The notes beneath the pieces are model-generated. The model was not told the origin of the DNA. It saw nothing but the letters and a program-made list of their open reading frames with translations, and searched no databases. A stretch of 64,000 nt of DNA from Leeuwenhoekiella blandensis MED217 (GTDB lineage Bacteria > Bacteroidota > Bacteroidia > Flavobacteriales > Flavobacteriaceae), in contig NZ_CH672395.1 in the NCBI RefSeq assembly GCF_000152985.1, positions 1,402,567 through 1,466,566 on the forward strand, given 5' to 3'. This document shows positions 1-64,000 of the stretch, one piece after another. The translations under genes were made by a program, and so were the position numbers. Numbering within the stretch: position 1 is the first letter of the stretch; each line of letters begins with the position of its first letter.

Positions 1-1
1 A

Positions 2-382
2 GGGGCAACCGTAAATATGGACGGTACTTGTCTGTATCAGGCTGTGGCTGTCGTTTTTCTTGCACAGTTGCATATGATCGACCTCACTTTAGGTCAGCAG
101 CTTACCATTGTATTAACCGCTACTTTGGCCTCTATAGGTTCTGCTGCGGTTCCTAGTGCGGGTCTTGTAATGCTTATTATTGTATTAGAGTCTGTAGGCT
201 TAAATCCGGCTTGGATTGGTATCATTTTCCCTGTAGATCGTATTCTTGATATGTGTAGAACCGTTGTAAACGTTACGGGAGATGCCACGGTTTCTTCAGT
301 AATCGCAAAAGGAGAGGGCTTATTTAATTATAATCCTAATAAAGCGCCTGATGAGGCATTCGATATTGAAGAAAACTCATAA
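2..382 (+). CDS. Dicarboxylate/amino acid:cation symporter, C-terminal fragment
   Basis: Secondary transporter of the DAACS family (GltP/DctA type), which imports C4-dicarboxylates or acidic amino acids with Na+ or H+ across the inner membrane. Only the last 127 residues are present; the reading frame is open to the left edge from base 2, so the gene begins outside the window. The frame opens with GATVNMDGT, the family signature around transmembrane helix 7 and the NMDGT cation-binding motif. A re-entrant loop rich in small residues follows, then the conserved helix 8 region with a [18 protein letters not shown] segment, where the Asp and Asn contact substrate in the family. The tail is hydrophilic and acidic. 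Substrate cannot be told from this fragment. Confidence 0.93.
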
Positions 383-507
383 GTAGTTGGTTTTCAGCTA
401 TTAATTTGTTTTACTGTAGATTTTTTCTAATTTAGTTTAGCTCAAATCTACCATAAGCTGTTCCCTATCAGCGGCTTGACTTACCATTTAATTTTAAATG
501 TGTAAGT

Positions 508-1632
508 ATGAAAAAATGTGTACTCTTCTTTTTTGTCGGAAATTTTTATTTCTATGCCCAAGTGGGAATAGGAACTACCAATCCCAGCGCAGCTGCTATG
601 CTTGAAGTGAGCAGTGAATCATCCAGCGGATCTTATAAAGGTTTTATGCCGCCACGTGTTACGGTGGCGCAACGCGACCAAATAAACCCAACAAGCGAGG
701 ATATTGGTTTGATGGTCTTTGTGAATGATCCTGATGTTTCAGTATATGGTTGGCAAGTTTATAATGGAACCTTTTGGGAAAATGTATACTTACTGCAAAA
801 TTCCGTTCAGCCAACCGAAGTGTCTTTTACCCTTACTGAAAAATCTCAATTAGAAAGCAATACCGGACTTGATCTGGAATTCAACATCGCCAATCCGTCA
901 GCGACCAGTGGTCTTTCAGTTACCATAGCTGCCTCTTCCTATAGCGATCTCAATGAAAGCAATGCTCAAGTGATCACGATTCCTGCAGGAACTGCTGTTT
1001 ATAATGCGGTTGATATTTTTAGTATTACTGATGATGTTGAGGTAGAAGGGAATGAGCAAATGCTGTTTTCTATCACAAATGTGAGCGGCGGTCTTGGAGC
1101 ACCAACAATTGGCGTGAACTCCTTTTTTGAGTTGACTATTGTAGATAATGATGTTAATGTATGGATTAATGAGATTCATTATGATAATATAGGAGGAGAT
1201 GTTAATGAGCGTGTTGAGATTGCAGGATCTGCCGGAATTGATCTAACAGGATATACAATTTATCATTACAATGGAGCTAGTGGAACAATTCTCTCCAGTG
1301 AATCAATTACCGGAATCATAGTAGAAATAGCTGAAGGCTTAGGGGTTAAAAATATTGAATTTAACACTTTACAAAACGATGATGAGGCAATAGCTCTTGT
1401 AGATCCTTCCGGTAATGTAATTCAGTTTTTAAGTTATGAGGGTGAAGTTACAGCAACCAATGGTCCTGCAGCGGGAATGACTTCAACAGAGTTGCCTGTG
1501 TCTCAACAGCCGGCGGTTACCATAGGTTTTTCTATGCAACTTACCGGGGCGGGAAGTGCATATAATGATTTTACCTGGACTTTAGCTCCAGATACTATTA
1601 ATACGATAAACTCAGGTCAGTCCTTCAATTGA
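508..1632 (+). CDS. Secreted lamin-tail-domain surface protein
   Basis: Predicted exported protein of 374 residues with a short signal peptide (residues 1-18, ending near YAQ). The mature N-terminus carries the GIGTTNPSAA-type motif common at the start of Bacteroidota surface and fibre-like proteins. Residues about 100-215 look like a beta-sandwich of the Calx-beta type (SFTLTEKSQLESNTG, later ITDDVEVEGNEQ). From about residue 218 the WINEIHYDN motif marks a lamin-tail domain, found in secreted bacterial nucleases and adhesins. No nuclease catalytic motif and no C-terminal type IX sorting domain is obvious. It stands alone between the symporter and a convergent gene. Likely a surface or extracellular binding protein; the ligand is unknown. 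Confidence 0.8.
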   Translation: MKKCVLFFFVGNFYFYAQVGIGTTNPSAAAMLEVSSESSSGSYKGFMPPRVTVAQRDQINPTSEDIGLMVFVNDPDVSVYGWQVYNGTFWENVYLLQNSVQPTEVSFTLTEKSQLESNTGLDLEFNIANPSATSGLSVTIAASSYSDLNESNAQVITIPAGTAVYNAVDIFSITDDVEVEGNEQMLFSITNVSGGLGAPTIGVNSFFELTIVDNDVNVWINEIHYDNIGGDVNERVEIAGSAGIDLTGYTIYHYNGASGTILSSESITGIIVEIAEGLGVKNIEFNTLQNDDEAIALVDPSGNVIQFLSYEGEVTATNGPAAGMTSTELPVSQQPAVTIGFSMQLTGAGSAYNDFTWTLAPDTINTINSGQSFN

Positions 1633-1636
1633 TGAT

Positions 1637-3550
1637 TTAGAGATTAATATTTCGCCCTTTCGGATAACGCACTTCAAAAGAAAAGTTTTTAGTGACCGAA
1701 GCTTTTGGAGCAAGTTCTAATTTCCATTTTAGAATACCGGTTTCTTCGGTATACTCGGCATCAGCGGTTTCTTGATCAGAAACTTTAATCTCTTTGTTTT
1801 GCGATACCGGAATTCGATCTTCTAAAATCAGGTTAACAGTTGAATTTTTGTTATTTCGAACCGAAATCTCAAAAGCCTTTGCAACAACGCGCGTTCCGCC
1901 AAGGAAAGATTTACTTTTAAAATTATCCTTCTTCTCGCGTTTTACAATGATATTGGGATCGATACCCAGAGAGATCTCCAGACTGTCTGTAGTAGCCAGC
2001 GGACTGATAGCCGTCTTACCAGCATAGCTTCCTTCAAAATAAATATTGGCCTCGCCCTGCAACAAATCATAGCGTTCCCAATCGGTTACTGTAGCGGTAA
2101 GAAATACATTTTCATTGAGTTCTGGTGCCGCATAATGTTGATAGCTTGCCGGTAAGTCAAAGGCGTCGATCTCAATAGTCGTAATATCTGAGTTAGATAA
2201 GATCGAGTAGCTTTTTTTGATTTCAAAGCGTGTGTTAGTCAAGCTTTCTTCTTTGGACTGAACATTCTCATTGTAAGATGCAGGAGCCACTGAATTTGAG
2301 CCTCTAATTTTAACTCCAGCAGCTTTACCTGCCAAAGCTCTAGACACGTCTGTTGAGCCGTAACCCACGACAACAACTTCATCTAAAGCTTCTTCATTAG
2401 CTTCTAATTGCACATTCATCATCGATGCATATACCGGGATCGACTGGGTTTCAAAACCTATATAAGCATATCTTAATTCATTACCTCCAGAATTGTTTAT
2501 GGCAATTCGATACTTTCCATCAAAATCAGTAGTTGTGCCATTAGATGAACCGGTTTGACCAATATTAACTCCAGGAAGTGGCGCTCCAGAATCATCAGTT
2601 ACAATACCAGAAACACTTCTCACTGTGGGATTGTATTTGTAATTGCTTCGGCTTACCGCGCTTGAACGCTTGTAGTTTCTGCTTACGAAATTGAGGTATT
2701 TTGGCTGTAAGTTCGGCTTGAAATTGTTGGTATTCGGGTCTCCTGTAGAGAGTACCAATTTTACATCGTCCCAATCAATGCCGCTTTGCTGATAGACACT
2801 CGCCTTGTAGTTTAATTGAATGGGTTCAGAAGTACTTTCAGCTCGAATATCGTAAAATGGAAACCAGCCCGCATTCTCAATGTTATAAGATAGTTCCATA
2901 TTCAAATAAGCTGCGCTTGCAGCTTGAAGTTTTACAGTGATCTCGCCGCGCATTTCTTTACGAGAATCTTCAAGGTTGTTCATTTGTTGGCGGTGGTCAT
3001 TGATGCTTCGATCTAAATCCTGTAAGGCTCTTTTCTGTTTGTAAATCGTATTTTGAATTTCGGTACTGCGCTCGCGGTAATAGGTGCTTATTTGTTTGAT
3101 CTTTTCAAGGGATAAATCGGTGTTATCGCTATTGATGCGTTGATTTTCTGAAAGTAACTTTAGTTCGCGCTCATATCCTTCAATCGTACTTTGAATCGCA
3201 TTCTTTTCGTAGAGCAGTTGGTCTAAATTTGTTTTTAAAGCTTCATATTCTGCAGAAACACTTTTTTTATCCAGATAATCCAGGTTAAAAGCAATAGACA
3301 AAATACTGGCGTCTTTAAGACCTCTAAGCTGAATACTGTTTTCAATAACATCTGGCGATAGGTTGTCAAAAACGATTTCATTTACACCGCTTTTTAATTG
3401 TACCGAAGCACTGCGTTCAATCGTTGCTCCTTGTAAAAACACGGTTACTTTATCAATTTTAGAACTTTGAGCAGGCAGCGGTTTATCTGAAGCGCTAAGA
3501 ATATTTGAGCATAAAATTAAAAGAAAGGCAAGCGTATAGCAGAGTTTCAT
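1637..3550 (-). CDS. DUF4139 (MuiA-like) protein with inserted carboxypeptidase-regulatory-like domain
   Basis: Exported protein of 637 residues with a signal peptide (about 1-20). Residues 30-130 match the DUF4140 N-terminal region (VTVFLQGATIERS), residues 100-200 form a long coiled coil, and residues 205-300 plus 440-637 form a split DUF4139 domain ending in a beta-rich segment with the FEVRYPKG motif. Between the two halves (about 311-425) sits a segment resembling the start of a SusC receptor: a carboxypeptidase-D-regulatory-like fold (VSGIVTDDSGAPLPGV, FDGKYRIA) followed by a DEVVVVGYG plug-start motif. The family is called mucoidy inhibitor A-like but its molecular function is unknown. 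It converges on the lamin-tail gene with 4 bases between stops. Confidence 0.85.
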   Translation of the reverse strand: MKLCYTLAFLLILCSNILSASDKPLPAQSSKIDKVTVFLQGATIERSASVQLKSGVNEIVFDNLSPDVIENSIQLRGLKDASILSIAFNLDYLDKKSVSAEYEALKTNLDQLLYEKNAIQSTIEGYERELKLLSENQRINSDNTDLSLEKIKQISTYYRERSTEIQNTIYKQKRALQDLDRSINDHRQQMNNLEDSRKEMRGEITVKLQAASAAYLNMELSYNIENAGWFPFYDIRAESTSEPIQLNYKASVYQQSGIDWDDVKLVLSTGDPNTNNFKPNLQPKYLNFVSRNYKRSSAVSRSNYKYNPTVRSVSGIVTDDSGAPLPGVNIGQTGSSNGTTTDFDGKYRIAINNSGGNELRYAYIGFETQSIPVYASMMNVQLEANEEALDEVVVVGYGSTDVSRALAGKAAGVKIRGSNSVAPASYNENVQSKEESLTNTRFEIKKSYSILSNSDITTIEIDAFDLPASYQHYAAPELNENVFLTATVTDWERYDLLQGEANIYFEGSYAGKTAISPLATTDSLEISLGIDPNIIVKREKKDNFKSKSFLGGTRVVAKAFEISVRNNKNSTVNLILEDRIPVSQNKEIKVSDQETADAEYTEETGILKWKLELAPKASVTKNFSFEVRYPKGRNINL

Positions 3551-3670
3551 AAAGAGCCGTATTAACGGATTAGTAAGATTGAATTTTAAAGCAAAGTCTC
3601 CTTTAAGAGCAATTAAATATAGGAGAAAACTTTAGTTTATCGCAATCAGTTTATTATTGATAGCAATTTT

Positions 3671-4069
3671 TTAATCTAAAAATCTGGATTTAAGTTCTGG
3701 AGTAGGAAGCATACAACTTTCCTTTTTTCCAAACCACTTGTAGCGATGGGCAGCGATAAAGTCATAGACGGCATTTCTAATAAAATTAGGAATGATCATA
3801 AATCCATAAAGCAGCGGATAAGCATTATTCAAATCTTTAGCGATGCGCAAAGCCGCTGAAGATTTCACCGAAACTTTATTCTTATCGATTAGAACTATCG
3901 AGTCGGTTTCTTTTGGGTTTATGTTGTGTTTAGCTAGAAGTCGCTTTCCGGTTTCCCCTTGAAGTGCTGCAAACTTGAATTTTGCTTTAGGATCGTGCTT
4001 GATGATAAAATTTATTGCACCGTTGCATAAGTTGCAAACTCCGTCAAACAGAATGATTTTCTCTTGCAT
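3671..4069 (-). CDS. DUF393 thiol-disulfide oxidoreductase (DCC1-like)
   Basis: Small cytoplasmic protein of 132 residues in the DCC1/YuxK family (DUF393). The N-terminus contains the family signature LFDGVCNLCN, with a CxxC pair at Cys12 and Cys15, which places it in the thioredoxin-fold group; the DxxCxxC pattern gives the family its name. A second conserved block around SSAALRIAKDL is also present. No signal peptide. It lies 51 bases downstream of mutS2 on the same strand and may be read through from it, but no functional link is known. Substrate and redox partner are unknown. Confidence 0.88.
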   Translation of the reverse strand: MQEKIILFDGVCNLCNGAINFIIKHDPKAKFKFAALQGETGKRLLAKHNINPKETDSIVLIDKNKVSVKSSAALRIAKDLNNAYPLLYGFMIIPNFIRNAVYDFIAAHRYKWFGKKESCMLPTPELKSRFLD

Positions 4070-4120
4070 AGCTACAGCTCTTTTTCGGCACCGGTAGAGG
4101 GTTTAATAACTCTCGGTATA

Positions 4121-6298
4121 TTATTTAGTCTTCGGTCTTTTTACAAATTCAAGCGTTTCAACATCTACTTGCGTGGTGAACATACCATAATCTACGGTGG
4201 CTTTTCCTTTTTCTATTTTGTCGATACTTCCTACAGCTCTTCCGTCAGGCAGGCGTACTTGATCACCAACTTGTAAAGTAATCTTTGGTTTTTCTTTTTC
4301 AACCTGAATTTCTTTCTGCTTTTCTTCTTTTTTCTTTTGACGAATTACTTCAACCTTCTTTTCTGCTTCTTGTTTTACGCGACGCTCTTTTGCTTTTTGA
4401 GCCCGCTTTTGCTTTGCATTCTGTTTACGTCTCTTAGAATTTTCGATTTGAACGACTTTATACAGCTCATCTAGAAGCAGCTTTTTGTTCTTATTGGTAA
4501 AGAATTTATCGCTAAGGTCGTCAAGTTTTTGACCCAGATAGATCAAACGTTGATTGCTGTCGTAAAGCTCTTGATAGCTTTCTAATTTCTCCTGAATGCG
4601 CGCATTAGTTTTATTCAACTCCTGCTGTTGCTTGGCTGCTTCTTGCTCTTTAGTTTTTAAAGAAGTAGTGGTTTTGGCCAGCTTACTGCGCTCTTTTTGC
4701 AGGTTGGCGATACTCTTATCAAAACGTATTTTACCGCGTTCTACTTTCTTTTTAGAACGGTTAATCAGCGAATATGGAATCCCATTTTTCTGTGCGACTT
4801 CAAAAGTAAAGGAGCTCCCTGCTTCACCTACATATAATTTATAGAGTGGCTCAAGCGTGCGCGAATCAAAAAGCATATTGGCATTGGTGATCGCTTCAGT
4901 CTCATTGGCCATCATCTTCAAATTGGCATAATGCGTGGTGATGATTCCGTAGCTGTTGCGCTCGTAAAATACTTCAAGAAAAGTTTCAGCTAAAGCACCT
5001 CCCAATTCCGGATCACTACCGGTACCAAATTCATCGATGAGAAATAAGGTTTTGTCGTCACATTTCCGCAAGAAATAATTCATATTCTTGAGGCGGTAAC
5101 TATACGTACTCAAGTGATTTTCTATACTTTGATTGTCGCCAATATCGGTAAGAATTTTATCAAAAAGACAAAAGCGCGAGTATTCGTGCACAGGAACCAG
5201 AAGTCCACTTTGCAGCATTACTTGAAGTAATCCCACGGTCTTAAGCGTGATACTTTTTCCACCGGCATTTGGACCACTTATGACAATGATGCGATTGTTC
5301 TCGTCAAGTTTTATATCCTGCGGATAGGTTTTCTCACCGCGTTTTCTATTGTTGAGTAAAAGTAGCGGGTGATAAGCTTCTTTGATCTCGAGTTCACGAT
5401 TCTTAGTGATCTTAGGCAAAACAGCATCCAGTTTCTTGGCGTATTTCGCCTTCGCAGCGATGACATCAATGGTGCTTAGTAGTTTTTGATAGTCTTTTAA
5501 TAACGGACCAAAAGGGCGCACAAAATTGGTGAGTGCTTTGAGAATGCGTTTGACCTCTTCTTGCTCGTCATACAAGAGATTGTTGAGTTCGCGTTGATGC
5601 GTCTGTGTAGCTTCAGGCTGAATGTAAACGATACTTCCGGTTTTTGAATTCCCAAGAATCGAACCTTTTACTTTACGCCTGTGCATCGCCGACACTGCCA
5701 AAACCCGAACATTGTCTACTATAGATTCCCGTATTTCATCTAAATACCCAAAAGAAGCATAACGCGATAGCGCCGAAGCAAAGCTGCTGTTGATCTTTGC
5801 TTTTACTTCATTAATGGCTCTTCTGGTTTGAAGCAGTACAGGAGAAGCATCGTCTTTAATTTCACCAAAACGATCTACAATGGTGTTGATCTCGTCGGTA
5901 AGTTCGGTTGTATATTCAGTATCCCGTACCGTTTGATGCAATACCGGGAAGGTCTCTTGAAATTTTCTAAAATAGCGTAAATGCGTATTAACCGTTTCCG
6001 AAAGGCTTCCTATTTTTCTAAAACTACCTACTTCAAGCACCGTATCTTCGATCCCCAACATTTTGAGTTCGTGATCAAGCGCATCAAAACCGTGATTAGG
6101 AATAGGCGTTTCGTGCGTATCAGAATTGATGTATTCTTGTGTTTGATCAAGCACAAAAAGCGTCTTTCTATAATTGCGCTGCGGTGCCAGCTTTAAGGCT
6201 TTGACCTTTCCCATATCGGTGATGCACAGTTCACTCAATTGTGCACATACGGTATGGAACTCTAAATCTGAAAGTGTTTTAGGATGAATTTTTATCAT
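4121..6298 (-). CDS. mutS2: MutS2-family ATPase, Smr-less form
   Basis: DNA-binding ATPase of the MutS2 family, 725 residues. In other bacteria MutS2 proteins act on branched recombination intermediates or on collided ribosomes rather than in mismatch repair. Core (lever/clamp) helices occupy about 1-310. The Walker A motif GPNAGGKS is at about 342-349, and the Walker B region LFLIDEFGTGSDP with the STHY-like TTHYANLK switch follows. A long coiled coil spans about 515-660 (rich in Lys, Glu and Gln). The C-terminus is a short KOW-like beta segment (VGDQVRLPDG). The usual C-terminal Smr nuclease domain is absent, as in many Bacteroidota relatives, so it probably does not cut nucleic acid itself. 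The start is the only reasonable ATG before conserved sequence. Confidence 0.95.
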   Translation of the reverse strand: MIKIHPKTLSDLEFHTVCAQLSELCITDMGKVKALKLAPQRNYRKTLFVLDQTQEYINSDTHETPIPNHGFDALDHELKMLGIEDTVLEVGSFRKIGSLSETVNTHLRYFRKFQETFPVLHQTVRDTEYTTELTDEINTIVDRFGEIKDDASPVLLQTRRAINEVKAKINSSFASALSRYASFGYLDEIRESIVDNVRVLAVSAMHRRKVKGSILGNSKTGSIVYIQPEATQTHQRELNNLLYDEQEEVKRILKALTNFVRPFGPLLKDYQKLLSTIDVIAAKAKYAKKLDAVLPKITKNRELEIKEAYHPLLLLNNRKRGEKTYPQDIKLDENNRIIVISGPNAGGKSITLKTVGLLQVMLQSGLLVPVHEYSRFCLFDKILTDIGDNQSIENHLSTYSYRLKNMNYFLRKCDDKTLFLIDEFGTGSDPELGGALAETFLEVFYERNSYGIITTHYANLKMMANETEAITNANMLFDSRTLEPLYKLYVGEAGSSFTFEVAQKNGIPYSLINRSKKKVERGKIRFDKSIANLQKERSKLAKTTTSLKTKEQEAAKQQQELNKTNARIQEKLESYQELYDSNQRLIYLGQKLDDLSDKFFTNKNKKLLLDELYKVVQIENSKRRKQNAKQKRAQKAKERRVKQEAEKKVEVIRQKKKEEKQKEIQVEKEKPKITLQVGDQVRLPDGRAVGSIDKIEKGKATVDYGMFTTQVDVETLEFVKRPKTK

Positions 6299-6481
6299 AG
6301 CATGCCAGTACGGCTGTATCCCTTTATTTAATTGCTTAATTTATTTGGAACTCAATCTTAAAAGTTGCCAAGACCAAAGATGTCACTAGCTTTTTTTGAA
6401 GAATCAAATTATATAATAAGAATTCTATTTTGGTCCTAGTAATGCTTTACCGATTTTTACCTAAGCAAATTTAAGATATTC

Positions 6482-7147
6482 ATGAACGTTGACATACATC
6501 CCAGCTGGAAAGCTGTTTTAGCCGAAGAATTTGAAAAAGCCTATTTTAAAGATTTGGTGCGTTTCGTAAAAACGGAATACACGCAGCACACCTGTTACCC
6601 TAAAGGCGCCGATATTTTTAAGGCATTTGATCTTTGCAGTTTTGATGAGGTTAAGGTCGTTATTTTAGGACAAGATCCCTATCACGGACCGGGACAAGCC
6701 CACGGTCTTTGTTTTTCGGTACCGCAAGGGGTTGCAGCACCACCTTCATTGATTAATATTTTTAAAGAAATAGAAAGCGATCTCAATATAGCCGCACCAA
6801 ATAATGGAAATTTAGAACGCTGGGCTTCTCAAGGTGTGCTTTTGCTTAATGCAACGCTAACGGTTAGAGCAGGTCAAGCGGGATCACATCAAGGAAAAGG
6901 CTGGGAACAATTTACTGATCGTGTGATTGAATTGATTTCGCAACATAAAGAAAATGTGGTGTTTTTACTTTGGGGCGGCTTTGCAAAAAAGAAAGCATCT
7001 AAAGTAGACGGTACAAAGCATCATATATTAACCAGCGGTCATCCTTCTCCGCTAAGTGCCAATCGCGGCTATTGGTTTGGCAACAGGCATTTTAGTAAAA
7101 CCAACGCTTTGATCGAAAAATCAAATCAGAGACCAATAATATGGTAA
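6482..7147 (+). CDS. ung: Uracil-DNA glycosylase
   Basis: Family 1 uracil-DNA glycosylase, 221 residues, the standard length. It removes uracil from DNA by hydrolysing the N-glycosidic bond, starting base excision repair. The catalytic water-activating motif GQDPYHG has its Asp at residue 65. The uracil-binding aromatic motif region LCFSV follows, then LLLNATLTV, and the DNA-intercalation motif HPSPLSANRG supplies the catalytic His at 187. No signal peptide. It is divergent from mutS2 across a 183-base intergenic stretch and is followed by a strong bidirectional terminator, so it is probably monocistronic. Confidence 0.97.
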   Translation: MNVDIHPSWKAVLAEEFEKAYFKDLVRFVKTEYTQHTCYPKGADIFKAFDLCSFDEVKVVILGQDPYHGPGQAHGLCFSVPQGVAAPPSLINIFKEIESDLNIAAPNNGNLERWASQGVLLLNATLTVRAGQAGSHQGKGWEQFTDRVIELISQHKENVVFLLWGGFAKKKASKVDGTKHHILTSGHPSPLSANRGYWFGNRHFSKTNALIEKSNQRPIIW

Positions 7148-7156
7148 GCGTTTAAA

Positions 7157-7192
7157 ATAAATAAAGCAGCTCTCGCGAGCTGCTTTATTTAT
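7157..7192. terminator. Bidirectional intrinsic terminator after ung
   Basis: A near-perfect hairpin with arms GCAGCTC (7166-7172) and GAGCTGC (7177-7183) around a TCGC loop, extended by complementary A-rich and T-rich flanks. The tracts on both sides let it serve ung on the plus strand and the 53-residue gene on the minus strand. Confidence 0.85.
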
Positions 7193-7213
7193 CTGTTGGA
7201 TTTGAGGTCAAAT

Positions 7214-7375
7214 CTAAGAAGCTTTATTCAATGCTAAAGGCTCGCTTAAATTCTTGTGTTTAGGGGTTACACGTTTTTGTGGTTTTTTAGCCACAGGTCC
7301 TCCTGCTACACTAAATTTGAATAACAAAACATTAATGATAAGCAAGGCACCCAAAATAATAGAAAATGTAACCAT
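7214..7375 (-). CDS. Small membrane protein, 53 residues
   Basis: A 53-codon reading frame starting with ATG at 7375 and ending TAG at 7214. The translation begins MVTFSIILGALLI and has one strongly hydrophobic segment (about residues 3-20), then a basic, proline-containing tail with KKPQKRVTPKHK. This layout suggests a single-pass inner-membrane peptide with its tail in the cytoplasm. It lies between the ung terminator, which also serves this strand, and the end of the substrate-binding-fold gene. I recognise no family by sequence; support is the compact gene-like setting and the membrane-plus-basic-tail composition. Function unknown. Confidence 0.6.
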   Translation of the reverse strand: MVTFSIILGALLIINVLLFKFSVAGGPVAKKPQKRVTPKHKNLSEPLALNKAS

Positions 7376-7464
7376 AGTTCAAAAATTTTGATTGCTTAAT
7401 TAATTCAGGGGTAAAATTGTACATTTTTTTCTAGTTAACACTAAAAAAAATGGTAAAACTTTCT

Positions 7465-8316
7465 TTAAATCTGAGTTAAGTATAGCTGATTATCAGACTT
7501 TTTGTCGATCATATTCAACTTTTCGAGATAATTTAGAGCCAATTCTAATTCCTTTTTATCGAGACTTTTTTGAGACCAAGAAGTGATCGAAAGCCATTTT
7601 TTGATGTCCTCCAAATTTTGCTCGTACCGTTCAGAAAGTGCGTGTTCAATATGCTCAAGCGATTTGAAGATTTTGGTTTTGGCATTGAGTACACTAAGGA
7701 ATAGCTCCAATGATTTTTGATCTTTTTCAATAGCCTTATCTGATGCTGCGATGACAAAACTTGACCATGGAGTAGGGAAATCTCCTACGCGTCTAAAAAT
7801 TCCTTTATCGACTAAAGGTTTTGTGGTGAAGTGTTCCCACATGAAATAATCGGCTTCTCTTTCTGTTAAAGCTTCAATAGCAGTAGTGATGTTGTTGACG
7901 ACTACGCATTCAATTTTTGAAGTATCCCAGCCTAATTCGTTGGCCTGAACATAAGCCATAACGTGACTTCCTGAACCATATCTGCTTATTGCCGGTCGCT
8001 TGTCTTCTAGATCTGCTATGCTTTGAAAATTACTTTTTGCAGCTACGTGAATTCCCCAACGTAGCGGACTTGATACATAATTCTGAATGATTTTAGACGG
8101 GTTACCGTTGGCGATATCTTTGATAATTCCTTCGGTGAGAATGATCGCAACATCAATTTCATCATTACGCAAAGCCGAATTCATCGCACCGGTACCTCCC
8201 GGAAATTCAACCCATTCTACGTGAATTCCTTTTTCGGCAAAAAGTCCTTCTTCAATACATAAATGAATAGGAAGATTAAAATGTTCTGGTACACCGCCAA
8301 CTCGTAGTGTGGTCAT
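7465..8316 (-). CDS. Cytoplasmic substrate-binding-fold protein (NMT1/ThiY-like)
   Basis: Periplasmic-binding-protein-fold (type II) protein of 283 residues without a signal peptide. It begins directly with the first beta strand (TTLRVGGVPEHFNLP), the usual start of mature NMT1/ThiY or nitrate-taurine type binding domains. Conserved features include the EEGLFAEKGIHVEWVEFPGGTG and GAMNSAL segments (binding loops) and the hinge region near SRYGSGSHVMAY. Because nothing exports it, a role as the receptor of an ABC importer is unlikely; it may be a cytosolic ligand sensor or an enzyme, as in the fold's HMP-synthase relatives. It is the last gene of a six-gene operon, with 1 base between it and ppk1. 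Ligand unknown. Confidence 0.8.
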   Translation of the reverse strand: MTTLRVGGVPEHFNLPIHLCIEEGLFAEKGIHVEWVEFPGGTGAMNSALRNDEIDVAIILTEGIIKDIANGNPSKIIQNYVSSPLRWGIHVAAKSNFQSIADLEDKRPAISRYGSGSHVMAYVQANELGWDTSKIECVVVNNITTAIEALTEREADYFMWEHFTTKPLVDKGIFRRVGDFPTPWSSFVIAASDKAIEKDQKSLELFLSVLNAKTKIFKSLEHIEHALSERYEQNLEDIKKWLSITSWSQKSLDKKELELALNYLEKLNMIDKKSDNQLYLTQI

Positions 8317-8317
8317 G

Positions 8318-10393
8318 TTAATTGTTTTTTAGTTTGAGGTAATCGTAAATTTCGTACTGAGAGCGAATGCGCTTATCGCCGGTTTTTTGCTTGACGTAGG
8401 CATTGGTCTCTTCTGCATCTTGTATCCGCGCTTTAACATTATCAGCTAACTGTAAAACAAGAATGTCTTTGAGTTCTGCAAAGAGATCAGAATCATAGAT
8501 TGGAGTAAGTACTTCAATTCTTCGATCAAGATTACGGGTCATCCAGTCTGCAGAGCCTATATACATTTGTTCATCACCACCATTATGAAAAAGATAAATA
8601 CGTCCATGTTCCAGGTAGCGGTCTACAATTGAAGTCATGTAAATGTTCTCGCTCAATCCTTCAACTCCCGGAATTAAGCACGTAAAGCCGCGCACGATCA
8701 ACCGGATCTTTACACCAGCCTGACTTGCTTTGTACAACAACTGAATCATATCTGGATCTTCTAGACTATTCATTTTTGCGGTGATCTGCGCTTTCTTCCC
8801 CGCCTGAGCAGCTTCAATTTCGTTATGAATGAGTTTTTCAAAAATCCTACGCGTGGTAAATGGCGAAATGAGTAGATGCTTGTTACGAGGAATAATGAGT
8901 TCACCTTCAAGCACTCTAAAAACACGTCCCAATTCTTTAGTGATTTTTTTATGTGCTGTGAATATTCCGTGATCACAGTAAATTTTTGAAGTTTCACCAT
9001 TAAAGTTTCCGGTTCCGATATAAGCATAACGCACAGCTTTATCTTGTTCTTGGCGAATGATCATCAAAATCTTAGAATGCACCTTTATGCGCGGGTAACT
9101 GTAGATCACGCGTGCACCACGTTCTTCAAATTTTCGTCCCCAGGTAATGTTGTTTTCTTCATCAAAGCGCGCTTTGGCCTCAATAAATATGGTGACTTTT
9201 TTTCCGTTGTCTATTGCTTTTAAAAGGGCGGTGGTGAGCACCGACTCGTCGGCTACGCGATATAACGAAATTTTGATATGAGTAACAGCAGCATCTTCAG
9301 CAGCCTGTTCTACAAAACGCTCTACATAGTTAAAGCTCATGAACGGAAAATGAACGAGTTGGTCTTTCTCTGCGATGGCTTTGAAAAAATCTTTGGCTTT
9401 ATCCAGCGTGCGATGCTTTATAAAGGGTTTTGAGGTGTAATGCAGTTTAGGATTATTGGTAAGGTCTGGGAATTTGAAAAAGTCGTTGAAATTATGATAC
9501 CTTCCTCCTGGCATCATATCAATTTTACCCAAATTCAATAATTTACGCAGGCGCTTTGCCACCGGTTTAGGCATTGCGGCATCATAGAGCAGTCGCGTGG
9601 GTTGTCCTTCCTGACGCTGTTCTAAAGATTTATAAATACGTTCGGCTAAAATTCCACCGAGCTCATCATCGATATAAAGTTCTGCATCGCGTGAAAGCTT
9701 TATCTCATAGACGCCATCAACAGTGCTGGAATTAAAAATATTGTCAATCTCGTAACGTATGATGTCATCTAAAAAGGTAATATGATAGGTGTCGCTTACT
9801 TTTCCTAGGTCTACAAAGCGATTATTTGAATCTGTAGGGATTTTAACAAATCCTAGTTTTTTTGAATCGGAAAACGTAACGCAAAGATAAAGACTTTGAT
9901 TTTCAAGAAAAATCTCTTTGTCTTTGGAAGGATCTATCAGTTTTGTTTCTAATTCATTTTTAATATGTGCGACAAACCAAATATTGGCCAGCTGTGCTTG
10001 AATATTGGTAAACTTTTCTGAAGGAACAAGCACAATATTATTCTCGGCAAGTTCCGGAAGGATTTCTTCATTATAAATTTTACCAAAGGCTTCTTGTTGT
10101 TCTTTTACTATGGCAAGTATTTGCTTAACCGTTTTGTTAGGCTTGAGTGCAAGTTTTTTTCTAATGCTCTTTTCAACGCGTTTCATTTGCCGCAACTGAC
10201 TTACGCGCACTCTAAAATATTCATCAAGATTAGAAGAATAAATGGCTAAAAATTTCATACGCTCAAAGAGCGGATTGTTTTCTTTGTCCTGAGCTTCTTG
10301 TAAAACACGAGCATTAAAACTAAGCCAGTTTAAATCTCTGTGAATTAAATTATCAGCCAAATCGGTTTCCATATTTTGAAAGATTTTGTTCAA
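8318..10393 (-). CDS. ppk1: Polyphosphate kinase 1
   Basis: Reversibly transfers the terminal phosphate of ATP to inorganic polyphosphate. At 691 residues it has the full family length, with the N-terminal helical domain (HRDLNWLSFNARVLQEA), the head domain (SNLDEYFRVRVSQL) and two phospholipase-D-like C-terminal domains. The autophosphorylated His lies in the KVHSKILMI motif at about residue 439, and the second conserved stretch is in the YMTSIVDRYLEHGRIYLF region. The conserved FIEAKARFDEENNI block is intact. An internal ATG eight codons in (METDLADNL) could be the true start. It lies within the 7.5-13.6 kb operon; phosphate storage may be co-expressed with the nucleoside phosphorylase upstream. 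Confidence 0.96.
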   Translation of the reverse strand: MNKIFQNMETDLADNLIHRDLNWLSFNARVLQEAQDKENNPLFERMKFLAIYSSNLDEYFRVRVSQLRQMKRVEKSIRKKLALKPNKTVKQILAIVKEQQEAFGKIYNEEILPELAENNIVLVPSEKFTNIQAQLANIWFVAHIKNELETKLIDPSKDKEIFLENQSLYLCVTFSDSKKLGFVKIPTDSNNRFVDLGKVSDTYHITFLDDIIRYEIDNIFNSSTVDGVYEIKLSRDAELYIDDELGGILAERIYKSLEQRQEGQPTRLLYDAAMPKPVAKRLRKLLNLGKIDMMPGGRYHNFNDFFKFPDLTNNPKLHYTSKPFIKHRTLDKAKDFFKAIAEKDQLVHFPFMSFNYVERFVEQAAEDAAVTHIKISLYRVADESVLTTALLKAIDNGKKVTIFIEAKARFDEENNITWGRKFEERGARVIYSYPRIKVHSKILMIIRQEQDKAVRYAYIGTGNFNGETSKIYCDHGIFTAHKKITKELGRVFRVLEGELIIPRNKHLLISPFTTRRIFEKLIHNEIEAAQAGKKAQITAKMNSLEDPDMIQLLYKASQAGVKIRLIVRGFTCLIPGVEGLSENIYMTSIVDRYLEHGRIYLFHNGGDEQMYIGSADWMTRNLDRRIEVLTPIYDSDLFAELKDILVLQLADNVKARIQDAEETNAYVKQKTGDKRIRSQYEIYDYLKLKNN

Positions 10394-10442
10394 AAATACG
10401 AAAGGCTTTAACGGTCTGAATTAAGCTTTTGTTAAAAGAAAA

Positions 10443-11315
10443 TCACAAGCAGGCGATGCGCGCCAGAGCTGTTGTGATCATATGGTTTACGGTAGCTGCA
10501 GGATCTTTACTAAATATCCCTGTCGCCCTGTTGGCAAGAATGGCATTTATAGAAAGTGCTCGGTGACCCAAAAGTTTGCATAAGCCATAAATTCCTGAAG
10601 TTTCCATCTCAAGATTGGTGATACGCGTACCTTTAAAATTAAAACTTTCTAGCTTATCATTGAGTTTAGGATCTTCGGTTTTTAAGCGTAATTGACGCCC
10701 TTGTGGGCCATAAAAACCAATGTTTGTTGCCGTCACTCCAGAGAAGAATTCTTCCGAATCAAAATGATTAAAAAGCGTTTTACTTGCCGAAACACAATAT
10801 GGAGTACTTTTTTCTGTATTCCACGAAGTATGATTTACGAAGGCCTGCTCAAACGCTTTATCGCGAATGGCATCACTTTGATAAAAATGTAGCAATGCAT
10901 CAAATCCCAAAGCTCGTTCAGTGAGTAAAATGCGATCAACCGGTATATCTTTTTGAATCGAACCGCTTGTGCCTAATCTGATGATGTTCAGTTCTTTAAG
11001 GTCTTTTTTAAGCGTGCGTGTTTTGAAATCGATATTGGCCAGCGCATCGAGTTCGTTCAACACAATATCGATATTGTCGGTGCCAATTCCTGTAGAAATC
11101 ACTGTAATACGTTTGCCTTGATATACACCGGTAGTCGTTTTAAACTCTCGTTTCTGTACCGAAAATTCGATGGAATCAAAATGCTTGGTCACTTGTTCAA
11201 CACGATCGGGATCGCCAACGGTGATGACAGTGTCTGCTAGTTGATGGGGGAGTAGGTGAAGGTGATAAATACTACCATCTTCATTCAAAATTAATTCTGA
11301 AGGGGCCAGCGTCAT
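10443..11315 (-). CDS. Nucleoside phosphorylase (uridine phosphorylase-like)
   Basis: PNP/UDP family phosphorylase, 290 residues, cytoplasmic. Such enzymes split purine or pyrimidine nucleosides with phosphate to give the base and ribose 1-phosphate. The phosphate-binding motif GDPDRVEQV is near residue 33, a GTDNIDIVLNELDAL segment and the IIRLGTSGSI strand follow, and the ribose-binding NLEMETSGIYG block lies near residue 233. It most resembles uridine phosphorylases but the base preference cannot be fixed by eye. It is flanked by DUF1835 upstream (1 base gap) and ppk1 downstream (49 bases), so it is probably cotranscribed. Confidence 0.9.
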   Translation of the reverse strand: MTLAPSELILNEDGSIYHLHLLPHQLADTVITVGDPDRVEQVTKHFDSIEFSVQKREFKTTTGVYQGKRITVISTGIGTDNIDIVLNELDALANIDFKTRTLKKDLKELNIIRLGTSGSIQKDIPVDRILLTERALGFDALLHFYQSDAIRDKAFEQAFVNHTSWNTEKSTPYCVSASKTLFNHFDSEEFFSGVTATNIGFYGPQGRQLRLKTEDPKLNDKLESFNFKGTRITNLEMETSGIYGLCKLLGHRALSINAILANRATGIFSKDPAATVNHMITTALARIACL

Positions 11316-11316
11316 T

Positions 11317-12252
11317 CTAGCTGTATTTTAAAAGTTCGTGACTCGCGGGATTGTAAAGAAATGCGTATTTGTGCGTTCCGCCGTAGGCTAAATCGTCTTT
11401 AAGCGTATCATAAAAATTGGTCTCGCCTTCAAGTACTTTTTTCCCTTTGGTATTGAGAACCAGCTGCCCGTCTTGCATTCTGAAAAAAGGTTTTAAAGCC
11501 TTGATCATACGTTCAATTTGCAGGTCTCCATAACCGTAATATCCTTGATGCTTGAGTACAAAACCACAAAGTTGTCGTTTTGAATGAATATCGTGCAGAT
11601 CTATGAGTTTGAGAATATTGGTTTCTAGGGTGTTCAATCCGGTATTTTTATTAGGGAAGCGTTCTATATGCGCTCTAATGCAACTAGAAAGATATTTGAA
11701 GTTTGAACTCTTTTTGATTTCCGCTTTAAGTTCAACCGGTTTTTCATCACAGTACAATTGCCAGATGTGATGAGCAATTTTTAGGTCTTCAGGTGCGAGT
11801 TTTATTTTCTTGTCATAATGTGTGAAAAGCTGCTCATCGGTCAATTCAGAAAGGCCTTTGAGTTGCGCTTGTCCTTTTACCCAACCGCTACACACAATAT
11901 AGATAGGCATTTCATTTTTATGCTGAATCAAATAGCTTATGGCTGCAAGCATATTGATGTGGCAGAATAGATCAAACTCGAACCACAGGATTATTTCATC
12001 ATAATCATTAATAGCATTCAATTTGTTCAACTGACTCACAAATTGTTGCTCATAATCTTTTTCTGAAACTTTATAGGTTTCTTTCAAGAATTTTTTGCGC
12101 GCTTCAATAAATTGTTGAGAACCAACTTCTTCAATAGTTGGACCTTCACAAAGCATTTCACGCCAAATGACGAGATCTCCGGCCAAATCTAACGTGTTTA
12201 ACCGGTCTGTGAGACTGTCACCGTTGGTGATATGCAATGTGTTTTTTGCCAT
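11317..12252 (-). CDS. DUF1835 domain protein
   Basis: Protein of 311 residues with an N-terminal DUF1835 domain recognisable by HITNGDSLTDRL at residues 6-17 and VIWREMLCEGPT at about 28-39. The central region (about 85-130) contains DEIILWFEFDLFCHIN, another typical block. The C-terminal third resembles a winged-helix-like DUF3658-type tail. No signal peptide or membrane segment. The function of DUF1835 is not established. The gene sits between the SUI1-like factor (17 bases upstream) and the nucleoside phosphorylase (1 base downstream), strongly suggesting operonic expression. Confidence 0.85.
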   Translation of the reverse strand: MAKNTLHITNGDSLTDRLNTLDLAGDLVIWREMLCEGPTIEEVGSQQFIEARKKFLKETYKVSEKDYEQQFVSQLNKLNAINDYDEIILWFEFDLFCHINMLAAISYLIQHKNEMPIYIVCSGWVKGQAQLKGLSELTDEQLFTHYDKKIKLAPEDLKIAHHIWQLYCDEKPVELKAEIKKSSNFKYLSSCIRAHIERFPNKNTGLNTLETNILKLIDLHDIHSKRQLCGFVLKHQGYYGYGDLQIERMIKALKPFFRMQDGQLVLNTKGKKVLEGETNFYDTLKDDLAYGGTHKYAFLYNPASHELLKYS

Positions 12253-12269
12253 GATATTGAAAATCTAAA

Positions 12270-12602
12270 TTAACCTCCTACACGTTTAACTTTAAAACCT
12301 TTGTCTTTTAAAAACGACATTATCTTATCGCGGTAATCTCCTTGAATGATTATTTTTTCTTTCTTAAAGCTTCCGCCCACACCCAGCATTTTTTTTAATT
12401 CTTTAGACAGAATTTTAAAATCTGAATCTGCACCGGTATAACCTTCGATGATGGTGATGGGTTTTCCTTTACGCTTTTCATACTTACATAAAAGCGGATC
12501 TTCTTGCATCCAGATTCCTAAGTCATTTGCATCTTCTTCCTGCTGCTCTGGCTCAGGCTCGTGATCTGGAAATAAATTTTTGAGCTGGTCTTGTAAGTCC
12601 AT
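12270..12602 (-). CDS. SUI1/eIF1-like translation initiation factor (YciH family)
   Basis: Protein of 110 residues homologous to eukaryotic eIF1/SUI1 and bacterial YciH. An acidic, Gln/Glu-rich N-terminal tail (about 1-30) precedes the SUI1 domain (about 45-110), where the typical pattern TIIEGYTGADSDFKILSKEL, KMLGVGGS and IIIQGDYRDKI is clear. In the family the basic loop and GVGG turn contact the small ribosomal subunit. Bacterial SUI1 proteins are thought to influence start-codon fidelity. Gaps of 5 and 17 bases tie it to the oxygenase and DUF1835 genes. Confidence 0.92.
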   Translation of the reverse strand: MDLQDQLKNLFPDHEPEPEQQEEDANDLGIWMQEDPLLCKYEKRKGKPITIIEGYTGADSDFKILSKELKKMLGVGGSFKKEKIIIQGDYRDKIMSFLKDKGFKVKRVGG

Positions 12603-12607
12603 TTCAA

Positions 12608-13558
12608 TTATTTTTTTATCAAGCCTATTTCAACAAGACGTTGGTGTAAAAATTCTCCTGCAGTGATATCAGGATAGGCTTTAGGATGAGATTCATCAAT
12701 ACATTTTTCTAAGCAGTTAAGCGGCATCTCACTACGCGGATGCATAAAAAACGGAATAGAATAACGCGGGGTGTCCCATTGCTCCTTTGGAGGATTGGCC
12801 ACGCGGTGAACCGTAGATCTTAATTTATTATTTGTATGGCGCTCAAGCATATCACCTACGTTGATCACCAGTTCGTCTTCATTGGGGATGGCATCAATCC
12901 ACTCGCCGTCTTTTCTCAAAACTTGTAATCCGCCGGCAGAGGCACCCATTAAAAGCGTGATCAGGTTGATGTCGCCATGTGCTCCGGCGCGTACTGCACC
13001 TTTAGGTTCTTCGGTAATTGGAGGGTAATGAATAGGTCTCAAAATGCTGTTTCCGTTTCTAGCCCATTTGTCAAAATAAAACTCGTCAAGACCGATGTAA
13101 AGCGCTAAAGCACGCAACACATAAATTCCGGTTTTTTCAAGCATTTTATAGGCTTCCATTCCAGTTTTGTTGAAGTTTTCAAGTTCTTGTACTTCAACAT
13201 TCTCGGGATATTCTTCAATTAAGTTGGCATCTTCATCGGGTTCTTGACCAAAGTGCCAAAACTCTTTTAAGTCGCCTTCTTTTTTACCTTTAGCGTGTTC
13301 TTTTCCAAAAGAAATGTAACCGCGCTGCCCACCTAATCCTTCAATTTCGTACTGCTGTTTGGTTGTTTCCGGAAGATCAAAAAAAGCTTTGACTTCGTTG
13401 TATAAATCCGCTACAAGCGCATCGTCTAAGAAGTGATTTTTCAAGGAAACAAATCCTATTTCTTCGTAGGCTTTACCAATTTCGTCAACAAATTTTTGTT
13501 TTCTGTCCGGGTCCTCACTTAAAAAGTCTGCGAGATTAACACTAGGTATATTATTCAT
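12608..13558 (-). CDS. 2-oxoglutarate/Fe(II) oxygenase, isopenicillin N synthase family
   Basis: Non-haem iron oxygenase of 316 residues. The N-terminal DIOX_N domain (IPSVNLADFL) is followed by the 2OG-Fe(II) jelly roll. The iron ligands are visible as His194 and Asp196 in AHGDINLITLL and His251 in RSTVHRV, and the co-substrate carboxylate motif RxS is at Arg265-Ser267 in RYSIPFF. All catalytic residues are therefore intact. The substrate is unknown; family members act on small molecules, and the isopenicillin name does not imply antibiotic synthesis. It is the first gene of the minus-strand operon, divergent from the E1 gene across about 220 bases. Confidence 0.9.
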   Translation of the reverse strand: MNNIPSVNLADFLSEDPDRKQKFVDEIGKAYEEIGFVSLKNHFLDDALVADLYNEVKAFFDLPETTKQQYEIEGLGGQRGYISFGKEHAKGKKEGDLKEFWHFGQEPDEDANLIEEYPENVEVQELENFNKTGMEAYKMLEKTGIYVLRALALYIGLDEFYFDKWARNGNSILRPIHYPPITEEPKGAVRAGAHGDINLITLLMGASAGGLQVLRKDGEWIDAIPNEDELVINVGDMLERHTNNKLRSTVHRVANPPKEQWDTPRYSIPFFMHPRSEMPLNCLEKCIDESHPKAYPDITAGEFLHQRLVEIGLIKK

Positions 13559-13781
13559 AATTTAGAGGTACATTCAAATTTTGCAATACGTAAAGATATT
13601 AAATATTTGTGGCTCCAATTTTTAAACTATCCTTAAAATATAAGTCTTTAATTATCATTTGAATAGAAGTTGAAATTGTGCCTGATTTTAGGGGATAGAT
13701 TTCTGTTTTTTCTAAAAGCAGTTGATTCAAATAAAAATTCAGTTACTTTTCAATGTAATTACACCCCGTAATTTTTACGTT

Positions 13782-15782
13782 ATGAATACCGATGAAAACC
13801 TTCAGCTTGCTTTTCAAAATAATTCGCTTTCTCACGAAACTCTATTGAGCTTGTATCAGGAGCTGCTAAAGCCAAGACGGATAGAAGAAAAAATGTTGAT
13901 TCTTTTGCGTCAGGGAAAAATCTCAAAATGGTTTAGCGGCATTGGTCAGGAAGCCATTGCGGTTGGAGTAACCATGGCTTTAGAAACTGATGAATACATC
14001 TTACCGATGCACAGAAATTTGGGTGTTTTTACCACAAGAAAAGTGCCTTTGCATCGCCTGTTTAGTCAGTGGCAAGGCAAAGCGAATGGGTTTACTAAAG
14101 GACGCGATCGCAGTTTTCATTTTGGTACGCAGGACTATAAAATTGTTGGAATGATTTCGCACTTGGGTCCACAGCTTGGAGTTGCAGATGGGATAGCGCT
14201 GGCGCATAAATTACGTCACGAAAAAAAGATCACGGCAGTTTTTACCGGAGAAGGAGGTACGAGCGAAGGCGATTTTCACGAGGCGCTTAATGTAGCTTCG
14301 GTTTGGGATCTGCCGGTTTTATTCTGTATTGAAAATAACGGCTACGGACTTTCAACACCAACTTCAGAACAGTATCGCTGCGCGCATTTGGCAGATAGAG
14401 CAAAAGGATACGGAATGGAAAGTCATATCATAGACGGCAATAATATTGTAGAAGTGTATCAAGCACTTTCCAAGATCGCTGAATCCATGCGCGAAAATCC
14501 GAGACCTGTTTTGGTAGAGTTTAAAACCTTTAGAATGCGTGGCCATGAGGAAGCTAGTGGCGTTAAATATGTTCCTGAAGAGTTGATGCAATTTTGGGCG
14601 GAGAAAGATCCTGTGAGCAATTTTGAGAAATATCTTATTCATCAGGGGATTTTGACCGAAGCACAAAAACTGGAAATTAACGAAACAATACAGAATGAAA
14701 TTGAATATGCGTTAAGCTTAGTTAATGAGGAAGCTGCAATCGAGGCCAACCTTGATAATGAACTGAACGATGTTTTTGCTCCTTCTGATCACTTAGAGGT
14801 TAAACCCGATGGCGCTTTGCAACGCGTTAGATTTATAGACGCGATACAAAATAGTCTAAAGCAAAGTTTTGAGCGCAATGCGCGCATTATCCTTATGGGA
14901 CAAGACATTGCAGAATATGGCGGAGTGTTTAAAATCACTGAGGGTTTTGTAGAGCACTTTGGTAAAGAACGCATCAGGAATACGCCCATTTGTGAGTCGG
15001 CAATTGTCGAGACCGCCATGGGCCTGGCCATAAATGGGTATAAAGCTGTAGTCGAAATGCAATTTGCAGACTTTGTAAGCAGCGGTTTTAATCCAATCGT
15101 TAATTATCTAGCCAAATCTTTTTACCGCTGGGGTCAGCCGGCAGATGTGGTCATTCGTATGCCTTGCGGAGCCGGAGTAGGAGCGGGACCCTTTCACAGT
15201 CAAACTAATGAAGCTTGGTTTACACATACTGCCGGTCTTAAAGTCATATATCCTGCTTTTCCTTACGATGCAAAAGGCTTGCTCGCAGCGGCGATTGAAG
15301 ATCAAAACCCGGTATTGTTTTTTGAACATAAAGCCCTGTATAGAACCATCACAGAGGAAATTCCTGCAGCCTATTATACCTTACCTCTAGGAAAAGCTTC
15401 GGTGGTGCGTGAAGGTTCAAATATTACTCTTATCACCTATGGCGCACCGGTGCATTGGGCGCTAGAGGTTTTGAATGCGAATACGACTTGGTCTGTAGAA
15501 CTTATCGATTTACGAAGTTTGATTCCGCTAGATTATGAAACGATCAAAACTTCGGTACAAAAAACAGGCAAGGTTTTATTACTTACTGAAGATGTGAATT
15601 TTGGTAGTATTACCGCAGACATTTCAGCCTACATCGCCGAAGAATGTTTTACGTATCTCGACGCTCCAATAAAAAGACTTTCAAGCTTAGATACACCAAT
15701 TCCTTTTGCTCAGGATCTTGAAAATCAGTACTTGGCAAAACAGAAAATAGCACAGGCACTTCAGGATTTGTTGGCTTATTAA
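13782..15782 (+). CDS. 2-oxoacid dehydrogenase E1, fused alpha and beta subunits
   Basis: Thiamine-diphosphate-dependent E1 component of a branched-chain 2-oxoacid (or related) dehydrogenase. It decarboxylates the 2-oxoacid and passes the acyl group to the lipoyl arm of E2. The alpha part (about 1-335) has the ThDP motif from GEGGTSEGDFHEALN to ENNGYGLS; the beta part (about 345-660) has the RFIDAIQNSL start, MGQDIAEYGGVFKITEGF, and the transketolase C-terminal domain with LITYGAP. Fusion of both subunits in one chain of 666 residues is common in Bacteroidota. I chose the ATG at 13782 because an ATG 60 bases upstream adds 20 non-conserved residues. No E2 or E3 gene is adjacent. Confidence 0.92.
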   Translation: MNTDENLQLAFQNNSLSHETLLSLYQELLKPRRIEEKMLILLRQGKISKWFSGIGQEAIAVGVTMALETDEYILPMHRNLGVFTTRKVPLHRLFSQWQGKANGFTKGRDRSFHFGTQDYKIVGMISHLGPQLGVADGIALAHKLRHEKKITAVFTGEGGTSEGDFHEALNVASVWDLPVLFCIENNGYGLSTPTSEQYRCAHLADRAKGYGMESHIIDGNNIVEVYQALSKIAESMRENPRPVLVEFKTFRMRGHEEASGVKYVPEELMQFWAEKDPVSNFEKYLIHQGILTEAQKLEINETIQNEIEYALSLVNEEAAIEANLDNELNDVFAPSDHLEVKPDGALQRVRFIDAIQNSLKQSFERNARIILMGQDIAEYGGVFKITEGFVEHFGKERIRNTPICESAIVETAMGLAINGYKAVVEMQFADFVSSGFNPIVNYLAKSFYRWGQPADVVIRMPCGAGVGAGPFHSQTNEAWFTHTAGLKVIYPAFPYDAKGLLAAAIEDQNPVLFFEHKALYRTITEEIPAAYYTLPLGKASVVREGSNITLITYGAPVHWALEVLNANTTWSVELIDLRSLIPLDYETIKTSVQKTGKVLLLTEDVNFGSITADISAYIAEECFTYLDAPIKRLSSLDTPIPFAQDLENQYLAKQKIAQALQDLLAY

Positions 15783-15927
15783 TGTTAAAATTTTATCGAA
15801 ATCTAAACTGGTCGCTTTTTACCTTAACGCATTTTAACAGCACTGAGTTAAACACTATTAATTCTAAAAATTTCATTTCTACTTCTCAATATTTTTGAAG
15901 CATTACTAACCAATAAATTTTACAATT

Positions 15928-16086
15928 ATGTTGAAGTGGACAGTTATATTTATCATTATCGCGATCGTAGCAGCAATCTTTGGATTCGGAGGAATCGCAT
16001 CAGGAGCAGAAAGTATTGCTAAAATACTTTTCTTCATCTTTATCGTATTATTCTTGATCAGCTTACTTTCGAGATTATTTAGATAA
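15928..16086 (+). CDS. DUF1328 small membrane protein (YtjA-like)
   Basis: A 52-residue, almost wholly hydrophobic protein starting [20 protein letters not shown]. Two membrane helices (about 4-20 and 32-48) flank a [12 protein letters not shown] turn that is characteristic of DUF1328 (YtjA). These peptides sit in the inner membrane and are often stress induced; no mechanism is known. It is followed after 26 bases by a lipocalin-like lipoprotein and then by an OmpA-type lipoprotein, so the three may form an envelope-stress-related group. Confidence 0.88.
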
Positions 16087-16112
16087 ATAGAACTTTAATC
16101 AATTTTTAATTT

Positions 16113-16598
16113 ATGAAACGGATTATCACAGTACTGCTTTTGAGCGTGTTTATGGTTTCTTGCGGAGGAAGCAACCAAGTTGTAAAACAGTCAAGAAAAA
16201 CGCTTAAAGGATATTGGAATTTAGATAATATCAATTATAACAATGCACCCGGAGTTTATGATGTGACGCTTTTTGGCGATGCTTCTTCAGAGTGTATGGT
16301 AGGAAGCACGTGGAGGTTTATACCTAATAATAATTTTGGTAATTATGAGATTACCGATGGAAGCTGTGCTTTAGGAAAACGCTATTTTGTTTGGAGTATT
16401 CCTGCTCAGGAAAGCGCTACCAGTTATGATATTTTGCTAAAACCGACTGATGAGAAGATGAATTCTACTATGAATAATGCCGGTTTCCGATTGAATATCA
16501 ATTACCTTTCTGAAAATGAACTCACGTTCACTCAAACGGTACAAGTTGACGGGAAGCCTTTTACTATAGTGATGAATTTTTCTAAAATTTCAGAATAA
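16113..16598 (+). CDS. Lipocalin-like lipoprotein
   Basis: Predicted lipoprotein of 161 residues. The signal peptide ends in a lipobox (VSC) with the acylated Cys at residue 17. The mature part starts with LKGYWNLDNINYNN, the W-containing strand seen in lipocalin-like Bacteroidota lipoproteins, and continues with alternating beta strands including WRFIPNNNFGNYEI and the LTFTQTVQVDG strand near the end. This suggests a beta-barrel that binds a small hydrophobic ligand, but the ligand is unknown. It lies between the DUF1328 gene and the OmpA-like lipoprotein, all on the plus strand. Confidence 0.82.
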   Translation: MKRIITVLLLSVFMVSCGGSNQVVKQSRKTLKGYWNLDNINYNNAPGVYDVTLFGDASSECMVGSTWRFIPNNNFGNYEITDGSCALGKRYFVWSIPAQESATSYDILLKPTDEKMNSTMNNAGFRLNINYLSENELTFTQTVQVDGKPFTIVMNFSKISE

Positions 16599-16678
16599 TT
16601 TTAACCAAATAGATGTGCTTTTGAGTTTGGTTCTTTAACTAAATTCAAGAGCATATTTCAATTTTAATAAAACAAACT

Positions 16679-17380
16679 ATGAAAACTATACTTAGAAATG
16701 TTTCAATGTTTGCCATTGCGATCTCGATGCTTACGGGTTGTGAGGCGACAAAAAATGCAAATAACCAGCAAAAAGGTACTGTAATCGGTGCTGCCGGAGG
16801 TGCGATTTTAGGTGCCGTGATAGGTAATAATGTAGGTAAGAAAGGAGATGGTGGTGAGCTTGGTGCCGTAATAGGTGGTGTTGTAGGTGGTGCTGCAGGT
16901 AATGTGATTGGTAAAAAGATGGACAAGCAAGCACAGCGTATTGAGGAAGAAATTCCTGGAGCTGAAGTTGAGCGTGTAGATGACGGTATTGTAGTAAACT
17001 TTGATGAAAACAGTGGTGTGTATTTCGCTACAAATAAATACAATATTAATAGCGCTTCTCAAGAAACATTAAATGGTCTTTCTAGAGTGATGCAAGAATA
17101 TCCACAAACCAATGTGTTGGTCGTAGGTCATACAGACAGCACAGGTTCTGCAGATTATAATATGACGCTTTCTAAAAATCGTGCGCAAGCCGTGACCAAT
17201 TATTTGGTAAGCCAAGGTATTGCTTCAGGAAGATTTACAACGCAGTGGTATGGTGAAGAACAACCTAAGTATACCAATGAAACTGCAGAAGGTCGTTCTA
17301 AAAACCGTCGTGTAACTTTAGCGATCGTTCCTAACCAAGAGATGGTAAATGAAGCTAAGCAAGAGGCTGGCGAAAATTAA
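16679..17380 (+). CDS. OmpA-family lipoprotein with glycine-zipper
   Basis: Lipoprotein of 233 residues. The signal peptide ends with the LTGC lipobox (Cys21). Residues about 35-80 are a glycine-zipper repeat (VIGAAGGAILGAVIG and a second copy) that can insert in a membrane. Residues about 110-225 are an OmpA_C peptidoglycan-binding domain: NINSASQETL, then VVGHTDSTGSADYN with the peptidoglycan-contacting Asp, and EGRSKNRRV with the conserved Arg. It should anchor the outer membrane to the cell wall. A terminator follows. Confidence 0.93.
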   Translation: MKTILRNVSMFAIAISMLTGCEATKNANNQQKGTVIGAAGGAILGAVIGNNVGKKGDGGELGAVIGGVVGGAAGNVIGKKMDKQAQRIEEEIPGAEVERVDDGIVVNFDENSGVYFATNKYNINSASQETLNGLSRVMQEYPQTNVLVVGHTDSTGSADYNMTLSKNRAQAVTNYLVSQGIASGRFTTQWYGEEQPKYTNETAEGRSKNRRVTLAIVPNQEMVNEAKQEAGEN

Positions 17381-17424
17381 TAGAACACGTTTAAGACTCC
17401 TATTTTAGGATGATTAATTGAGAG

Positions 17425-17456
17425 AACTCCTTGCATAATTTGTAAGGAGTTTTTTT
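17425..17456 (+). terminator. Intrinsic terminator after the OmpA-like gene
   Basis: Hairpin with arms AACTCCTT (17425-17432) and AAGGAGTT (17444-17451), extended inward by a few pairs to a TAATT loop and followed by a run of T. It lies 45 bases after the OmpA-like stop and separates it from the polyketide cluster. Confidence 0.85.
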
Positions 17457-17536
17457 ATGCATATTATGGGTGCCGCTAAAAAGTATAACAGCTTGAGGTT
17501 TGACTAAGGATGGTTTATTTAGTAATTTGATCAAGT

Positions 17537-18661
17537 TTGAAAAGGTCGTTAAACATAGCTGTCATCGGAGCAGGACTTGCAGGTCTTACTGCCGCAATTC
17601 ACCTGAGAAAAGAAGGTTTTCAGGTGATGCTTTTTGAGAAGGAAGAGTACCCTAAACACAAAGTATGCGGAGAATATCTCTCTAACGAAATTCTACCCTA
17701 CTGGAAGCATTTAGGAATTGATCCTTTAAAATGGGGCGCGGTTGCTATCGATCAATTAGAATTGTCTGCTGTAAACGGAAAATCGCTCAACATTAAACTG
17801 CCGTTGGGAGGTTTTGGGATCAGTCGGTTTAAACTTGATCACCATCTTTTAGAATACGCGCTTAGTTTAGGTTGTACCTTGATCTCTCAGACGGTTAGGG
17901 ATATTCATTTTGCTGAAAATACCTTTAGCATTTCAACAAAAGAACATCAGGATTTTGAAGCAGATTTGGTGATAGGCGCATTTGGAAAACGTTCTAATAT
18001 AGACTTTAAGTTAGACCGAAAGTTCACAGCAAGTAAGAACGACTGGTTAGCCGTAAAAGCACATTTTGCAGCAGAAATTCCTTCAGATCAAGTAAGTCTG
18101 CATAATTTTAAAGGAGGTTACTGCGGAATTTCAATGGTGGAAGAGCGCAAAGTAAATGTTTGCTATCTAACCCGTACCGAAGCGTTTAAGCCCTTCAAAA
18201 ATAACGAAACGTTTCAGCAACAGGTGCTTTGTGAGAATCCCAATTTGAATGACTTCTTTGCACACGCTCAACCACTTTTTGACCAACCTATCAGTATCAG
18301 TCAGATCGCATTTCAATCAAAACCGAGCGTAGAAAATCATATGTTGATGTGTGGCGACAGCGCCGGACTCATTCATCCCTTATGTGGTAATGGGATGGCG
18401 ATGGCGGTGATTTCGGCTAAATTAGCTTCAGAATGTATTTCTGGAAGTGCGCGTCAGGATTGGTCGCGTACTGAACTTGAGCAACGTTACGATAAACTCT
18501 GGAAGCAAACGTTTACAAATCGCTTGCGTGCCGGAAACCTGTTGCAGCGCGCATTGCAAAATGATGCGCTTACATCAACAGGAATACAGGTTCTAAAATA
18601 CGTTCCAATAGTGACACAAAAACTTATTCAAACAACCCACGGAAAACCTTTGAAGATTTGA
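17537..18661 (+). CDS. FAD-dependent oxidoreductase of the type III PKS cluster
   Basis: Flavoprotein of 374 residues in the geranylgeranyl-reductase/phenol-hydroxylase-like group. The N-terminus has the Rossmann motif GAGLAG (residues 11-16) and FEKEEYPKHKVCGEYLS, typical of this group. The second FAD motif MCGDSAGLIHPLCGNGMA lies at about 275-292. The gene appears to start with TTG at 17537, since no ATG precedes the conserved strand. Its stop overlaps the next start by 4 bases. By analogy with Streptomyces srsABC, it may hydroxylate or oxidise an aromatic or quinone lipid made by the adjacent type III PKS; this is inference. Confidence 0.88.
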   Translation: MKRSLNIAVIGAGLAGLTAAIHLRKEGFQVMLFEKEEYPKHKVCGEYLSNEILPYWKHLGIDPLKWGAVAIDQLELSAVNGKSLNIKLPLGGFGISRFKLDHHLLEYALSLGCTLISQTVRDIHFAENTFSISTKEHQDFEADLVIGAFGKRSNIDFKLDRKFTASKNDWLAVKAHFAAEIPSDQVSLHNFKGGYCGISMVEERKVNVCYLTRTEAFKPFKNNETFQQQVLCENPNLNDFFAHAQPLFDQPISISQIAFQSKPSVENHMLMCGDSAGLIHPLCGNGMAMAVISAKLASECISGSARQDWSRTELEQRYDKLWKQTFTNRLRAGNLLQRALQNDALTSTGIQVLKYVPIVTQKLIQTTHGKPLKI

Positions 18662-19359
18662 AATATAGAAAGCTTACTCCGGAGTTGATGGATGACCCCA
18701 ACGTAGATGAGGTTACTTTGCAAGCTGCATTGGCCGAGGTTACCCGCGTCAATAAATACTTGGGCGGACAGCAAGTGACGCTAGAGGGTTTGCGCTATTT
18801 TTTTGATCGGTTTTTACAAAAAAGCTACACCATTCTCGATGTAGGATGCGGTGACGGAGCAATGTTGCGCAGTATCGCCATTTTTGCCAGACAACGCTCT
18901 ATTTCTGTAACATTGATAGGAATCGATATCAATCCAAAAAGTATTGCTTTAGCACAAGAGCGTTCAAAAGATTTTCCGGAGTTGTCGTTTCAAGTTCAGG
19001 ATGTTTTTAAGCTAAAAGACACTCATCAGGAGATCGATATAATCACTTCGACTTTAACAATGCATCATTTCACCGATGCTGAAATTATTAAGTTTCTAAC
19101 ACAGTTTTTAAAACTGGCAAACTTAGGAGTGGTGATCAATGATTTGCAGCGCAGCAAGATCGCATATCGATTGTTTCAGGCGTATAGTAGCCTATTTATG
19201 AGAAGTGCAATGGCGCGGTACGATGGTTTAATTTCTATTGAACGCGCTTTTACAAAAAACGATTTGTTATCTTTTACATCAAAACTCGGGGTACAGTCGT
19301 TTAATATAAAATGGCGCTGGGCGTTCAGATATTTATGGATATTAGAAAATCAAAAGTAG
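18658..19359 (+). CDS. SAM-dependent methyltransferase of the PKS cluster
   Basis: Class I methyltransferase of 233 residues. Motif I ILDVGCGDGAM is at about residues 60-70, the acidic ribose-binding residue follows in GIDINPKSIALA, and a TSTLTMHHF post-motif is seen. The N-terminus LTPELMDDPNVDE is a recurring signature of methyltransferases beside type III PKS genes. The start is a TTG overlapping the upstream stop; an ATG at 18687 is a possible alternative. It overlaps the PKS start by 25 bases. It probably O- or C-methylates the polyketide product. Confidence 0.88.
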   Translation: MKYRKLTPELMDDPNVDEVTLQAALAEVTRVNKYLGGQQVTLEGLRYFFDRFLQKSYTILDVGCGDGAMLRSIAIFARQRSISVTLIGIDINPKSIALAQERSKDFPELSFQVQDVFKLKDTHQEIDIITSTLTMHHFTDAEIIKFLTQFLKLANLGVVINDLQRSKIAYRLFQAYSSLFMRSAMARYDGLISIERAFTKNDLLSFTSKLGVQSFNIKWRWAFRYLWILENQK

Positions 19360-20402
19360 CAATCGCAGGTGTAGCCAAAGCTGTCCCAAAATACAGTCGC
19401 GAAACCCAAGAAATTCTTCCGTTGGTGACCCAATGGATGGCAGGGCAGGAAGAGCGTTTTCAACGTAAAGTGAAAAAGATTTTCAGCAATGCCGGGGTAG
19501 ATAAGCGGTATAGTATTATGGCTCCTGATGAAGTGTTTACTGCAACTTCTTTTGAGCATAAAAACAACATTTACAAACGTGAGGCAATCAAACTTGGAGA
19601 AGATGCCTTGCGCACAGCGCTTGAAAAAATAGGTTGGGAGGCGCAATCGCTAGATTATATCATCACCGTGAGTTGCACAGGAATTATGATTCCGTCGCTT
19701 GATGCCTATCTCATTAACCGCTTAAATCTAAAACAAGACATTACCCGATTACCGGTCACCGAAATGGGCTGTGCTGCAGGAATTTCTGGGATCTTGTATG
19801 CCAATGATTTTCTTAAAGCCAATCCCGGTAAACGCGCTGCTGTTATCGCGGTCGAGAGCCCAACGGCGACCTTTCAGCTAGATGATTTTTCGATGGCCAA
19901 TATTGTGAGTGCAGCGATTTTTGGTGATGGTGCAGCCTGCGTGTTGCTTTCATCAGAAGAACAGGTGTTAGGACCAAAAATCATCGATACCGAAATGTAT
20001 CATTTTTACGATGCCGAACAGATGATGGGATTTGACTTGACCAACAATGGACTCAAAATGATTCTTGATAAATCGGTTCCGGAAACCATAGCGGCGCACT
20101 TTCCACAGATCATTAATCCGTTTCTCTCAAAGAATAACATCAATATCGCAGACGTCAATAATCTGGTGTTTCATCCCGGCGGAAAGAAGATCGTTCAGAC
20201 GGTTGAAAGTTTGTTTGGCGCTTCAGGAAAAAATATAGACGATACCAAAGAAGTTCTTCGCCTTTATGGCAATATGAGCAGTGTAACGGTGTTGTATGTT
20301 TTAGAACGTTTTTTAAATCGAAAAATTCCTGCTGAAGATTATGGATTGATGCTTAGTTTTGGTCCCGGTTTTTCAGCACAACGTATATTAGTACAATGGT
20401 AG
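19335..20402 (+). CDS. Type III polyketide synthase (chalcone synthase-like)
   Basis: Homodimeric iterative ketosynthase of 355 residues that condenses an acyl-CoA starter with malonyl-CoA and cyclises the chain. The catalytic triad is complete: Cys146 in VTEMGCAAGI, His280 in NLVFHPGG and Asn313 in LYGNMSSVTV. The C-terminal GFGPG-like motif appears as LSFGPGFSAQ. I use the ATG at 19335; an in-frame ATG at 19311 would deepen the overlap with the methyltransferase. The sequence resembles bacterial alkylresorcinol/alkylpyrone synthases more than plant enzymes. The starter unit and product cannot be read from sequence; a fatty acyl starter is plausible given the neighbouring genes. Confidence 0.92.
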   Translation: MDIRKSKVAIAGVAKAVPKYSRETQEILPLVTQWMAGQEERFQRKVKKIFSNAGVDKRYSIMAPDEVFTATSFEHKNNIYKREAIKLGEDALRTALEKIGWEAQSLDYIITVSCTGIMIPSLDAYLINRLNLKQDITRLPVTEMGCAAGISGILYANDFLKANPGKRAAVIAVESPTATFQLDDFSMANIVSAAIFGDGAACVLLSSEEQVLGPKIIDTEMYHFYDAEQMMGFDLTNNGLKMILDKSVPETIAAHFPQIINPFLSKNNINIADVNNLVFHPGGKKIVQTVESLFGASGKNIDDTKEVLRLYGNMSSVTVLYVLERFLNRKIPAEDYGLMLSFGPGFSAQRILVQW

Positions 20403-21205
20403 CATCTTTTGAATTTAATACCGAAGACACGGCTAACAGCTGGGCGTTGATCTTGGGTGGAAGCAGTGGTTTAGGTTTTGCTTCGGCAAAAAAACTTGCA
20501 GCTAAAGGTTTGCATATTTGCATTGTGCATCGCACGCGCAGAAGCAAACTCGAGGAATTTAATCATACCATTGAAGCCTTGCGTAAAACAGGAATTGATA
20601 TCGAAACTTTTAATCTCGATGCGCTCAACCCGGCAACTATTGATAAGGTGAAAGATTTCTTTACAGAGCGGAATGCTTCAGTAAAAGTGTTGTTGCATAG
20701 CATCGCTAAAGGAAACCTCAAACCTATTTATGCAGAGGACGCTTCCGTAGCGAAACTTTCCGGTAAGGATTTTATACTTACTACCGAAGCGATGGCGGTG
20801 AGTTTATACGACTGGGCGAGTGCATTTGCAAACTCGGGATTATTTGAAGAAAACGGGAAAATCCTAACCTTTACAAGCGAGGGAAGCACAAAACCTTTAC
20901 CCAATTACGCAGCAGTTTCCGCAGCAAAAGCGGCTTTAGAAGCTATAATACGGAGTTTAGCCTTTGAATTGGCACCACTAAAAATAACCGCTAATTGTAT
21001 TCAAGCAGGAGTAACCAATACTGAAAGTTTACAATTAATACCGGGAAGTGATCAGCTCATTGCGCAAGCATTGGAGCGCAATCCGCAAAGGCGATTGACT
21101 ACTCCGGAGGATGTTGCTAATGTGGTGTACTTACTAACCAAACCCGAAGCCAATTGGATCAATGGAGCAGTGATTCCTGTGGATGGCGGGGAGCATTTAA
21201 GATAA
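20396..21205 (+). CDS. Short-chain dehydrogenase, enoyl-reductase-like (FabL/FabI type)
   Basis: NAD(P)-dependent SDR of 269 residues. The Rossmann motif GGSSGLGFA lies at 21-29. The catalytic pair is Tyr171 and Lys178 separated by six residues (YAAVSAAK), the spacing of enoyl-ACP reductases FabI/FabL rather than the YxxxK of ordinary SDRs, and the LLHSIAKGNL segment also fits that group. The C-terminus INGAVIPVDGG is the usual SDR end. Its start overlaps the PKS stop by 7 bases, so it is translationally coupled. It may reduce the acyl starter or the product of the cluster, or simply be an additional enoyl reductase. Confidence 0.88.
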   Translation: MVASFEFNTEDTANSWALILGGSSGLGFASAKKLAAKGLHICIVHRTRRSKLEEFNHTIEALRKTGIDIETFNLDALNPATIDKVKDFFTERNASVKVLLHSIAKGNLKPIYAEDASVAKLSGKDFILTTEAMAVSLYDWASAFANSGLFEENGKILTFTSEGSTKPLPNYAAVSAAKAALEAIIRSLAFELAPLKITANCIQAGVTNTESLQLIPGSDQLIAQALERNPQRRLTTPEDVANVVYLLTKPEANWINGAVIPVDGGEHLR

Positions 21206-21226
21206 TTAAGAAAACAAAATATAAGA

Positions 21227-22246
21227 ATGAAAATAGATTTGCGTAGCGATACGATCACAAAGCCCACTCCGGGAATGTTAGATGCGATGATGCATGCCGA
21301 AGTAGGAGATGATGTTTACAAAGAAGATCCCAGCGTTAATAAATTAGAAGTGCATATTGCCGAATTATTTGGGATGGACTCGGCGCTGTATTTCCCAACC
21401 GGTTCAATGACCAATCAGGCGGCGATAAAAATTCATACCCAACCCGGCGAGCAACTTATCGCAGATAAATATGCGCACGTGTACAATTATGAAGGAGGCG
21501 GAGTATCGTTTAATAGCGGAGTTTCTTGTAAACTGATAGACGGACATCGTGGGATGATCACAGCAGATCAGGTTGAAGAACATATCAATCCGCCAGATTT
21601 TTATCACAGCCCGTTAACATCTCTTGTTTGTCTTGAAAATACCACGAATAAAGGCGGTGGAGCTTGCTATGACTTTAGAGAAATCCTAAAGATTAGAAAG
21701 GTTTGTGACGATAATGGTTTAGGCTTTCATCTTGACGGTGCACGTCTTTGGAATGCACTTGTGGTGACCGACGAATCTCCTAAAGATTACGGGGCTGCTT
21801 TTGATACGATTTCGGTGTGCTTGTCTAAAGGTTTAGGAGCACCAATGGGATCTGTTTTGGTAGGTAAACAAAAGTTTATGGATAAGGCGATGCGTGTACG
21901 TAAAGTTTTAGGAGGCGGTATGCGTCAAGTAGGTTTTGCCGCTGCTGCGGGGCTTTACGGTATTGAGCATCATTGGCAACGTATGGCAGATGATCACAAG
22001 CGCGCTCAAGAACTTTCGATTGCTTTAAATCAGCATCCTGATGTAGCACACGTGGAGCCGGTAGAAACCAATATTCTGATTTTCAATCTACGCCCAGATG
22101 CAGATGAATTGCAATTTATAGAACGTCTAAAAGCCGAAGATATTCACATAAGTGCTTTGGGTAAAGGCAAACTTCGCATCGTTACGCATTATGACTATAC
22201 CGAAGCAATGCATCAGCATTTTTTGGCATTTTTAAAAAATGCTTAA
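21227..22246 (+). CDS. ltaE: Low-specificity L-threonine aldolase
   Basis: PLP enzyme of 339 residues that cleaves L-threonine/allo-threonine to glycine and acetaldehyde. The start is the invariant IDLRSDTITKPTPGM motif. The PLP Lys is residue 201 in CLSKGLGAPMGS, and the phosphate/pyridine contacts include FHLDGARLWNA (Asp at about 170). Length and motif order are standard. It begins 21 bases after the SDR and could be read from the polyketide operon, but it is more likely an ordinary metabolic gene. A small hairpin terminator follows. Confidence 0.94.
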   Translation: MKIDLRSDTITKPTPGMLDAMMHAEVGDDVYKEDPSVNKLEVHIAELFGMDSALYFPTGSMTNQAAIKIHTQPGEQLIADKYAHVYNYEGGGVSFNSGVSCKLIDGHRGMITADQVEEHINPPDFYHSPLTSLVCLENTTNKGGGACYDFREILKIRKVCDDNGLGFHLDGARLWNALVVTDESPKDYGAAFDTISVCLSKGLGAPMGSVLVGKQKFMDKAMRVRKVLGGGMRQVGFAAAAGLYGIEHHWQRMADDHKRAQELSIALNQHPDVAHVEPVETNILIFNLRPDADELQFIERLKAEDIHISALGKGKLRIVTHYDYTEAMHQHFLAFLKNA

Positions 22247-22263
22247 GACTGGGAGTGTAGTAG

Positions 22264-22287
22264 GCAGATTTGTAATCTGCTATTTTT
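22264..22287 (+). terminator. Probable intrinsic terminator after threonine aldolase
   Basis: Seven-base-pair hairpin GCAGATT-TGT-AATCTGC (22264-22280) followed by TATTTTTC. It is modest in GC content. The remainder of the 231-base gap to the next gene holds no reading frame I can support. Confidence 0.6.
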
Positions 22288-22477
22288 CAGTATAAATATG
22301 GGATTTTGATTGACGAAATCAGGCTCAAGTACTTTTAAATTATCAATTTTTTAAAAATAGGCTGTATTGAACTAGTTTTTTAAGCTTCTCGCTTGATTTA
22401 CTTTGGTGAATGCTATCTTAGTAAGAAGTTAACCCAATTTGCGCGTTGAGCGCCAAGCATAATAAAACCAGTTCTTT

Positions 22478-25400
22478 ATGGCCTTAAAAGTAGCGATCTC
22501 TCATAAGACGAAATACAAATATGACAAACGTATTTCCCTGTCGCCACACATTTTTAGACTACGTCCTGCGCCACACAGTAGAACGCCTATTGAGGCATAT
22601 TCGCTCAAAATAAAGCCGGAAAATCATTTTTTCAACTGGCAGCAAGATCCTTTTGGGAATTACCTTGCGCGCGTGGTTTTTCCTGAAAAAACAGACGAAC
22701 TATCAATTGATGTTGAAATTATAGCCGACCTTAAAACGATCAATCCGTTTGATTTTTTTGTAGAAGATTCGGTGGAAGAATTTCCGTTTAAATATAAAGA
22801 TTCCCTTAAAAAAGAATTACTTCCTTACCTAGAAATAACAGACGACGGCCCGCTACTCAAGAAGTTTTTAAAAACTATTGATGTTTCAGAGCAGCTCACG
22901 ATTTACTTTTTAATCGGTCTTAATCGCCACATCAATGAGTACCTCAATTATACCGTGCGTATGGAACCCGGCGTACAATCTTGTGAAGAAACGCTGGAGA
23001 AAAAATTAGGTTCTTGTCGTGATTTTGCCTGGTTATTGGTACAAAGTTTACGGCATTTAGGATTGGCAGCACGCTTTGTTTCGGGCTATTTGGTGCAGTT
23101 AAAATCTGATGAAAAATCTCTAGATGGTCCATCTGGTCCTGAAGAAGATTTCACCGATTTACACGCTTGGGCAGAAGTCTATATTCCCGGAGCCGGCTGG
23201 ATTGGTTTGGATTCCACTTCAGGTTTATTGGCTGGGGAAGGACATATTCCGTTAGCCTGTACGCCTTCTTTTGAAAGCGCTGCGCCTGTTGTTGGTTTTT
23301 CTGATCCTGCGGAAACGGAGTTTGAATTTGATAATTCGGTTACCCGAATATTCGAATCTCCGCGAGTTACCAAGCCCTATACAGAAGCACAATGGAACGC
23401 AATTTATGAGCTAGGGTTTGAGGTTGAAAAAGAATTGCAAGCAGGCGATGTGCGCCTTACGATGGGAGGGGAGCCGACTTTCGTTTCTATAGATGATATG
23501 GAATCAGACCAGTGGAATACTGCTGCAGACGGTCCTGAAAAGCGAAAACTTTCTGAAGGACTTTCTAAACGCTTGCTGCATAAATTTGGTCAGGGTGGAA
23601 TGTTTCACCACGCACAAGGAAAATGGTATCCCGGCGAGCCTATTCCACGTTGGTCTATAGGTTTACATTGGCGTAAAGACGGCATTCCTATCTGGAAAGA
23701 CGAGTCGCTTATGGCTTCTTTCAATGAGGAATATGATTTGCCGGAAGGAGTCACAAAGACTTTTCTGCAAGAATTGGCGCTTAATCTTGGGATCCGTTTA
23801 GAGTACATTACTCCCGCCTATGAAGATGTATTTTATTTTATGTGGGAAGAGGGGAGACTTCCAGTAGATGTTGATCCCTTAAAAGGCGATGATGTAGCGA
23901 CTTCTGTGCGCAATCGCCTCAATAAAGTTTTAGAACAAGGATTGGATAAGAAAATCGGTCACGTGATGCCGTTGGCCAATATTCAAGGAAAATGGGTTAC
24001 GAGTCCGTGGCGTTTCCGTAGAAATCATCTTTTTCTCATTCCGGGGAATTCACCGGTAGGTTTGCGTTTACCGCTTAATTCGTTGATCGAAGAACCCGAT
24101 GTACCCACACAGCCCATTGCAGATCCTGATCTTTTTGACAAACGGAAGCCTTTTGGCCCATACGGTGAAGCTTTAGAAAAACGTAAAGCCGCTGAAAAAC
24201 CTAAAAAGAAAAACGGGAAAGTTGATCATAATGCAGATAAGAAAGAAAAGAATCCGTTTGCACGCACCGCGATTTGTGCTGAAGTTCGGGATAAAAAACT
24301 TTATTTATTTCTTCCGCCTTTAGACAATGCCGAAACTTTTATTGACTTAATGGCTTCTGTGGAAGCTGCAGCAAAAAAGCTCAATGTTCCTGTATTGATC
24401 GAAGGTTATGAGCCGCCACGAGATAATCGTCTTGAGGTGTTGAAGGTAACGCCAGATCCCGGAGTTATTGAAGTGAATGTACATCCGGCGAAGAACTGGG
24501 ACGAACTTACTAAAAATACGCTCACGTTGTATGAAGAGGCTAAAAAGAGCCGTTTGGGTACCGAAAAATTTATGCTCGACGGAAAACACACCGGCACCGG
24601 TGGTGGAAACCACGTGACCTTAGGCGGTGTCACTCCGGCTGATAGTCCGTTGTTGCGCCGACCAGATTTGTTGCGCAGCTTGCTTACGTTTTGGCAACAT
24701 CACCCCGGACTTTCCTATTTATTTTCCGGGGGATTTATCGGTTCAACGAGTCAGGCGCCACGAGTTGATGAAGGTCGTCAGGAAAATTTATACGAACTGG
24801 AAATCGCATTCAATCAAATTCCGGAGGATGAAGATGTACCGTTTTGGTTGACCGATCGATTATTCAGGCATTTACTTACTGATATTACCGGAAACACGCA
24901 TCGCGCAGAGTTCTGTATCGATAAATTATATTCGCCAGATTCGTCTTCCGGAAGATTAGGAATTCTTGAATTACGCGCGTTTGATATGCCACCACACGCA
25001 CAAATGAGTTTAATGCAAATGTTGCTCGTGCGCACACTGGTTTCCTGGTTTTGGAATGAACCTTACAAACATAAACTTACCCGTTGGGGCACACAGTTGC
25101 ACGATAAATTCCTGATGGAGCATTATGTGCGAGAAGATATTAAGGACATTGTTGAGCAGCTTAATGCGGCAGGATATCCATTCAAATTAGATTGGTTTGA
25201 TCCGTTTTTTGAATTCCGTTTTCCTCTGTATGGTTTAGTTGATATCAAAGATATGCAGGTAGAATTGCGTGCCGCGATAGAACCTTGGAATGTACTGGGA
25301 GAAGAAATGACCGGTGGCGGGACTTCGCGCTACGTAGACTCATCTCTAGAACGTGTTCAGATCAAAGTTTCAAACTTTAATGATGAGCGCTATGTGTTGA

Positions 25401-25834
25401 CCTGCAACGGCGTGAAAGTACAATTAAGCAATACCGGTGTCAAAGGAGAATATGTTGCCGGTGTACGTTATAAAGCTTGGCAACCGTGGTCTGCTTTGCA
25501 CCCTACAATTCCTGTAGATACACCATTGGTTTTTGATATTGTTGATTTGTGGAATCAGCGCTCTATTGGAGGTTGTACGTATTTTGTATCACACCCGGGT
25601 GGACGCAATTATGAGACATATCCTATAAACAGCTTAGAAGCAGAATCTAGAAGAATCAATCGTTTTTGGGATATTGGTCATACGCAAGGCAATTTGGTTT
25701 ATACTGAAAAAGAGCCCGATACCAAGCTTGCAGGCCGAACTTTAAAATCAACTTCTTCAGAAAAAACATTTAATTTTAAAGAAATTCCTGTAAATCCAGA
25801 ATTCCCACATTTACTAGATTTGCGAAAGAAATAA
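22478..25834 (+). CDS. Transglutaminase-DUF2126 fusion (predicted amidoligase)
   Basis: Cytoplasmic protein of 1118 residues with two parts. Residues 1-80 are a bacterial transglutaminase N-terminal domain and 150-260 the papain-like core with a complete triad: Cys180 (KLGSCRDFAW), His229 (DLHAWAEVY) and Asp245 (GLDSTSG). Residues about 310-1100 are DUF2126, a glutamine-synthetase/GCS-like COOH-amine ligase domain, recognisable from RLTMGGEPTFVSIDD, GTGGGNHVTLGG and HRAEFCIDKLYSPDSSSGR. Families of this kind were predicted by comparative genomics to build amide bonds and cut them again. It is the first of a three-gene operon. Confidence 0.92.
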   Translation: MALKVAISHKTKYKYDKRISLSPHIFRLRPAPHSRTPIEAYSLKIKPENHFFNWQQDPFGNYLARVVFPEKTDELSIDVEIIADLKTINPFDFFVEDSVEEFPFKYKDSLKKELLPYLEITDDGPLLKKFLKTIDVSEQLTIYFLIGLNRHINEYLNYTVRMEPGVQSCEETLEKKLGSCRDFAWLLVQSLRHLGLAARFVSGYLVQLKSDEKSLDGPSGPEEDFTDLHAWAEVYIPGAGWIGLDSTSGLLAGEGHIPLACTPSFESAAPVVGFSDPAETEFEFDNSVTRIFESPRVTKPYTEAQWNAIYELGFEVEKELQAGDVRLTMGGEPTFVSIDDMESDQWNTAADGPEKRKLSEGLSKRLLHKFGQGGMFHHAQGKWYPGEPIPRWSIGLHWRKDGIPIWKDESLMASFNEEYDLPEGVTKTFLQELALNLGIRLEYITPAYEDVFYFMWEEGRLPVDVDPLKGDDVATSVRNRLNKVLEQGLDKKIGHVMPLANIQGKWVTSPWRFRRNHLFLIPGNSPVGLRLPLNSLIEEPDVPTQPIADPDLFDKRKPFGPYGEALEKRKAAEKPKKKNGKVDHNADKKEKNPFARTAICAEVRDKKLYLFLPPLDNAETFIDLMASVEAAAKKLNVPVLIEGYEPPRDNRLEVLKVTPDPGVIEVNVHPAKNWDELTKNTLTLYEEAKKSRLGTEKFMLDGKHTGTGGGNHVTLGGVTPADSPLLRRPDLLRSLLTFWQHHPGLSYLFSGGFIGSTSQAPRVDEGRQENLYELEIAFNQIPEDEDVPFWLTDRLFRHLLTDITGNTHRAEFCIDKLYSPDSSSGRLGILELRAFDMPPHAQMSLMQMLLVRTLVSWFWNEPYKHKLTRWGTQLHDKFLMEHYVREDIKDIVEQLNAAGYPFKLDWFDPFFEFRFPLYGLVDIKDMQVELRAAIEPWNVLGEEMTGGGTSRYVDSSLERVQIKVSNFNDERYVLTCNGVKVQLSNTGVKGEYVAGVRYKAWQPWSALHPTIPVDTPLVFDIVDLWNQRSIGGCTYFVSHPGGRNYETYPINSLEAESRRINRFWDIGHTQGNLVYTEKEPDTKLAGRTLKSTSSEKTFNFKEIPVNPEFPHLLDLRKK

Positions 25835-25852
25835 TTATTTACAACCCTGAAT

Positions 25853-28417
25853 ATGACTGTGGCTACTAATGCTTGGTTTACCAAGTATTTTACAGATTAT
25901 ACCTACGACGAGATGTTTACCCCAGATCTCAGCGTTAAGGAAGATTGGCAGGAGCTTTTAGAGAACTTTAAGCGCATAGGTATTGACGGCTTAACACAAC
26001 GTCAAAATGATATCAATTGGCTGCTGGAAGAAAACGGGGTTACGTATAATGTGTATAACGATCCCAACGGGCTTAATCGCCCTTGGAATCTTAATGTTGT
26101 TCCTTTTATCCTTAAAGCGAACGAGTGGCAAAAAATTGAAAAAGGCCTTAAACAGCGCGCACACCTACTCGATCTTGTTCTTAAAGATATTTATGGCGAG
26201 CGTAAGTTGATCAAAGAAGGTATTGTACCTCACGAAGTGATCTATGGACATCGCGGATTCCTACGGCAATGTGATAAAATTCAGTATAAAATTGATAAGC
26301 ATTTATTGCTGTATGCCGCAGATTTAGCTCGAGGTACCGATGGCAGAATGTGGGTGGTGAATGATCGTTCTCAAGCACCATCAGGAATGGGGTATGCTCT
26401 TGAAAATCGCTCTACGGCAAACCGCGTTCTTGCCGATATTTTTGGCGAAATGAACATCAAGCGACTTTCAGAATTTTTTAAAGAATTCAACGAGCTGTTG
26501 CTTGAGGCTTCTCCCGATAAAGTTGAAAATCCCAACATTGTTATTCTTACTCCGGGCTCGCATAACGAGACTTATTTTGAACACGCCTATTTAGCTTCAT
26601 TTCTAGGATATCCTTTGGTTCAGGGGAATGACTTGGTCGTTCGCGACGGATTTCTGTTTATGAAATCGCTTAAAGGATTGAAGAAAGTACACGTGGTTTT
26701 GAGACGAGTGGATGATATTTTTACAGATCCACTTGAGTTACGTGAAGACTCTCATCTTGGTGTTGCGGGATTACTGGATGTAGTGCGTAGACAGAATGTA
26801 GCGGTGGTGAATCCCATAGGAAGTGGCGTTTTAGAAAACCCGGGGCTTATTCCTTTTATGCCGGCTATTTGCAAATATTTTTTAAAGGAAGATTTACAGT
26901 TGCCTCAAATTGCGAGTTGGTGGTGTGGTCAGGAGAAAGAGAAAGACTATGTGCTGAAGAATTTAGCAAACCTCGTCATTAAGCCGATTGATCGAACCAA
27001 TCGCGAACATATACATTTTGGATCTCAGATGTCTACCGAAGAGCTTGAAGCACTTCGGAAAGAAATTTTAAAGAAGCCTTATCATTTTGTTGCTCAGGAA
27101 CGCATCAGTTTTTCTACAGCGCCCAACTATTCAAAAGGAACTTTTGAACCGCGTAATATGGTCGCTCGTACGTTTACCATTGCAGGAAAAAGTGGCTACA
27201 ATGTGATGCCGGGCGGATTGGTGCGTGTCGCTCCGGAACGTGGAAAACTAAGGGTTTCTAATCAACGTGGGGGAACCAGTAAAGATTTTTGGATCATTGG
27301 AGATCTTAAAAGTGAAGAGACGGCAAATTATAGTTGGAATCGCAGATCTGCCGTTTCGGTAAGCGGTCTTGATGATCTACCGAGTTTGACTGCGGAAAAT
27401 TTATATTGGGCTGGTCGTTATGTGGGACGCACTTTAGTAAATGCACGTTTTTTACGAATGGTCTTAAAACAGATGAATGCTCCTGAAGCCGAATCTAATC
27501 AACAAACCTGCTCGGTTAAAATGAATATCCTCTATAAGGCTGTTACCCAAATGACCGGTACCTATCCCGGCTTTATGGAGAAAAGTAAGAACGGCACCTA
27601 CGCGATGGACAATCCGCTGAAAGAAATGATGGCGGTAGTTCTTGACCGAAATAAAATAGGAAGTCTAGCTAACTCAATGATGATGTTCAGCAATTCCTAT
27701 TATTCCATAAGGAATTTGTGGAGTAGTGATATGTGGCGGGTTTTTGAAAATATTCAAAAATTGTGGCGCAATCTGGAAAATGAAAAGCAGATCACCGTCA
27801 ATAAAATGATCAAAACCCTTAATCAATTGATTACGCGTTTGATTGCTTTTATGGGACTTATTGAAGAAAGCATTATGGTGGACCAAGGTTTATTGCTTTA
27901 TTTTATTGGTCTTCAGTTAGAGCAAAGTATGCTTACAATAACCAAATGTCGCTCACTTTTGGTGATCAAGCAGTCTGGGCAAACAGAATATGAAGTGCTT
28001 GAGTCGTTGTTGAGCAGTCACGAAAGTTTAAATATTTATCGTTACAGCTACAGGTCTTACATACGCGTAGAACCTGTGATCAGCTTGTTGCTAATGGATT
28101 TGAAATACCCGAGATCATTGGCTTTTCAGCTGGGAAGATTACAAAAAGATATAGCTCGTTTGCCACATTCTCAAAAGTCAGACGCCCTTATGGATTATGA
28201 GAAAAAAGTTTTTGAAGCATTTTCAAAATTACGTTTGGCAAGTTCCGAAGCACTCGCACAAACACAAGACGATCAAGGCAACATACGAGAGCATCTTGAT
28301 GCACTTTTAGAAAGCTTAAGTGACTTATTATTTTCAGCCTCACAATCAATTTCAAATACTTACTTCAACCATACGTATAAGCAGAGTCAATTGGTTGATC
28401 AAAACTTTCCGCTCTAA
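25853..28417 (+). CDS. Circularly permuted ATP-grasp plus alpha-E domain protein
   Basis: Protein of 854 residues. The N-terminal part (about 1-480) is a circularly permuted ATP-grasp (DUF404/DUF407), with ILTPGSHNETYFEHAYLA and VIKPIDRTNREHIHFGS as nucleotide-binding-type blocks, followed by QERISFSTAP. The C-terminal part (about 515-840) is the all-helical alpha-E (DUF403) domain with SLTAENLYWAGRYVGRT at its start. The two domains often occur as separate genes, so this is the fused form. It overlaps the downstream transglutaminase by one base (TAATG). Predicted to ligate an amino compound to a carboxylate; substrate unknown. Confidence 0.92.
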   Translation: MTVATNAWFTKYFTDYTYDEMFTPDLSVKEDWQELLENFKRIGIDGLTQRQNDINWLLEENGVTYNVYNDPNGLNRPWNLNVVPFILKANEWQKIEKGLKQRAHLLDLVLKDIYGERKLIKEGIVPHEVIYGHRGFLRQCDKIQYKIDKHLLLYAADLARGTDGRMWVVNDRSQAPSGMGYALENRSTANRVLADIFGEMNIKRLSEFFKEFNELLLEASPDKVENPNIVILTPGSHNETYFEHAYLASFLGYPLVQGNDLVVRDGFLFMKSLKGLKKVHVVLRRVDDIFTDPLELREDSHLGVAGLLDVVRRQNVAVVNPIGSGVLENPGLIPFMPAICKYFLKEDLQLPQIASWWCGQEKEKDYVLKNLANLVIKPIDRTNREHIHFGSQMSTEELEALRKEILKKPYHFVAQERISFSTAPNYSKGTFEPRNMVARTFTIAGKSGYNVMPGGLVRVAPERGKLRVSNQRGGTSKDFWIIGDLKSEETANYSWNRRSAVSVSGLDDLPSLTAENLYWAGRYVGRTLVNARFLRMVLKQMNAPEAESNQQTCSVKMNILYKAVTQMTGTYPGFMEKSKNGTYAMDNPLKEMMAVVLDRNKIGSLANSMMMFSNSYYSIRNLWSSDMWRVFENIQKLWRNLENEKQITVNKMIKTLNQLITRLIAFMGLIEESIMVDQGLLLYFIGLQLEQSMLTITKCRSLLVIKQSGQTEYEVLESLLSSHESLNIYRYSYRSYIRVEPVISLLLMDLKYPRSLAFQLGRLQKDIARLPHSQKSDALMDYEKKVFEAFSKLRLASSEALAQTQDDQGNIREHLDALLESLSDLLFSASQSISNTYFNHTYKQSQLVDQNFPL

Positions 28418-29307
28418 TGCTATATTCGGTAACGCATACCACAAAGTACGATTATGATGCTCCTGTGAGCTATTGTCATAATATCGCTGTTTTAAAACCG
28501 CGACGCTCACTAGGGCAGGAGTTGCTAGAATACAAGATGGCGATTACACCCGAAGCCGATGAAGTCTCTGAGCGCGTTGATTTCTTCGGAAATTACATCA
28601 CTCGTTTTTCCATTCAGAAAGAACATAGGCAGTTGAAAGTGACCACAACCAGCAAATTGCGCAGGGAATATGAGCAGTTTAAAACAGACTTTAGGTCAGA
28701 TAAATGTACACGTGTTACGCTAGATCAGGCCAAAGAAAATCTTTTAAAAACTGAAATTGAAATATTAGAGGCTAAGCAGTTTGTCTTAGATTCTATTTTT
28801 ATCAATAAAACCGGTGAAGCGGTTGAAAAATATGCTCGCGAAAGCTTTAAATCCAATCGTTCAGTATTTGAAGCTGCCGAGGAATTGATGCAGCGTATTT
28901 ATACTGATTTTGATTTTGTTTCAGGGTTCACCAGTGTTTCTACGCCAATACATGAAGTGATGGAAGAACGTAAGGGCGTTTGTCAGGATTTTGCGCAAAT
29001 CGCTATTGCGTGTATTCGATCTATAGGGCTGCCCGCACGTTACATCAGTGGATACATAGAAACCTTACCACCTCCGGGCCAAGAAAAATTAATTGGAGCC
29101 GATGCATCTCATGCGTGGTTCTCTATTTTTATCCCGGGTTTTGGGTGGGTAGATTTTGATCCTACCAATAATCAAATCCCCGGCGACCAGCATCTGGTCG
29201 TAGGTTGGGGAAGAGATTATTATGATGTTCCTCCTTTAAAAGGAGTAGTTTATGGTAGTGGAAAAAGTCAACTTTCAGTCGAAGTTGATATTGCACGTGT
29301 TGTTTAA
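28417..29307 (+). CDS. Transglutaminase-like cysteine protease
   Basis: Protein of 296 residues with a bacterial transglutaminase N-terminal beta domain (about 1-85, starting VTHTTKYDYDAPV) and a papain-like core. The triad is Cys189 (KGVCQDFAQI), His232 (SHAWFSIFIPG) and Asp248 (DFDPTNN). No signal peptide, so it acts in the cytoplasm together with the two upstream gene products. It probably works as a peptidase or amidase that hydrolyses the bond made by the ligase partners. It ends 4 bases inside a convergent GNAT gene. Confidence 0.92.
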   Translation: MLYSVTHTTKYDYDAPVSYCHNIAVLKPRRSLGQELLEYKMAITPEADEVSERVDFFGNYITRFSIQKEHRQLKVTTTSKLRREYEQFKTDFRSDKCTRVTLDQAKENLLKTEIEILEAKQFVLDSIFINKTGEAVEKYARESFKSNRSVFEAAEELMQRIYTDFDFVSGFTSVSTPIHEVMEERKGVCQDFAQIAIACIRSIGLPARYISGYIETLPPPGQEKLIGADASHAWFSIFIPGFGWVDFDPTNNQIPGDQHLVVGWGRDYYDVPPLKGVVYGSGKSQLSVEVDIARVV

Positions 29308-29762
29308 ACAGCAGCAAGATATTTTAGGAAACACATACTGCCGCCTACGCCGCTGTATTGCCCATAATTAGGAATAACATCATATTCCCGTTTTTTGTAA
29401 AGTGCAATTGCCGGCGGTTGAAAAATTCCGGTTTCAAGTACACACTTTGTGTAACCTATTTCACTTGCCCAGTTTTCTAAAGCTTCAAGAATAGCACTCG
29501 CATAACCGCGTTTGCGGTACAAAGGCTTGGTGTACATTCTTTTGATCTCTACGCTTTTAGGACCGTATTCCCTAAAGGAACCACAGGCTACCGGAATTCC
29601 ACTGTCGTATGCGACAATGACATTTTTTATTCGGTCTAATGCATTAAATTGATTGTAAAATGCGTGATCAGCACCGTCTGTAACTTTGAGGGTTTGATCA
29701 AGTTCTTTTACCATTTTTAAGAAATCGGCATTTTTTGAGTCGGTACGTACAAGATTTAGCAT
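29304..29762 (-). CDS. GNAT family N-acetyltransferase
   Basis: Acetyl-CoA-dependent transferase of 152 residues. The central strand with VEIKRMYTKPLYRKRGYASAI contains motif A, where the R/KxxGxG/A acetyl-CoA loop reads RKRGYA. A LETGIFQPPAIALYKKREY segment provides motif B. The acceptor cannot be deduced. It is convergent with the transglutaminase operon (4-base overlap at the stops) and has its own 231-base upstream region. Confidence 0.9.
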   Translation of the reverse strand: MLNLVRTDSKNADFLKMVKELDQTLKVTDGADHAFYNQFNALDRIKNVIVAYDSGIPVACGSFREYGPKSVEIKRMYTKPLYRKRGYASAILEALENWASEIGYTKCVLETGIFQPPAIALYKKREYDVIPNYGQYSGVGGSMCFLKYLAAV

Positions 29763-29907
29763 ATTTCGTAAATGTGTTTGGTTGGTAGTTGAACTTGAAA
29801 GATACGGTTCTCTTGTACTTTTTAAAACTTTTGAAGGAAGTATTTGTTAGAGATTTTTTAACTAAAGTCTTTGTGCTGCCTAAATGCTGCTTGCCAAACA
29901 ATAACGC

Positions 29908-29943
29908 AAAAAAATAGCCTGCCTTTTAAGACAGACTTTTTTA
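29908..29943 (-). terminator. Intrinsic terminator for the 72-residue gene
   Basis: On the minus strand the arms AGTCTGTC and GGCAGGCT pair with two G-U wobbles around a TTAAAA loop, followed by a run of T. On the plus strand the same arms would have C-A mismatches, so it acts mainly on the minus strand. Confidence 0.75.
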
Positions 29944-29993
29944 GTACTAAAAAATTATAGATACCACCATTGTAAATGGCATCCAGATCAAGT

Positions 29994-30212
29994 TTACTTT
30001 AAAGGTTCGAGTTCGCCAACGGCCAAACCCAAACTGTTGAGTTCATTTTTGATGCGCTCATAAACGCTTGGTTTTGCATAGTCGACCGCAATGATTTGTT
30101 CTTTGAGATTGATCTCCAAAACACGCACTTCCATAATCCTATTGAGACATCTATTGATCACTTCTTGTGAACCTTTGAAGTTTTGATTTGCGATTTGGAG
30201 CGTAGCTTTCAT
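29994..30212 (-). CDS. Small HMA-like domain protein without metal cysteines
   Basis: Protein of 72 residues with a beta-alpha-beta-beta-alpha-beta pattern like heavy-metal-associated domains: TLQIANQNF, a helix QEVINRCLNRI, VRVLEINLKEQIIAVDYAKP, then a helix SVYERIKNELNSLG ending in AVGELEP. The CxxC metal site is missing, so it is unlikely to carry copper. It has its own terminator and ends 230 bases before the GNAT start. I do not know a function; regulatory or protein-binding use of the fold is possible. Confidence 0.7.
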   Translation of the reverse strand: MKATLQIANQNFKGSQEVINRCLNRIMEVRVLEINLKEQIIAVDYAKPSVYERIKNELNSLGLAVGELEPLK

Positions 30213-30377
30213 AAGATTGTTGTGGTTTAGATCAGACTTGGGCTTTTAAAATTACAACAAGAATTTGTAGGAATTACTAATCAAAAGCTCAAAATCTACT
30301 GATTAACAATATTTTAGTGTTAAATTTTTTAACTAAACCGGTTTAGGGAATTTAAAAATGTATGTGTTTATTTTACA

Positions 30378-30755
30378 CTAAAGGATTTTTCCTGCTAAGT
30401 AGCGCTGTATAGCATAGACATCAATTTGCTTATTAAACTTCTTACTTACGCTAGGAACATTTTCGCTAGAGATCCAGATTTTCAATTCAGCATCTAAATC
30501 AAAAGTTCCGGCGGTTTCTAAAGAAAAGCGAGAAATATTCTTGTAAGGCAAACTTTTATATTCGGTTTTTCTTCCTGTAAGTCCTTGTTTATCTACAAGG
30601 ATTAGCCGTTTAGAAGTAAAAATGAAGACGTCTCTGAGCAGCTGAAATCCAACTTCAATATGTTCTCTTTCTGTAAGCAAGCGATCGTATTTCTTGGTAA
30701 GGTCTTCTAAAGACATTTCGCTGGCATTCCCTAATATTCTATCAATGATACTCAT
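30378..30755 (-). CDS. PH-domain protein (bacterial YvbH/PH_3-like)
   Basis: Protein of 125 residues. After a short helical N-terminus (MSIIDRILGNAS), the chain folds as a bacterial pleckstrin-homology-like domain: FQLLRDVFIFTSKRLILVDKQG, then KTEYKSLPYKNISRFSLETAG, then LDAELKIWISS, and a closing helix. These are the usual strands of the PF08000-type family. No signal peptide. Role unknown. It is preceded and followed by AT-rich gaps of about 165-175 bases with no other gene I can support. Confidence 0.82.
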   Translation of the reverse strand: MSIIDRILGNASEMSLEDLTKKYDRLLTEREHIEVGFQLLRDVFIFTSKRLILVDKQGLTGRKTEYKSLPYKNISRFSLETAGTFDLDAELKIWISSENVPSVSKKFNKQIDVYAIQRYLAGKIL

Positions 30756-30881
30756 GGTTCGTTTAAATTATGTTATCAGGAGTATAAGAAAGGCAGTCTG
30801 CAATCTCCTAGGGAATGGCTTGTTTAACAAGCATTTAATAAAGCTTACTTAGTTTATACTAGTAACAAGTATTTACGCATA

Positions 30882-30909
30882 AAAAAAGCCCCCAAGAGGG
30901 AGCTTTTTG
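30882..30909 (-). terminator. Intrinsic terminator after xylA
   Basis: Hairpin with arms AAAAAGC and GCTTTTT plus CCC/GGG pairs around a short loop, with one internal mismatch. On the minus strand it ends in a run of T, 22 bases beyond the xylA stop. Confidence 0.8.
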
Positions 30910-30930
30910 AAGATTATTAGGAGACAATTA

Positions 30931-32241
30931 TTAGAAGGCGTTAGCCACTAAATGCTCGTAAAGTTCTTGTCTTCCGCTCAATGGGGTAGGCTCACCACTT
31001 TTTCTTCCTATTTCACTAAGTTGCTCAAGGCTTAAAGTACCGTTTTCAAACTTGGCTCCATTTCCGCCATCAAAAGAGGCGTACCGTTCTTTACGTAAGG
31101 TGCTATATGATGTGTTTTGCAATAGATGATCTGCAGCGATCAGGCCACGTGCAAAGGTGTCCATCCCGGCGATGTGTGCTATAAATTTATCTTCAAGGTC
31201 AATCGAGTTGCGACGCACTTTGGCATCAAAATTTATTCCGCCGCCTTGAATACCACCGCCTTCAAGAATGACTAGCATGGCTTGTGTAACTTCAAAAACA
31301 TCTATCGGGAACTGGTCTGTATCCCAGCCGTTTTGATAATCTCCGCGATTGGCATCGATACTTCCTAACATGCCTGCATCTACAGCAACTTGTAATTCGT
31401 GCTCAAACGTATGACTTGCCAGAGTTGCATGATTCACTTCAATATTCAGTTTAAAGTCATCTTGCAAACCATATTTGTTGATGAAGCCAAGACTTGTTGC
31501 AGCATCAAAATCATATTGATGCTTGGTTGGTTCCATAGGTTTTGGCTCGATAAGGAAATTTCCTTTAAAACCTTGTTTGCGGGCATAATCTCTAGCCATG
31601 GTAAGAAATTGTGCTAGGTGATCTTGCTCGCGTTTCATATTGGTATTCAAAAGACTCATATAGCCTTCACGACCACCCCAGAACACGTAGTTCTCACCAC
31701 CCAATTCAAGTGTGGCATCTATGGCTATTTTCAATTGAGCGCCGGCATAGGCCACCACGTCAAAATTAGGGTTGGTTGCTGCGCCATTCATATAACGCGG
31801 ATTACTAAAGAGGTTTGAAGTTCCCCATAAAAGCTTGATGCCGCTTTCTTGCTGTTTTGTTTTTGCATAGTCAACAACCGCTGCAATGCGCTTTTCAAAT
31901 TTGGCGAGATCAGGCGTTTCATCTACAAGATCTACATCATGAAAACAATAATACGGCAAGCCCAGCTTGGTCATAAATTCAAAAGCTGCATCCATTTTAT
32001 CTTTAGCACGAGCCACAGGATCAGGATTGGCATCCCAGGCAAAAGTTTCGGTAGGAGCACCAAACGGATCTCCGCCTTTATTGTTGAGCGTATGCCAATA
32101 AGCCATCGCAAAGCGCATATGCTCTTTAAGTGTTTTTCCTGCGACTACTTTATTTTCATCGTAGTATTTAAAAGCAAGAGGATTATCGCTTTCTTTTCCC
32201 TCAAATTTGATCGGGTCTATGTTTTTAAAATAGGTGCTCAT
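30931..32241 (-). CDS. xylA: Xylose isomerase
   Basis: Converts D-xylose to D-xylulose using two divalent metal ions. The 436 residues fit the class II size. Conserved blocks are FCFHDVD-like [12 protein letters not shown] (catalytic His about 100), [10 protein letters not shown], the metal-binding [18 protein letters not shown] with its Glu, and [17 protein letters not shown] with metal and catalytic residues. Its start codon overlaps the xylB stop by 1 base, so the two are one operon read leftward, xylB first. A terminator follows. Confidence 0.97.
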
Positions 32242-33731
32242 TAATCTAGTATTTGAATATTCTTTTTCCAGGTTTGATATAAATTAGTGTAGTGTTCTTT
32301 CAATGCTGATTGAGGTTCCTGAGTGCTTAACAATTCTAGTCCTTGTGCAGCTTCATCCAGACTTTTATAAAATCCGTAGCCATAAGCAGCGCCACGGGCA
32401 GCACCTTCAGCACCATTGGTTTCGTACAGTTCTAAGGAAGTCTGCGTAGTATTCACAAAAATCTCTCTAAATACCGGACTTAAAAATAAATTGGCTTTTG
32501 TTGCTTTTACAGAAGTACCACCGGCACCAATTTGCTGCATCACCTCAAAGCCATAATTCATTGCATATACAATACCTTCACAAGCCGCACGAACCATATG
32601 CGTAGCTGCGTGCCTGTTGAAATCTAAATTTTGCAGACCGCTAAAGGATTTTTTATTGTTAAAAATGCGTTCAACACCATTGCCAAAAGGGTAGAAGTGT
32701 AAGCCATCACTACCCGGGCCTACTTTTGCCGCTTGTGCATTTAGGAAGTCGTAGGAAAGCAATTCATCTTTTCCGGTGGAGAGCATTTTACGCAACCATT
32801 GGTATAAGATCCCAGAACCATTAATGCATAATAAAACACCGTTGCGTTTCTGAGCTTCCGTGTTGTTTACGTGCAAAAAGGTGTTGATACGGTTTTCTGC
32901 ATCAAAAACATCTTGATCGGTCACCGAATAGATCACTGCCGAAGTTCCCGCAGTAGTAGCGATTTCTCCGGGTTTGTTGACGTTAAGTGCAAGCGCATTG
33001 TTGGGTTGATCTCCGGCTCTGTAAGTGATTTCTACATTTTTTGAAAGTCCTAAAGCTTCAGCGATTTTAGGAGCAATAGTCGCTTGATGACTAAAATTAG
33101 CAACGATCTCCGGAATTACCGCACGCGGAAGGTCTAAAGCCTCGAGTACTTCTTCGGCTAGAGCATTCTTTTTAAAGTCCCAGAGTGCAGCTTCAGAAAG
33201 GCCAGATTTACTGGTTTGTGCTACTCCAGAAAATTTAGCTGCCAGATAATCTCCGGGCAACATCATATGTGCAATTTGATCAAAAAGTTGAGGTTCGTTT
33301 TCTTGAACCCATTTCAACTTAGAAGCGGTAAAATTCCCCGGACTTTGTAGAACCCGGTCTTGAAAAAAGCTTGCTCCTTTTTCCTGATAGTATTTTTCAC
33401 CTATAGAAGCAGCACGACTATCACACCAGATAATAGACGGGCGCAGCACATTTAAATCTTTATCGGTAAGCACGAGGCCGTGCATTTGATAAGAAATACC
33501 AATGGCTTTGATCTGTTTAAGATCGATACCTTGATTGCCTAGTTTTTTGATGCCGTTACACGTGTATTCCCACCATTTTTCGGGATGCTGTTCTGCCCAG
33601 CCACTTTGAGGTGCATCAATGCGCATTTCTTGATCAGGAACCGAAGAACTGGCTACCGATTTGCCGGTATTGGCATCAAGAACGGCTAGCTTGATCGATG
33701 AGCTGCCCAAGTCGATTCCTAAAAAATACAT
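32241..33731 (-). CDS. xylB: Xylulokinase
   Basis: FGGY-family carbohydrate kinase of 496 residues, which phosphorylates D-xylulose to xylulose 5-phosphate for the pentose phosphate pathway. The N-terminal ATPase domain begins [28 protein letters not shown] and [10 protein letters not shown] are substrate-site blocks, with the catalytic Asp probably in the [12 protein letters not shown] region. The C-terminal half carries the [13 protein letters not shown] signature and a [12 protein letters not shown] block. It is the first gene of the xylBA operon, divergent from a Nudix-type regulator 137 bases away. Confidence 0.96.
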
Positions 33732-33771
33732 AAGCGTTTAAATTAAATCTCTTATTTTAGTCCAATGGACA

Positions 33772-33796
33772 ACTTATAGTTTTTATGACTACAAGT
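33772..33796. promoter_or_regulatory. Candidate operator between xylB and the Nudix regulator
   Basis: Imperfect inverted repeat with arms ACTTATAG (33772-33779) and CTACAAGT (33789-33796) and a 9-base spacer, matching at 7 of 8 positions. It sits in the divergent promoter region, the expected place for an NrtR-family operator. Candidate only; binding is inferred from position. Confidence 0.45.
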
Positions 33797-33868
33797 ATAC
33801 ATATAAAAATATAATTATCACAATACCCATTAAAACTATCTCGTCATTAGCGATTGAGAACCAGAATT

Positions 33869-34564
33869 ATGACAAAACAAAATGAAGCGACCATACTCGA
33901 TAGTATAACCATTGATTGCGTGATTTTTGGTTTTAATCAAGGAACCTTAGAAGTACTTTTGGTCAAGCATGCTGATGGAATAAGCAAGGATAAATGGGGC
34001 CTTCCGGGAGGATGGATCTTTACCGATGAAAGTACAGACGCTGCTGCAAATAGGTTGCTGTTGGAGCTTACCGGGATAAAAGATGTTTATCTAGAACAGC
34101 TGCGTGCCTTTAGTGAACCCGATCGTTTTCCTTTGTCGCGAGTGATCACGGTAGGGTATTATGCTTTGATCAAAAAGGAAGATTGGACTGGTTTAAAGCC
34201 TGGTGCAACCGCGTCTGAAGTGGGCTGGTTTAAGGTTTCTGAAGTGGAGACGCTTATTTATGATCACTTGCATATTCTGGGGGTCGGATTGCGCAGGTTA
34301 CGTCGCCGAATTAAACAGGAACCTATAGGTTTTAACCTTTTGCCTGAAAAATTCACACTGCTTCAGTTGATGCATTTGTATGAAGAAATTTTAGGCTACG
34401 AGATGGATAAACCCAACTTTAGAAGAAAAATTTTAAGAATGAATTTACTCACTGCACTTGACGAAAAGCAAAAAGATGTATCGCATCGTGCAGCAAAACT
34501 GTATAAATTCAACCCGGATACCTATCAAAAGTTGATAGAAAAGGGATTCAATTTTGAATTTTAA
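33869..34564 (+). CDS. NrtR-family Nudix transcriptional regulator of xylose use
   Basis: Protein of 231 residues with an N-terminal Nudix domain and a C-terminal winged helix (about 150-231, FTLLQLMHLYEEILG and LRMNLLTALDE). The Nudix box is degenerate: GGWIFTDESTDAAANRLL keeps the Gly and first Glu but replaces the catalytic REUxEE glutamates with Leu, so it should bind ligand without hydrolysing it. This is typical of NrtR relatives that sense sugars or sugar phosphates. I start at the ATG at 33869 rather than a TTG 15 bases earlier. Divergent from xylB, so probably its regulator. Confidence 0.88.
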   Translation: MTKQNEATILDSITIDCVIFGFNQGTLEVLLVKHADGISKDKWGLPGGWIFTDESTDAAANRLLLELTGIKDVYLEQLRAFSEPDRFPLSRVITVGYYALIKKEDWTGLKPGATASEVGWFKVSEVETLIYDHLHILGVGLRRLRRRIKQEPIGFNLLPEKFTLLQLMHLYEEILGYEMDKPNFRRKILRMNLLTALDEKQKDVSHRAAKLYKFNPDTYQKLIEKGFNFEF

Positions 34565-34572
34565 ACCTAAAA

Positions 34573-34600
34573 AAAGCCGCAATTATTTAATTACGGCTTT
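34573..34600. terminator. Bidirectional terminator between the Nudix regulator and efflux operon
   Basis: Hairpin with arms AAAGCCGCAATT (34573-34584) and AATTACGGCTTT (34589-34600), with one mismatch near the middle of the stem. A and T runs flank it, so it can end transcripts from both converging genes. Confidence 0.8.
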
Positions 34601-34621
34601 AATTTTTATAAGCATTTATTT

Positions 34622-36145
34622 TTATTGCCATCCACCACCAAGACTGCGGTAGAGCTCAATGTTTGCAATTAGAATTTGCTTTTTGGTATTGATTTCATTC
34701 AGTTCACTTTCTAAAGCGTCGCTTTGAGCCGTGATCACTTCCAAGTAGTTTGCGAAGCCACCTTTGAACAGGAGCGCGGCGTCTTTAAGTCCTTTCTGAG
34801 TAACTTCAATACGCTCTTGCGCGATTTTATATTCTTCGGTGAGTTTGTTGATTCGGGTTAGCGAATTTGAAACGTCTTCAACAGCACCGATCAAATTATC
34901 TTTAAACTCCAATTGCGCGATCTCCCGTTCTGAAAGTGCCACTCGATAATTGGTCTTAAGTTTTCTATTATTGAAAATAGGCTGAAAGATAGAACCGTTA
35001 AGCAATGTAAAAGCTGAACTTACCGGATCAAAGAAATTCTCTAACTGAAATGAATTCAATCCCAATCCTGCACCGATGGACAGCGAGGGATATTTTAAAG
35101 CTTCGGCAACACCGGTACGTGCGTTTTGAGCGATGAGTTCATATTCTGCCATCGCAACATCTGGACGATTTTTAATCAATTCTAAAGGAACACCGGTCTT
35201 ATATTTTTTCTGAAATTCTATATCATCAAGATCTGCGTTGAGCTCGATGGGACGTGGAGATCTTCCTAAAAGTCGGTTTAATTTATTTTCTTGTACCGTG
35301 TACGCGCGTTCTAATTGCGGAATAAGAGACTGCGCTTTTAACTGCTGTGATTTGGTTTGCTGAAGCGCCAGGGAAGTGGTTTCGCCTGCATCGTATTGCA
35401 GTTTTACTATATTGTACGTACTATCATTAAGCGCATAGTTTTTCTGTGCTACTTCAACCTGAGACTTCAACATTATTAAATTATAATAGGTCGAAGCAAC
35501 TTCTGCGATCAATTCGGTTTGTACAACTTTTTTAAACTCTTGAGACTTCATAAAGTCGGCACGCGCTGCTTCCTTTTGCCATCTCAATTTTCCCCAGATA
35601 TCCAGCTCCCAATCGGCTTGCAATGCAGTGGTGTACTCTAAGCGTTCTGTATATAAACTTCCCGGTACATTTTCTCCGTGATTGCGTCTCGCACGGTTAG
35701 AACCGTAATTGTTATAATTCTCTGAGTAATACTCTCTTCTAAAACCTGCCGGAGTTGCATTAACCGATGGTAAAAAGTTGGCCTTAGATTGGGATAAATA
35801 TTCCATCCCAATATCCATATTGCGCATCGCTTTTTGCAAATTGATATTATTAACAAGAGCTGTGTCTATAAGAGAAATCAACGTGCTGTCTTCAATAAAT
35901 TCTCTCCACGGAATATGCGACATCATCAAGCTGTCCCGACTGATTGCCGCTTCGGCTAATGAATCGTTCAGAACAGAATCTTTTACGTAGAATTCTTCAG
36001 AAACATCATCAAATTGAGGGCGCTCATATTTTTGTCCCACCTTACAACTACCAAGTATTAAAAGTATCAGCAATATCAAGCTTGCGCCGAGATATCGGCT
36101 TATATTCGGCTTTCTTTTTATGGTGTTTATATTAATCGTTTTCAT
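34622..36145 (-). CDS. TolC-type outer-membrane efflux lipoprotein
   Basis: Outer membrane factor of an RND tripartite pump (OprM/CusC type), 507 residues from the ATG at 36145, which lies 10 bases beyond the upstream gene's stop. An alternative ATG at 36172 would overlap it. The signal peptide ends LGSC with the acylated Cys34, followed by KVGQKYERP, a typical start. Two outer-membrane efflux repeats follow: LDIWGKLRWQKEAARAD with the conserved DxWGK turn in the first half, and LFKGGFANYLEVITAQ in the second. It is the third gene of the operon adaptor-pump-OMF. Confidence 0.93.
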   Translation of the reverse strand: MKTININTIKRKPNISRYLGASLILLILLILGSCKVGQKYERPQFDDVSEEFYVKDSVLNDSLAEAAISRDSLMMSHIPWREFIEDSTLISLIDTALVNNINLQKAMRNMDIGMEYLSQSKANFLPSVNATPAGFRREYYSENYNNYGSNRARRNHGENVPGSLYTERLEYTTALQADWELDIWGKLRWQKEAARADFMKSQEFKKVVQTELIAEVASTYYNLIMLKSQVEVAQKNYALNDSTYNIVKLQYDAGETTSLALQQTKSQQLKAQSLIPQLERAYTVQENKLNRLLGRSPRPIELNADLDDIEFQKKYKTGVPLELIKNRPDVAMAEYELIAQNARTGVAEALKYPSLSIGAGLGLNSFQLENFFDPVSSAFTLLNGSIFQPIFNNRKLKTNYRVALSEREIAQLEFKDNLIGAVEDVSNSLTRINKLTEEYKIAQERIEVTQKGLKDAALLFKGGFANYLEVITAQSDALESELNEINTKKQILIANIELYRSLGGGWQ

Positions 36146-36155
36146 AGTGGTTAGG

Positions 36156-39100
36156 TTAGTTTTCTTCTTCAATTTCTTTATCTCCGTAGCGCTCTAAGTT
36201 GTACTTATCGTGCAACATCTGGAAGATGTATGCCATCACAGGAATTACAAAAATTCCTAAAACAATACCACCTACCATTCCGCCGGCAGTACCAATACTC
36301 ACCGAGTGATTACCTTGAGCTGAAGAACCTTCAGCAAACATCAACGGTACAAGTCCTACAGTAAATGCAAGCGAGGTCATAATAATAGGTCTGATACGCA
36401 ACGCACTGGCTTCAAGTACGGCATCAAAGGCGTTTAAGCCTGCACGTCTTTTTTGAGCAACAAACTCTACAATAAGAATGGCGTTTTTAGCCAAAAGACC
36501 AATCAACATGATGATCCCAATTTGTACATAAATGTTGTTGTCAAGTCCGGCTAAATTAATCGCGGCAAACACACCAAAAATCCCAACAGGCAGCGATAAC
36601 ATTACCGCTAGCGGAAGTAAGAAACTTTCATACTGGGAGGCCAGAATAAAGTATACCAGAAGAATGATGATGATAAATACAATCATAGTGTCTCCACCAG
36701 AATTTTTCTCTTCCAGACTCATACTGGTCCACTCATAGCTCAAACTTGCTGGCAGTTTTTCACTGGTCAATTCTTCGATCTTTTTCATCACGTCACCGGT
36801 ACTGTATCCTTTAGCCGGTGTCACATTGATCTTTGCAGCGTTATACAGGTTGTAACGGTTTACGACCTCAGGACCATAAGCTTGCTCTAAACGCACGATC
36901 GTGTTTACAGGCACCATTTCACCTTTATTATTCTTTACAAAAATGCTATTGAAAGACTCCGGCGATTCTCTATAAGGAATATCGGCCTGCATATACACAC
37001 CATATTGTCTGCTAAAGCGGTTGAAATCACCCGGCTGTACACGACCAAAATAGGACTGCACCGTAAACATCATGTCTTTTACGCTAACACCTAAAGCCTT
37101 TGCTTTTTCGTAGTCGATCTTGAGACGATACTGTGGGAAATTTGGATTAAAAGAGGTAAACGCATTGTCAACTTCTTTCTGATTACTCAGTGTATTGATG
37201 AATTCATTTACGATCTGACCGAACTCTCCCAAATCACCGTCGGAGCGATCTTGTAACATAAACTGAACACCATCAAAGTTACCAAACCCTTGTATCGTAG
37301 GTCTTGGATACATATTGAAATCGGTCTCTGGTATTTGCTCTAGTTTCTTCAGAAGGTTTTTGATGACCTCTTGAATGTCTTCAATTTCTCCACGATCTGC
37401 TGCATGTTTTAGCTGAACATATCCTAAACCTGAAGACGGACTGTTAGCATTATCTACAACATTAAAACCAGAAACAGTATTCACGCCTTTCACGGCAGGA
37501 TCTAATTGAAGAATAGAATCTGCTTTTCTTAGCGCAGCATTTGTTCTGTGCAGTGAAGAACCTTCTGGCATTTTCATGGAGAAAATCAAGAAGTTATCAT
37601 CTTCAGTTGGGATAAAGGCGCTAGGCGTAATTCGCGAAAGAAAAATGGTAGCGACAATAATTGCTGCCAGAGCACCTACGCCTATCCATTTATGGTTCAA
37701 GAACCAACGTACAACATTGAGGTATTTGTCTGTAAACTTATCAAAACCACTGTCAAACTTACGCAGTCCTTTCCGCTTTGCTACTTTAGCCTTACGCACC
37801 TGACGCAGCTCTGAAACCGTTTTGGCCATTCCGCGTTTTTTCTTGTCACGCTTTTTCTTTCCGAAGAAAATCTTGGTCAATACCGGAGTAAGCGTCAATG
37901 CATTGATTGCAGAAATTAAAACCGCAAAAATGATCGTATAGGCAAACTCCTGATAAAATACTCCCACAGGACCACTCAAGAAAGCGACGGGTAGAAATAC
38001 GGCAGCAATTACCACTGTAATAGAAATAATCGCACCTGTAATTTCGTCCATCGCGGCAGAAACTGCTTTGCGGGCAGAAAGGCCGTGATGCGTCATTTTC
38101 TCGTGAATAGCCTCCATTACTACAATCGCGTCATCTACCACAATACCAATGGCAAGTACCAACGACAACATACTGAGTACGTTCATCGAAGCGCCAATAA
38201 TATTTAGGAAGAAAAACGTTCCTAAAAGGGAAACCGGAATTGAAATAGCTGTAATAATGGTTGCTCTAAAGTCCTGCAGGAATATAAATACTACAATAAA
38301 AACCAGAATAAATGCCTCTACAAGCGTGTGCATCACCTGGCTCATCGATTCATCGATTTGATCTCTTACACTGTAAGTAATCTCATAATCGATGCCTTCG
38401 GGGAATAATTTTTTCTGTTCTTCAAGTATCTCTCTAATGCGTTCATCAATGGTTTTAGCATTTGCACCATTCATTTGCACAATATCGATCGTTACCGAAG
38501 GTTTTCCGTCTAGTCGGTTTTCACTGGTATAGTTTGACGCACCAAACTCGATACGCGCAACATCTTTAAGGCGCAGTTGGGCACCATCTTCATTGGTTTT
38601 AATGACAAGATTTTCATATTCTTCAATCTCGCTGAAACGCCCGTCATACTTCATTACAATTTCAAAAAGCTCATCTGAATTTTCACCGAATTTACCCGGT
38701 GCAGCTTCAAAGTTTTGATCTTTTACCTGATTGTAAACCTCTCTTGGAGTAAGGTTATATGAAGCCATTTTTTGTGGATTCAACCAAATACGCATCGCGT
38801 AATCCCGCTGACGTAAGATGGAAGCTTCGGCTAGACCTTCGACACGTTTAAGCTCGCGACGAATATTAATTCTTGTATAAGCATTAAGGAAGGTCTCATC
38901 ATAGGTAGAATCTTTACTGAAGATATTGATCGTCATGATACTACCTTTCATTCTTTTAGTAACCGAAATACCGGCTTCAGTTACCTCTGGCGGAATTTTT
39001 TCAGTAATCACTGAAATCCGGTTTTGAATGTCTACCGCTGCCTGATCGGGATTGGTTCCCGGTTTGAAGTAAATGGTAACTCGACCACGACCAGAGTTGG

Positions 39101-39347
39101 TCGCTGTGGAGTTGGCATAGGTCATATTTTCTGTACCATTAAGCGCTTCCTCGATAGGTAATAAAACAGATTTTGCTACCGTTTCGGCATTACCACCAGG
39201 GTAATATACCGCCACACTTACACTGGGAGGAGCAATTTCAGGAAAACGTTCAACGGGTAAGGAAGTGATACTAGCGGCTCCCGCAAGTACCAATACTATT
39301 GTGATCACCAGCGTAAAAACCGGCTTTTTTATAATCTTTTTAAACAT
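36156..39347 (-). CDS. RND multidrug efflux transporter, HAE1/AcrB type
   Basis: Inner-membrane proton/drug antiporter of 1063 residues. Twelve membrane helices and two large periplasmic loops are apparent. TM1 is VFTLVITIVLVLAGAASI, followed by LPVERFPEIAPPSV. The proton-relay Asp pair is in LAIGIVVDDAIVVMEA, and the TM11 region has IGLLAKNAILIVEF. An insertion rich in Lys follows TM6 (about 495-540), a cytoplasmic linker variation. It lies between the periplasmic adaptor (63 bases upstream) and the OMF. Substrates are not predictable from sequence. Confidence 0.95.
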   Translation of the reverse strand: MFKKIIKKPVFTLVITIVLVLAGAASITSLPVERFPEIAPPSVSVAVYYPGGNAETVAKSVLLPIEEALNGTENMTYANSTATNSGRGRVTIYFKPGTNPDQAAVDIQNRISVITEKIPPEVTEAGISVTKRMKGSIMTINIFSKDSTYDETFLNAYTRINIRRELKRVEGLAEASILRQRDYAMRIWLNPQKMASYNLTPREVYNQVKDQNFEAAPGKFGENSDELFEIVMKYDGRFSEIEEYENLVIKTNEDGAQLRLKDVARIEFGASNYTSENRLDGKPSVTIDIVQMNGANAKTIDERIREILEEQKKLFPEGIDYEITYSVRDQIDESMSQVMHTLVEAFILVFIVVFIFLQDFRATIITAISIPVSLLGTFFFLNIIGASMNVLSMLSLVLAIGIVVDDAIVVMEAIHEKMTHHGLSARKAVSAAMDEITGAIISITVVIAAVFLPVAFLSGPVGVFYQEFAYTIIFAVLISAINALTLTPVLTKIFFGKKKRDKKKRGMAKTVSELRQVRKAKVAKRKGLRKFDSGFDKFTDKYLNVVRWFLNHKWIGVGALAAIIVATIFLSRITPSAFIPTEDDNFLIFSMKMPEGSSLHRTNAALRKADSILQLDPAVKGVNTVSGFNVVDNANSPSSGLGYVQLKHAADRGEIEDIQEVIKNLLKKLEQIPETDFNMYPRPTIQGFGNFDGVQFMLQDRSDGDLGEFGQIVNEFINTLSNQKEVDNAFTSFNPNFPQYRLKIDYEKAKALGVSVKDMMFTVQSYFGRVQPGDFNRFSRQYGVYMQADIPYRESPESFNSIFVKNNKGEMVPVNTIVRLEQAYGPEVVNRYNLYNAAKINVTPAKGYSTGDVMKKIEELTSEKLPASLSYEWTSMSLEEKNSGGDTMIVFIIIILLVYFILASQYESFLLPLAVMLSLPVGIFGVFAAINLAGLDNNIYVQIGIIMLIGLLAKNAILIVEFVAQKRRAGLNAFDAVLEASALRIRPIIMTSLAFTVGLVPLMFAEGSSAQGNHSVSIGTAGGMVGGIVLGIFVIPVMAYIFQMLHDKYNLERYGDKEIEEEN

Positions 39348-39410
39348 AGGTTAGCTGTTTCGGTATTAGACTTAATACGAAATAAGAACTCTTAAAATGT
39401 GTCTAGGATG

Positions 39411-40556
39411 TTATAGACTGCTGGTAAGCTGGCCTCTCTGTATAGGTTTAACCTTGATGCCAGAAGCCAATTTATCTAATCCCGAAACCACGATGCGATC
39501 TTTAGGAGATAAACTTTTGGAGTCTACGATATAGTTATCACCAGAACGTCCTTTTGTGATGATCTCACGACGTTGTGCAACATTGTTTTCGTCTAGGATA
39601 AAAACGAATTTCTTATCCTGAATAAAGGTTGTAGCACTTTGTGGAACGAGAATCGCAGATGGGTAAATCTCTTCCATCAAGATTTTACCGGTGTTACCAG
39701 AGCGTAGTAAGGTGTCCGGATTATTGAATTTTGCTCTTAAAGTAATCGAACCTGTAGAACGATCAATTTGACCAGAGTTCGCATCAATCTTACCACCGTG
39801 CTCGTAAATAGAACCATCAGCCAGAACTAATTTAACTTGATCGTTTACCTTGTTTTTCTTTGAAGTTTTGTCATTTTTAGCACGCTCAAAATAGAGGTAG
39901 TCAGACTCACTCATAGAAAAATACACATAGATATCATTTACGTTAGAAAGATTGGTCAAGGGCTCAGAATCTGTTTTCTTAACCACATTACCTATTGATT
40001 TTGGTATACGTCCCATAAATCCGTTTACAGGAGCTTTAATTGTTGTGAAATCTAAGTTGATACGCATATTGGCAGCTTGCGCCTGCGCTTGTTGCAAGGA
40101 TGAAAGTGCCACTTGATAATCTGCTTTAACCGATTTCATACGCACTTCAGAAATCACTTCATTATCAATAAGTGGCTGTAAACGCTCAACGTCGCTTTTT
40201 GCTTTTTCTAGTTTAGCTTTTTCAAGATTTACGTTAGCCATCGCATTTTTATAGTCTTCCATATACGGCTGACTATTTATTTTGAATAAAGGCTGTCCTT
40301 TTTCAACAAACTCGCCTTCATCAACATATATTTCTTCCAGAATGCCATCAACTTGGGGTCTGATCTCAACAGATTCAACACCTTCTATAGACCCGATGTA
40401 TTCAAAATTCTTAGCAGCACTGGTTTCTTGTAAGCTGATCACCGGTAATGGCAATCCTTCATCTTCTACCTCTTCCTCTCGGCAAGATGTAAAAGCAGCA
40501 AGACAAAGCGCAAGAATGATCGCAAACTTTGTATTGGGGTTATTTAAATAATTCAT
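39411..40556 (-). CDS. RND efflux periplasmic adaptor (membrane fusion protein)
   Basis: Lipoprotein adaptor of 381 residues linking pump and outer-membrane factor. The lipobox is AFTSC with Cys25. The biotinyl-lipoyl-like half motifs GSIEGVESVEIRPQVDGIL and TTIKAPVNGFMGRI flank a helical hairpin (about 95-150), and a beta-barrel plus membrane-proximal domain follow, with GKILMEEIYPSAILVPQSA. It is the first gene of the pump operon. The operon has no adjacent TetR or two-component regulator, and its leader faces the SusC gene across about 500 bases. Confidence 0.94.
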   Translation of the reverse strand: MNYLNNPNTKFAIILALCLAAFTSCREEEVEDEGLPLPVISLQETSAAKNFEYIGSIEGVESVEIRPQVDGILEEIYVDEGEFVEKGQPLFKINSQPYMEDYKNAMANVNLEKAKLEKAKSDVERLQPLIDNEVISEVRMKSVKADYQVALSSLQQAQAQAANMRINLDFTTIKAPVNGFMGRIPKSIGNVVKKTDSEPLTNLSNVNDIYVYFSMSESDYLYFERAKNDKTSKKNKVNDQVKLVLADGSIYEHGGKIDANSGQIDRSTGSITLRAKFNNPDTLLRSGNTGKILMEEIYPSAILVPQSATTFIQDKKFVFILDENNVAQRREIITKGRSGDNYIVDSKSLSPKDRIVVSGLDKLASGIKVKPIQRGQLTSSL

Positions 40557-41053
40557 ATTTCAATTTTTTAGGTTTCCACATAATAGTATTCAAGAATGAG
40601 ACCTAAACGACACTAGGAAGCTGGATGAATCATTTTGTCTTGTTTTATAGGGGTTTAGCGCTTTTTTGAGAAAAAGGAAGTATGGAAACAGCTGTAGAAA
40701 AGTGTAGAAATAATCTACACTTTTGTGGAAATTGATCAGGTTGTGAGGCGTAGCTCTTGACTAAGATGTTAAGAATACTGCTTGAAGAACATTGATAGGA
40801 ATAAGACTGATTTCTTTGATCGTAGCTTCTTTTAAAATTGTGCCAATCCCAAAACCCCAGAATCATTAATAATTCCTTAACGTTTATCTGATTCTTACCC
40901 TAAGAGCGACGTTTTGAGATAAGATAGTACAGAGGGGCAACCTAAATTTTAAACGCTGTTAAAGATTTCGTAAAACTCAAAAGTTTACATATAGTCAAAA
41001 TATGACAAAATTTGTGATTAATTATTTACTAATATTAATAATTGATCCAAGCA
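40557..41053. other. Divergent intergenic region between the efflux and SusC operons
   Basis: About 497 bases without a supportable gene; an open frame at 40645-40866 has no recognisable protein character. Close to SusC are two inverted repeats: AAACT-CAAA-AGTTT at 40973-40986 and GTCA-AAATA-TGAC at 40994-41006. The CAAAAGTTTAC part (40978-40988) recurs in reverse orientation ahead of the DUF5690 gene. I could not assign a clean TTG/TAnnTTTG promoter. Confidence 0.4.
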
Positions 41054-44000
41054 ATGAAAAAACTAATTTATGTAACACAAATTACGCTGTTCTTTTTGGC
41101 TACTGTGCTGTTCGCTCAGGATAGGTCGCTTCAAGGTACGGTGACAGACACTAACGGAATGCCACTTCCCGGGGCAAGCGTTGTGGTTAAGAACACTACT
41201 GTAGGTGTGGTAACCGACTTTGATGGAAACTTTACTATAGCTATTCCTGAAAATGAAAATCTACTTGAAGTAACCTTTATGGGATTCAAATCTCAGGAAG
41301 TAGATATAACCGGAAAATCAGAAATTACGATCGTATTGGAAGAGGATGCTCAAAGTCTTGATGAGGTTGTAGTAACAGCCTTAGGGATTAAGCGATCTAC
41401 CAAAAAACTAGCATACGCTGTACAAAAAGTAGAAGGAGATGATCTCGCTGAGGCTAAGGAAACCAATGTTGTAAACTCATTATCTGGTAAAATGGCCGGT
41501 GTACGGGTTACCGGCGGTAACAGCGGAGTAGGTTCAAGTTCGCAGATCATCATTCGTGGTGAAAACTCTTTAAACCCAAGTCCTAACGCTAATTCCCCAC
41601 TTTTTGTTGTAGATGGAATTCCTATTAATAACAACGTTAATAATGCCGGTGGAGACGGTAATATGGAAGTAGATTTTGGTAACGGCGCAATGGATATCAA
41701 CCCTGATGATGTTGAAGAAATGACCGTACTTAAAGGCCCTAACGCAACAGCACTTTACGGTTCGCGTGGTGCAAATGGTGTTGTTTTGATCACTACAAAG
41801 TCGGGTAAAGGAACTAAAGGAATTGGCGTTTCTTTTAATCACAATTCTACTTTTGAGACCTTACTTACTTTACCAGAATATCAAAATGAATACGGTCAAG
41901 GTTCAAACGGGCAGTTTGCTTTTAATGATGGTGGTCAAAATCGCTCGATAACAGGTGGTGTAAACGATCACGTTGATGAGAGCTGGGGACCTGCACTTAA
42001 CGGCCAGTTGATTCCGCAGCACGATAGTCCGACGACAAGCGGATTTAGAGCAGGTGATGTCAATTTGAGACCGCGTAATGCTGATGGAACTTTTGCAGAT
42101 GAGATCATCGCAACGCCATTTGTTGCGCATCCTGATAATATTAGAGACTTTTTTGAAACCGGTTTTACGATGAGTAACAACATCGCGTTAACGGGCGCTA
42201 ATAAAGACGGAAACTTTAGAGTTTCGTTTACAGATTTAGATAGTGAAAGTATCGTTCCGAATTCAAATTTTAAAAGACGCACTTACGCGATCAATGGTTC
42301 GTATAATTTAACCGATTGGTTAAAAGTCACTGCTTCGATGAATTACATCAATTCTAATTCAGACAACCGTCCTAACAATTCCTATGGTACAGAAAACGTG
42401 ATGTATTTATGGATTTGGTTTGGGCGTCATATCAATATGAATGGTCTTAGAGACTACTGGCAGCCGGGCTTAGAAAACGTGCAACAGTTTAATTATAACT
42501 ATAACTATCACGACAATCCATTCTTCACGGTATATGAAAATACCAATGCCTTTAACCGTGACCGTGTGATCACTAATATGCGCGCCGATCTTAAACTGGC
42601 AGATGGTTTAGATCTTATGTTTCGTACAGGGCTAGACTATTCAAATGAGCTTGATATGCGCAAACGAGCATACTCAACACAGCGTTTTCCTAATGGACAA
42701 TATCGTGAGGATTATATTTTTGCTCAAGAACAAAATACCGACTTCCTTTTGTCTTACAACAAGGTGCTTACCGAAGATTTAGACTTTGGTATTTCTGTTG
42801 GAGCAAACCATCGTGTGGCGAAAAATCGTTATCAGCGTATAAGTGCTAATTCTCTTTCGATTCCTGCAATTTATAACTTCGGAAACGCAGCAGAGCCACT
42901 TACGACAAATGATTATGACAGCGAATTTAGAGTAAACAGTGCTTATGCCTTTGGAAATTTAGCCTATAAAAATTATTTGTTTTTAGACCTCACCGCCAGA
43001 AATGATTGGTCTTCTACACTTCCTGAAGATAATAACAGTTATTTCTATCCATCTGCAGGTGTAAGTGCTATTCTTTCTGATATGTTTGAAATGCCAGAAG
43101 CGATCAGCTTTGCAAAAATTAGAGGAGGTTATGCGGTTGTAGGTAACGATACCAGCCCATACAACCTTGCTGCAACCTATGGTTTTGGTGATACCTTTAA
43201 CGGATTCTCGAGAGTGTATTCGCCTTCAGAATTAAGAAATTCTGATTTAAAGCCTGAAAAAACCAATTCAATAGAATTGGGTGCAGATGTGCGTTTTTTC
43301 AAAAATCGTTTAGGTCTGGATGTAGCCGTATATCAGTCCACGACAAAGAACCAAATTATATCGCTTCCGGTATCTAATACTTCGGGATATAGTTCGCGTG
43401 TGATCAATGCGGGTGAAGTTCAAAACCGCGGTTTAGAAATCACCTTAAATGCCACTCCGGTACGTACCGATAATTTCCGATGGAATTCTTCGATCAACTT
43501 TACCACAAACAGAGGTGAGGTTAAAGAACTTACAGACGGGCTAGATTTTTACACGATCAAGAGTAACTATTTGACTGTAGGAGCACGAGTAGGCGAGCGC
43601 ATAGGCGATTTATACGGTACCGGTTTCCGTAAGGTTGAAGATCCTAACAGTCAATATTTTGGTCAGTGGATTATCAATCCAGATTCCGGTCTTCCTATAG
43701 TAGATAACGAGTTGAGAAAATTGGGTAATTACAGTCCGGACTTTATGGTTGGTTTCCAGAATAGCTTTCAGTATAAAAATTTCAACTTCAGTTTTCTTTT
43801 TGATTGGAGACAAGGAGGAGAATTTCATTCACGCACTGTGGCCATTGGAGGAACTACAGGAATGCTCGATTTTACAGTGCCGGGTAGAGAAACAGGTATT
43901 GTAGCGGCAGGTGTTGTAGAAAATGGCGACGGGTCTTACTCACCCAATACACAAAACGTATCTGCTTCAAACTACTATTCGCACGTGTATAACCGTAGTA

Positions 44001-44269
44001 ATGAAGAGAGCTCTATGTTTGACGCAACTTATGTAAAACTAAGAGAGGTAAAACTAGGCTATAACTTGCCTAAGAAATGGTTTAACACTGTGCCGTTTAC
44101 TTCTGCAACTATTTCGCTTGTAGGTAGAAACCTGGCGTTATGGACAGAAAATGACCACGTAGATCCAGAAAGTATTTCATTCTCAGGAGGCACTATTGTT
44201 CCCGGAGTTGAAGATATGGCACTGCCTAGCACGCGCAGTTATGGTGTAAATCTAAATCTAGAATTTTAA
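41054..44269 (+). CDS. SusC/RagA TonB-linked outer-membrane receptor
   Basis: TonB-dependent transporter of 1071 residues from the ATG at 41054 (a TTG 12 bases upstream is less likely). A signal peptide (to about FAQ) is followed by a carboxypeptidase-regulatory-like domain (LQGTVTDTNGMPLPGASV, TDFDGNFTI), then the TonB box-like DEVVVTALG and the plug (residues about 130-250, with SLSGKMAGVRV, the receptor signature and VLKGPNATALYGSRGANGV). The C-terminal barrel ends with SYGVNLNLEF and a terminal Phe. Paired with SusD it forms the bedbin-type importer. Context suggests its cargo is a phosphonate-bearing molecule rather than a plain glycan. Confidence 0.95.
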   Translation: MKKLIYVTQITLFFLATVLFAQDRSLQGTVTDTNGMPLPGASVVVKNTTVGVVTDFDGNFTIAIPENENLLEVTFMGFKSQEVDITGKSEITIVLEEDAQSLDEVVVTALGIKRSTKKLAYAVQKVEGDDLAEAKETNVVNSLSGKMAGVRVTGGNSGVGSSSQIIIRGENSLNPSPNANSPLFVVDGIPINNNVNNAGGDGNMEVDFGNGAMDINPDDVEEMTVLKGPNATALYGSRGANGVVLITTKSGKGTKGIGVSFNHNSTFETLLTLPEYQNEYGQGSNGQFAFNDGGQNRSITGGVNDHVDESWGPALNGQLIPQHDSPTTSGFRAGDVNLRPRNADGTFADEIIATPFVAHPDNIRDFFETGFTMSNNIALTGANKDGNFRVSFTDLDSESIVPNSNFKRRTYAINGSYNLTDWLKVTASMNYINSNSDNRPNNSYGTENVMYLWIWFGRHINMNGLRDYWQPGLENVQQFNYNYNYHDNPFFTVYENTNAFNRDRVITNMRADLKLADGLDLMFRTGLDYSNELDMRKRAYSTQRFPNGQYREDYIFAQEQNTDFLLSYNKVLTEDLDFGISVGANHRVAKNRYQRISANSLSIPAIYNFGNAAEPLTTNDYDSEFRVNSAYAFGNLAYKNYLFLDLTARNDWSSTLPEDNNSYFYPSAGVSAILSDMFEMPEAISFAKIRGGYAVVGNDTSPYNLAATYGFGDTFNGFSRVYSPSELRNSDLKPEKTNSIELGADVRFFKNRLGLDVAVYQSTTKNQIISLPVSNTSGYSSRVINAGEVQNRGLEITLNATPVRTDNFRWNSSINFTTNRGEVKELTDGLDFYTIKSNYLTVGARVGERIGDLYGTGFRKVEDPNSQYFGQWIINPDSGLPIVDNELRKLGNYSPDFMVGFQNSFQYKNFNFSFLFDWRQGGEFHSRTVAIGGTTGMLDFTVPGRETGIVAAGVVENGDGSYSPNTQNVSASNYYSHVYNRSNEESSMFDATYVKLREVKLGYNLPKKWFNTVPFTSATISLVGRNLALWTENDHVDPESISFSGGTIVPGVEDMALPSTRSYGVNLNLEF

Positions 44270-44280
44270 GAAAACACACG

Positions 44281-45723
44281 ATGAAAAAACTAACTATCAT
44301 ACAAATTCTTGTACTCGCTTGTCTTTTGATAACTGGCTGTACAGACAATTTTGAAGAAATCAATACCAACCCAAATGCTCCAGAAGCAGTAAGTGCAAAC
44401 TTGCTTACTTCTACGGTAACTTCAGAAATTACCAGAACGCTTACTCAAGAGGGCTATAGTGACGGTAACACGATCACCCAATTGATGGCAAAAAATAACT
44501 TTCCGGGTTTTGCGCAGTTTGATTGGGGAGATCAGGGAATGTGGAATTTTTTCTACGGAATTCTTCCGGAAATCGACGATATTCTAGAGATTTCTCGTGC
44601 CGAAGGAACACAGAACAGCACTTATGAGGGTATTGCACTTACGTTGCGTGCGTTGTGTTTTGCAAACCTTACAGATCTCTACGGAAACGTACCCTACGCT
44701 GAAGCTTTAGCCGGTCAATCTGAAGGGATTTTTACACCCGTTTACGACAATCAGGAAATGATCTACGACGGTGTTTTGGCAGATCTGGCAGCGGCAGATG
44801 CTGCCTTAGCCCAAAATCAAAGCATAAGCGGTGCTTCTGGAGATGTGATTTACGATGGTAACCCTGCACAGTGGAGAAAATTGGCAAACGCCTTAAGATT
44901 GCGTTACTTATTACGTATTTCGAAGCAGCGCGATGTGTCTTCAGCGATGCAAGCCATTGTAAATGCAGGAAACTACATCAGCTCTAATTCAGATAATGCA
45001 ACCTTAACCTATAGCGGAACTTCGAATACAGATTCTTGGCCACAAAGCACCGGTCGTATTGGAGGTTTTGATGAGAAGAGTTTGTGCGATACGGCCTTAG
45101 AGTATTTCAACAGATTTAACGATCCTCGATTAGATATTTGGTTTGATCGTAACAGTGATGGAAACTGGGTAGGAATGCCTATCGGTCTAAATCAAGATAA
45201 CGCACGTGCTTTTGATGATGCAAATAGTCCGAGTCGTTTAGATGTTGATTTGTTTTATTATTCAGCAACAGATGCCGAAGCTTTTATTATGAAAAACTCA
45301 GAAGTACAATTCATTTTAGCCGAAGCCGTAGCGCGTGGAATCATAAGCGGTAATGCTGAAGCATTTTATAATGCGGGAGTACGAGCAAGTATGAATTACT
45401 GGGGCGTAAACGATGCCGATGTAACGGCGTATTTAGCGCAACCGGCGGTAGCTTATGACGGTTCGTTAGAATTACTATTGACCCAGAAAACCATCGCCCT
45501 TTGGAATGTAGATTATCAAGGTTGGTTCAATTACAGAAGAACCGGTTTGCCAGCTTTAGAACCGGGACCAGACAGCCTCAATGGAGATTTGTATCCTGTG
45601 CGTTTCTTGTATCCTTCATCAGAGCAAACGTTGAATACCGCCAATTATCAAGCAGCTGTAGGTGCAATGGGGGGAGATAATATCAATGTAAAAGGCTGGT
45701 GGGAAACCGGTACCCGTTACTAA
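44281..45723 (+). CDS. SusD/RagB-like outer-membrane lipoprotein (SusD_RagB_2 type)
   Basis: Surface lipoprotein of 480 residues that forms the lid over SusC. Signal peptide with LITGC lipobox, Cys20. The mature N-terminus TDNFEEINTNPNAPEAV is typical of the SusD-like-2 subfamily (PF12771-type), which often imports peptides or other non-classical substrates. TPR-like helices are seen around ALTLRALCFANLTDLYGNVPYAEAL and in LRYLLRISKQRDVS. It begins 11 bases after susC. A strong terminator follows it, so expression of the downstream enzymes is probably lower than that of susCD. Confidence 0.94.
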   Translation: MKKLTIIQILVLACLLITGCTDNFEEINTNPNAPEAVSANLLTSTVTSEITRTLTQEGYSDGNTITQLMAKNNFPGFAQFDWGDQGMWNFFYGILPEIDDILEISRAEGTQNSTYEGIALTLRALCFANLTDLYGNVPYAEALAGQSEGIFTPVYDNQEMIYDGVLADLAAADAALAQNQSISGASGDVIYDGNPAQWRKLANALRLRYLLRISKQRDVSSAMQAIVNAGNYISSNSDNATLTYSGTSNTDSWPQSTGRIGGFDEKSLCDTALEYFNRFNDPRLDIWFDRNSDGNWVGMPIGLNQDNARAFDDANSPSRLDVDLFYYSATDAEAFIMKNSEVQFILAEAVARGIISGNAEAFYNAGVRASMNYWGVNDADVTAYLAQPAVAYDGSLELLLTQKTIALWNVDYQGWFNYRRTGLPALEPGPDSLNGDLYPVRFLYPSSEQTLNTANYQAAVGAMGGDNINVKGWWETGTRY

Positions 45724-45740
45724 CCATCAACTTCAAAACT

Positions 45741-45786
45741 CAGGTTGGGTTGCTCAAGTTTGTTGAGTAACCCTTACCTGTTTTTA
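45741..45786 (+). terminator. Strong terminator/attenuator after SusD
   Basis: Long hairpin from CAGGT (45741) to ACCTG (45780): GGGTT/AACCC and CTCAA/TTGAG pairs with a bulge and a wobble around a GTTTG loop, followed directly by TTTTT. It lies within the 86 bases between susD and the phosphodiesterase gene. It is a likely partial terminator that sets the ratio of importer to enzymes. Confidence 0.85.
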
Positions 45787-45809
45787 GTTTAGATATGAAA
45801 CAGCTAATT

Positions 45810-47459
45810 ATGAATAAGTTTTTAAAGTTAAGCACTGCGCTCGCTGTGTTGATTTTAGTAGCCTGCGATACAAACGATGAACCAGAACTTGGTATTAAAC
45901 ACCTTGTGGTTATTGGGGTAGATGGGATGAGTCCCAATGGAATTCAAAATGCCAAAACACCGGTGCTGGATAGTCTCATTAAAAATGGAGCATCCACGCT
46001 TCAAGCGCGGTCGGTTTTACCTTCGAGCTCAAGTTCTAATTGGGCGAGTATGCTCATGGGCGCAGCTACCGAACAACACGGGATCACTTCCAACGGTTGG
46101 GACGTAAACGATTATACACTTCCTGCGGTTGTTTCAGGAGGAGATAGTCGTTTTCCTAGTATTTTCACCTTATTCCACGATCAAAAGCCGGAAGCACACG
46201 TTGGCGCCATTTATGATTGGGATGGTTTTGGGAGATTGTACAATCCGGCAGATGTTGATTTTGATATTGATGCAGACCACGAAGATAAAACGACTCAAGA
46301 AGCCATCAACTATATCAAAGCGCATAAACCAGACTTTACTTTTATTCATTTGGACCACGTGGACCACGCAGGACATAGTGAAGGTCACGGCAGCGCGAGT
46401 TATTATGAAGCGGTAGAAAAGGCCGATCTCCTTATTGGCGATATTATCAAATCGACTCAGGATGCAGGGATTTTTGAGGAAACGGTTTTTATCGTGTCTT
46501 CAGATCACGGCGGTCTCGGAAAAGGACACGGTGGTGAATCGCTCGATGAGGTACTTATTCCGTTTATTCTTTATGGAAAAAATGTAAAAAAAGGCTATGC
46601 TATCGAAGAGACGGTGTATCAATACGACAATGCCGCGACAGTAGCTTTTATGGCCGGTTTAGAAACTCCGCAAGCGTGGATAGGCAGACCGGTAAAAAGT
46701 GCTTTTGTGGGGTATGAGAAACCGGTTTTGAAGTATAAAAAGGTAGAAGCTTTACAAGCACCTCAATTTAAACCACAAAACGGACCCTATGCACCGGCTG
46801 GAGGATTGTTTCAAGAGAAGGTTTCGGTGGTTATTAACAATCCTAATGCTTCAGGGAGCATTTATTATACGCTAGATGGAAGTGACCCTAGTGCTAAACA
46901 TGCGGTAAAATATGATGCGCCGTTTTACGTAGATCAAACCACGCTCGTAAGTGCAATAGTTGTAGAAGAAGGCAAAACCCAAAGCAAAATTGCAGAAGGA
47001 AATTATCGTTTTGTTTCCGCTTCAAAAAAGCCAGGGGTGACCTATGCGATCTTTCAGGAAGAACCTTTAAGTGCGCTTCCAGATTTTACCAATAAGAAAC
47101 CTAAGCTATCGGGAGTTACGATGGAGTTTTCAACTGAAGTTCTTGATGAAATTTCTGAAACAACAAATACCGCACTGGTCTTTACTGCGCAACTGGAGGT
47201 TCTGACACCAGGCGAGTATACGTTTTACACGACAAGTGATGACGGAAGCAAGCTTTATGTTGATAACCAACTTGTGGTAAATAACGATGGCGACCACGGT
47301 GTGCAGGAGCGAAGTGGCAGCGTATCTATAGCAAAAGGAAAGCATACGCTTAAAATTGAGTATTTTAATGACGGTGGCGGATATTATTTGGATGCCAAAT
47401 ACAAAGGGCCGGGAATTGGTAAACAAATCATTCCTGCAGATAAATTGAGTCAAGACTAA
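45810..47459 (+). CDS. Lipoprotein phosphodiesterase/pyrophosphatase with PA14 domain
   Basis: Alkaline-phosphatase-superfamily phosphodiesterase, 549 residues from the ATG at 45810 (an earlier ATG at 45795 adds five residues). Lipoprotein: the lipobox ends LVAC with Cys19. Metal-site motifs are GVDGMSPNG, the nucleophile region SSSSSNWASMLMG, LDHVDHAGHSEGHG and SSDHGGLGKGHGG. Residues about 330-400 resemble a chitobiase-type Fn3 repeat (IYYTLDGSDPS). Residues about 440-545 form a PA14 domain (FYTTSDDGSKLYVDNQ), a glycan-binding module. It should sit on the envelope and split phosphate or phosphonate diesters on a glycan- or lipid-linked substrate. First gene after the terminator. Confidence 0.9.
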   Translation: MNKFLKLSTALAVLILVACDTNDEPELGIKHLVVIGVDGMSPNGIQNAKTPVLDSLIKNGASTLQARSVLPSSSSSNWASMLMGAATEQHGITSNGWDVNDYTLPAVVSGGDSRFPSIFTLFHDQKPEAHVGAIYDWDGFGRLYNPADVDFDIDADHEDKTTQEAINYIKAHKPDFTFIHLDHVDHAGHSEGHGSASYYEAVEKADLLIGDIIKSTQDAGIFEETVFIVSSDHGGLGKGHGGESLDEVLIPFILYGKNVKKGYAIEETVYQYDNAATVAFMAGLETPQAWIGRPVKSAFVGYEKPVLKYKKVEALQAPQFKPQNGPYAPAGGLFQEKVSVVINNPNASGSIYYTLDGSDPSAKHAVKYDAPFYVDQTTLVSAIVVEEGKTQSKIAEGNYRFVSASKKPGVTYAIFQEEPLSALPDFTNKKPKLSGVTMEFSTEVLDEISETTNTALVFTAQLEVLTPGEYTFYTTSDDGSKLYVDNQLVVNNDGDHGVQERSGSVSIAKGKHTLKIEYFNDGGGYYLDAKYKGPGIGKQIIPADKLSQD

Positions 47460-47468
47460 AACATCAGG

Positions 47469-48824
47469 ATGAAAGAAAAGCTTTCAAAAAATGAGATGAT
47501 AGTAGAAGGGGATATCAACCTTTCGGAAGCCAGAAAAACGTGGCTTAAAGATCAAGTTTCTACCGAAGCTAAAACTTTACTGGAGAAAGATGCCAAGTAT
47601 TTTATGCATCAGGCTTTATCAACGCCTTGTCTTGATGTTCTGGCAAATGCTCAAGGTGCATTGATCACCAATACTTCTGGTAAGAATTATTTTGATTTCC
47701 ACGGAAACAACGTGCATCAGTTGGGATTTTCACATCCTAAACTTGTAGCAGCTTTAAAACAACAACTAGATGCGCTTACCTTTTCGACACGACGCTATAC
47801 CAACAAAACAGCAATAAATTTTGCTGAAAAATTAACCAGTCTCACTCCCGGTTTAGACAAAATTTTAATGACTCCAAACGGAAGTTCGGCTGTGGGGATC
47901 GCTTTGAAATTGGCTAGAGCGGTAACGGGAAAATACAAGGTGCTTTCCTTTTGGGATTCGTTTCACGGCGCTTCTCTTGATGTGGTAAGCGTGAGTGGTG
48001 AGTCGGTTTTTAGAGAGCAAATGGGACCTATGATGCCGGGCGTAGAACGTATTCCGCCGCCAATCACGTATCGTGGGATTTATGAAAGCAACGAGGAAAA
48101 GGCTTTAGAATATCTCGAATATATTCTTGCCAAAGACAACCAGATCGGGGCTTTTTTAGCAGAAACAGTTCGCAATACCGATGCGCAAATTCCGTCAAAA
48201 CACTTTTGGAAAGCAGCCCGCAAGCTTTGTGATCAGTATGGCGTATTACTCATTTTAGACGAGATTCCCATTGCCCTTGGTCGCACAGGAAAATTGTTTG
48301 CTTATGAACATTATGATATTATTCCTGATATTTTGTGCTTAGGAAAAGGCCTTGGTGGCGGTATCATTCCGCAGGCGGCGATAGTTACTAAAAAGGAGTT
48401 TGATCAATTTAATCAAATCTCTTTAGGGCATTACACTTTTGAAAAAAGTCCGATGGGCGCAGCGGCAGCACATACCACATTAGAAATAATCGAAGGAGAA
48501 CACCTGCTCGAACACGTGGTTTATCTAGAAGGAATGATGCAAGCCGAACTGAATCAGCTGCAAGCCGATTTTGAATTGATTGGCGATGTGCGCGGCATCG
48601 GACTTTTATGGGGAATCGAACTGGTTACCAGTCGGGTGACTAAAGAAAAAGCTTCGGCACAGGCTGAAGCTATAATGTATGAATGTCTCAAAAATGGGTT
48701 GAGCTTTAAAGTTTCTAAAGGAAATGTATTGCAGCTTTGTCCCGCACTTACCATAACTGAAACTCAACTCGCTGAAGCTCTAAACATTCTAAGAACAGCT
48801 TTCTACAAAATAACACAAGCATAA
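47469..48824 (+). CDS. pbfA: Class III PLP enzyme, probable (R)-1-hydroxy-2-aminoethylphosphonate ammonia-lyase
   Basis: Fold-type I PLP enzyme of 451 residues, cytoplasmic. The PLP Lys is residue 293 (CLGKGLGGG) and the pyridine-nitrogen Asp is 264 (LILDEIPIALGRTG). The motif FDFHGNNVHQLGF and the SFWDSFHGASLDVVSVSGE block match, from memory, PbfA enzymes that were first annotated as aminotransferases and later shown to eliminate ammonia from (R)-HAEP giving phosphonoacetaldehyde. Context strongly supports this: PhnX-like hydrolase, FAD oxidase and XRE regulator nearby. A general class III transaminase is the alternative. Gaps are 9 and 2 bases to the phosphoesterase genes on either side. 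Confidence 0.78.
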   Translation: MKEKLSKNEMIVEGDINLSEARKTWLKDQVSTEAKTLLEKDAKYFMHQALSTPCLDVLANAQGALITNTSGKNYFDFHGNNVHQLGFSHPKLVAALKQQLDALTFSTRRYTNKTAINFAEKLTSLTPGLDKILMTPNGSSAVGIALKLARAVTGKYKVLSFWDSFHGASLDVVSVSGESVFREQMGPMMPGVERIPPPITYRGIYESNEEKALEYLEYILAKDNQIGAFLAETVRNTDAQIPSKHFWKAARKLCDQYGVLLILDEIPIALGRTGKLFAYEHYDIIPDILCLGKGLGGGIIPQAAIVTKKEFDQFNQISLGHYTFEKSPMGAAAAHTTLEIIEGEHLLEHVVYLEGMMQAELNQLQADFELIGDVRGIGLLWGIELVTSRVTKEKASAQAEAIMYECLKNGLSFKVSKGNVLQLCPALTITETQLAEALNILRTAFYKITQA

Positions 48825-48826
48825 CT

Positions 48827-50410
48827 ATGAAATTACAAACCTATTTGTTGCTTTTAATGTGCTCTTTTTATGGCATTATACAAGCACAGGAAAATTCATT
48901 TATTGTAAAACCTTATTTACAAGACGCCGAACCAAATTCGATCATCATCAAATGGGAAACCGCCATAGATGGTGAAAGTAGGGTCGAGTATGGTACTTCA
49001 GAAAAACTGGGGAAATCGGCAGAGGGAAGTTCGTATAAAGTGACTTTTGGAGCCTCGCGATTGCATGAGGTGCAGCTTACCGGCTTACAACGTTTTACAA
49101 CCTATTATTACCGTGTAAAAACCGATAAACTCACGTCTGACATCTTTCAGTTTAAAACCCCTCCGTTTTCTGGAGAAGCAGAAGCTTTTAACCTGATCGC
49201 GATGAGTGATATGCAAATAGACCGCAGTCAACCCGATAAGTTTAATGAAGTGGTCAATGAAGGAATTATGAAGTATCTACAGGAGCAGTTTGGGGGTGAA
49301 GTGCCCGATAATTTGGCTTTGGTGATGATTCCCGGTGATTTGGTCGCTCAGGGAAGTAATTACGAGCAGTGGAACACCGATTTCTTTAAACCTTCAGAAA
49401 AACTATTTTCTGAGGTGCCTGTTTATCCGGTTCCCGGAAATCACGAACAGAATTCTCAGTTTTTCTTCAAATACTTCAGCCTGCCAGAAAATGGTGATCC
49501 CGCTTTTGCAGAGCACTGGTGGTATAAAGACTACGGAAATGTGCGTATCATTGGTTTAGATTCTAATGATGAATATCGCGATCTGCGACAGCAGTATACT
49601 TGGCTTGAAAATGTACTTAAAGAAACCGAGAATGCTGATGATATTGATTTTGTATTTGCGCAGTTGCATCATCCGTATAAATCAGAATTATGGATTCCGG
49701 GAGAGGAAGAATCGACCGGAAAAGTGGTCAAAATGCTCGAGGCATTTTCAGACAAAACAGGAAAACCTAGTGTACATTTCTTTGGGCATACCCACGGCTA
49801 TTCCCGCGGGCAGTCTAGAGACCACAATCATCTTTGGGTAAATGTAGCTTCGGCCGGTGGGGCAATTGACAATTGGGGCGAATTTGAAGGTCGGGATTAT
49901 GACGAGTTTACCGTAACGCAGGATGAGTATGGTTTTGTGATGGTCAATGTAGACCCTAATCCTGCAGATCCAAAAATTAGCCTGAAACGCATCAGTCGCG
50001 GGAATACCATAAACCCCAAAGACAATGAAGTTACAGATGAGATCACAGTTTATAAACTGAATCAAAAACCAAAAGCTCCGGAAGCGCTTTCGCCTAAAGA
50101 GGAAGAAATAGCTACTACAAAAATTACCTTAAAAGCTTCAGGCTTTGAAGGAGGACGAGCAACGAGTACCCATACCGCTTCGCATTGGCAATTGGCTACT
50201 TCTGCTGATTTCGAAAACCCGGAGGTAGACCGTTGGAAACAATCAGAAAACTGGTATTATGAAGAAAATAGGCAAAAGGATGATGATCTTACAGACGAAA
50301 TGTTAGCGCGTTTAAAACCACAAACAACCTATTTCTGGCGTGTGCGTTATCGCGATCAGTATTTGAGTTGGAGTGATTGGTCTGAAGTAGCAACCTTCAA
50401 AACAAATTAA
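48827..50410 (+). CDS. Secreted metallophosphoesterase, purple acid phosphatase-like
   Basis: Exported protein of 527 residues (signal peptide 1-20, ending IQAQ). Residues about 25-115 are a purple-acid-phosphatase N-terminal Fn3-like domain (SIIIKWETAIDGESRVEYGTS split by loops). Residues about 120-360 are a calcineurin-like phosphoesterase with MSDMQID (variant of the DxH site), IPGDLV, GNHEQN, QLHHPYK and FFGHTHGYSRG. The first metal motif is altered (no His after the Asp), so activity needs testing. A C-terminal Fn3-like region ends with FWRVRYRDQY and SDWSEVATF. Probably removes phosphoryl or phosphonyl groups in the periplasm. Confidence 0.88.
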   Translation: MKLQTYLLLLMCSFYGIIQAQENSFIVKPYLQDAEPNSIIIKWETAIDGESRVEYGTSEKLGKSAEGSSYKVTFGASRLHEVQLTGLQRFTTYYYRVKTDKLTSDIFQFKTPPFSGEAEAFNLIAMSDMQIDRSQPDKFNEVVNEGIMKYLQEQFGGEVPDNLALVMIPGDLVAQGSNYEQWNTDFFKPSEKLFSEVPVYPVPGNHEQNSQFFFKYFSLPENGDPAFAEHWWYKDYGNVRIIGLDSNDEYRDLRQQYTWLENVLKETENADDIDFVFAQLHHPYKSELWIPGEEESTGKVVKMLEAFSDKTGKPSVHFFGHTHGYSRGQSRDHNHLWVNVASAGGAIDNWGEFEGRDYDEFTVTQDEYGFVMVNVDPNPADPKISLKRISRGNTINPKDNEVTDEITVYKLNQKPKAPEALSPKEEEIATTKITLKASGFEGGRATSTHTASHWQLATSADFENPEVDRWKQSENWYYEENRQKDDDLTDEMLARLKPQTTYFWRVRYRDQYLSWSDWSEVATFKTN

Positions 50411-50417
50411 AAGCCTT

Positions 50418-51461
50418 ATGAGAATTAAACTAATCGCTGCGATCCTCTGTATTGCGATTGCAGGAATCAACAAGGCAGTCGCACAAGAGGCGACCGAGCA
50501 AAAAGTAGTTTTAGTAACACTCGACGGTTTTCGCTGGCAAGAATTGTTTACCGGAGCAGATCCTGCGTTGATTGCCAATAAAAATTATGTACAAGACACC
50601 ACTGGTTTAAAGGCTGAATTTTGGCGACCTACATCCGAAGCACGACGCAAAGCGCTGTTGCCTTTCATCTGGAATGAAGTGGTAAACCTTGGAGAAATAC
50701 ACGGGAACAGAACATTAGGCAGTAAAGTGAATTTGACGAATGCGATGTGGTTTTCGTATCCCGGATACAATGAAATTCTTACCGGTAAAGCTGATGATGA
50801 GCGCATAAAAAGTAACGCTAAAATTCAGAATCCTAACCGTACCATTTTAGAAAAAATAAATAAAACAGAAGCATACAAGGGTAAGGTAGCCGCTTTTAGC
50901 AGTTGGGATGTTTTTCCATTTATCATCAATGAAGAACGCAGTGGTGTTCCGGTGAATGCAGCTTTTGATTCGGCAGAAACACTACCACTCACAGATCGCG
51001 AAGACTTTTTAAATCAGTTGCAAAAGGAGATTCCGAGTCCTTGGGGAAGTGTGCGTCTCGATGCTTTTACTCATCACTACGCTTTAGAGTATCTCAAAAA
51101 GAAACATCCAAGTTTAGTCTACATCGCATATGGAGAAACCGATGATTTTGCACACGACGGCGAATATGATGCTTATCTACATTCGGCACATACTACCGAT
51201 GCGATGCTCAAAGAATTATGGGGTTTTATTCAATCAGATCCGTTTTATAAGGATCAAACTACGTTCATCATAACCACAGATCACGGTAGAGGAACGCAGC
51301 CTTTAGATACTTGGAGGAGTCACGGCAGTGACATCAAAGGCGCAGACGAGACGTGGTTGATTATTTTAGGAAAGGGCGGAGCCGCACTTGGCGAAGTGCA
51401 ATCTGTAGAGCAATTATATCCTACGCGTATTGTTCCCCTCATCGAGGAAATACTTAACTAG
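50418..51461 (+). CDS. Secreted alkaline-phosphatase-fold phosphodiesterase
   Basis: Exported protein of 347 residues; signal peptide 1-22 ending AVAQ. Alkaline phosphatase superfamily: VVLVTLDGFRWQELF gives the first metal Asp, FSYPGYNEILTG the nucleophile region, IAYGETDDFAHDG and ITTDHGRG the second-metal residues, and a closing RSHG His. Sulfatase or phosphoglyceromutase activities exist in relatives, so phosphodiesterase is inferred. Its placement 7 bases after the metallophosphoesterase argues they act on the same material. It is the last gene before a 259-base gap. Confidence 0.85.
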   Translation: MRIKLIAAILCIAIAGINKAVAQEATEQKVVLVTLDGFRWQELFTGADPALIANKNYVQDTTGLKAEFWRPTSEARRKALLPFIWNEVVNLGEIHGNRTLGSKVNLTNAMWFSYPGYNEILTGKADDERIKSNAKIQNPNRTILEKINKTEAYKGKVAAFSSWDVFPFIINEERSGVPVNAAFDSAETLPLTDREDFLNQLQKEIPSPWGSVRLDAFTHHYALEYLKKKHPSLVYIAYGETDDFAHDGEYDAYLHSAHTTDAMLKELWGFIQSDPFYKDQTTFIITTDHGRGTQPLDTWRSHGSDIKGADETWLIILGKGGAALGEVQSVEQLYPTRIVPLIEEILN

Positions 51462-51493
51462 TTTATTTGCACCGCCAAAGGGATTAATCTCTG

Positions 51494-51511
51494 TCCCGAT
51501 AGCTATCGGGA
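51494..51511. repeat. Perfect 18-base palindrome (TCCCGATAGC and its mirror)
   Basis: TCCCGATAG followed by its exact reverse complement CTATCGGGA, 18 bases without spacer. I recall similar CCCGATAG-CTATCGGG elements scattered between genes in Flavobacteriaceae, though only one copy occurs in this window. Possibly a short interspersed repeat or an operator. Confidence 0.6.
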
Positions 51512-51620
51512 TGCCTCGAAATTGAAAATTAGTTTCCAACCAATGCCTTATTGGGATGCTTTAAATATGTTTATTATTTGTAAAATAATATCAATTAAAA
51601 AGACTTTAATTTTATTATAA

Positions 51621-51636
51621 GTAAACTTTTGTTTAT
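51621..51636. promoter_or_regulatory. TAAAC-TTTT-GTTTA inverted repeat ahead of DUF5690
   Basis: Inverted repeat TAAAC-TTTT-GTTTA at 51622-51635. The same 15 bases TAAACTTTTGTTTAT recur at 58146-58160 ahead of the HU gene. GTAAACTTTTG matches the reverse strand at 40978-40988 before SusC. A weak candidate regulatory element of AT-rich character. Confidence 0.3.
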
Positions 51637-51671
51637 GTTTGAGGTGCTTGTTTGTATTTAAATTTTAAAAT

Positions 51672-51704
51672 ACCGGTCGATGGGGTTTAAAGCTCTCGGC
51701 CGGT
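51672..51704 (+). promoter_or_regulatory. GC-rich leader hairpin before DUF5690
   Basis: Arms ACCGGTCGA (51672-51680) and TCGGCCGGT (51696-51704) form nine pairs (one G-U) around a 15-base loop, ending 16 bases before the DUF5690 ATG. Candidate translational control hairpin or leftover repeat. Confidence 0.45.
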
Positions 51705-51720
51705 TTATTCGAGAAGTACT

Positions 51721-52998
51721 ATGGGTATTAAAAAACAAGATTTGGCTTTTGTGAGCAAGGCTTCCATAGCCGCTTTTGGTGCATATTTCTGTATGTATGC
51801 GTTTAGAAAGCCATTTGCTGTTGCCACTTTTGAAGATCTAAGTGTTTTGGGTATCGACTATAAAATAGTCCTGATCATCACTCAGGTTTTAGGATATATG
51901 CTTTCTAAGTTTATTGGTATAAAAGTAATTTCAGAATTAGAACCGCGGCAACGTTTAGCATATCTCCTGGGATTGATAGGGATTTCTGAAGTTGCGTTAA
52001 TTCTTTTTGGGTGGGTATCCCAACCCTACAATTTCATTTTTTTATTTTTTAATGGACTGCCGCTGGGAATGATTTGGGGGATTGTTTTCTCTTACCTTGA
52101 GGGAAGAAAATATACCGAAATTCTCGGCGTGATTTTATGCACCAGTTTTATCGTTTCGAGTGGTGTTGTAAAATCTATAGGTTTATGGGTAATGGCAAGT
52201 TGGGGTGTTACACAGTTTTGGATGCCGGCCGTTACCGGAGCATTGTTTATAATTCCACTAGTGTTTTTTGCCCGTTTGTTAGAAACCGTGCCACAACCTA
52301 CACAAGAAGAAAAAGCTTTACGCGTAGAGCGTGTTCCCATGCGCCCCAAAGACCGAAGCAACGTTATCAAGCAATTTGCTTTACCCTTGTTTATTCTTAT
52401 TCTGTTTTATATCGTACTTACCGCGTTTAGGGACTTGCGAGATAATTATGCGCGCGAACTATGGGACGGCTTGGGCTATGCAGGAGATATTTCGGTGTAC
52501 AGTACTTCAGAACTGGTGGTGGCTTTTTTGGTTTTGATCATTTTGGCTTCAGTGTACGCGATCAAAGATAATTTGAAAGCCTTACTTACCTATCACGGTA
52601 TATTACTTTTTGGTACATTTTCAGTAGGTATTGCCACCTTTCTGTTGCAAGCGCAACTGCTTAACCCCTTTTTATGGATGGTGATCTCAGGATTTGGTTT
52701 ATACATCTGCTACGTTCCCTTTAATGCATTGTTCTTTGATAGGTTTATTGCTGCCTTTCGAATTAAAGGCAACGCCGGTTTTCTAATTTATCTGGCAGAT
52801 GCTTTTGGGTATTTAGGGAGTATGGCGGTCTTGCTCTACAAGAATTTTGGGATGAGTACAATCTCCTGGTTGAAGTTTTTTATCAATGGCGCCTACTGGC
52901 TTTCGATCATTGGGAGTATAAGTGTGGTTGTTTCATTCTTTTATCTGCGAAAAAAACATCGCAAAGCGAAATTTAATGTTGTGGCTTATGAAAATTAA
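51721..52998 (+). CDS. DUF5690 MFS-like inner-membrane transporter
   Basis: Integral membrane protein of 425 residues with about 12 hydrophobic segments and a major-facilitator-like layout. The N-terminal region KASIAAFGAYFCMYAFRKP (TM1 with the FRKPF turn) is characteristic of DUF5690. A cytoplasmic loop (about 190-215, basic) lies between the two six-helix halves. The family has no biochemically assigned substrate that I know of. Here its stop overlaps the FAD oxidase start by 11 bases, making translational coupling likely; I infer that it imports the aminophosphonate (AEP, N-methyl-AEP or HAEP). No Phn ABC transporter is present in the window. Confidence 0.85.
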   Translation: MGIKKQDLAFVSKASIAAFGAYFCMYAFRKPFAVATFEDLSVLGIDYKIVLIITQVLGYMLSKFIGIKVISELEPRQRLAYLLGLIGISEVALILFGWVSQPYNFIFLFFNGLPLGMIWGIVFSYLEGRKYTEILGVILCTSFIVSSGVVKSIGLWVMASWGVTQFWMPAVTGALFIIPLVFFARLLETVPQPTQEEKALRVERVPMRPKDRSNVIKQFALPLFILILFYIVLTAFRDLRDNYARELWDGLGYAGDISVYSTSELVVAFLVLIILASVYAIKDNLKALLTYHGILLFGTFSVGIATFLLQAQLLNPFLWMVISGFGLYICYVPFNALFFDRFIAAFRIKGNAGFLIYLADAFGYLGSMAVLLYKNFGMSTISWLKFFINGAYWLSIIGSISVVVSFFYLRKKHRKAKFNVVAYEN

Positions 52999-54142
52999 AT
53001 ATGATCTGCTCGTTGTAGGCGGTGGAGTGTTGGGAACCTTTCACGCGTATCATGCTTTAAATAAAGGATTACGTGTTGCGGTTTTGGAGCAAAGTAGCAG
53101 ACCTCAGGGAGCTACAACCCGTAATTTTGGTCAGGTTGTTCCGTCTGGGATGAACACCAAGTGGCAAAATTTTGGAAGAGAAAGCTTAGCTATTTATAAA
53201 GCGATTCAGAAAGAGTTTGATATTACCATTCGTCAAAACGGATCAGTGTATCTCGCTTCTAATGCTGAAGAAGTACAACTTATCGAAGAACTTTCCGATA
53301 TAAATAAGCAAAATGAGTATTCTTCAACCTTACTTACCAAAGCCCAATGTCTTGAAAAATATCCCGGTTTACGGGCAGATTATGTAAAGGCCGGCCTGTT
53401 TTTTCCAGATGAGGTGACGGTAGAACCACGAACGATGATTCACCGCTTGCAGCAGTATCTTGTAGAACAAAAACGCCTAGATTTATTTACAAATACAAAA
53501 GCCGTTCACTTAGAAACGCTGGGTGATCAAGTAGAAGTGACCACTGCTGCCGGCACAGCATTTTATGCAGCGCAAGTGCTTATCTGTAACGGCAGTGATT
53601 TTAAAACCTTATACCCAAGGCTGTTTGCCGAAAGTGATTTGCAGCTTTCTAAATTGCAAATGATGCAGACCAAGCCGCAGCACAATTTTGAATTGCCAGG
53701 TTCAATTTTGACAGGATTGTCTATCAGGCGTTATGAGGCATTTTACGAGTGTCCTTCCTTCCAAGCGATAAAAGCCCAAGAAGATCCTAAAGGTCTAGAG
53801 AAAAAATGGGGTGTTCATATGCTATTTAAACAGGCGGCAGACGGCTCAGTGATTCTGGGAGATTCACACGAATATGCCGATGCAGACAAAATTGAAGATT
53901 TGGGCTATGATTTGAATATGGACATTGACAACTTTATGATCGCTGAAGCCAAAAAGATCTTCGATTTACCCACTTATGAAATCCAAGACCGCTGGTATGG
54001 AATTTACTCGCAGTGTAAAACTCAGGATATTTTCTTAAAAGATATCGACGCTCGCATTCATGTTGCAACAGGCATCGGCGGAAAAGGAATGACCGGAAGC
54101 GCCGGTTTTGCAAAACATCACCTAGAAATTATACTTAATTAA
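52988..54142 (+). CDS. TIGR03364-type FAD-dependent aminophosphonate oxidase
   Basis: DAAO/glycine-oxidase-like flavoprotein of 384 residues from the ATG at 52988 (an upstream start at 52922 lies within DUF5690). The FAD-binding motif GGGVLG is at residues 11-16, then VAVLEQSSRPQGATTRNFGQV, the ARNFG-like signature of the phosphonate-associated TIGR03364 family. C-terminal GIGGKGMTGSAGFA is the second FAD site. Relatives in phosphonate clusters oxidise 2-aminoethylphosphonate or its N-methyl form to phosphonoacetaldehyde, releasing ammonia or methylamine. It lies 6 bases before the hydrolase that would use this product. Confidence 0.88.
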   Translation: MKIKYDLLVVGGGVLGTFHAYHALNKGLRVAVLEQSSRPQGATTRNFGQVVPSGMNTKWQNFGRESLAIYKAIQKEFDITIRQNGSVYLASNAEEVQLIEELSDINKQNEYSSTLLTKAQCLEKYPGLRADYVKAGLFFPDEVTVEPRTMIHRLQQYLVEQKRLDLFTNTKAVHLETLGDQVEVTTAAGTAFYAAQVLICNGSDFKTLYPRLFAESDLQLSKLQMMQTKPQHNFELPGSILTGLSIRRYEAFYECPSFQAIKAQEDPKGLEKKWGVHMLFKQAADGSVILGDSHEYADADKIEDLGYDLNMDIDNFMIAEAKKIFDLPTYEIQDRWYGIYSQCKTQDIFLKDIDARIHVATGIGGKGMTGSAGFAKHHLEIILN

Positions 54143-54148
54143 ATACGT

Positions 54149-54835
54149 ATGCATACTATAAAACTTGCCGTTTTTGATATGGCAGGAACTACTGTTAATG
54201 AGAATAATATCGTTTATAAGACGGTTCAAAAAGTAATCAATGATCTGGGATACACTGTTAGCCTTGATCAGGTTTTGGAGTATGGTGCAGGAAAAGAAAA
54301 GCATCAAGCCATAACCGATGTATTAACCCACTGCACCGCTTCTAATGATGTCAAAAAAGAGGCAGCTGTAGCTTTTGCAGCCTTTAAACCAGCTTTAGAA
54401 TTGGCATACGATACGTTGGAGATCAATACGTTTGACGGGATGTTAGCCTTTTTTAAAGCCTTACGGAAGCAGGATATTCACGTGGTACTCAATACGGGAT
54501 ATGATGCAAAAACTGCGACAAAACTTTTAGCTAAATTAGAATGGAATGTAGGAGAAGACATCGATATGCTTATTACAGCAGATGATGTAGCAAATGGAAG
54601 GCCCGCACCTGATATGATTCAAAAAGCGATGGACGCGTTTGGAGTTACAGATTCGGCTGAAGTACTTAAAGCAGGGGATTCTGAAATCGATATTATCGAA
54701 GGTAAAAATGCCAATTGTGGTTTGACCGTAGGTGTCTTAAGCGGCGCACAAACGCGTGAACAATTAGAAAAGTCACAACCTGATTATATTTTAAATACGC
54801 TAACAGAACTTGAAGCACTATTGATCAAGTCCTAG
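54149..54835 (+). CDS. PhnX-like phosphonatase (TIGR03351 HAD hydrolase)
   Basis: HAD-superfamily hydrolase of 228 residues, predicted to cleave the C-P bond of phosphonoacetaldehyde to acetaldehyde and phosphate. It shows the phosphonatase-specific features: motif I reads DMAGTT (nucleophile Asp10, and Ala12 in place of the usual second Asp); the cap domain has Lys49 with His52 (AGKEKHQAI), aligning with the Schiff-base Lys53/His56 of PhnX; the motif III Lys is replaced by Arg151 (NGRPAPD); motif IV is KAGDSEIDI. Family TIGR03351 is known to co-occur with FAD oxidases rather than PhnW, exactly as here. It is convergent with the regulator (4-base overlap at the stops). Confidence 0.9.
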   Translation: MHTIKLAVFDMAGTTVNENNIVYKTVQKVINDLGYTVSLDQVLEYGAGKEKHQAITDVLTHCTASNDVKKEAAVAFAAFKPALELAYDTLEINTFDGMLAFFKALRKQDIHVVLNTGYDAKTATKLLAKLEWNVGEDIDMLITADDVANGRPAPDMIQKAMDAFGVTDSAEVLKAGDSEIDIIEGKNANCGLTVGVLSGAQTREQLEKSQPDYILNTLTELEALLIKS

Positions 54836-55413
54836 TTTTCAGCATCTTTTAAATAGAAATATAGCACCAGCATCGATGTTGGTGCAGTCGTGCGATTGAT
54901 AGGTACGTGGGGAATTCTACCGTCAAAGAATATAGAATCTCCTTGGTGTAAGGTGACTTCTTCATCTCCTATGTTATAGACGCAGCTTCCGCTAAGCATA
55001 TATTTAAATTCGTAAGCGTCGGTTTCTACTTTGCCACGCTCAGATCCCGGCTGTATTTCGAGTAGCACTGCTTCAAAAGCGATCGATGAAAGCGATTTTC
55101 CAAATATAGATTTGTATTGAAAACCTTTAGCATCGTCTTCCTTTTCAATAATAGCATGTTCTTCTTTGCGTGAAACAATAAATGCTGTTTTTCCGCCTTG
55201 AGGTAAACTATTGAAGAAGGAGGCAACTTCAGTATCTAGTGCAGCAATAATATTCAGAAGAACAGGTAGTGAGGGAATCGTACGCCCGTTTTCAACGCGT
55301 GAGATAAGTCCGTTGCTCACTTCGGCGCTAGAAGCTACGGTATTGATGGTAAGTCCTTTTTCTTTTCTGATTTCGCGAATGCGTTTCCCAATGCCAATGA
55401 TATAATCTTCCAA
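54832..55413 (-). CDS. XRE-cupin transcriptional regulator
   Basis: Protein of 193 residues with an N-terminal helix-turn-helix of XRE type (about 7-62: GIGKRIREIRKEKGLTI, EVSNGLISRVENGRTIPS) and a C-terminal cupin (about 110-185; EIQPGSERG, YKYMLSGS-like FKYMLSGSCVYNIGD, FDGRIPHVPIN). Members with a cupin often sense a small metabolite in the barrel. It is convergent with the phosphonate genes, so it most likely controls them. Upstream is an inverted repeat (55439-55455) that may be its own operator. Confidence 0.9.
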   Translation of the reverse strand: MEDYIIGIGKRIREIRKEKGLTINTVASSAEVSNGLISRVENGRTIPSLPVLLNIIAALDTEVASFFNSLPQGGKTAFIVSRKEEHAIIEKEDDAKGFQYKSIFGKSLSSIAFEAVLLEIQPGSERGKVETDAYEFKYMLSGSCVYNIGDEEVTLHQGDSIFFDGRIPHVPINRTTAPTSMLVLYFYLKDAEN

Positions 55414-55438
55414 TTCTGACTAAATTTTACTCAATAAT

Positions 55439-55455
55439 CGAAGTTAAGTACTTCG
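55439..55455. promoter_or_regulatory. Candidate autoregulatory operator of the XRE-cupin gene
   Basis: Inverted repeat CGAAGT-TAAGT-ACTTCG, a perfect 6-base arm pair with a 5-base spacer, 26 bases upstream of the regulator start. A second CGAG-ATTTGC-CTCG repeat follows directly at 55454-55467. Position suggests control by the regulator itself; the same arms are not seen before SusC or DUF5690. Confidence 0.4.
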
Positions 55456-55589
55456 AGATTTGCCTCGAGGATTTTTACTATTTGTAAATATCTTAAAACT
55501 TTGGTGTATTTCCACGGCAGCACATTATTTTGATAGAAGCTGAATAAAATGCTGATTTTTAAAACTTAAATGTGCTTAAAGTACGGGAA

Positions 55590-55622
55590 TAAAAAAAGGC
55601 AATTGCTTTTGCAACTGCCTTT
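55590..55622 (-). terminator. Intrinsic terminator for tRNA-Met
   Basis: On the minus strand, arms AAAGGCAGTTGC and GCAATTGCCTTT (one G-U) around an AAAA loop, then a run of T. It begins 9 bases beyond the 3' end of the tRNA. Confidence 0.8.
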
Positions 55623-55630
55623 AAATTGTG

Positions 55631-55704
55631 TAGCGAGAGGGGGGCACGATCCCCCGACCTCCGGGTTATGAATCCGACGCTCTAACCAACTGAGCTACCT
55701 CGCC
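55631..55704 (-). tRNA. tRNA-Met (anticodon CAT)
   Basis: Read on the minus strand, 74 bases fold into a cloverleaf: acceptor GGCGAGG with TCTCGCT (G-U at the outermost and innermost pairs), D arm GCTC/GAGC, anticodon loop TTCATAA giving CAT, and a five-pair GGGGG/CCCCC T arm. The T loop, ATCGTGC, departs from the usual TTCRANY pattern. One A-C mismatch closes the anticodon stem. The encoded end lacks CCA. The presence of a normal 1-72 pair (G-U) points to elongator rather than initiator tRNA. Confidence 0.93.
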
Positions 55705-55872
55705 AAATTTTAAACTTAAAAAGAAAGCCCAAGCCTTTTTCCTAAGCGGGTGCAAATATAATAACATTTATCAAGTTGGCAAGCATCTTAATATTAAAAT
55801 AAAAAAATAGGGCGAATCTTTTTTACTCTGTAATTAATATTTATATTGGCAATCCAACCGAATAAAGAATCA

Positions 55873-56265
55873 ATGGAAGAAAAAGTAAAATTTGAAATAG
55901 AGTTTCCTATACAGGCATCGCCTTCATTATTATATCAATATATGTCTTCACCTTCAGGAATGTCTGAGTGGTTTGCAGATAACGTAAACTCACGTGGTGA
56001 GTATTATACTTTCATCTGGAATGGGAGTGAAGAGAAAGCAAAATTGCTGGGTAAGAAAAGTGATGAGCGTATCAAGTTTAGATGGATGGATGATGTAGAA
56101 GATGAAAATCTGTACTTCTTTGAGTTGCGTATTGTCGTTGATGAGATCACAAAAGATGTTTCTTTAATCGTTACCGATTTTGCCGAAGAAGATGAGATCG
56201 ACGAAGGAAAAATGTTTTGGGAAAATCAAATCGCAGAGTTAAAACATATCATAGGTTCTAACTAA
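55873..56265 (+). CDS. START-like domain protein (AHSA1-type fold)
   Basis: Protein of 130 residues from the ATG at 55873 (a TTG at 55846 adds an unlikely extension). The START/Bet-v1-like fold is visible as EKVKFEIEFPIQASPSLLY, then MSSPSGMSEWFADNV and IKFRWMDD, with a closing amphipathic helix (FWENQIAELKHIIGS). Related to SRPBCC proteins that bind a hydrophobic ligand or Hsp90. No function is established for this subfamily. It is monocistronic by context, with a terminator just downstream. Confidence 0.85.
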   Translation: MEEKVKFEIEFPIQASPSLLYQYMSSPSGMSEWFADNVNSRGEYYTFIWNGSEEKAKLLGKKSDERIKFRWMDDVEDENLYFFELRIVVDEITKDVSLIVTDFAEEDEIDEGKMFWENQIAELKHIIGSN

Positions 56266-56284
56266 GAAACCTATTCTTAAATCT

Positions 56285-56292
56285 TATATTTG
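56285..56292 (+). promoter_or_regulatory. Candidate -7 element (TATATTTG) for the class IV aminotransferase
   Basis: TATATTTG fits the Bacteroidota -7 consensus TAnnTTTG. No clear TTG is present 19 bases upstream, so the promoter would be weak. It ends where the terminator hairpin (56292) begins. Confidence 0.4.
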
Positions 56293-56318
56293 TCCCTTTG
56301 AAAAAAGGGACTTTTTTT
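56292..56318 (+). terminator. Intrinsic terminator of the START-like gene
   Basis: Hairpin GTCCCTTT (56292-56299) and AAAGGGAC (56304-56311) with a GAAA loop, then seven T that run straight into the ATG of the next gene at 56319. Confidence 0.85.
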
Positions 56319-57161
56319 ATGATCAATTTTAACGGAACACTTACCGAAACGCCACAATTTTCAGCACACAACAGAGGGATGTTGTATGGCGATGCCGTTT
56401 TTGAAACCATCAGATATTCTGGAGGGAAACTGTTTTTTTGGGAAGATCATTACTTCAGATTAATGGCTTCCATGCGTATCCTACGTATGGAAATCCCTAT
56501 GCATTTTACCTTAGAAGATTTGCAAGACGAACTTCTTAAACTCATTGATGCTGAAGGGTTAAAAGATAAGGCAGCTAGTGTACGACTTACGGTTATTCGT
56601 AATGAAGGCGGTAAATACCTTCCGGAAGACAACAATGTGTCTTATTACGCATTTGCTAAAGCATTGAAGGATCCTTTTTTTACGCTGAATGAAGAGGACT
56701 ACGAAGTAGAACTCTACAAAGACCATTATGTGAATGCAGACCTGCTTTCTACGTTAAAGACTGCTAATAAAATCATTCACGTCACCGGAAGCATTTATGC
56801 AAAAGAGAATAACTATGCCAACTGTCTTTTGCTTAATACCAATAAATCTGTGGTAGAAGCCCTGAATGGAAATTTATTTTTAGTTAAAGGAAACACCATT
56901 AAAACGCCACCTTTAGAAGAAGGATGCCTTCGTGGAATCGTGCGTAAGCAACTTAAAGATATCATAGGTAAGTTAGAAGAATATACGCTTGAAGAAGCAG
57001 CGATTTCGCCATTTGAATTGCAAAAGGCAGACGAACTTTTTATAACCAATGCCATTGCAGGGATTCAACCCATTACGAAGTACCGTAAGAAAACCTATAC
57101 TAACGAAGTGGCTAAAAATATTTTAGGTAAGCTTAATGCGAAAGCCCGTCTAGGAAAGTAA
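56319..57161 (+). CDS. Class IV aminotransferase (aminodeoxychorismate lyase/BCAT-like)
   Basis: PLP enzyme of fold type IV, 280 residues from the ATG at 56319. The N-terminus INFNGTLTETPQFSAHNRG and the following GMLYGDAVFETIRY are typical. The PLP Lys lies in STLKTANKI at about 148, and phosphate contact follows near EEGCLRGIVRK. The C-terminal LFITNAIAGIQPI is the family end. Members include aminodeoxychorismate lyase (4-aminobenzoate for folate), D-alanine transaminase and branched-chain transaminase; the NAIAGIQPI end favours aminodeoxychorismate lyase. The substrate is not certain. Confidence 0.88.
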   Translation: MINFNGTLTETPQFSAHNRGMLYGDAVFETIRYSGGKLFFWEDHYFRLMASMRILRMEIPMHFTLEDLQDELLKLIDAEGLKDKAASVRLTVIRNEGGKYLPEDNNVSYYAFAKALKDPFFTLNEEDYEVELYKDHYVNADLLSTLKTANKIIHVTGSIYAKENNYANCLLLNTNKSVVEALNGNLFLVKGNTIKTPPLEEGCLRGIVRKQLKDIIGKLEEYTLEEAAISPFELQKADELFITNAIAGIQPITKYRKKTYTNEVAKNILGKLNAKARLGK

Positions 57162-57168
57162 AGAGCTT

Positions 57169-57732
57169 TTAATTATTGCTTGGATTTTCAGGAGCATTAG
57201 ACCATAATAAGTATTCGCCTCCCAGTTCAAGCATTTTTTCTTTCCAAAGTTCAGGAAAGCATTTATTGATTATTTCTTTATCGTAGGTGTTGTCTGTAAC
57301 GATCCAGGCGTTTGCGTCTAATTCACTATCAAGCTGGTTGCAATCCCATCCCGAATAGCCCAAAAAGAAACGTATTTCGTCAGTAGAAATTTTATTTGCA
57401 GTTATAAGCTCTACCACGGTATCAAAATCACCGCCCCAATAAATGCCGTTAGAGATCTCAATACTTTCAGGAATAAGATCTGGTACTTTATGCAAAAAGT
57501 ATAGATTGTCCTGTTCTACAGGGCCACCATTGTAAATTTGCATTTCGTCTCCTTTAATTTCAGGAATCAGCTCATTTAAAGTGAAAGTAAGCGGTTTGTT
57601 GAGAATAAAACCTACAGAGCCGTCCTCGTTATGGTTTGCCAATAAGACAACAGAGCGATTGAAGGAAACATCCCCAATAATAGCAGGTTCTGCGATTAGA
57701 AGTTTACCTTTCTGAGGCTTTTTGGTCGTCAT
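57169..57732 (-). CDS. YqgE/AlgH family protein
   Basis: Protein of 187 residues of the DUF179 (YqgE/AlgH) family. Signatures: GKLLIAEPAIIGDVSFNRSVV at the start, HNEDGSVGFILNKP, and YNGGPVEQDNLYFLH, then FLGYSGWDCNQLDSEL. The start is one of the clearest in the family. The cellular role is still unclear. It is read from its own promoter in the 108-base gap downstream of HU and is convergent with the aminotransferase gene (7 bases between stops). Confidence 0.95.
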   Translation of the reverse strand: MTTKKPQKGKLLIAEPAIIGDVSFNRSVVLLANHNEDGSVGFILNKPLTFTLNELIPEIKGDEMQIYNGGPVEQDNLYFLHKVPDLIPESIEISNGIYWGGDFDTVVELITANKISTDEIRFFLGYSGWDCNQLDSELDANAWIVTDNTYDKEIINKCFPELWKEKMLELGGEYLLWSNAPENPSNN

Positions 57733-57793
57733 AGACTTGTTTTGTTCTAAACTACTTCATTTTTTTTAATTAACAAAAAAATAACATGCATAA

Positions 57794-57818
57794 AAAAGCC
57801 CCGATAATCGGGGCTTTT
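57794..57818 (-). terminator. Intrinsic terminator after HU
   Basis: Twelve-base arms AAAAGCCCCGAT and ATCGGGGCTTTT separated by one base, giving a strong GC hairpin with flanking A/T runs. Located 22 bases beyond the HU stop, upstream of yqgE. Confidence 0.88.
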
Positions 57819-57840
57819 GATATTGTATATCTAAAAAGAC

Positions 57841-58113
57841 TTAGTTTACAGCGTCAGATAAATCTGAACCTGCTTTAAACTTCACTACGTTTTTAGCAGC
57901 GATTTGGATAGTTTTTCCAGTTTGTGGGTTTCTTCCTTCACGAGCTGCACGCTTAGATACAGACCAAGAACCGAATCCTACTAATGAAACGCGGTCTCCA
58001 CCTTTTAATGATTTCTCGATATTTCCTAAAAATGATTCTAATGCTTTTTTAGCTGCTGCTTTAGTAATTCCAGCATCTTCTGCCATTGCATCAATTAAAT
58101 CTGATTTGTTCAT
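57841..58113 (-). CDS. HU-family DNA-binding protein
   Basis: Histone-like protein of 90 residues. The dimerisation helices are MNKSDLIDAMAEDAGITKAAAKKALESFL split across the first 30 residues, followed by VSLVGFGSWSVSKRAAREGRNPQTGK, where the DNA-contacting arm carries GRNPQTG, and VKFKAGSDLSDAV. It bends and compacts DNA. It has an unusually clear promoter (58169-58198) and a strong terminator, so it is expressed as a single highly transcribed gene. Confidence 0.97.
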   Translation of the reverse strand: MNKSDLIDAMAEDAGITKAAAKKALESFLGNIEKSLKGGDRVSLVGFGSWSVSKRAAREGRNPQTGKTIQIAAKNVVKFKAGSDLSDAVN

Positions 58114-58168
58114 AATTTTAAATTTTAAAAAAATTAAATGTCGGTTAAACTTTTGTTTATTGTCCTAA

Positions 58169-58198
58169 CAAATTTAGACGGATATTTTGTTCACGCAA
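58169..58198 (-). promoter_or_regulatory. Bacteroidota-type promoter of the HU gene
   Basis: On the minus strand, TTG (58198-58196), a 19-base spacer and TAAATTTG (58176-58169), an exact match to the TTG-N19-TAnnTTTG consensus for the Bacteroidota primary sigma factor. Transcription should start a few bases downstream, giving a leader of about 50 bases. Confidence 0.75.
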
Positions 58199-58302
58199 GC
58201 AATAGCGCAGGAAATCGGGGTTTATGTTGATAACTTTAACGATTTGTTGATAACGGAAACCAATTTTAACAAAATATAACGAAAATCGCGGTATGTCTAG
58301 TA

Positions 58303-59268
58303 TTACAACGTTTTAGCTTCATCTTGGAAGGTAAAACCATTTAGGAGATCTTTTACTGGCATTCTCTTTTTACCAGAAAGCTGAATTTCATCCAAACGCA
58401 ACCAATTATTTTCAGTAGCAACAAACAGTTGGTCGTTAAAAACTTTGAGTTTACCGATAGGTTCTTTACCTAATTCCTGACTTTGCTCAGCACTAGTGAT
58501 AGTAGCCTTATACACCTTTAATTGTTGTTCTTTAGCATCACCATTGGTAAAATGCGTCCAAGCCACCGGATACGGACTCAAACCTCTAATGTGATTATAA
58601 ATCGCTTCAACGGGTTTTGACCAATCGATTTTAGTATTCTCGCGGGTAAGTTTGTATGCCGTATGCAGCTGCTCTTGTTTAGGTTGTACTGTAGTCGCAA
58701 CCTCACCTTGCTCAATGGCTTTTACGGTTTTAAGAATGAGATCACTTCCTAAATGCATGAGGCGATCGTGTAACGATCCCGCATTTTCGTCTGGCGCAAT
58801 CTTCAGTTTTTCTTGAAATATGATCGCTCCCGTATCTATTTTTTCATCAATAAAAAAGGTGGTAACCCCGGTTTCTTGTGCTCCTTTAATGATCGCCCAG
58901 TTGATAGGCGCTGCTCCGCGATAATCGGGGAGAAGTGAAGCATGTAAATTAAAGGTGCCAAATTCTGGCATTTGCCAGACCTGTTGCGGTAACATTCTAA
59001 AAGCAACGACGATTTGCAAATTGGCGTTTAACGCTTTTAATTCTGAGAGAAATTCTTCCGCTTTTAAATTGGTGGGTTGTAAGACGGGCAGATCGTGAGC
59101 TAAAGCAAACTTTTTTACCGCACTTTGTTGAATTTTTTGACCACGACCGGCAGGGCGATCCGGAGCGGTTATCACTCCTACAACATTCAGTTTATTTTCG
59201 ACTAATTTTTGTAAACCGGCAACAGCAAAATCTGGTGTGCCCATAAAAACAATGCGTAAATCTCTCAT
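58303..59268 (-). CDS. fmt: Methionyl-tRNA formyltransferase
   Basis: Formylates the methionine on initiator tRNA using 10-formyl-tetrahydrofolate; 321 residues, normal length. N-terminal FMGTPDFAVAGLQKL begins the Rossmann formyltransferase domain, the catalytic LHASLLPDYRGAAPINWAI contains the Asn/His/Asp region, and the C-terminal beta-barrel starts near WSKPVEAIYNHIRGLSPYP. It overlaps the recQ stop by 4 bases and so is probably coupled to recQ and the ATPase upstream. Confidence 0.97.
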   Translation of the reverse strand: MRDLRIVFMGTPDFAVAGLQKLVENKLNVVGVITAPDRPAGRGQKIQQSAVKKFALAHDLPVLQPTNLKAEEFLSELKALNANLQIVVAFRMLPQQVWQMPEFGTFNLHASLLPDYRGAAPINWAIIKGAQETGVTTFFIDEKIDTGAIIFQEKLKIAPDENAGSLHDRLMHLGSDLILKTVKAIEQGEVATTVQPKQEQLHTAYKLTRENTKIDWSKPVEAIYNHIRGLSPYPVAWTHFTNGDAKEQQLKVYKATITSAEQSQELGKEPIGKLKVFNDQLFVATENNWLRLDEIQLSGKKRMPVKDLLNGFTFQDEAKTL

Positions 59269-61166
59269 AGAAGTTTATATAAATTTGAAGGGGTTAGGCT
59301 TATTTTTTTATTCATCAATAGTCTTTTGAGCATTTTAAGAAGTGCTGCTTCGTCTTCAATACTAAGCGTTTCAATAAGTGTTCTTGAAGAAGCGGGACCT
59401 TCAGCTAAAGTTTTAATTATTAAAGTTTGTAAATCCTGATAATTTCTGGAATTTCCGCTCTTGAGCTTTTCTCGACAAATATCGCAGATTCCGCAGGGTT
59501 CTTCTTGCTTTTCTTCAAAATATGCAAGCAGCTGTTTACTTCGGCATACAGGCGTTTCAATATAATTAAGCATACTTTTTACCTGTTCTACTTTGCGGGT
59601 GTTCTGCGCGTTTATCGCTTTTGCAATGCGATTGATGCTAAGATCATCTTCACGTTGTACCAAAAAGGTCACTTTGGTATCTGCGTTGGTATGATCGTAT
59701 AGCGCGACGTCATCTTTGTGAAGCTGCAATAAAGTCTTGTGAATTTTAACCAGAGGCACACCTGCTTTTTTTGCTATGAGCGCGTGGTCTATAAGTATCG
59801 GCTGATCGTAAATGCCGCTATAGGTGCGCAGCATACTTTTTACAATGGAGTCAATTCCCGGATTTTTAATAAGGTAATAGGTCAAATTAATGGGTGATAC
59901 TGTAAACTGTAAACTCGCTCTCCGGTAAAACTCCTGACTCAGGATAATTACACTGTTTCGGTCAAGAAGGGTGAGTGCATTGTAAGTTAGCAGCGTATTG
60001 AGACTATAGGTTTTGCAGAAATCCATAAAGTCAAAACGGTGTGTTTCCTGTTCGCCTTCGCCATAAGAGATACGGAAAAAGCTATTCAGTTTTTTATAAA
60101 TCTTCTTCACAAAAGATACTGAAGGCAGTACGCGCAGAAACTGATTATTGAGCCGCTCTTTATCTGAAGCATTATAAAAAATTATGCTACTGGCAGAAGC
60201 TGCATTTCTTCCGGCTCTTCCTGCTTCCTGAAAGTAGCTTTCTAAGCTCTCAGGAAGTTCTACGTGTACAACGGTTTGTACATCGGCCTTATCGATTCCC
60301 ATCCCAAAGGCGCTGGTGGCTACCATAATTTGGGTTTTGTTTTGTGACCAACTTAAAAAGCGCGCTTGACGTTCGACATTGTCTAAGCCACCGTGATAAA
60401 ACTGAGCTGTAAAACCGCGTTCGGTTAAAAACTGAGTGTATACTTGAGCGGTTTTTCTACTACGCACATAAACAATTGCACTGCCTGTAAACTTTTTAAA
60501 CAGTTGAATCAATCTGTGATGTTTATCTTCTTCAAAAAGTACTTTGTAGGCAAGGTTTCTCCGCAGAAAAGAATCCTGAATTAAGCTTACTTCTTTCAGC
60601 TCAAGTTGTGCTATAATATCTTCTTGTACTTTTTTTGTAGCAGTAGCGGTAAGTGCAATGCAATTGACCTCCGGAAATTGCGCTCTAAAGTCTTGAATGT
60701 TGCGATATGCAGGTCTAAAATCGTGCCCCCATTGGGAGATGCAGTGCGCTTCATCTATAGCAATGAGGTTGATGTTCATTTGTTTGAGGCGCGCAAGAAC
60801 CAGTTCGTTTTGCAAGCGCTCAGGGGATAGATATAAGAGTTTATAATTTCCGTAAATACAATTATCTAGTAAGATGTCCAGGTCTTGATACCTGATTCCG
60901 CCGGGGATATGTAATGCTTTAATGTTGCGCTTTTCTAACTGTAAAACCTGATCCTTCATTAAGGAAAGTAGGGGCGAAATGACCACAGTTATCCCTTCGG
61001 TAACTACTGCAGGAATTTGATAACATAGTGATTTACCGCCACCGGTAGGCAAGAGCGCAAAAGTGTCTTTGCCCTCAAGCACCGATGTTATGATTTCAAG
61101 TTGTTTAGGTCTAAAAGACGCATAACCCCAAAACTTTTGTAAAGCTTCTTGCGGAGTCATACTCAT
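59265..61166 (-). CDS. recQ: RecQ-family ATP-dependent DNA helicase
   Basis: 3'-5' helicase of 633 residues. Motif 0 FRPKQLEI, Walker A LLPTGGGKSLCYQIP, DEAH box AIDEAHCISQWGHDFRP, SAT-like LTATAT, and motif VI QEAGRAGR are all intact. The RecQ-Ct zinc site uses Cys residues in VCRSKQLLAYF and EPCGICDICRE. A winged helix follows but there is no HRDC domain. It overlaps the upstream ATPase by 4 bases and fmt by 4, forming a translationally coupled trio. Confidence 0.96.
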   Translation of the reverse strand: MSMTPQEALQKFWGYASFRPKQLEIITSVLEGKDTFALLPTGGGKSLCYQIPAVVTEGITVVISPLLSLMKDQVLQLEKRNIKALHIPGGIRYQDLDILLDNCIYGNYKLLYLSPERLQNELVLARLKQMNINLIAIDEAHCISQWGHDFRPAYRNIQDFRAQFPEVNCIALTATATKKVQEDIIAQLELKEVSLIQDSFLRRNLAYKVLFEEDKHHRLIQLFKKFTGSAIVYVRSRKTAQVYTQFLTERGFTAQFYHGGLDNVERQARFLSWSQNKTQIMVATSAFGMGIDKADVQTVVHVELPESLESYFQEAGRAGRNAASASSIIFYNASDKERLNNQFLRVLPSVSFVKKIYKKLNSFFRISYGEGEQETHRFDFMDFCKTYSLNTLLTYNALTLLDRNSVIILSQEFYRRASLQFTVSPINLTYYLIKNPGIDSIVKSMLRTYSGIYDQPILIDHALIAKKAGVPLVKIHKTLLQLHKDDVALYDHTNADTKVTFLVQREDDLSINRIAKAINAQNTRKVEQVKSMLNYIETPVCRSKQLLAYFEEKQEEPCGICDICREKLKSGNSRNYQDLQTLIIKTLAEGPASSRTLIETLSIEDEAALLKMLKRLLMNKKISLTPSNLYKLL

Positions 61167-61702
61167 AGACTTAGATTTTTACGAATGAATGCCACGCGCT
61201 CTTCAACCCCAACTTTAGGAACTTCGATAGGATTGTAGTCGTAAGCTTGGTAGGTTTTAACCAATTCATCTTGAATTTTTTTCGCCTCATCAAAACTTTC
61301 ATAGCGCTCTTTATCGGTAACGTGAATGTCTTGCCATAAGGGTAGTAGAAAAATATGATCGTACCTGTAGTTCTCACTTGCTTTAGTAAAACGCTCCGGG
61401 TAGTCTTGACCAATAAAATCCATATACGCCGTAACGTCTGGGATCCCACGATCAATAAAAACATGGTTAGCCTCCAGCGCTCCTGCATCCAGATATTGCT
61501 GGATGCGACGTTCTAGAAGCTTATCGCTAAAAAGCAGCGGTTCGGTAAGAAAAAGTTGTTCTATACCTTCTTGTTGTGCAGCTTTTATAACCTCGCGAGA
61601 CACTTCATCAAGGCAAGGAAACCCGTGTGCCTTAAGCGCATTGAGCAATGTTGTTTTTCCTGTACTTGGCCCTCCAATTAAGACGATGCGTTTTGCTGTC
61701 AA
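61163..61702 (-). CDS. NadR/Ttd14-like AAA ATPase (AAA_28)
   Basis: Small P-loop nucleoside-triphosphatase of 179 residues. Walker A is GGPSTGKTTLL (residues 10-20); HVFIDRGIPDV supplies the Asp-rich second block, and ERRIQQYLDAG lies between them. The fold resembles NadR-type kinases and AAA_28 proteins. Cellular target unknown. The stop overlaps the recQ start by 4 bases; linkage to RecQ recurs in my recollection of Bacteroidota but may be chance. Its upstream gap to DUF493 is 146 bases and divergent. Confidence 0.88.
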   Translation of the reverse strand: MTAKRIVLIGGPSTGKTTLLNALKAHGFPCLDEVSREVIKAAQQEGIEQLFLTEPLLFSDKLLERRIQQYLDAGALEANHVFIDRGIPDVTAYMDFIGQDYPERFTKASENYRYDHIFLLPLWQDIHVTDKERYESFDEAKKIQDELVKTYQAYDYNPIEVPKVGVEERVAFIRKNLSL

Positions 61703-61823
61703 ATCAATCTAATTTATGCTGAAAATTACCACGAGCAGGATTCGTGCTTTGGTGGTATGTTTCTTGATTAAGATGGTAAAAATACTCAAATAGCGCCCGA
61801 TTAAAAAATTAGCTTGAGAATGG

Positions 61824-61831
61824 TATCTTTG
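61824..61831 (+). promoter_or_regulatory. Candidate -7 element TATCTTTG for DUF493
   Basis: TATCTTTG matches TAnnTTTG, 17 bases before the DUF493 ATG. The -33 TTG is not seen at the right spacing, so this is only a candidate. Confidence 0.4.
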
Positions 61832-61848
61832 CATCCTAAAAACAGGCA

Positions 61849-62139
61849 ATGAGCACAGATAAAAATACCGAAGCATTTTATAAAAAACTCAAGGGCAGAT
61901 TAATAGAAACCACATTGTGGCCTTCACAGTATTTATACAAATTTATTGTTCCTTCAGACAATCAAAAAATTGCAGAGATAGAAAATATCTTTGACAATAT
62001 GGGAGCGGTGATCAATACTAAAGCGTCAAGCAAAGGCACATACACCAGCGTTTCTATTCACGTAAAGATGAAAAATCCTGACGCGGTTATTGCCAAATAC
62101 AAAGAAGTAGCCAAGGTAGAAGGGGTTATTTCATTATAA
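61849..62139 (+). CDS. DUF493 family protein (YbeD-like)
   Basis: Protein of 96 residues. The ACT-like beta-alpha-beta-beta-alpha-beta fold of DUF493 is recognised from TLWPSQYLYKFIVPSDNQKI near the start and SSKGTYTSVSIHVKM near residue 65. E. coli YbeD is the structural model. Function is unknown. It lies just upstream of DUF4290 and murA on the same strand. Confidence 0.9.
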   Translation: MSTDKNTEAFYKKLKGRLIETTLWPSQYLYKFIVPSDNQKIAEIENIFDNMGAVINTKASSKGTYTSVSIHVKMKNPDAVIAKYKEVAKVEGVISL

Positions 62140-62259
62140 TCGCATTAAAACAGCGTATAAATCGTATTAAATTAAATTTGGGCTGTGGGCTTTTCTACAT
62201 TTTTTAGTACTTTGCCTTATCGTTTCTTTTAAGAGACAACTTCACTTAAATTTTTACAG

Positions 62260-62889
62260 TTGATAGATCAATTAGAATATAACACAGAGCGTGAAAAGCT
62301 CATAATACCAGAATATGGACGCCATTTGCAAAAAATGGTGAATCAGGCAGTTGAAGAAGAGGATGAGAAAAAACGCAATATCATTGCGCGCAGTATTATT
62401 GCGGTGATGGGTAATTTGCAACCACATTTGCGTGATGTGCCCGACTTTCAACATAAACTTTGGGATCAACTGTTTATCATGAGTGATTTTAAACTGGATG
62501 TTGTTTCGCCATATGATAAGCCTTCTAAAGAAAAATTAGAAGAACATCCTGATCCTTTAGACTACCCACAAAATCATCCTAAATATCGTTTCTACGGAAA
62601 CAATATCAAGCGTATGATCGATGTTGCGGTTAAATGGGAGAAAGGTCAGAAGCGTGAAGCACTTGAGTTTACTATCGCTAATCACATGAAAAAATGCTTC
62701 CTAAACTGGAATAAAGATACCGTTGATGACGAAGTGATCTTTAAGCATTTGTTTGAATTGAGTGATGGGCAGATCAATCTTGCCAAAAAAGATGAAGATC
62801 TAAAAGAAGCGCAAAAACTTATGCGCTCAAAAAAATCAGGTAAATCTAACTACCGAAAAAAATCTGGACGCGGTAAAAAGCGTTACTAA
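62260..62889 (+). CDS. DUF4290 protein
   Basis: Protein of 209 residues, a Bacteroidota-specific family usually found directly upstream of murA. The start is TTG at 62260, since the conserved LEYNTEREKLIIPEYGRHLQ begins right after it. Other blocks are MVNQAVEEEDEKKRN and YPQNHPKYRFYGNNI. The C-terminus is highly basic (GKSNYRKKSGRGKK), suggesting nucleic-acid binding. It ends 18 bases before murA, so the two are probably cotranscribed. Function unknown. Confidence 0.93.
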   Translation: MIDQLEYNTEREKLIIPEYGRHLQKMVNQAVEEEDEKKRNIIARSIIAVMGNLQPHLRDVPDFQHKLWDQLFIMSDFKLDVVSPYDKPSKEKLEEHPDPLDYPQNHPKYRFYGNNIKRMIDVAVKWEKGQKREALEFTIANHMKKCFLNWNKDTVDDEVIFKHLFELSDGQINLAKKDEDLKEAQKLMRSKKSGKSNYRKKSGRGKKRY

Positions 62890-62907
62890 TTTTTAGCAAC
62901 ACATTTA

Positions 62908-64000
62908 ATGGGAACATTTCAGATAGAAGGAGGGCATCAGCTTAAAGGGTCCATCCAACCTCAGGGTGCAAAAAATGAAGCACTTCAAATTCTTTGTGCC
63001 GTTTTATTAACGCCAGAAAAAGTGGTGATTGACAACATACCCGATATCGTTGATGTCAATAAGTTGATCAATATCTTGAGCAATCTGGGCGTTAAAATCC
63101 AAAAGCTGGGTAAAGGAAAATATTCTTTTAAAAGTGATGCACTGCAATTAGAATATCTGGAAAGTGAACAATTTAAGAAAGAAGGTGGCGGTCTGCGAGG
63201 TTCTATTATGATCGTAGGTCCTTTATTAGCACGTTTTGGCAAAGGATATATTCCACGTCCGGGAGGTGATAAAATTGGCCGTAGACGTCTGGATACGCAT
63301 TTTGAGGGAATGATCAAACTGGGCGCAAAGTTCAGATATAATAAAGAAGAGCGTTTTTATGGGGTAGAAGCCCCAGAAGGTTTAAAAGGAACTTTTATGT
63401 TGCTTGATGAAGCTTCGGTAACCGGTACTGCAAACATTGTGATGGCTGCGGTTATGGCTGAAGGCGAAACCACGATCTACAACGCAGCTTGCGAACCGTA
63501 CTTGCAGCAGCTTTGTAAAATGCTCAACAAAATGGGTGCAAAGATCTCAGGAATTGGATCTAATATGCTCAAAATTGAAGGTGTAAAAGCCTTGAATGGA
63601 TGCGAGCACAGCGTACTTCCTGATATGATCGAGATCGGTTCTTGGATCGGTTTGGCAGCAATGACCAAAAGTGAAATTACCATTAAGAATGTAAGTTGGG
63701 AAGATTTAGGTCTTATTCCGGCTACGTTTAGAAAATTAGGAATCACGGTCGAAAAACGCGGGGATGATATTTTTATCCCGGCACATACTGAAGGATACGA
63801 AATTGAAACTTTTATCGACGGATCTTTTATGACCATCAGTGATGCGCCTTGGCCTGGATTTACACCTGATCTTTTGAGTATCGTGCTCGTAGTTGCTACA
63901 CAAGCAAAGGGAGAAGTGTTGATTCACCAAAAAATGTTTGAAAGCCGTCTCTTCTTCGTTGATAAATTGATCGATATGGGGGCTAAAATCATTCTTTGTG
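62908..64000 (+). CDS. murA: UDP-N-acetylglucosamine 1-carboxyvinyltransferase (MurA), 5' part
   Basis: First committed step of peptidoglycan synthesis: transfers enolpyruvate from PEP to UDP-GlcNAc. The 364 codons seen run off the right edge, so about the last 70 residues are missing. Conserved features: GSIQPQGAKNEALQILCA (Lys22-type active-site motif), IPRPGGDKIGRRRLDTH, the ASVTGTANIVMAA region, TIKNVSWEDL and the DAPWPGFTPDLLS loop. At the fosfomycin-reactive position (Cys115 in E. coli), the sequence reads PRPGGDKIGRR, where an Asp replaces the Cys; Asp here is known to give natural fosfomycin resistance. Confidence 0.93.
   Translation, partial: MGTFQIEGGHQLKGSIQPQGAKNEALQILCAVLLTPEKVVIDNIPDIVDVNKLINILSNLGVKIQKLGKGKYSFKSDALQLEYLESEQFKKEGGGLRGSIMIVGPLLARFGKGYIPRPGGDKIGRRRLDTHFEGMIKLGAKFRYNKEERFYGVEAPEGLKGTFMLLDEASVTGTANIVMAAVMAEGETTIYNAACEPYLQQLCKMLNKMGAKISGIGSNMLKIEGVKALNGCEHSVLPDMIEIGSWIGLAAMTKSEITIKNVSWEDLGLIPATFRKLGITVEKRGDDIFIPAHTEGYEIETFIDGSFMTISDAPWPGFTPDLLSIVLVVATQAKGEVLIHQKMFESRLFFVDKLIDMGAKIILC

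Follow-up and report, generated by a model that had tools for sequence, protein, structure and literature searches.

Ten genes at positions 41054-55413 of the window, by which is meant the whole 64,000-nucleotide stretch of Leeuwenhoekiella blandensis MED217 DNA analysed, probably form a substrate-inducible aminophosphonate-utilisation locus, modular in its make-up and built on the SusCD chassis of Bacteroidota. Its reading as an aminophosphonate catabolic locus that is kept as a block was supported by the results below, and its surface substrate would be (hydroxy)aminoethylphosphonate compounds, trimmed at the surface and taken up by a TonB-linked importer.

Gene content of the locus

All ten reading frames were open and lay in the order given by a preliminary description of the region, with pbfA separating the first phosphoesterase gene from the second. 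Family profiles and ORFs bore out the content proposed there (SusC, SusD, esterases, PbfA, DUF5690, oxidase, HAD and XRE-cupin), as follows.

41054..44269, + strand: SusC/RagA-type TonB-dependent outer-membrane transporter (TIGR04056)
44281..45723, + strand: SusD-like surface lipoprotein (PF12771, 332 bits)
45795..47459, + strand: NPP-type phosphodiesterase, a lipoprotein carrying CHB_HEX_C and PA14 domains (PF01663, 109 bits)
47469..48824, + strand: PbfA (NF049939)
48827..50410, + strand: secreted purple-acid-phosphatase-like metallophosphoesterase with a purple-acid-phosphatase N-terminal domain (PF16656, PF00149)
50418..51461, + strand: secreted alkaline-phosphatase-superfamily esterase, APsf (PF01663, 25 bits)
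51721..52998, + strand: DUF5690 MFS-fold transporter, proposed inner-membrane aminophosphonate importer (PF18943, 550 bits)
52988..54142, + strand: PbfD-type FAD amine oxidase, start codon uncertain (TIGR03364)
54149..54835, + strand: PhnX-like phosphonatase, HAD (TIGR03351)
54832..55413, - strand: XRE-cupin (PuuR-like) regulator (PF01381, HTH_3; PF07883, Cupin_2)

The absence of glycoside hydrolases claimed earlier also held, as a family search of the ten locus proteins matched neither a glycoside hydrolase nor a polysaccharide lyase; the CHB_HEX_C domain of the NPP is an accessory domain and not a glycoside-hydrolase family.

Conservation of the SusCD-NPP-PbfA block

Among the best 80 of 589 confirmed matches, SusC, SusD, NPP and PbfA were found in this order on one strand in 43 of the 49 flavobacterial PbfA loci, with room for up to two other genes, on either strand, in each of the SusD-NPP and NPP-PbfA gaps. 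Retention of the order in this many loci indicates that the genes are not chance neighbours. Locus genes were called as the simple longest ORFs and labelled by BLASTP (E 1e-5), labels below about 30% identity being weak. Exceptions were three Arenibacter loci with NPP and no SusCD (L025, L027 and L056), one locus with SusD labelled and SusC and NPP unlabelled (L041), one with SusD and NPP unlabelled (L044) and one on a cut contig (L045). The preliminary description had staked its reading on conservation of the gene set as a block in related genomes, and such conservation was what these 43 loci displayed. The co-occurrence of SusCD with pbfA that it proposed to look for in other Bacteroidota stood for the flavobacterial loci and not for the phylum-wide sample, in which SusC-SusD lay upstream in 2 of 15 regions; the SusCD linkage of PbfA is mostly a Flavobacteriaceae trait.

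A Kriegella locus (L042) carried SusC, SusD, NPP and PbfA alongside PhnA (474 bits, cut-off 407.6), PhnY (642 bits, cut-off 635.7), PhnW (407 bits, cut-off 360.8) and a GlpT-like MFS transporter, with two other genes between SusD and NPP, one of them on the opposite strand; DUF5690, the PhnX-like HAD and XRE-cupin were absent from this stretch. The deeply branching NPP-PbfA clusters L083, L088 and L089 were likewise labelled by BLAST for PhnA, PhnY and PhnW (31-52% identity) and for AepP (51, 25 and 27% identity, respectively). Orphan PbfAs count against the phosphonate-locus reading: at 10 loci from Chitinophagaceae, Sphingobacteriales and unplaced Bacteroidetes MAGs no phosphonate gene was recognised within about 10 kb, and five further places (two in G126 and one each in G099, G190 and G292) had only weak labels nearby, namely aldehyde dehydrogenase (23-29% identity), aminotransferase (28%) and SusC (25%).

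The window SusC scored 691 bits against TIGR04056 (cut-off 368), and its closest paralog among the 20 SusC-type proteins examined in its own genome was 45% identical over the full length. The idea that the locus SusCs form a strict clade was dropped, as two own-genome paralogs, Dyadobacter SusCs and two SusCs of PbfA-less core loci were interspersed among the 46 flavobacterial locus SusCs in the tree; a single clade was compatible with the tree data and was not rejected (p-AU 0.53). It was also considered that SusCD might be a passenger importer of peptides or glycans, phosphonates entering through porins. This would agree with the variable SusC class between loci (33-92% identity), with PbfA lacking an adjacent SusC-SusD in 3/5 Arenibacter and 14/16 Dyadobacter loci, and with the few upstream pairs in the phylum sample. 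It is unlikely, however, given the order retained in the flavobacterial loci and given clusters without PbfA in which SusC-SusD (L118, and L122 at 26-29% identity) or SusC (L119) stood beside HAD-DUF5690-PbfD.

Secreted phosphoesterases and co-occurrence across Bacteroidota

By eye, NPP and SusD start with lipoprotein-type signals (SusD lipobox LLITGC), and the metallophosphoesterase and APsf with ordinary signal peptides. An alignment of 25 NPP homologs showed conservation of D43, S79, N82, D190/H194, D237/H238 and H245, which, by NPP chemistry, we take to be the metal site and nucleophile. The predicted structure was an alkaline-phosphatase-superfamily model (pLDDT 86), and in a Foldseek search with it no single substrate class stood out. 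S1 sulfatases carry the formylglycine motif C/S-x-P-x-R; the nucleophile stretch of the NPP reads LPSSSSSNW, S79 and N82 being unchanged in all 25 rows, and assignment as an S1 sulfatase was rejected on the absence of the motif, despite the high rank of sulfatases in Foldseek. APsf matched PF01663 at 25 bits, barely above the 23-bit cut-off. It was found in 17 of 62 genomes, five of which (G025, G007, G033, G076 and G091) had neither DUF5690 nor a PhnX-like gene, and also within PbfA-less core loci; being present elsewhere too, it was dropped as a strict member of the AEP core. The metallophosphoesterase and APsf could act in general phosphate scavenging.

The 62 Bacteroidota genomes comprised 15 with PbfA and 47 without, the latter hand-picked from 395 with the aim of sampling the same families, and as they are not a random draw the Fisher values are descriptive. 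E-value limits were set by us at 1e-40 for TIGR03351, TIGR03276 and APsf and at 1e-20 for NPP. Counting only matches that covered its catalytic part, NPP was present in 11/15 PbfA-positive and 0/47 PbfA-negative genomes (p 3e-9); in six of the latter (G179, G371, G387, G253, G249 and G391) the match was confined to the PA14/CHB part, and these were scored as non-carriers. DUF5690 occurred in 15/16 genomes with TIGR03351 and 4/46 without (p 6e-10), the two genes lying at most 2.1 kb apart in 12/15 genomes. Phn-HD was found in eight of the 62 genomes, all with DUF5690 and none with NPP (p 0.002 within the 19 DUF5690-positive genomes).

These distributions bear on the idea of a general phosphate-starvation locus of the PusCD type, in which phosphodiesters (phosphoethanolamine, lipid head groups, nucleotides) are the substrates and the phosphonate enzymes a minor add-on. 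NPP, PAP and AP-superfamily folds do mostly cleave phosphate esters, and APsf also occurs outside phosphonate loci. Yet NPP of this type was confined to PbfA-positive genomes of the sample, a local XRE-cupin regulator has candidate sites at the locus promoters, and the PhnX-like/DUF5690/PbfD core is found with SusC or SusCD in genomes without PbfA linkage, leaving this idea a low probability.

Phosphonate enzymes and the DUF5690 transporter

At the family level, the intracellular chemistry of an aminophosphonate locus would rest on characterised families. PbfA scored 686.4 bits against NF049939 (equivalog cut-off 525), with the PLP lysine K293 and D264 present in 96/96 alignment rows. PbfAs from gammaproteobacterial stretches that also hold a PhnW-like gene, 54-58% identical to the window PbfA, nested inside the Bacteroidota PbfA tree, which, like the SusC trees, was a quick search with SH-aLRT support only. 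The oxidase (query 53006-54139) reached 466.7 bits against TIGR03364 (cut-off 285.1) and the HAD 227.2 bits against TIGR03351 (cut-off 218.9), its score with the stricter phosphonatase model TIGR01422 being 99.8, below the cut-off of 220. D10, the nucleophile, and K51, the likely Schiff-base lysine position, were conserved in 60/60 HAD rows. From a reading of the motif, K51 is presumably equivalent to K53, the Schiff-base lysine of PhnX; a pairwise alignment of the HAD allows K49 as an alternative, with lysine in 41/60 rows. The passing of the NF049939, TIGR03364 and TIGR03351 cut-offs supported the earlier proposal that two deaminating entries, PbfA and PbfD, feed one PhnX-like hydrolase. No PhnW was found in the whole genome (best 51 bits, cut-off 360.8). 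A PbfA of the ethanolamine-phosphate phospho-lyase type, with the HAD an ordinary phosphatase and phosphoethanolamine lipids degraded in place of phosphonates, has in its favour that such a lyase shares the class-III aminotransferase subgroup (available text of PMC8154272), a 147-bit match to PDB 6tor and the three phosphoesterases, but was set aside as very improbable on family cut-offs and neighbouring genes, PbfA exceeding its equivalog cut-off by 161 bits, the Kriegella cluster holding PhnA, PhnY and PhnW, the likely Schiff-base lysine being invariant, and associations with PbfD and Phn-HD being seen.

The DUF5690 protein was modelled with an MFS fold (pLDDT 88; alignment A2 had 7 rows and alignment A4 20). 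Ranks 1-10 of a Foldseek search were all SLC37A4/G6PT, a structural comparison with SLC37A4 gave Z 34.0 and an rmsd of 3.2 over 361 residues, and a PDB profile search (E up to 1) returned only two sequences, both of SLC37A4 (E 0.0019 and 0.0057). DUF5690 models as an MFS transporter nearest to organophosphate exchangers, the edge over other MFS proteins being small (Z 34.0 and 32.4 vs 32.2 for DgoT). Comparison with Kriegella AepP by hhalign gave no significant match (probability 0.6%), and no paper on DUF5690/PF18943 was found in the open-licence PMC literature.

Candidate operators

A candidate motif was located 5' of three genes of the locus.

40984..40998: candidate operator, one mismatch, 5' of susC
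51570..51584: candidate operator, one mismatch, 5' of DUF5690
51611..51625: candidate operator, one mismatch, 5' of DUF5690
55474..55488: candidate operator TTTAC-N5-GTAAA, 5' of the regulator gene, the sole exact copy in the window

Across 52 promoter regions (of the window and of further loci), 9 exact sites were found against 0.05 expected and 23 with at most one mismatch against 3.4 expected, the motif having been built on the three regions of the window itself; 37/52 regions had no site at this stringency. As a genome-wide signature the exact operator was unspecific (24 genomic sites vs 16 control) and was rejected.

Proposed pathway

In the favoured aminophosphonate reading, surface or periplasmic esterases, chiefly the NPP lipoprotein, would act on phosphonolipids, phosphonoglycans, CMP-AEP or similar esters to set free 1-hydroxy-2-aminoethylphosphonate (HAEP) and 2-aminoethylphosphonate (AEP) or its N-methyl form, N-methyl-AEP (step 1). 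The phosphonate, free or bound to a fragment, would cross the outer membrane via SusCD (step 2) and, as co-occurrence and fold suggest, the inner membrane via DUF5690 (step 3). Judging by family, PbfA would then convert (R)-HAEP to phosphonoacetaldehyde and ammonia by elimination, and PbfD would oxidise AEP or N-methyl-AEP to phosphonoacetaldehyde (step 4), from which the PhnX-like HAD, by family and conserved lysine, would yield acetaldehyde and phosphate (step 5). XRE-cupin may control three promoters through TTTAC-N5-GTAAA-like sites (step 6). The core module would comprise DUF5690, PbfD, the PhnX-like HAD and XRE-cupin, often with SusCD; the exchangeable HAEP module would be NPP-PbfA here and a Phn-HD/PhnZ-type oxygenase in other Bacteroidota. 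It is conceivable, though somewhat doubtful, that PbfA-linked NPPs are a dedicated family of phosphonate-ester hydrolases freeing HAEP from phosphonolipids or phosphonoglycans at the surface, that SusCD imports the phosphonate or a fragment bearing it, and that DUF5690 serves Bacteroidota as the principal carrier of aminophosphonates across the inner membrane, all taken together. The locus would then be a 'phosphonate utilisation locus' for esterified phosphonates, beyond free ones.

Bacterial phosphonate-making capacity serves mostly to decorate the cell surface with molecules like AEP, according to the available text of PMC6697681. If the pathway is correct, a locus linking the cleavage of esters at the surface to TonB-dependent import and hydrolysis of the C-P bond could give Bacteroidota access to this tethered pool. 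To our knowledge, characterised routes of phosphonate degradation begin with the free acid. Two uncharacterised protein groups, DUF5690 and PbfA-linked NPP, would gain a testable function, and the locus would offer a genomic marker of phosphonate turnover.

Comparison with known systems

The available text of PMC8115612 describes Flavobacterium PusCD loci that include 'phosphonate-degrading enzymes', and the earlier claim that a TonB-linked phosphonate locus was not described is therefore overstated. Those loci share a SusCD pair with secreted PDEs/PMEs, and the co-localisation of SusCD with phosphoesterases that marks PusCD was found among the genes here. The regulator listed for PUSI and PUSII is an ECF sigma factor or a FecR-like protein and their SusDs are PF07980/PF14322, whereas the present locus has XRE-cupin and PF12771; the accessible part of that source does not name PbfA, PbfD or DUF5690. 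A search of the open-licence PMC literature found nothing joining phosphonate, SusC, SusD and 2-aminoethylphosphonate. As far as the literature was searched, the PbfA-NPP pairing, the likely role of DUF5690, the modular architecture and the candidate operator are new.

The PbfA-phnW-phnX and PbfA-phnWYA clusters of Proteobacteria (PMC8154272, PMC12366243) have in common with the locus the PbfA family and the phosphonoacetaldehyde hub. SusCD, NPP and DUF5690 are unmentioned in the available sections of both papers, and none of them turned up in the four gammaproteobacterial PbfA loci examined, whose PhnW-like gene is absent from the genome here. This absence matches the PhnW-free route published for Mariniblastus fucicola, in which, as far as the available text of PMC10590968 goes, oxidative deamination by PbfD2 to phosphonoacetaldehyde is followed by PhnX-type hydrolysis; here, unlike there, PbfD (TIGR03364, family level) occurs together with PbfA, SusCD and secreted esterases. 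The 2-aminoethylphosphonate permease AepP, reported from Kriegella in the available part of PMC8316502, is likewise an MFS transporter adjoining aminophosphonate genes; DUF5690 is a separate family, and no locus examined had both labels. With polysaccharide utilisation loci the locus shares a SusCD importer, a surface lipoprotein hydrolase and a local regulator, and it differs from them in having no glycoside hydrolase among its ten proteins and in its predicted cytoplasmic C-P cleavage, phosphate and nitrogen apparently being gained from C-P compounds through a kind of importer usual for sugars.

Gene content and conservation of the locus

The window lies in a 4.24 Mb, single-contig genome of the marine genus Leeuwenhoekiella. 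Ten open genes were found within the locus, nine on one strand and the regulator gene on the other:

39411-40556, HlyD-family membrane-fusion gene (left flank)
41054-55413, the locus, in the order SusC, SusD, NPP-type phosphodiesterase (NPP) bearing PA14 and chitobiase-C-terminal domains, PbfA, purple-acid-phosphatase-like metallophosphoesterase, secreted AP-superfamily esterase (APsf), DUF5690 transporter, TIGR03364 FAD amine oxidase (PbfD), TIGR03351 PhnX-like phosphonatase (HAD), XRE-cupin regulator (opposite strand)
55630-55704, tRNA-Met gene (right flank)

Curated cut-offs were exceeded by PbfA, the oxidase and the HAD. Ordinary HAD phosphatases are not known to have the Schiff-base lysine of phosphonatase; here the nucleophile D10 and lysine K51 were present in all 60 rows of the HAD alignment, and K51 fits the Schiff-base position, although a pairwise alignment could place K49 there instead.

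Conservation was assessed in the best 80 of 589 PbfA matches to come from a scan of named genomes, with genes labelled by BLASTP. Among these best 80 of 589, PbfA of Leeuwenhoekiella marinoflava, polynyae and aestuarii was 84% identical to that of the window, and 49 loci were flavobacterial. NPP was labelled in 46 of the 49, SusC in 44, SusD in 43, the metallophosphoesterase in 40, XRE-cupin in 39, the oxidase and HAD in 38 each and APsf in 36, and the order SusC-SusD-NPP-PbfA was kept in 43; DUF5690 was labelled in 22, many flanks stopping short of its position. The Dyadobacter loci of the same best 80 carried HAD, oxidase, PbfA and DUF5690 in 16/16 and NPP in 15/16, with an adjacent SusC-SusD pair in only two (L057 and L076). 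This set also held ten loci with PbfA alone (Chitinophagaceae, Sphingobacteriales and unplaced Bacteroidetes MAGs), four gammaproteobacterial loci, each accompanied on its stretch by a gene with a PhnW-like label (30-39%), and one short contig, L073, with a partial NPP and PbfA.

Among 395 genomes drawn from across the phylum, PbfA scored above cut-off in 15, at 16 places. With the window's own region set aside, 15 remained; these contained NPP in eight, PhnW-like genes in seven, DUF5690 in six, and PhnA-like and AepP-like (AEP permease) genes in three each; a SusC-SusD pair lay upstream in two (L081, L082), and a third SusC label, in L084, was a weak 25% match without SusD. From the label counts across flavobacterial, Dyadobacter and phylum-draw loci, the link of NPP to PbfA is therefore deep, and that of SusCD mainly flavobacterial.

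PbfA-family genes for which no phosphonate gene was recognised up to about 10 kb away were observed in L048, L050, L053-L055, L058-L061, L063, L084-L087 and L090. Three sampled genomes with such an orphan PbfA (G099, G190, G292) carried DUF5690 and a PhnX-like gene elsewhere, and a fourth (G126) carried DUF5690 and a Phn-HD oxygenase gene. A MAG titled Algicola (L011), assigned by the tree tool to Pseudoalteromonadaceae, had PbfA and SusC falling within the Muricauda group; the name is perhaps a homonym or the bin misnamed.

Phosphonate genes near PbfA

The Kriegella aquimaris locus (L042) combined SusC, SusD, NPP and PbfA with PhnA, PhnY and PhnW, all three exceeding curated cut-offs, and a GlpT-like transporter. 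Two extra genes, one on the opposite strand, lay between SusD and NPP, and DUF5690, HAD and XRE-cupin were not found among the BLASTP labels of the stretch examined. The available part of PMC8316502 reports AepP from Kriegella. BLASTP labels in L083, L088 and L089 placed NPP and PbfA with PhnA/PhnY/PhnW-like genes and with AepP at 51, 25 and 27%, respectively. The NPP proteins of these three regions (L083:6581-9088, L088:6639-9092, L089:6886-9348) were 818-836 aa long, and whole-genome matches indicate two tandem NPP catalytic domains.

Flavobacterial PbfAs formed a clade with a support of 100 in the PbfA tree; those of Vibrio, Enterovibrio, Endozoicomonas and Neptuniibacter, which have PhnW-like genes nearby, nested within Bacteroidota diversity. 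These gammaproteobacterial proteins, a comparison set without the characterised V. splendidus enzyme, were 54-58% identical to the window PbfA.

NPP and DUF5690 as partners of phosphonate genes

Co-occurrence was examined in 62 hand-picked genomes, 15 PbfA-positive and 47 PbfA-negative. The NPP catalytic domain was present in 11/15 of the former vs 0/47 of the latter (Fisher p 2.7e-9), and the four positive genomes without it (G126, G099, G190, G292) were those with a solitary PbfA. In the same 62, DUF5690 was found in 19 and TIGR03351 (E <= 1e-40) in 16, with both in 15 (p 6e-10); the two genes lay within 2.1 kb in 12 of these 15.

The predicted structure of DUF5690 was an MFS fold (pLDDT 88), for which Foldseek ranks 1-10 were all the glucose-6-phosphate exchanger SLC37A4/G6PT, also the only solved protein that the DUF5690 profile reached, by two of its sequences at E 0.0019 and 0.0057. 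With VIA-align 2, the model gave Z 34.0 and 32.4 to SLC37A4 vs 32.2 to a galactonate symporter, and the edge of SLC37A4 is therefore modest.

Eight residues were invariant in 25 aligned NPP sequences (D43, S79, N82, D190, H194, D237, H238, H245) and are interpreted as forming a two-metal site of NPP type, with serine as nucleophile. The protein is related to Xanthomonas NPP and ENPP5; a sulfatase identity was rejected, the sulfatase motif being missing. The metallophosphoesterase matched purple acid phosphatases, and APsf barely matched any solved structure (E 0.01); no substrate was singled out by these comparisons. The available part of PMC6697681 describes bacterial phosphonate synthesis as largely cell-surface tailoring with molecules like AEP (2-aminoethylphosphonate), in which nucleotidyltransferases take part, making phosphonate esters a plausible target of the locus esterases.

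Proposed alternative modules on a shared core

DUF5690/HAD places were also taken from genomes without linked PbfA and gene-labelled. The AEP core (DUF5690, PbfD and HAD, in some with XRE-cupin, SusC or SusCD) was present in four of them:

L118: SusC-SusD-MBL-APsf-HAD-DUF5690-PbfD
L119: HAD, DUF5690, PbfD, XRE-cupin, SusC (51% identical)
L121: XRE-cupin, APsf, HAD, DUF5690, PbfD
L122: SusC-SusD (26-29% identical), HAD, DUF5690, PbfD
L117, L120, L123, L124: smaller or rearranged gene sets

An HD protein near the core scored 215.4 (L119), 199.5 (L121), 222.7 (L122) and 213.0 bits (L123) with the Phn-HD oxygenase model, two of the four (L119, L122) exceeding its cut-off of 214.6. Phn-HD occurred in 8 of the 62 hand-picked genomes, all eight with DUF5690 and none with NPP; the 19 DUF5690-positive genomes included eight with NPP and eight with Phn-HD, without overlap (p 0.002). 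Three of the eight Phn-HD genomes (G126, G099, G190) also had an orphan PbfA. PhnZ belongs to the HD-oxygenase family. In the available part of PMC8154272 it is described as the sole enzyme known to degrade R-HAEP (1-hydroxy-2-aminoethylphosphonate) prior to PbfA. NPP-PbfA and Phn-HD are therefore read as alternative HAEP modules upon a shared AEP core.

Further gene associations were observed. An alcohol dehydrogenase adjoining DUF5690, XRE-cupin and HAD (L124:6553-7641) scored slightly below the cut-off of TIGR03366, a putative phosphonate-catabolism dehydrogenase (324.5 vs 328.1 bits). A metallo-beta-lactamase (MBL)-fold protein, probably secreted, lay between NPP and PbfA in L005 (8740-10014; PF00753, 24.3 bits vs cut-off 22.7), as did its counterparts; the label was given in 27 of the 49 flavobacterial loci among the best 80 of 589 and in L118, and the gene was absent from the window. 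In L125:1196-4573 and L126:5061-8407, the gene for an NPP sharing 44-45% identity with that of the window is oriented divergently to one for a class-III aminotransferase with about 30% identity to PbfA; the two may be a sister pair directed at some other amino-phosphorus compound.

SusC importer and candidate operator

The window's genome gave 51 plug-domain matches, and the locus SusC shared no more than 45% identity with any of the 20 SusC-type paralogs examined. The nearest (L116:5648-10336, from 3676000-3693000 of this genome; 45%) accompanied a PF12771 SusD, and none of the other locus query genes was labelled by BLASTP in that stretch. Identity reached 72-92% with the locus SusCs of Leeuwenhoekiella, Zobellia and some members of the Muricauda group, the remainder being more distant (33-63%). 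In the SusC tree, two own-genome paralogs, Dyadobacter SusCs and two SusCs of PbfA-less cores were mixed among the locus SusCs; a single clade was neither shown nor rejected (p-AU 0.53), and the fixed position of SusC is better evidence than its tree.

Sites resembling TTTAC-N5-GTAAA were common to the non-coding stretches that precede susC, DUF5690 and the regulator gene. The only exact copy within the 64 kb was at 55474; three more sites with one mismatch lay in these stretches, and ten with at most one mismatch were counted window-wide. In a set of 52 promoter regions taken from the window and from relatives, nine exact sites were observed vs 0.05 expected from shuffles, and seven of the nine regions holding them lie outside Leeuwenhoekiella; 37 of the 52 had no site with at most one mismatch. 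A related TTTACAAATA core was retained in Muricauda- and Maribacter-type divergent promoters. Genome-wide, exact copies were not specific (24 vs 16 for the control), and the sites are therefore proposed as a candidate operator only.

Comparison with known systems

In the open-licence PMC literature, no prior description was found of the PbfA-NPP pairing, of DUF5690 as a phosphonate-linked transporter (no paper found there names it), of interchangeable HAEP modules, or of a PbfA-PbfD-PhnX-like cluster run through SusCD; within the literature covered, neither NPP nor DUF5690 had a phosphonate link. The preliminary description had taken a TonB-linked locus of this shape to be undescribed; SusCD pairs accompanied by phosphoesterases and 'phosphonate-degrading enzymes' have already been published for Flavobacterium, as the available part of PMC8115612 states. 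The chemistry of PbfA, PbfD and PhnX is likewise already known. A genome-wide profile search found no PhnW in the window's genome (best score 51 bits), which in this respect resembles the PbfD2-PhnX route, PhnW-less as set out in the available part of PMC10590968.
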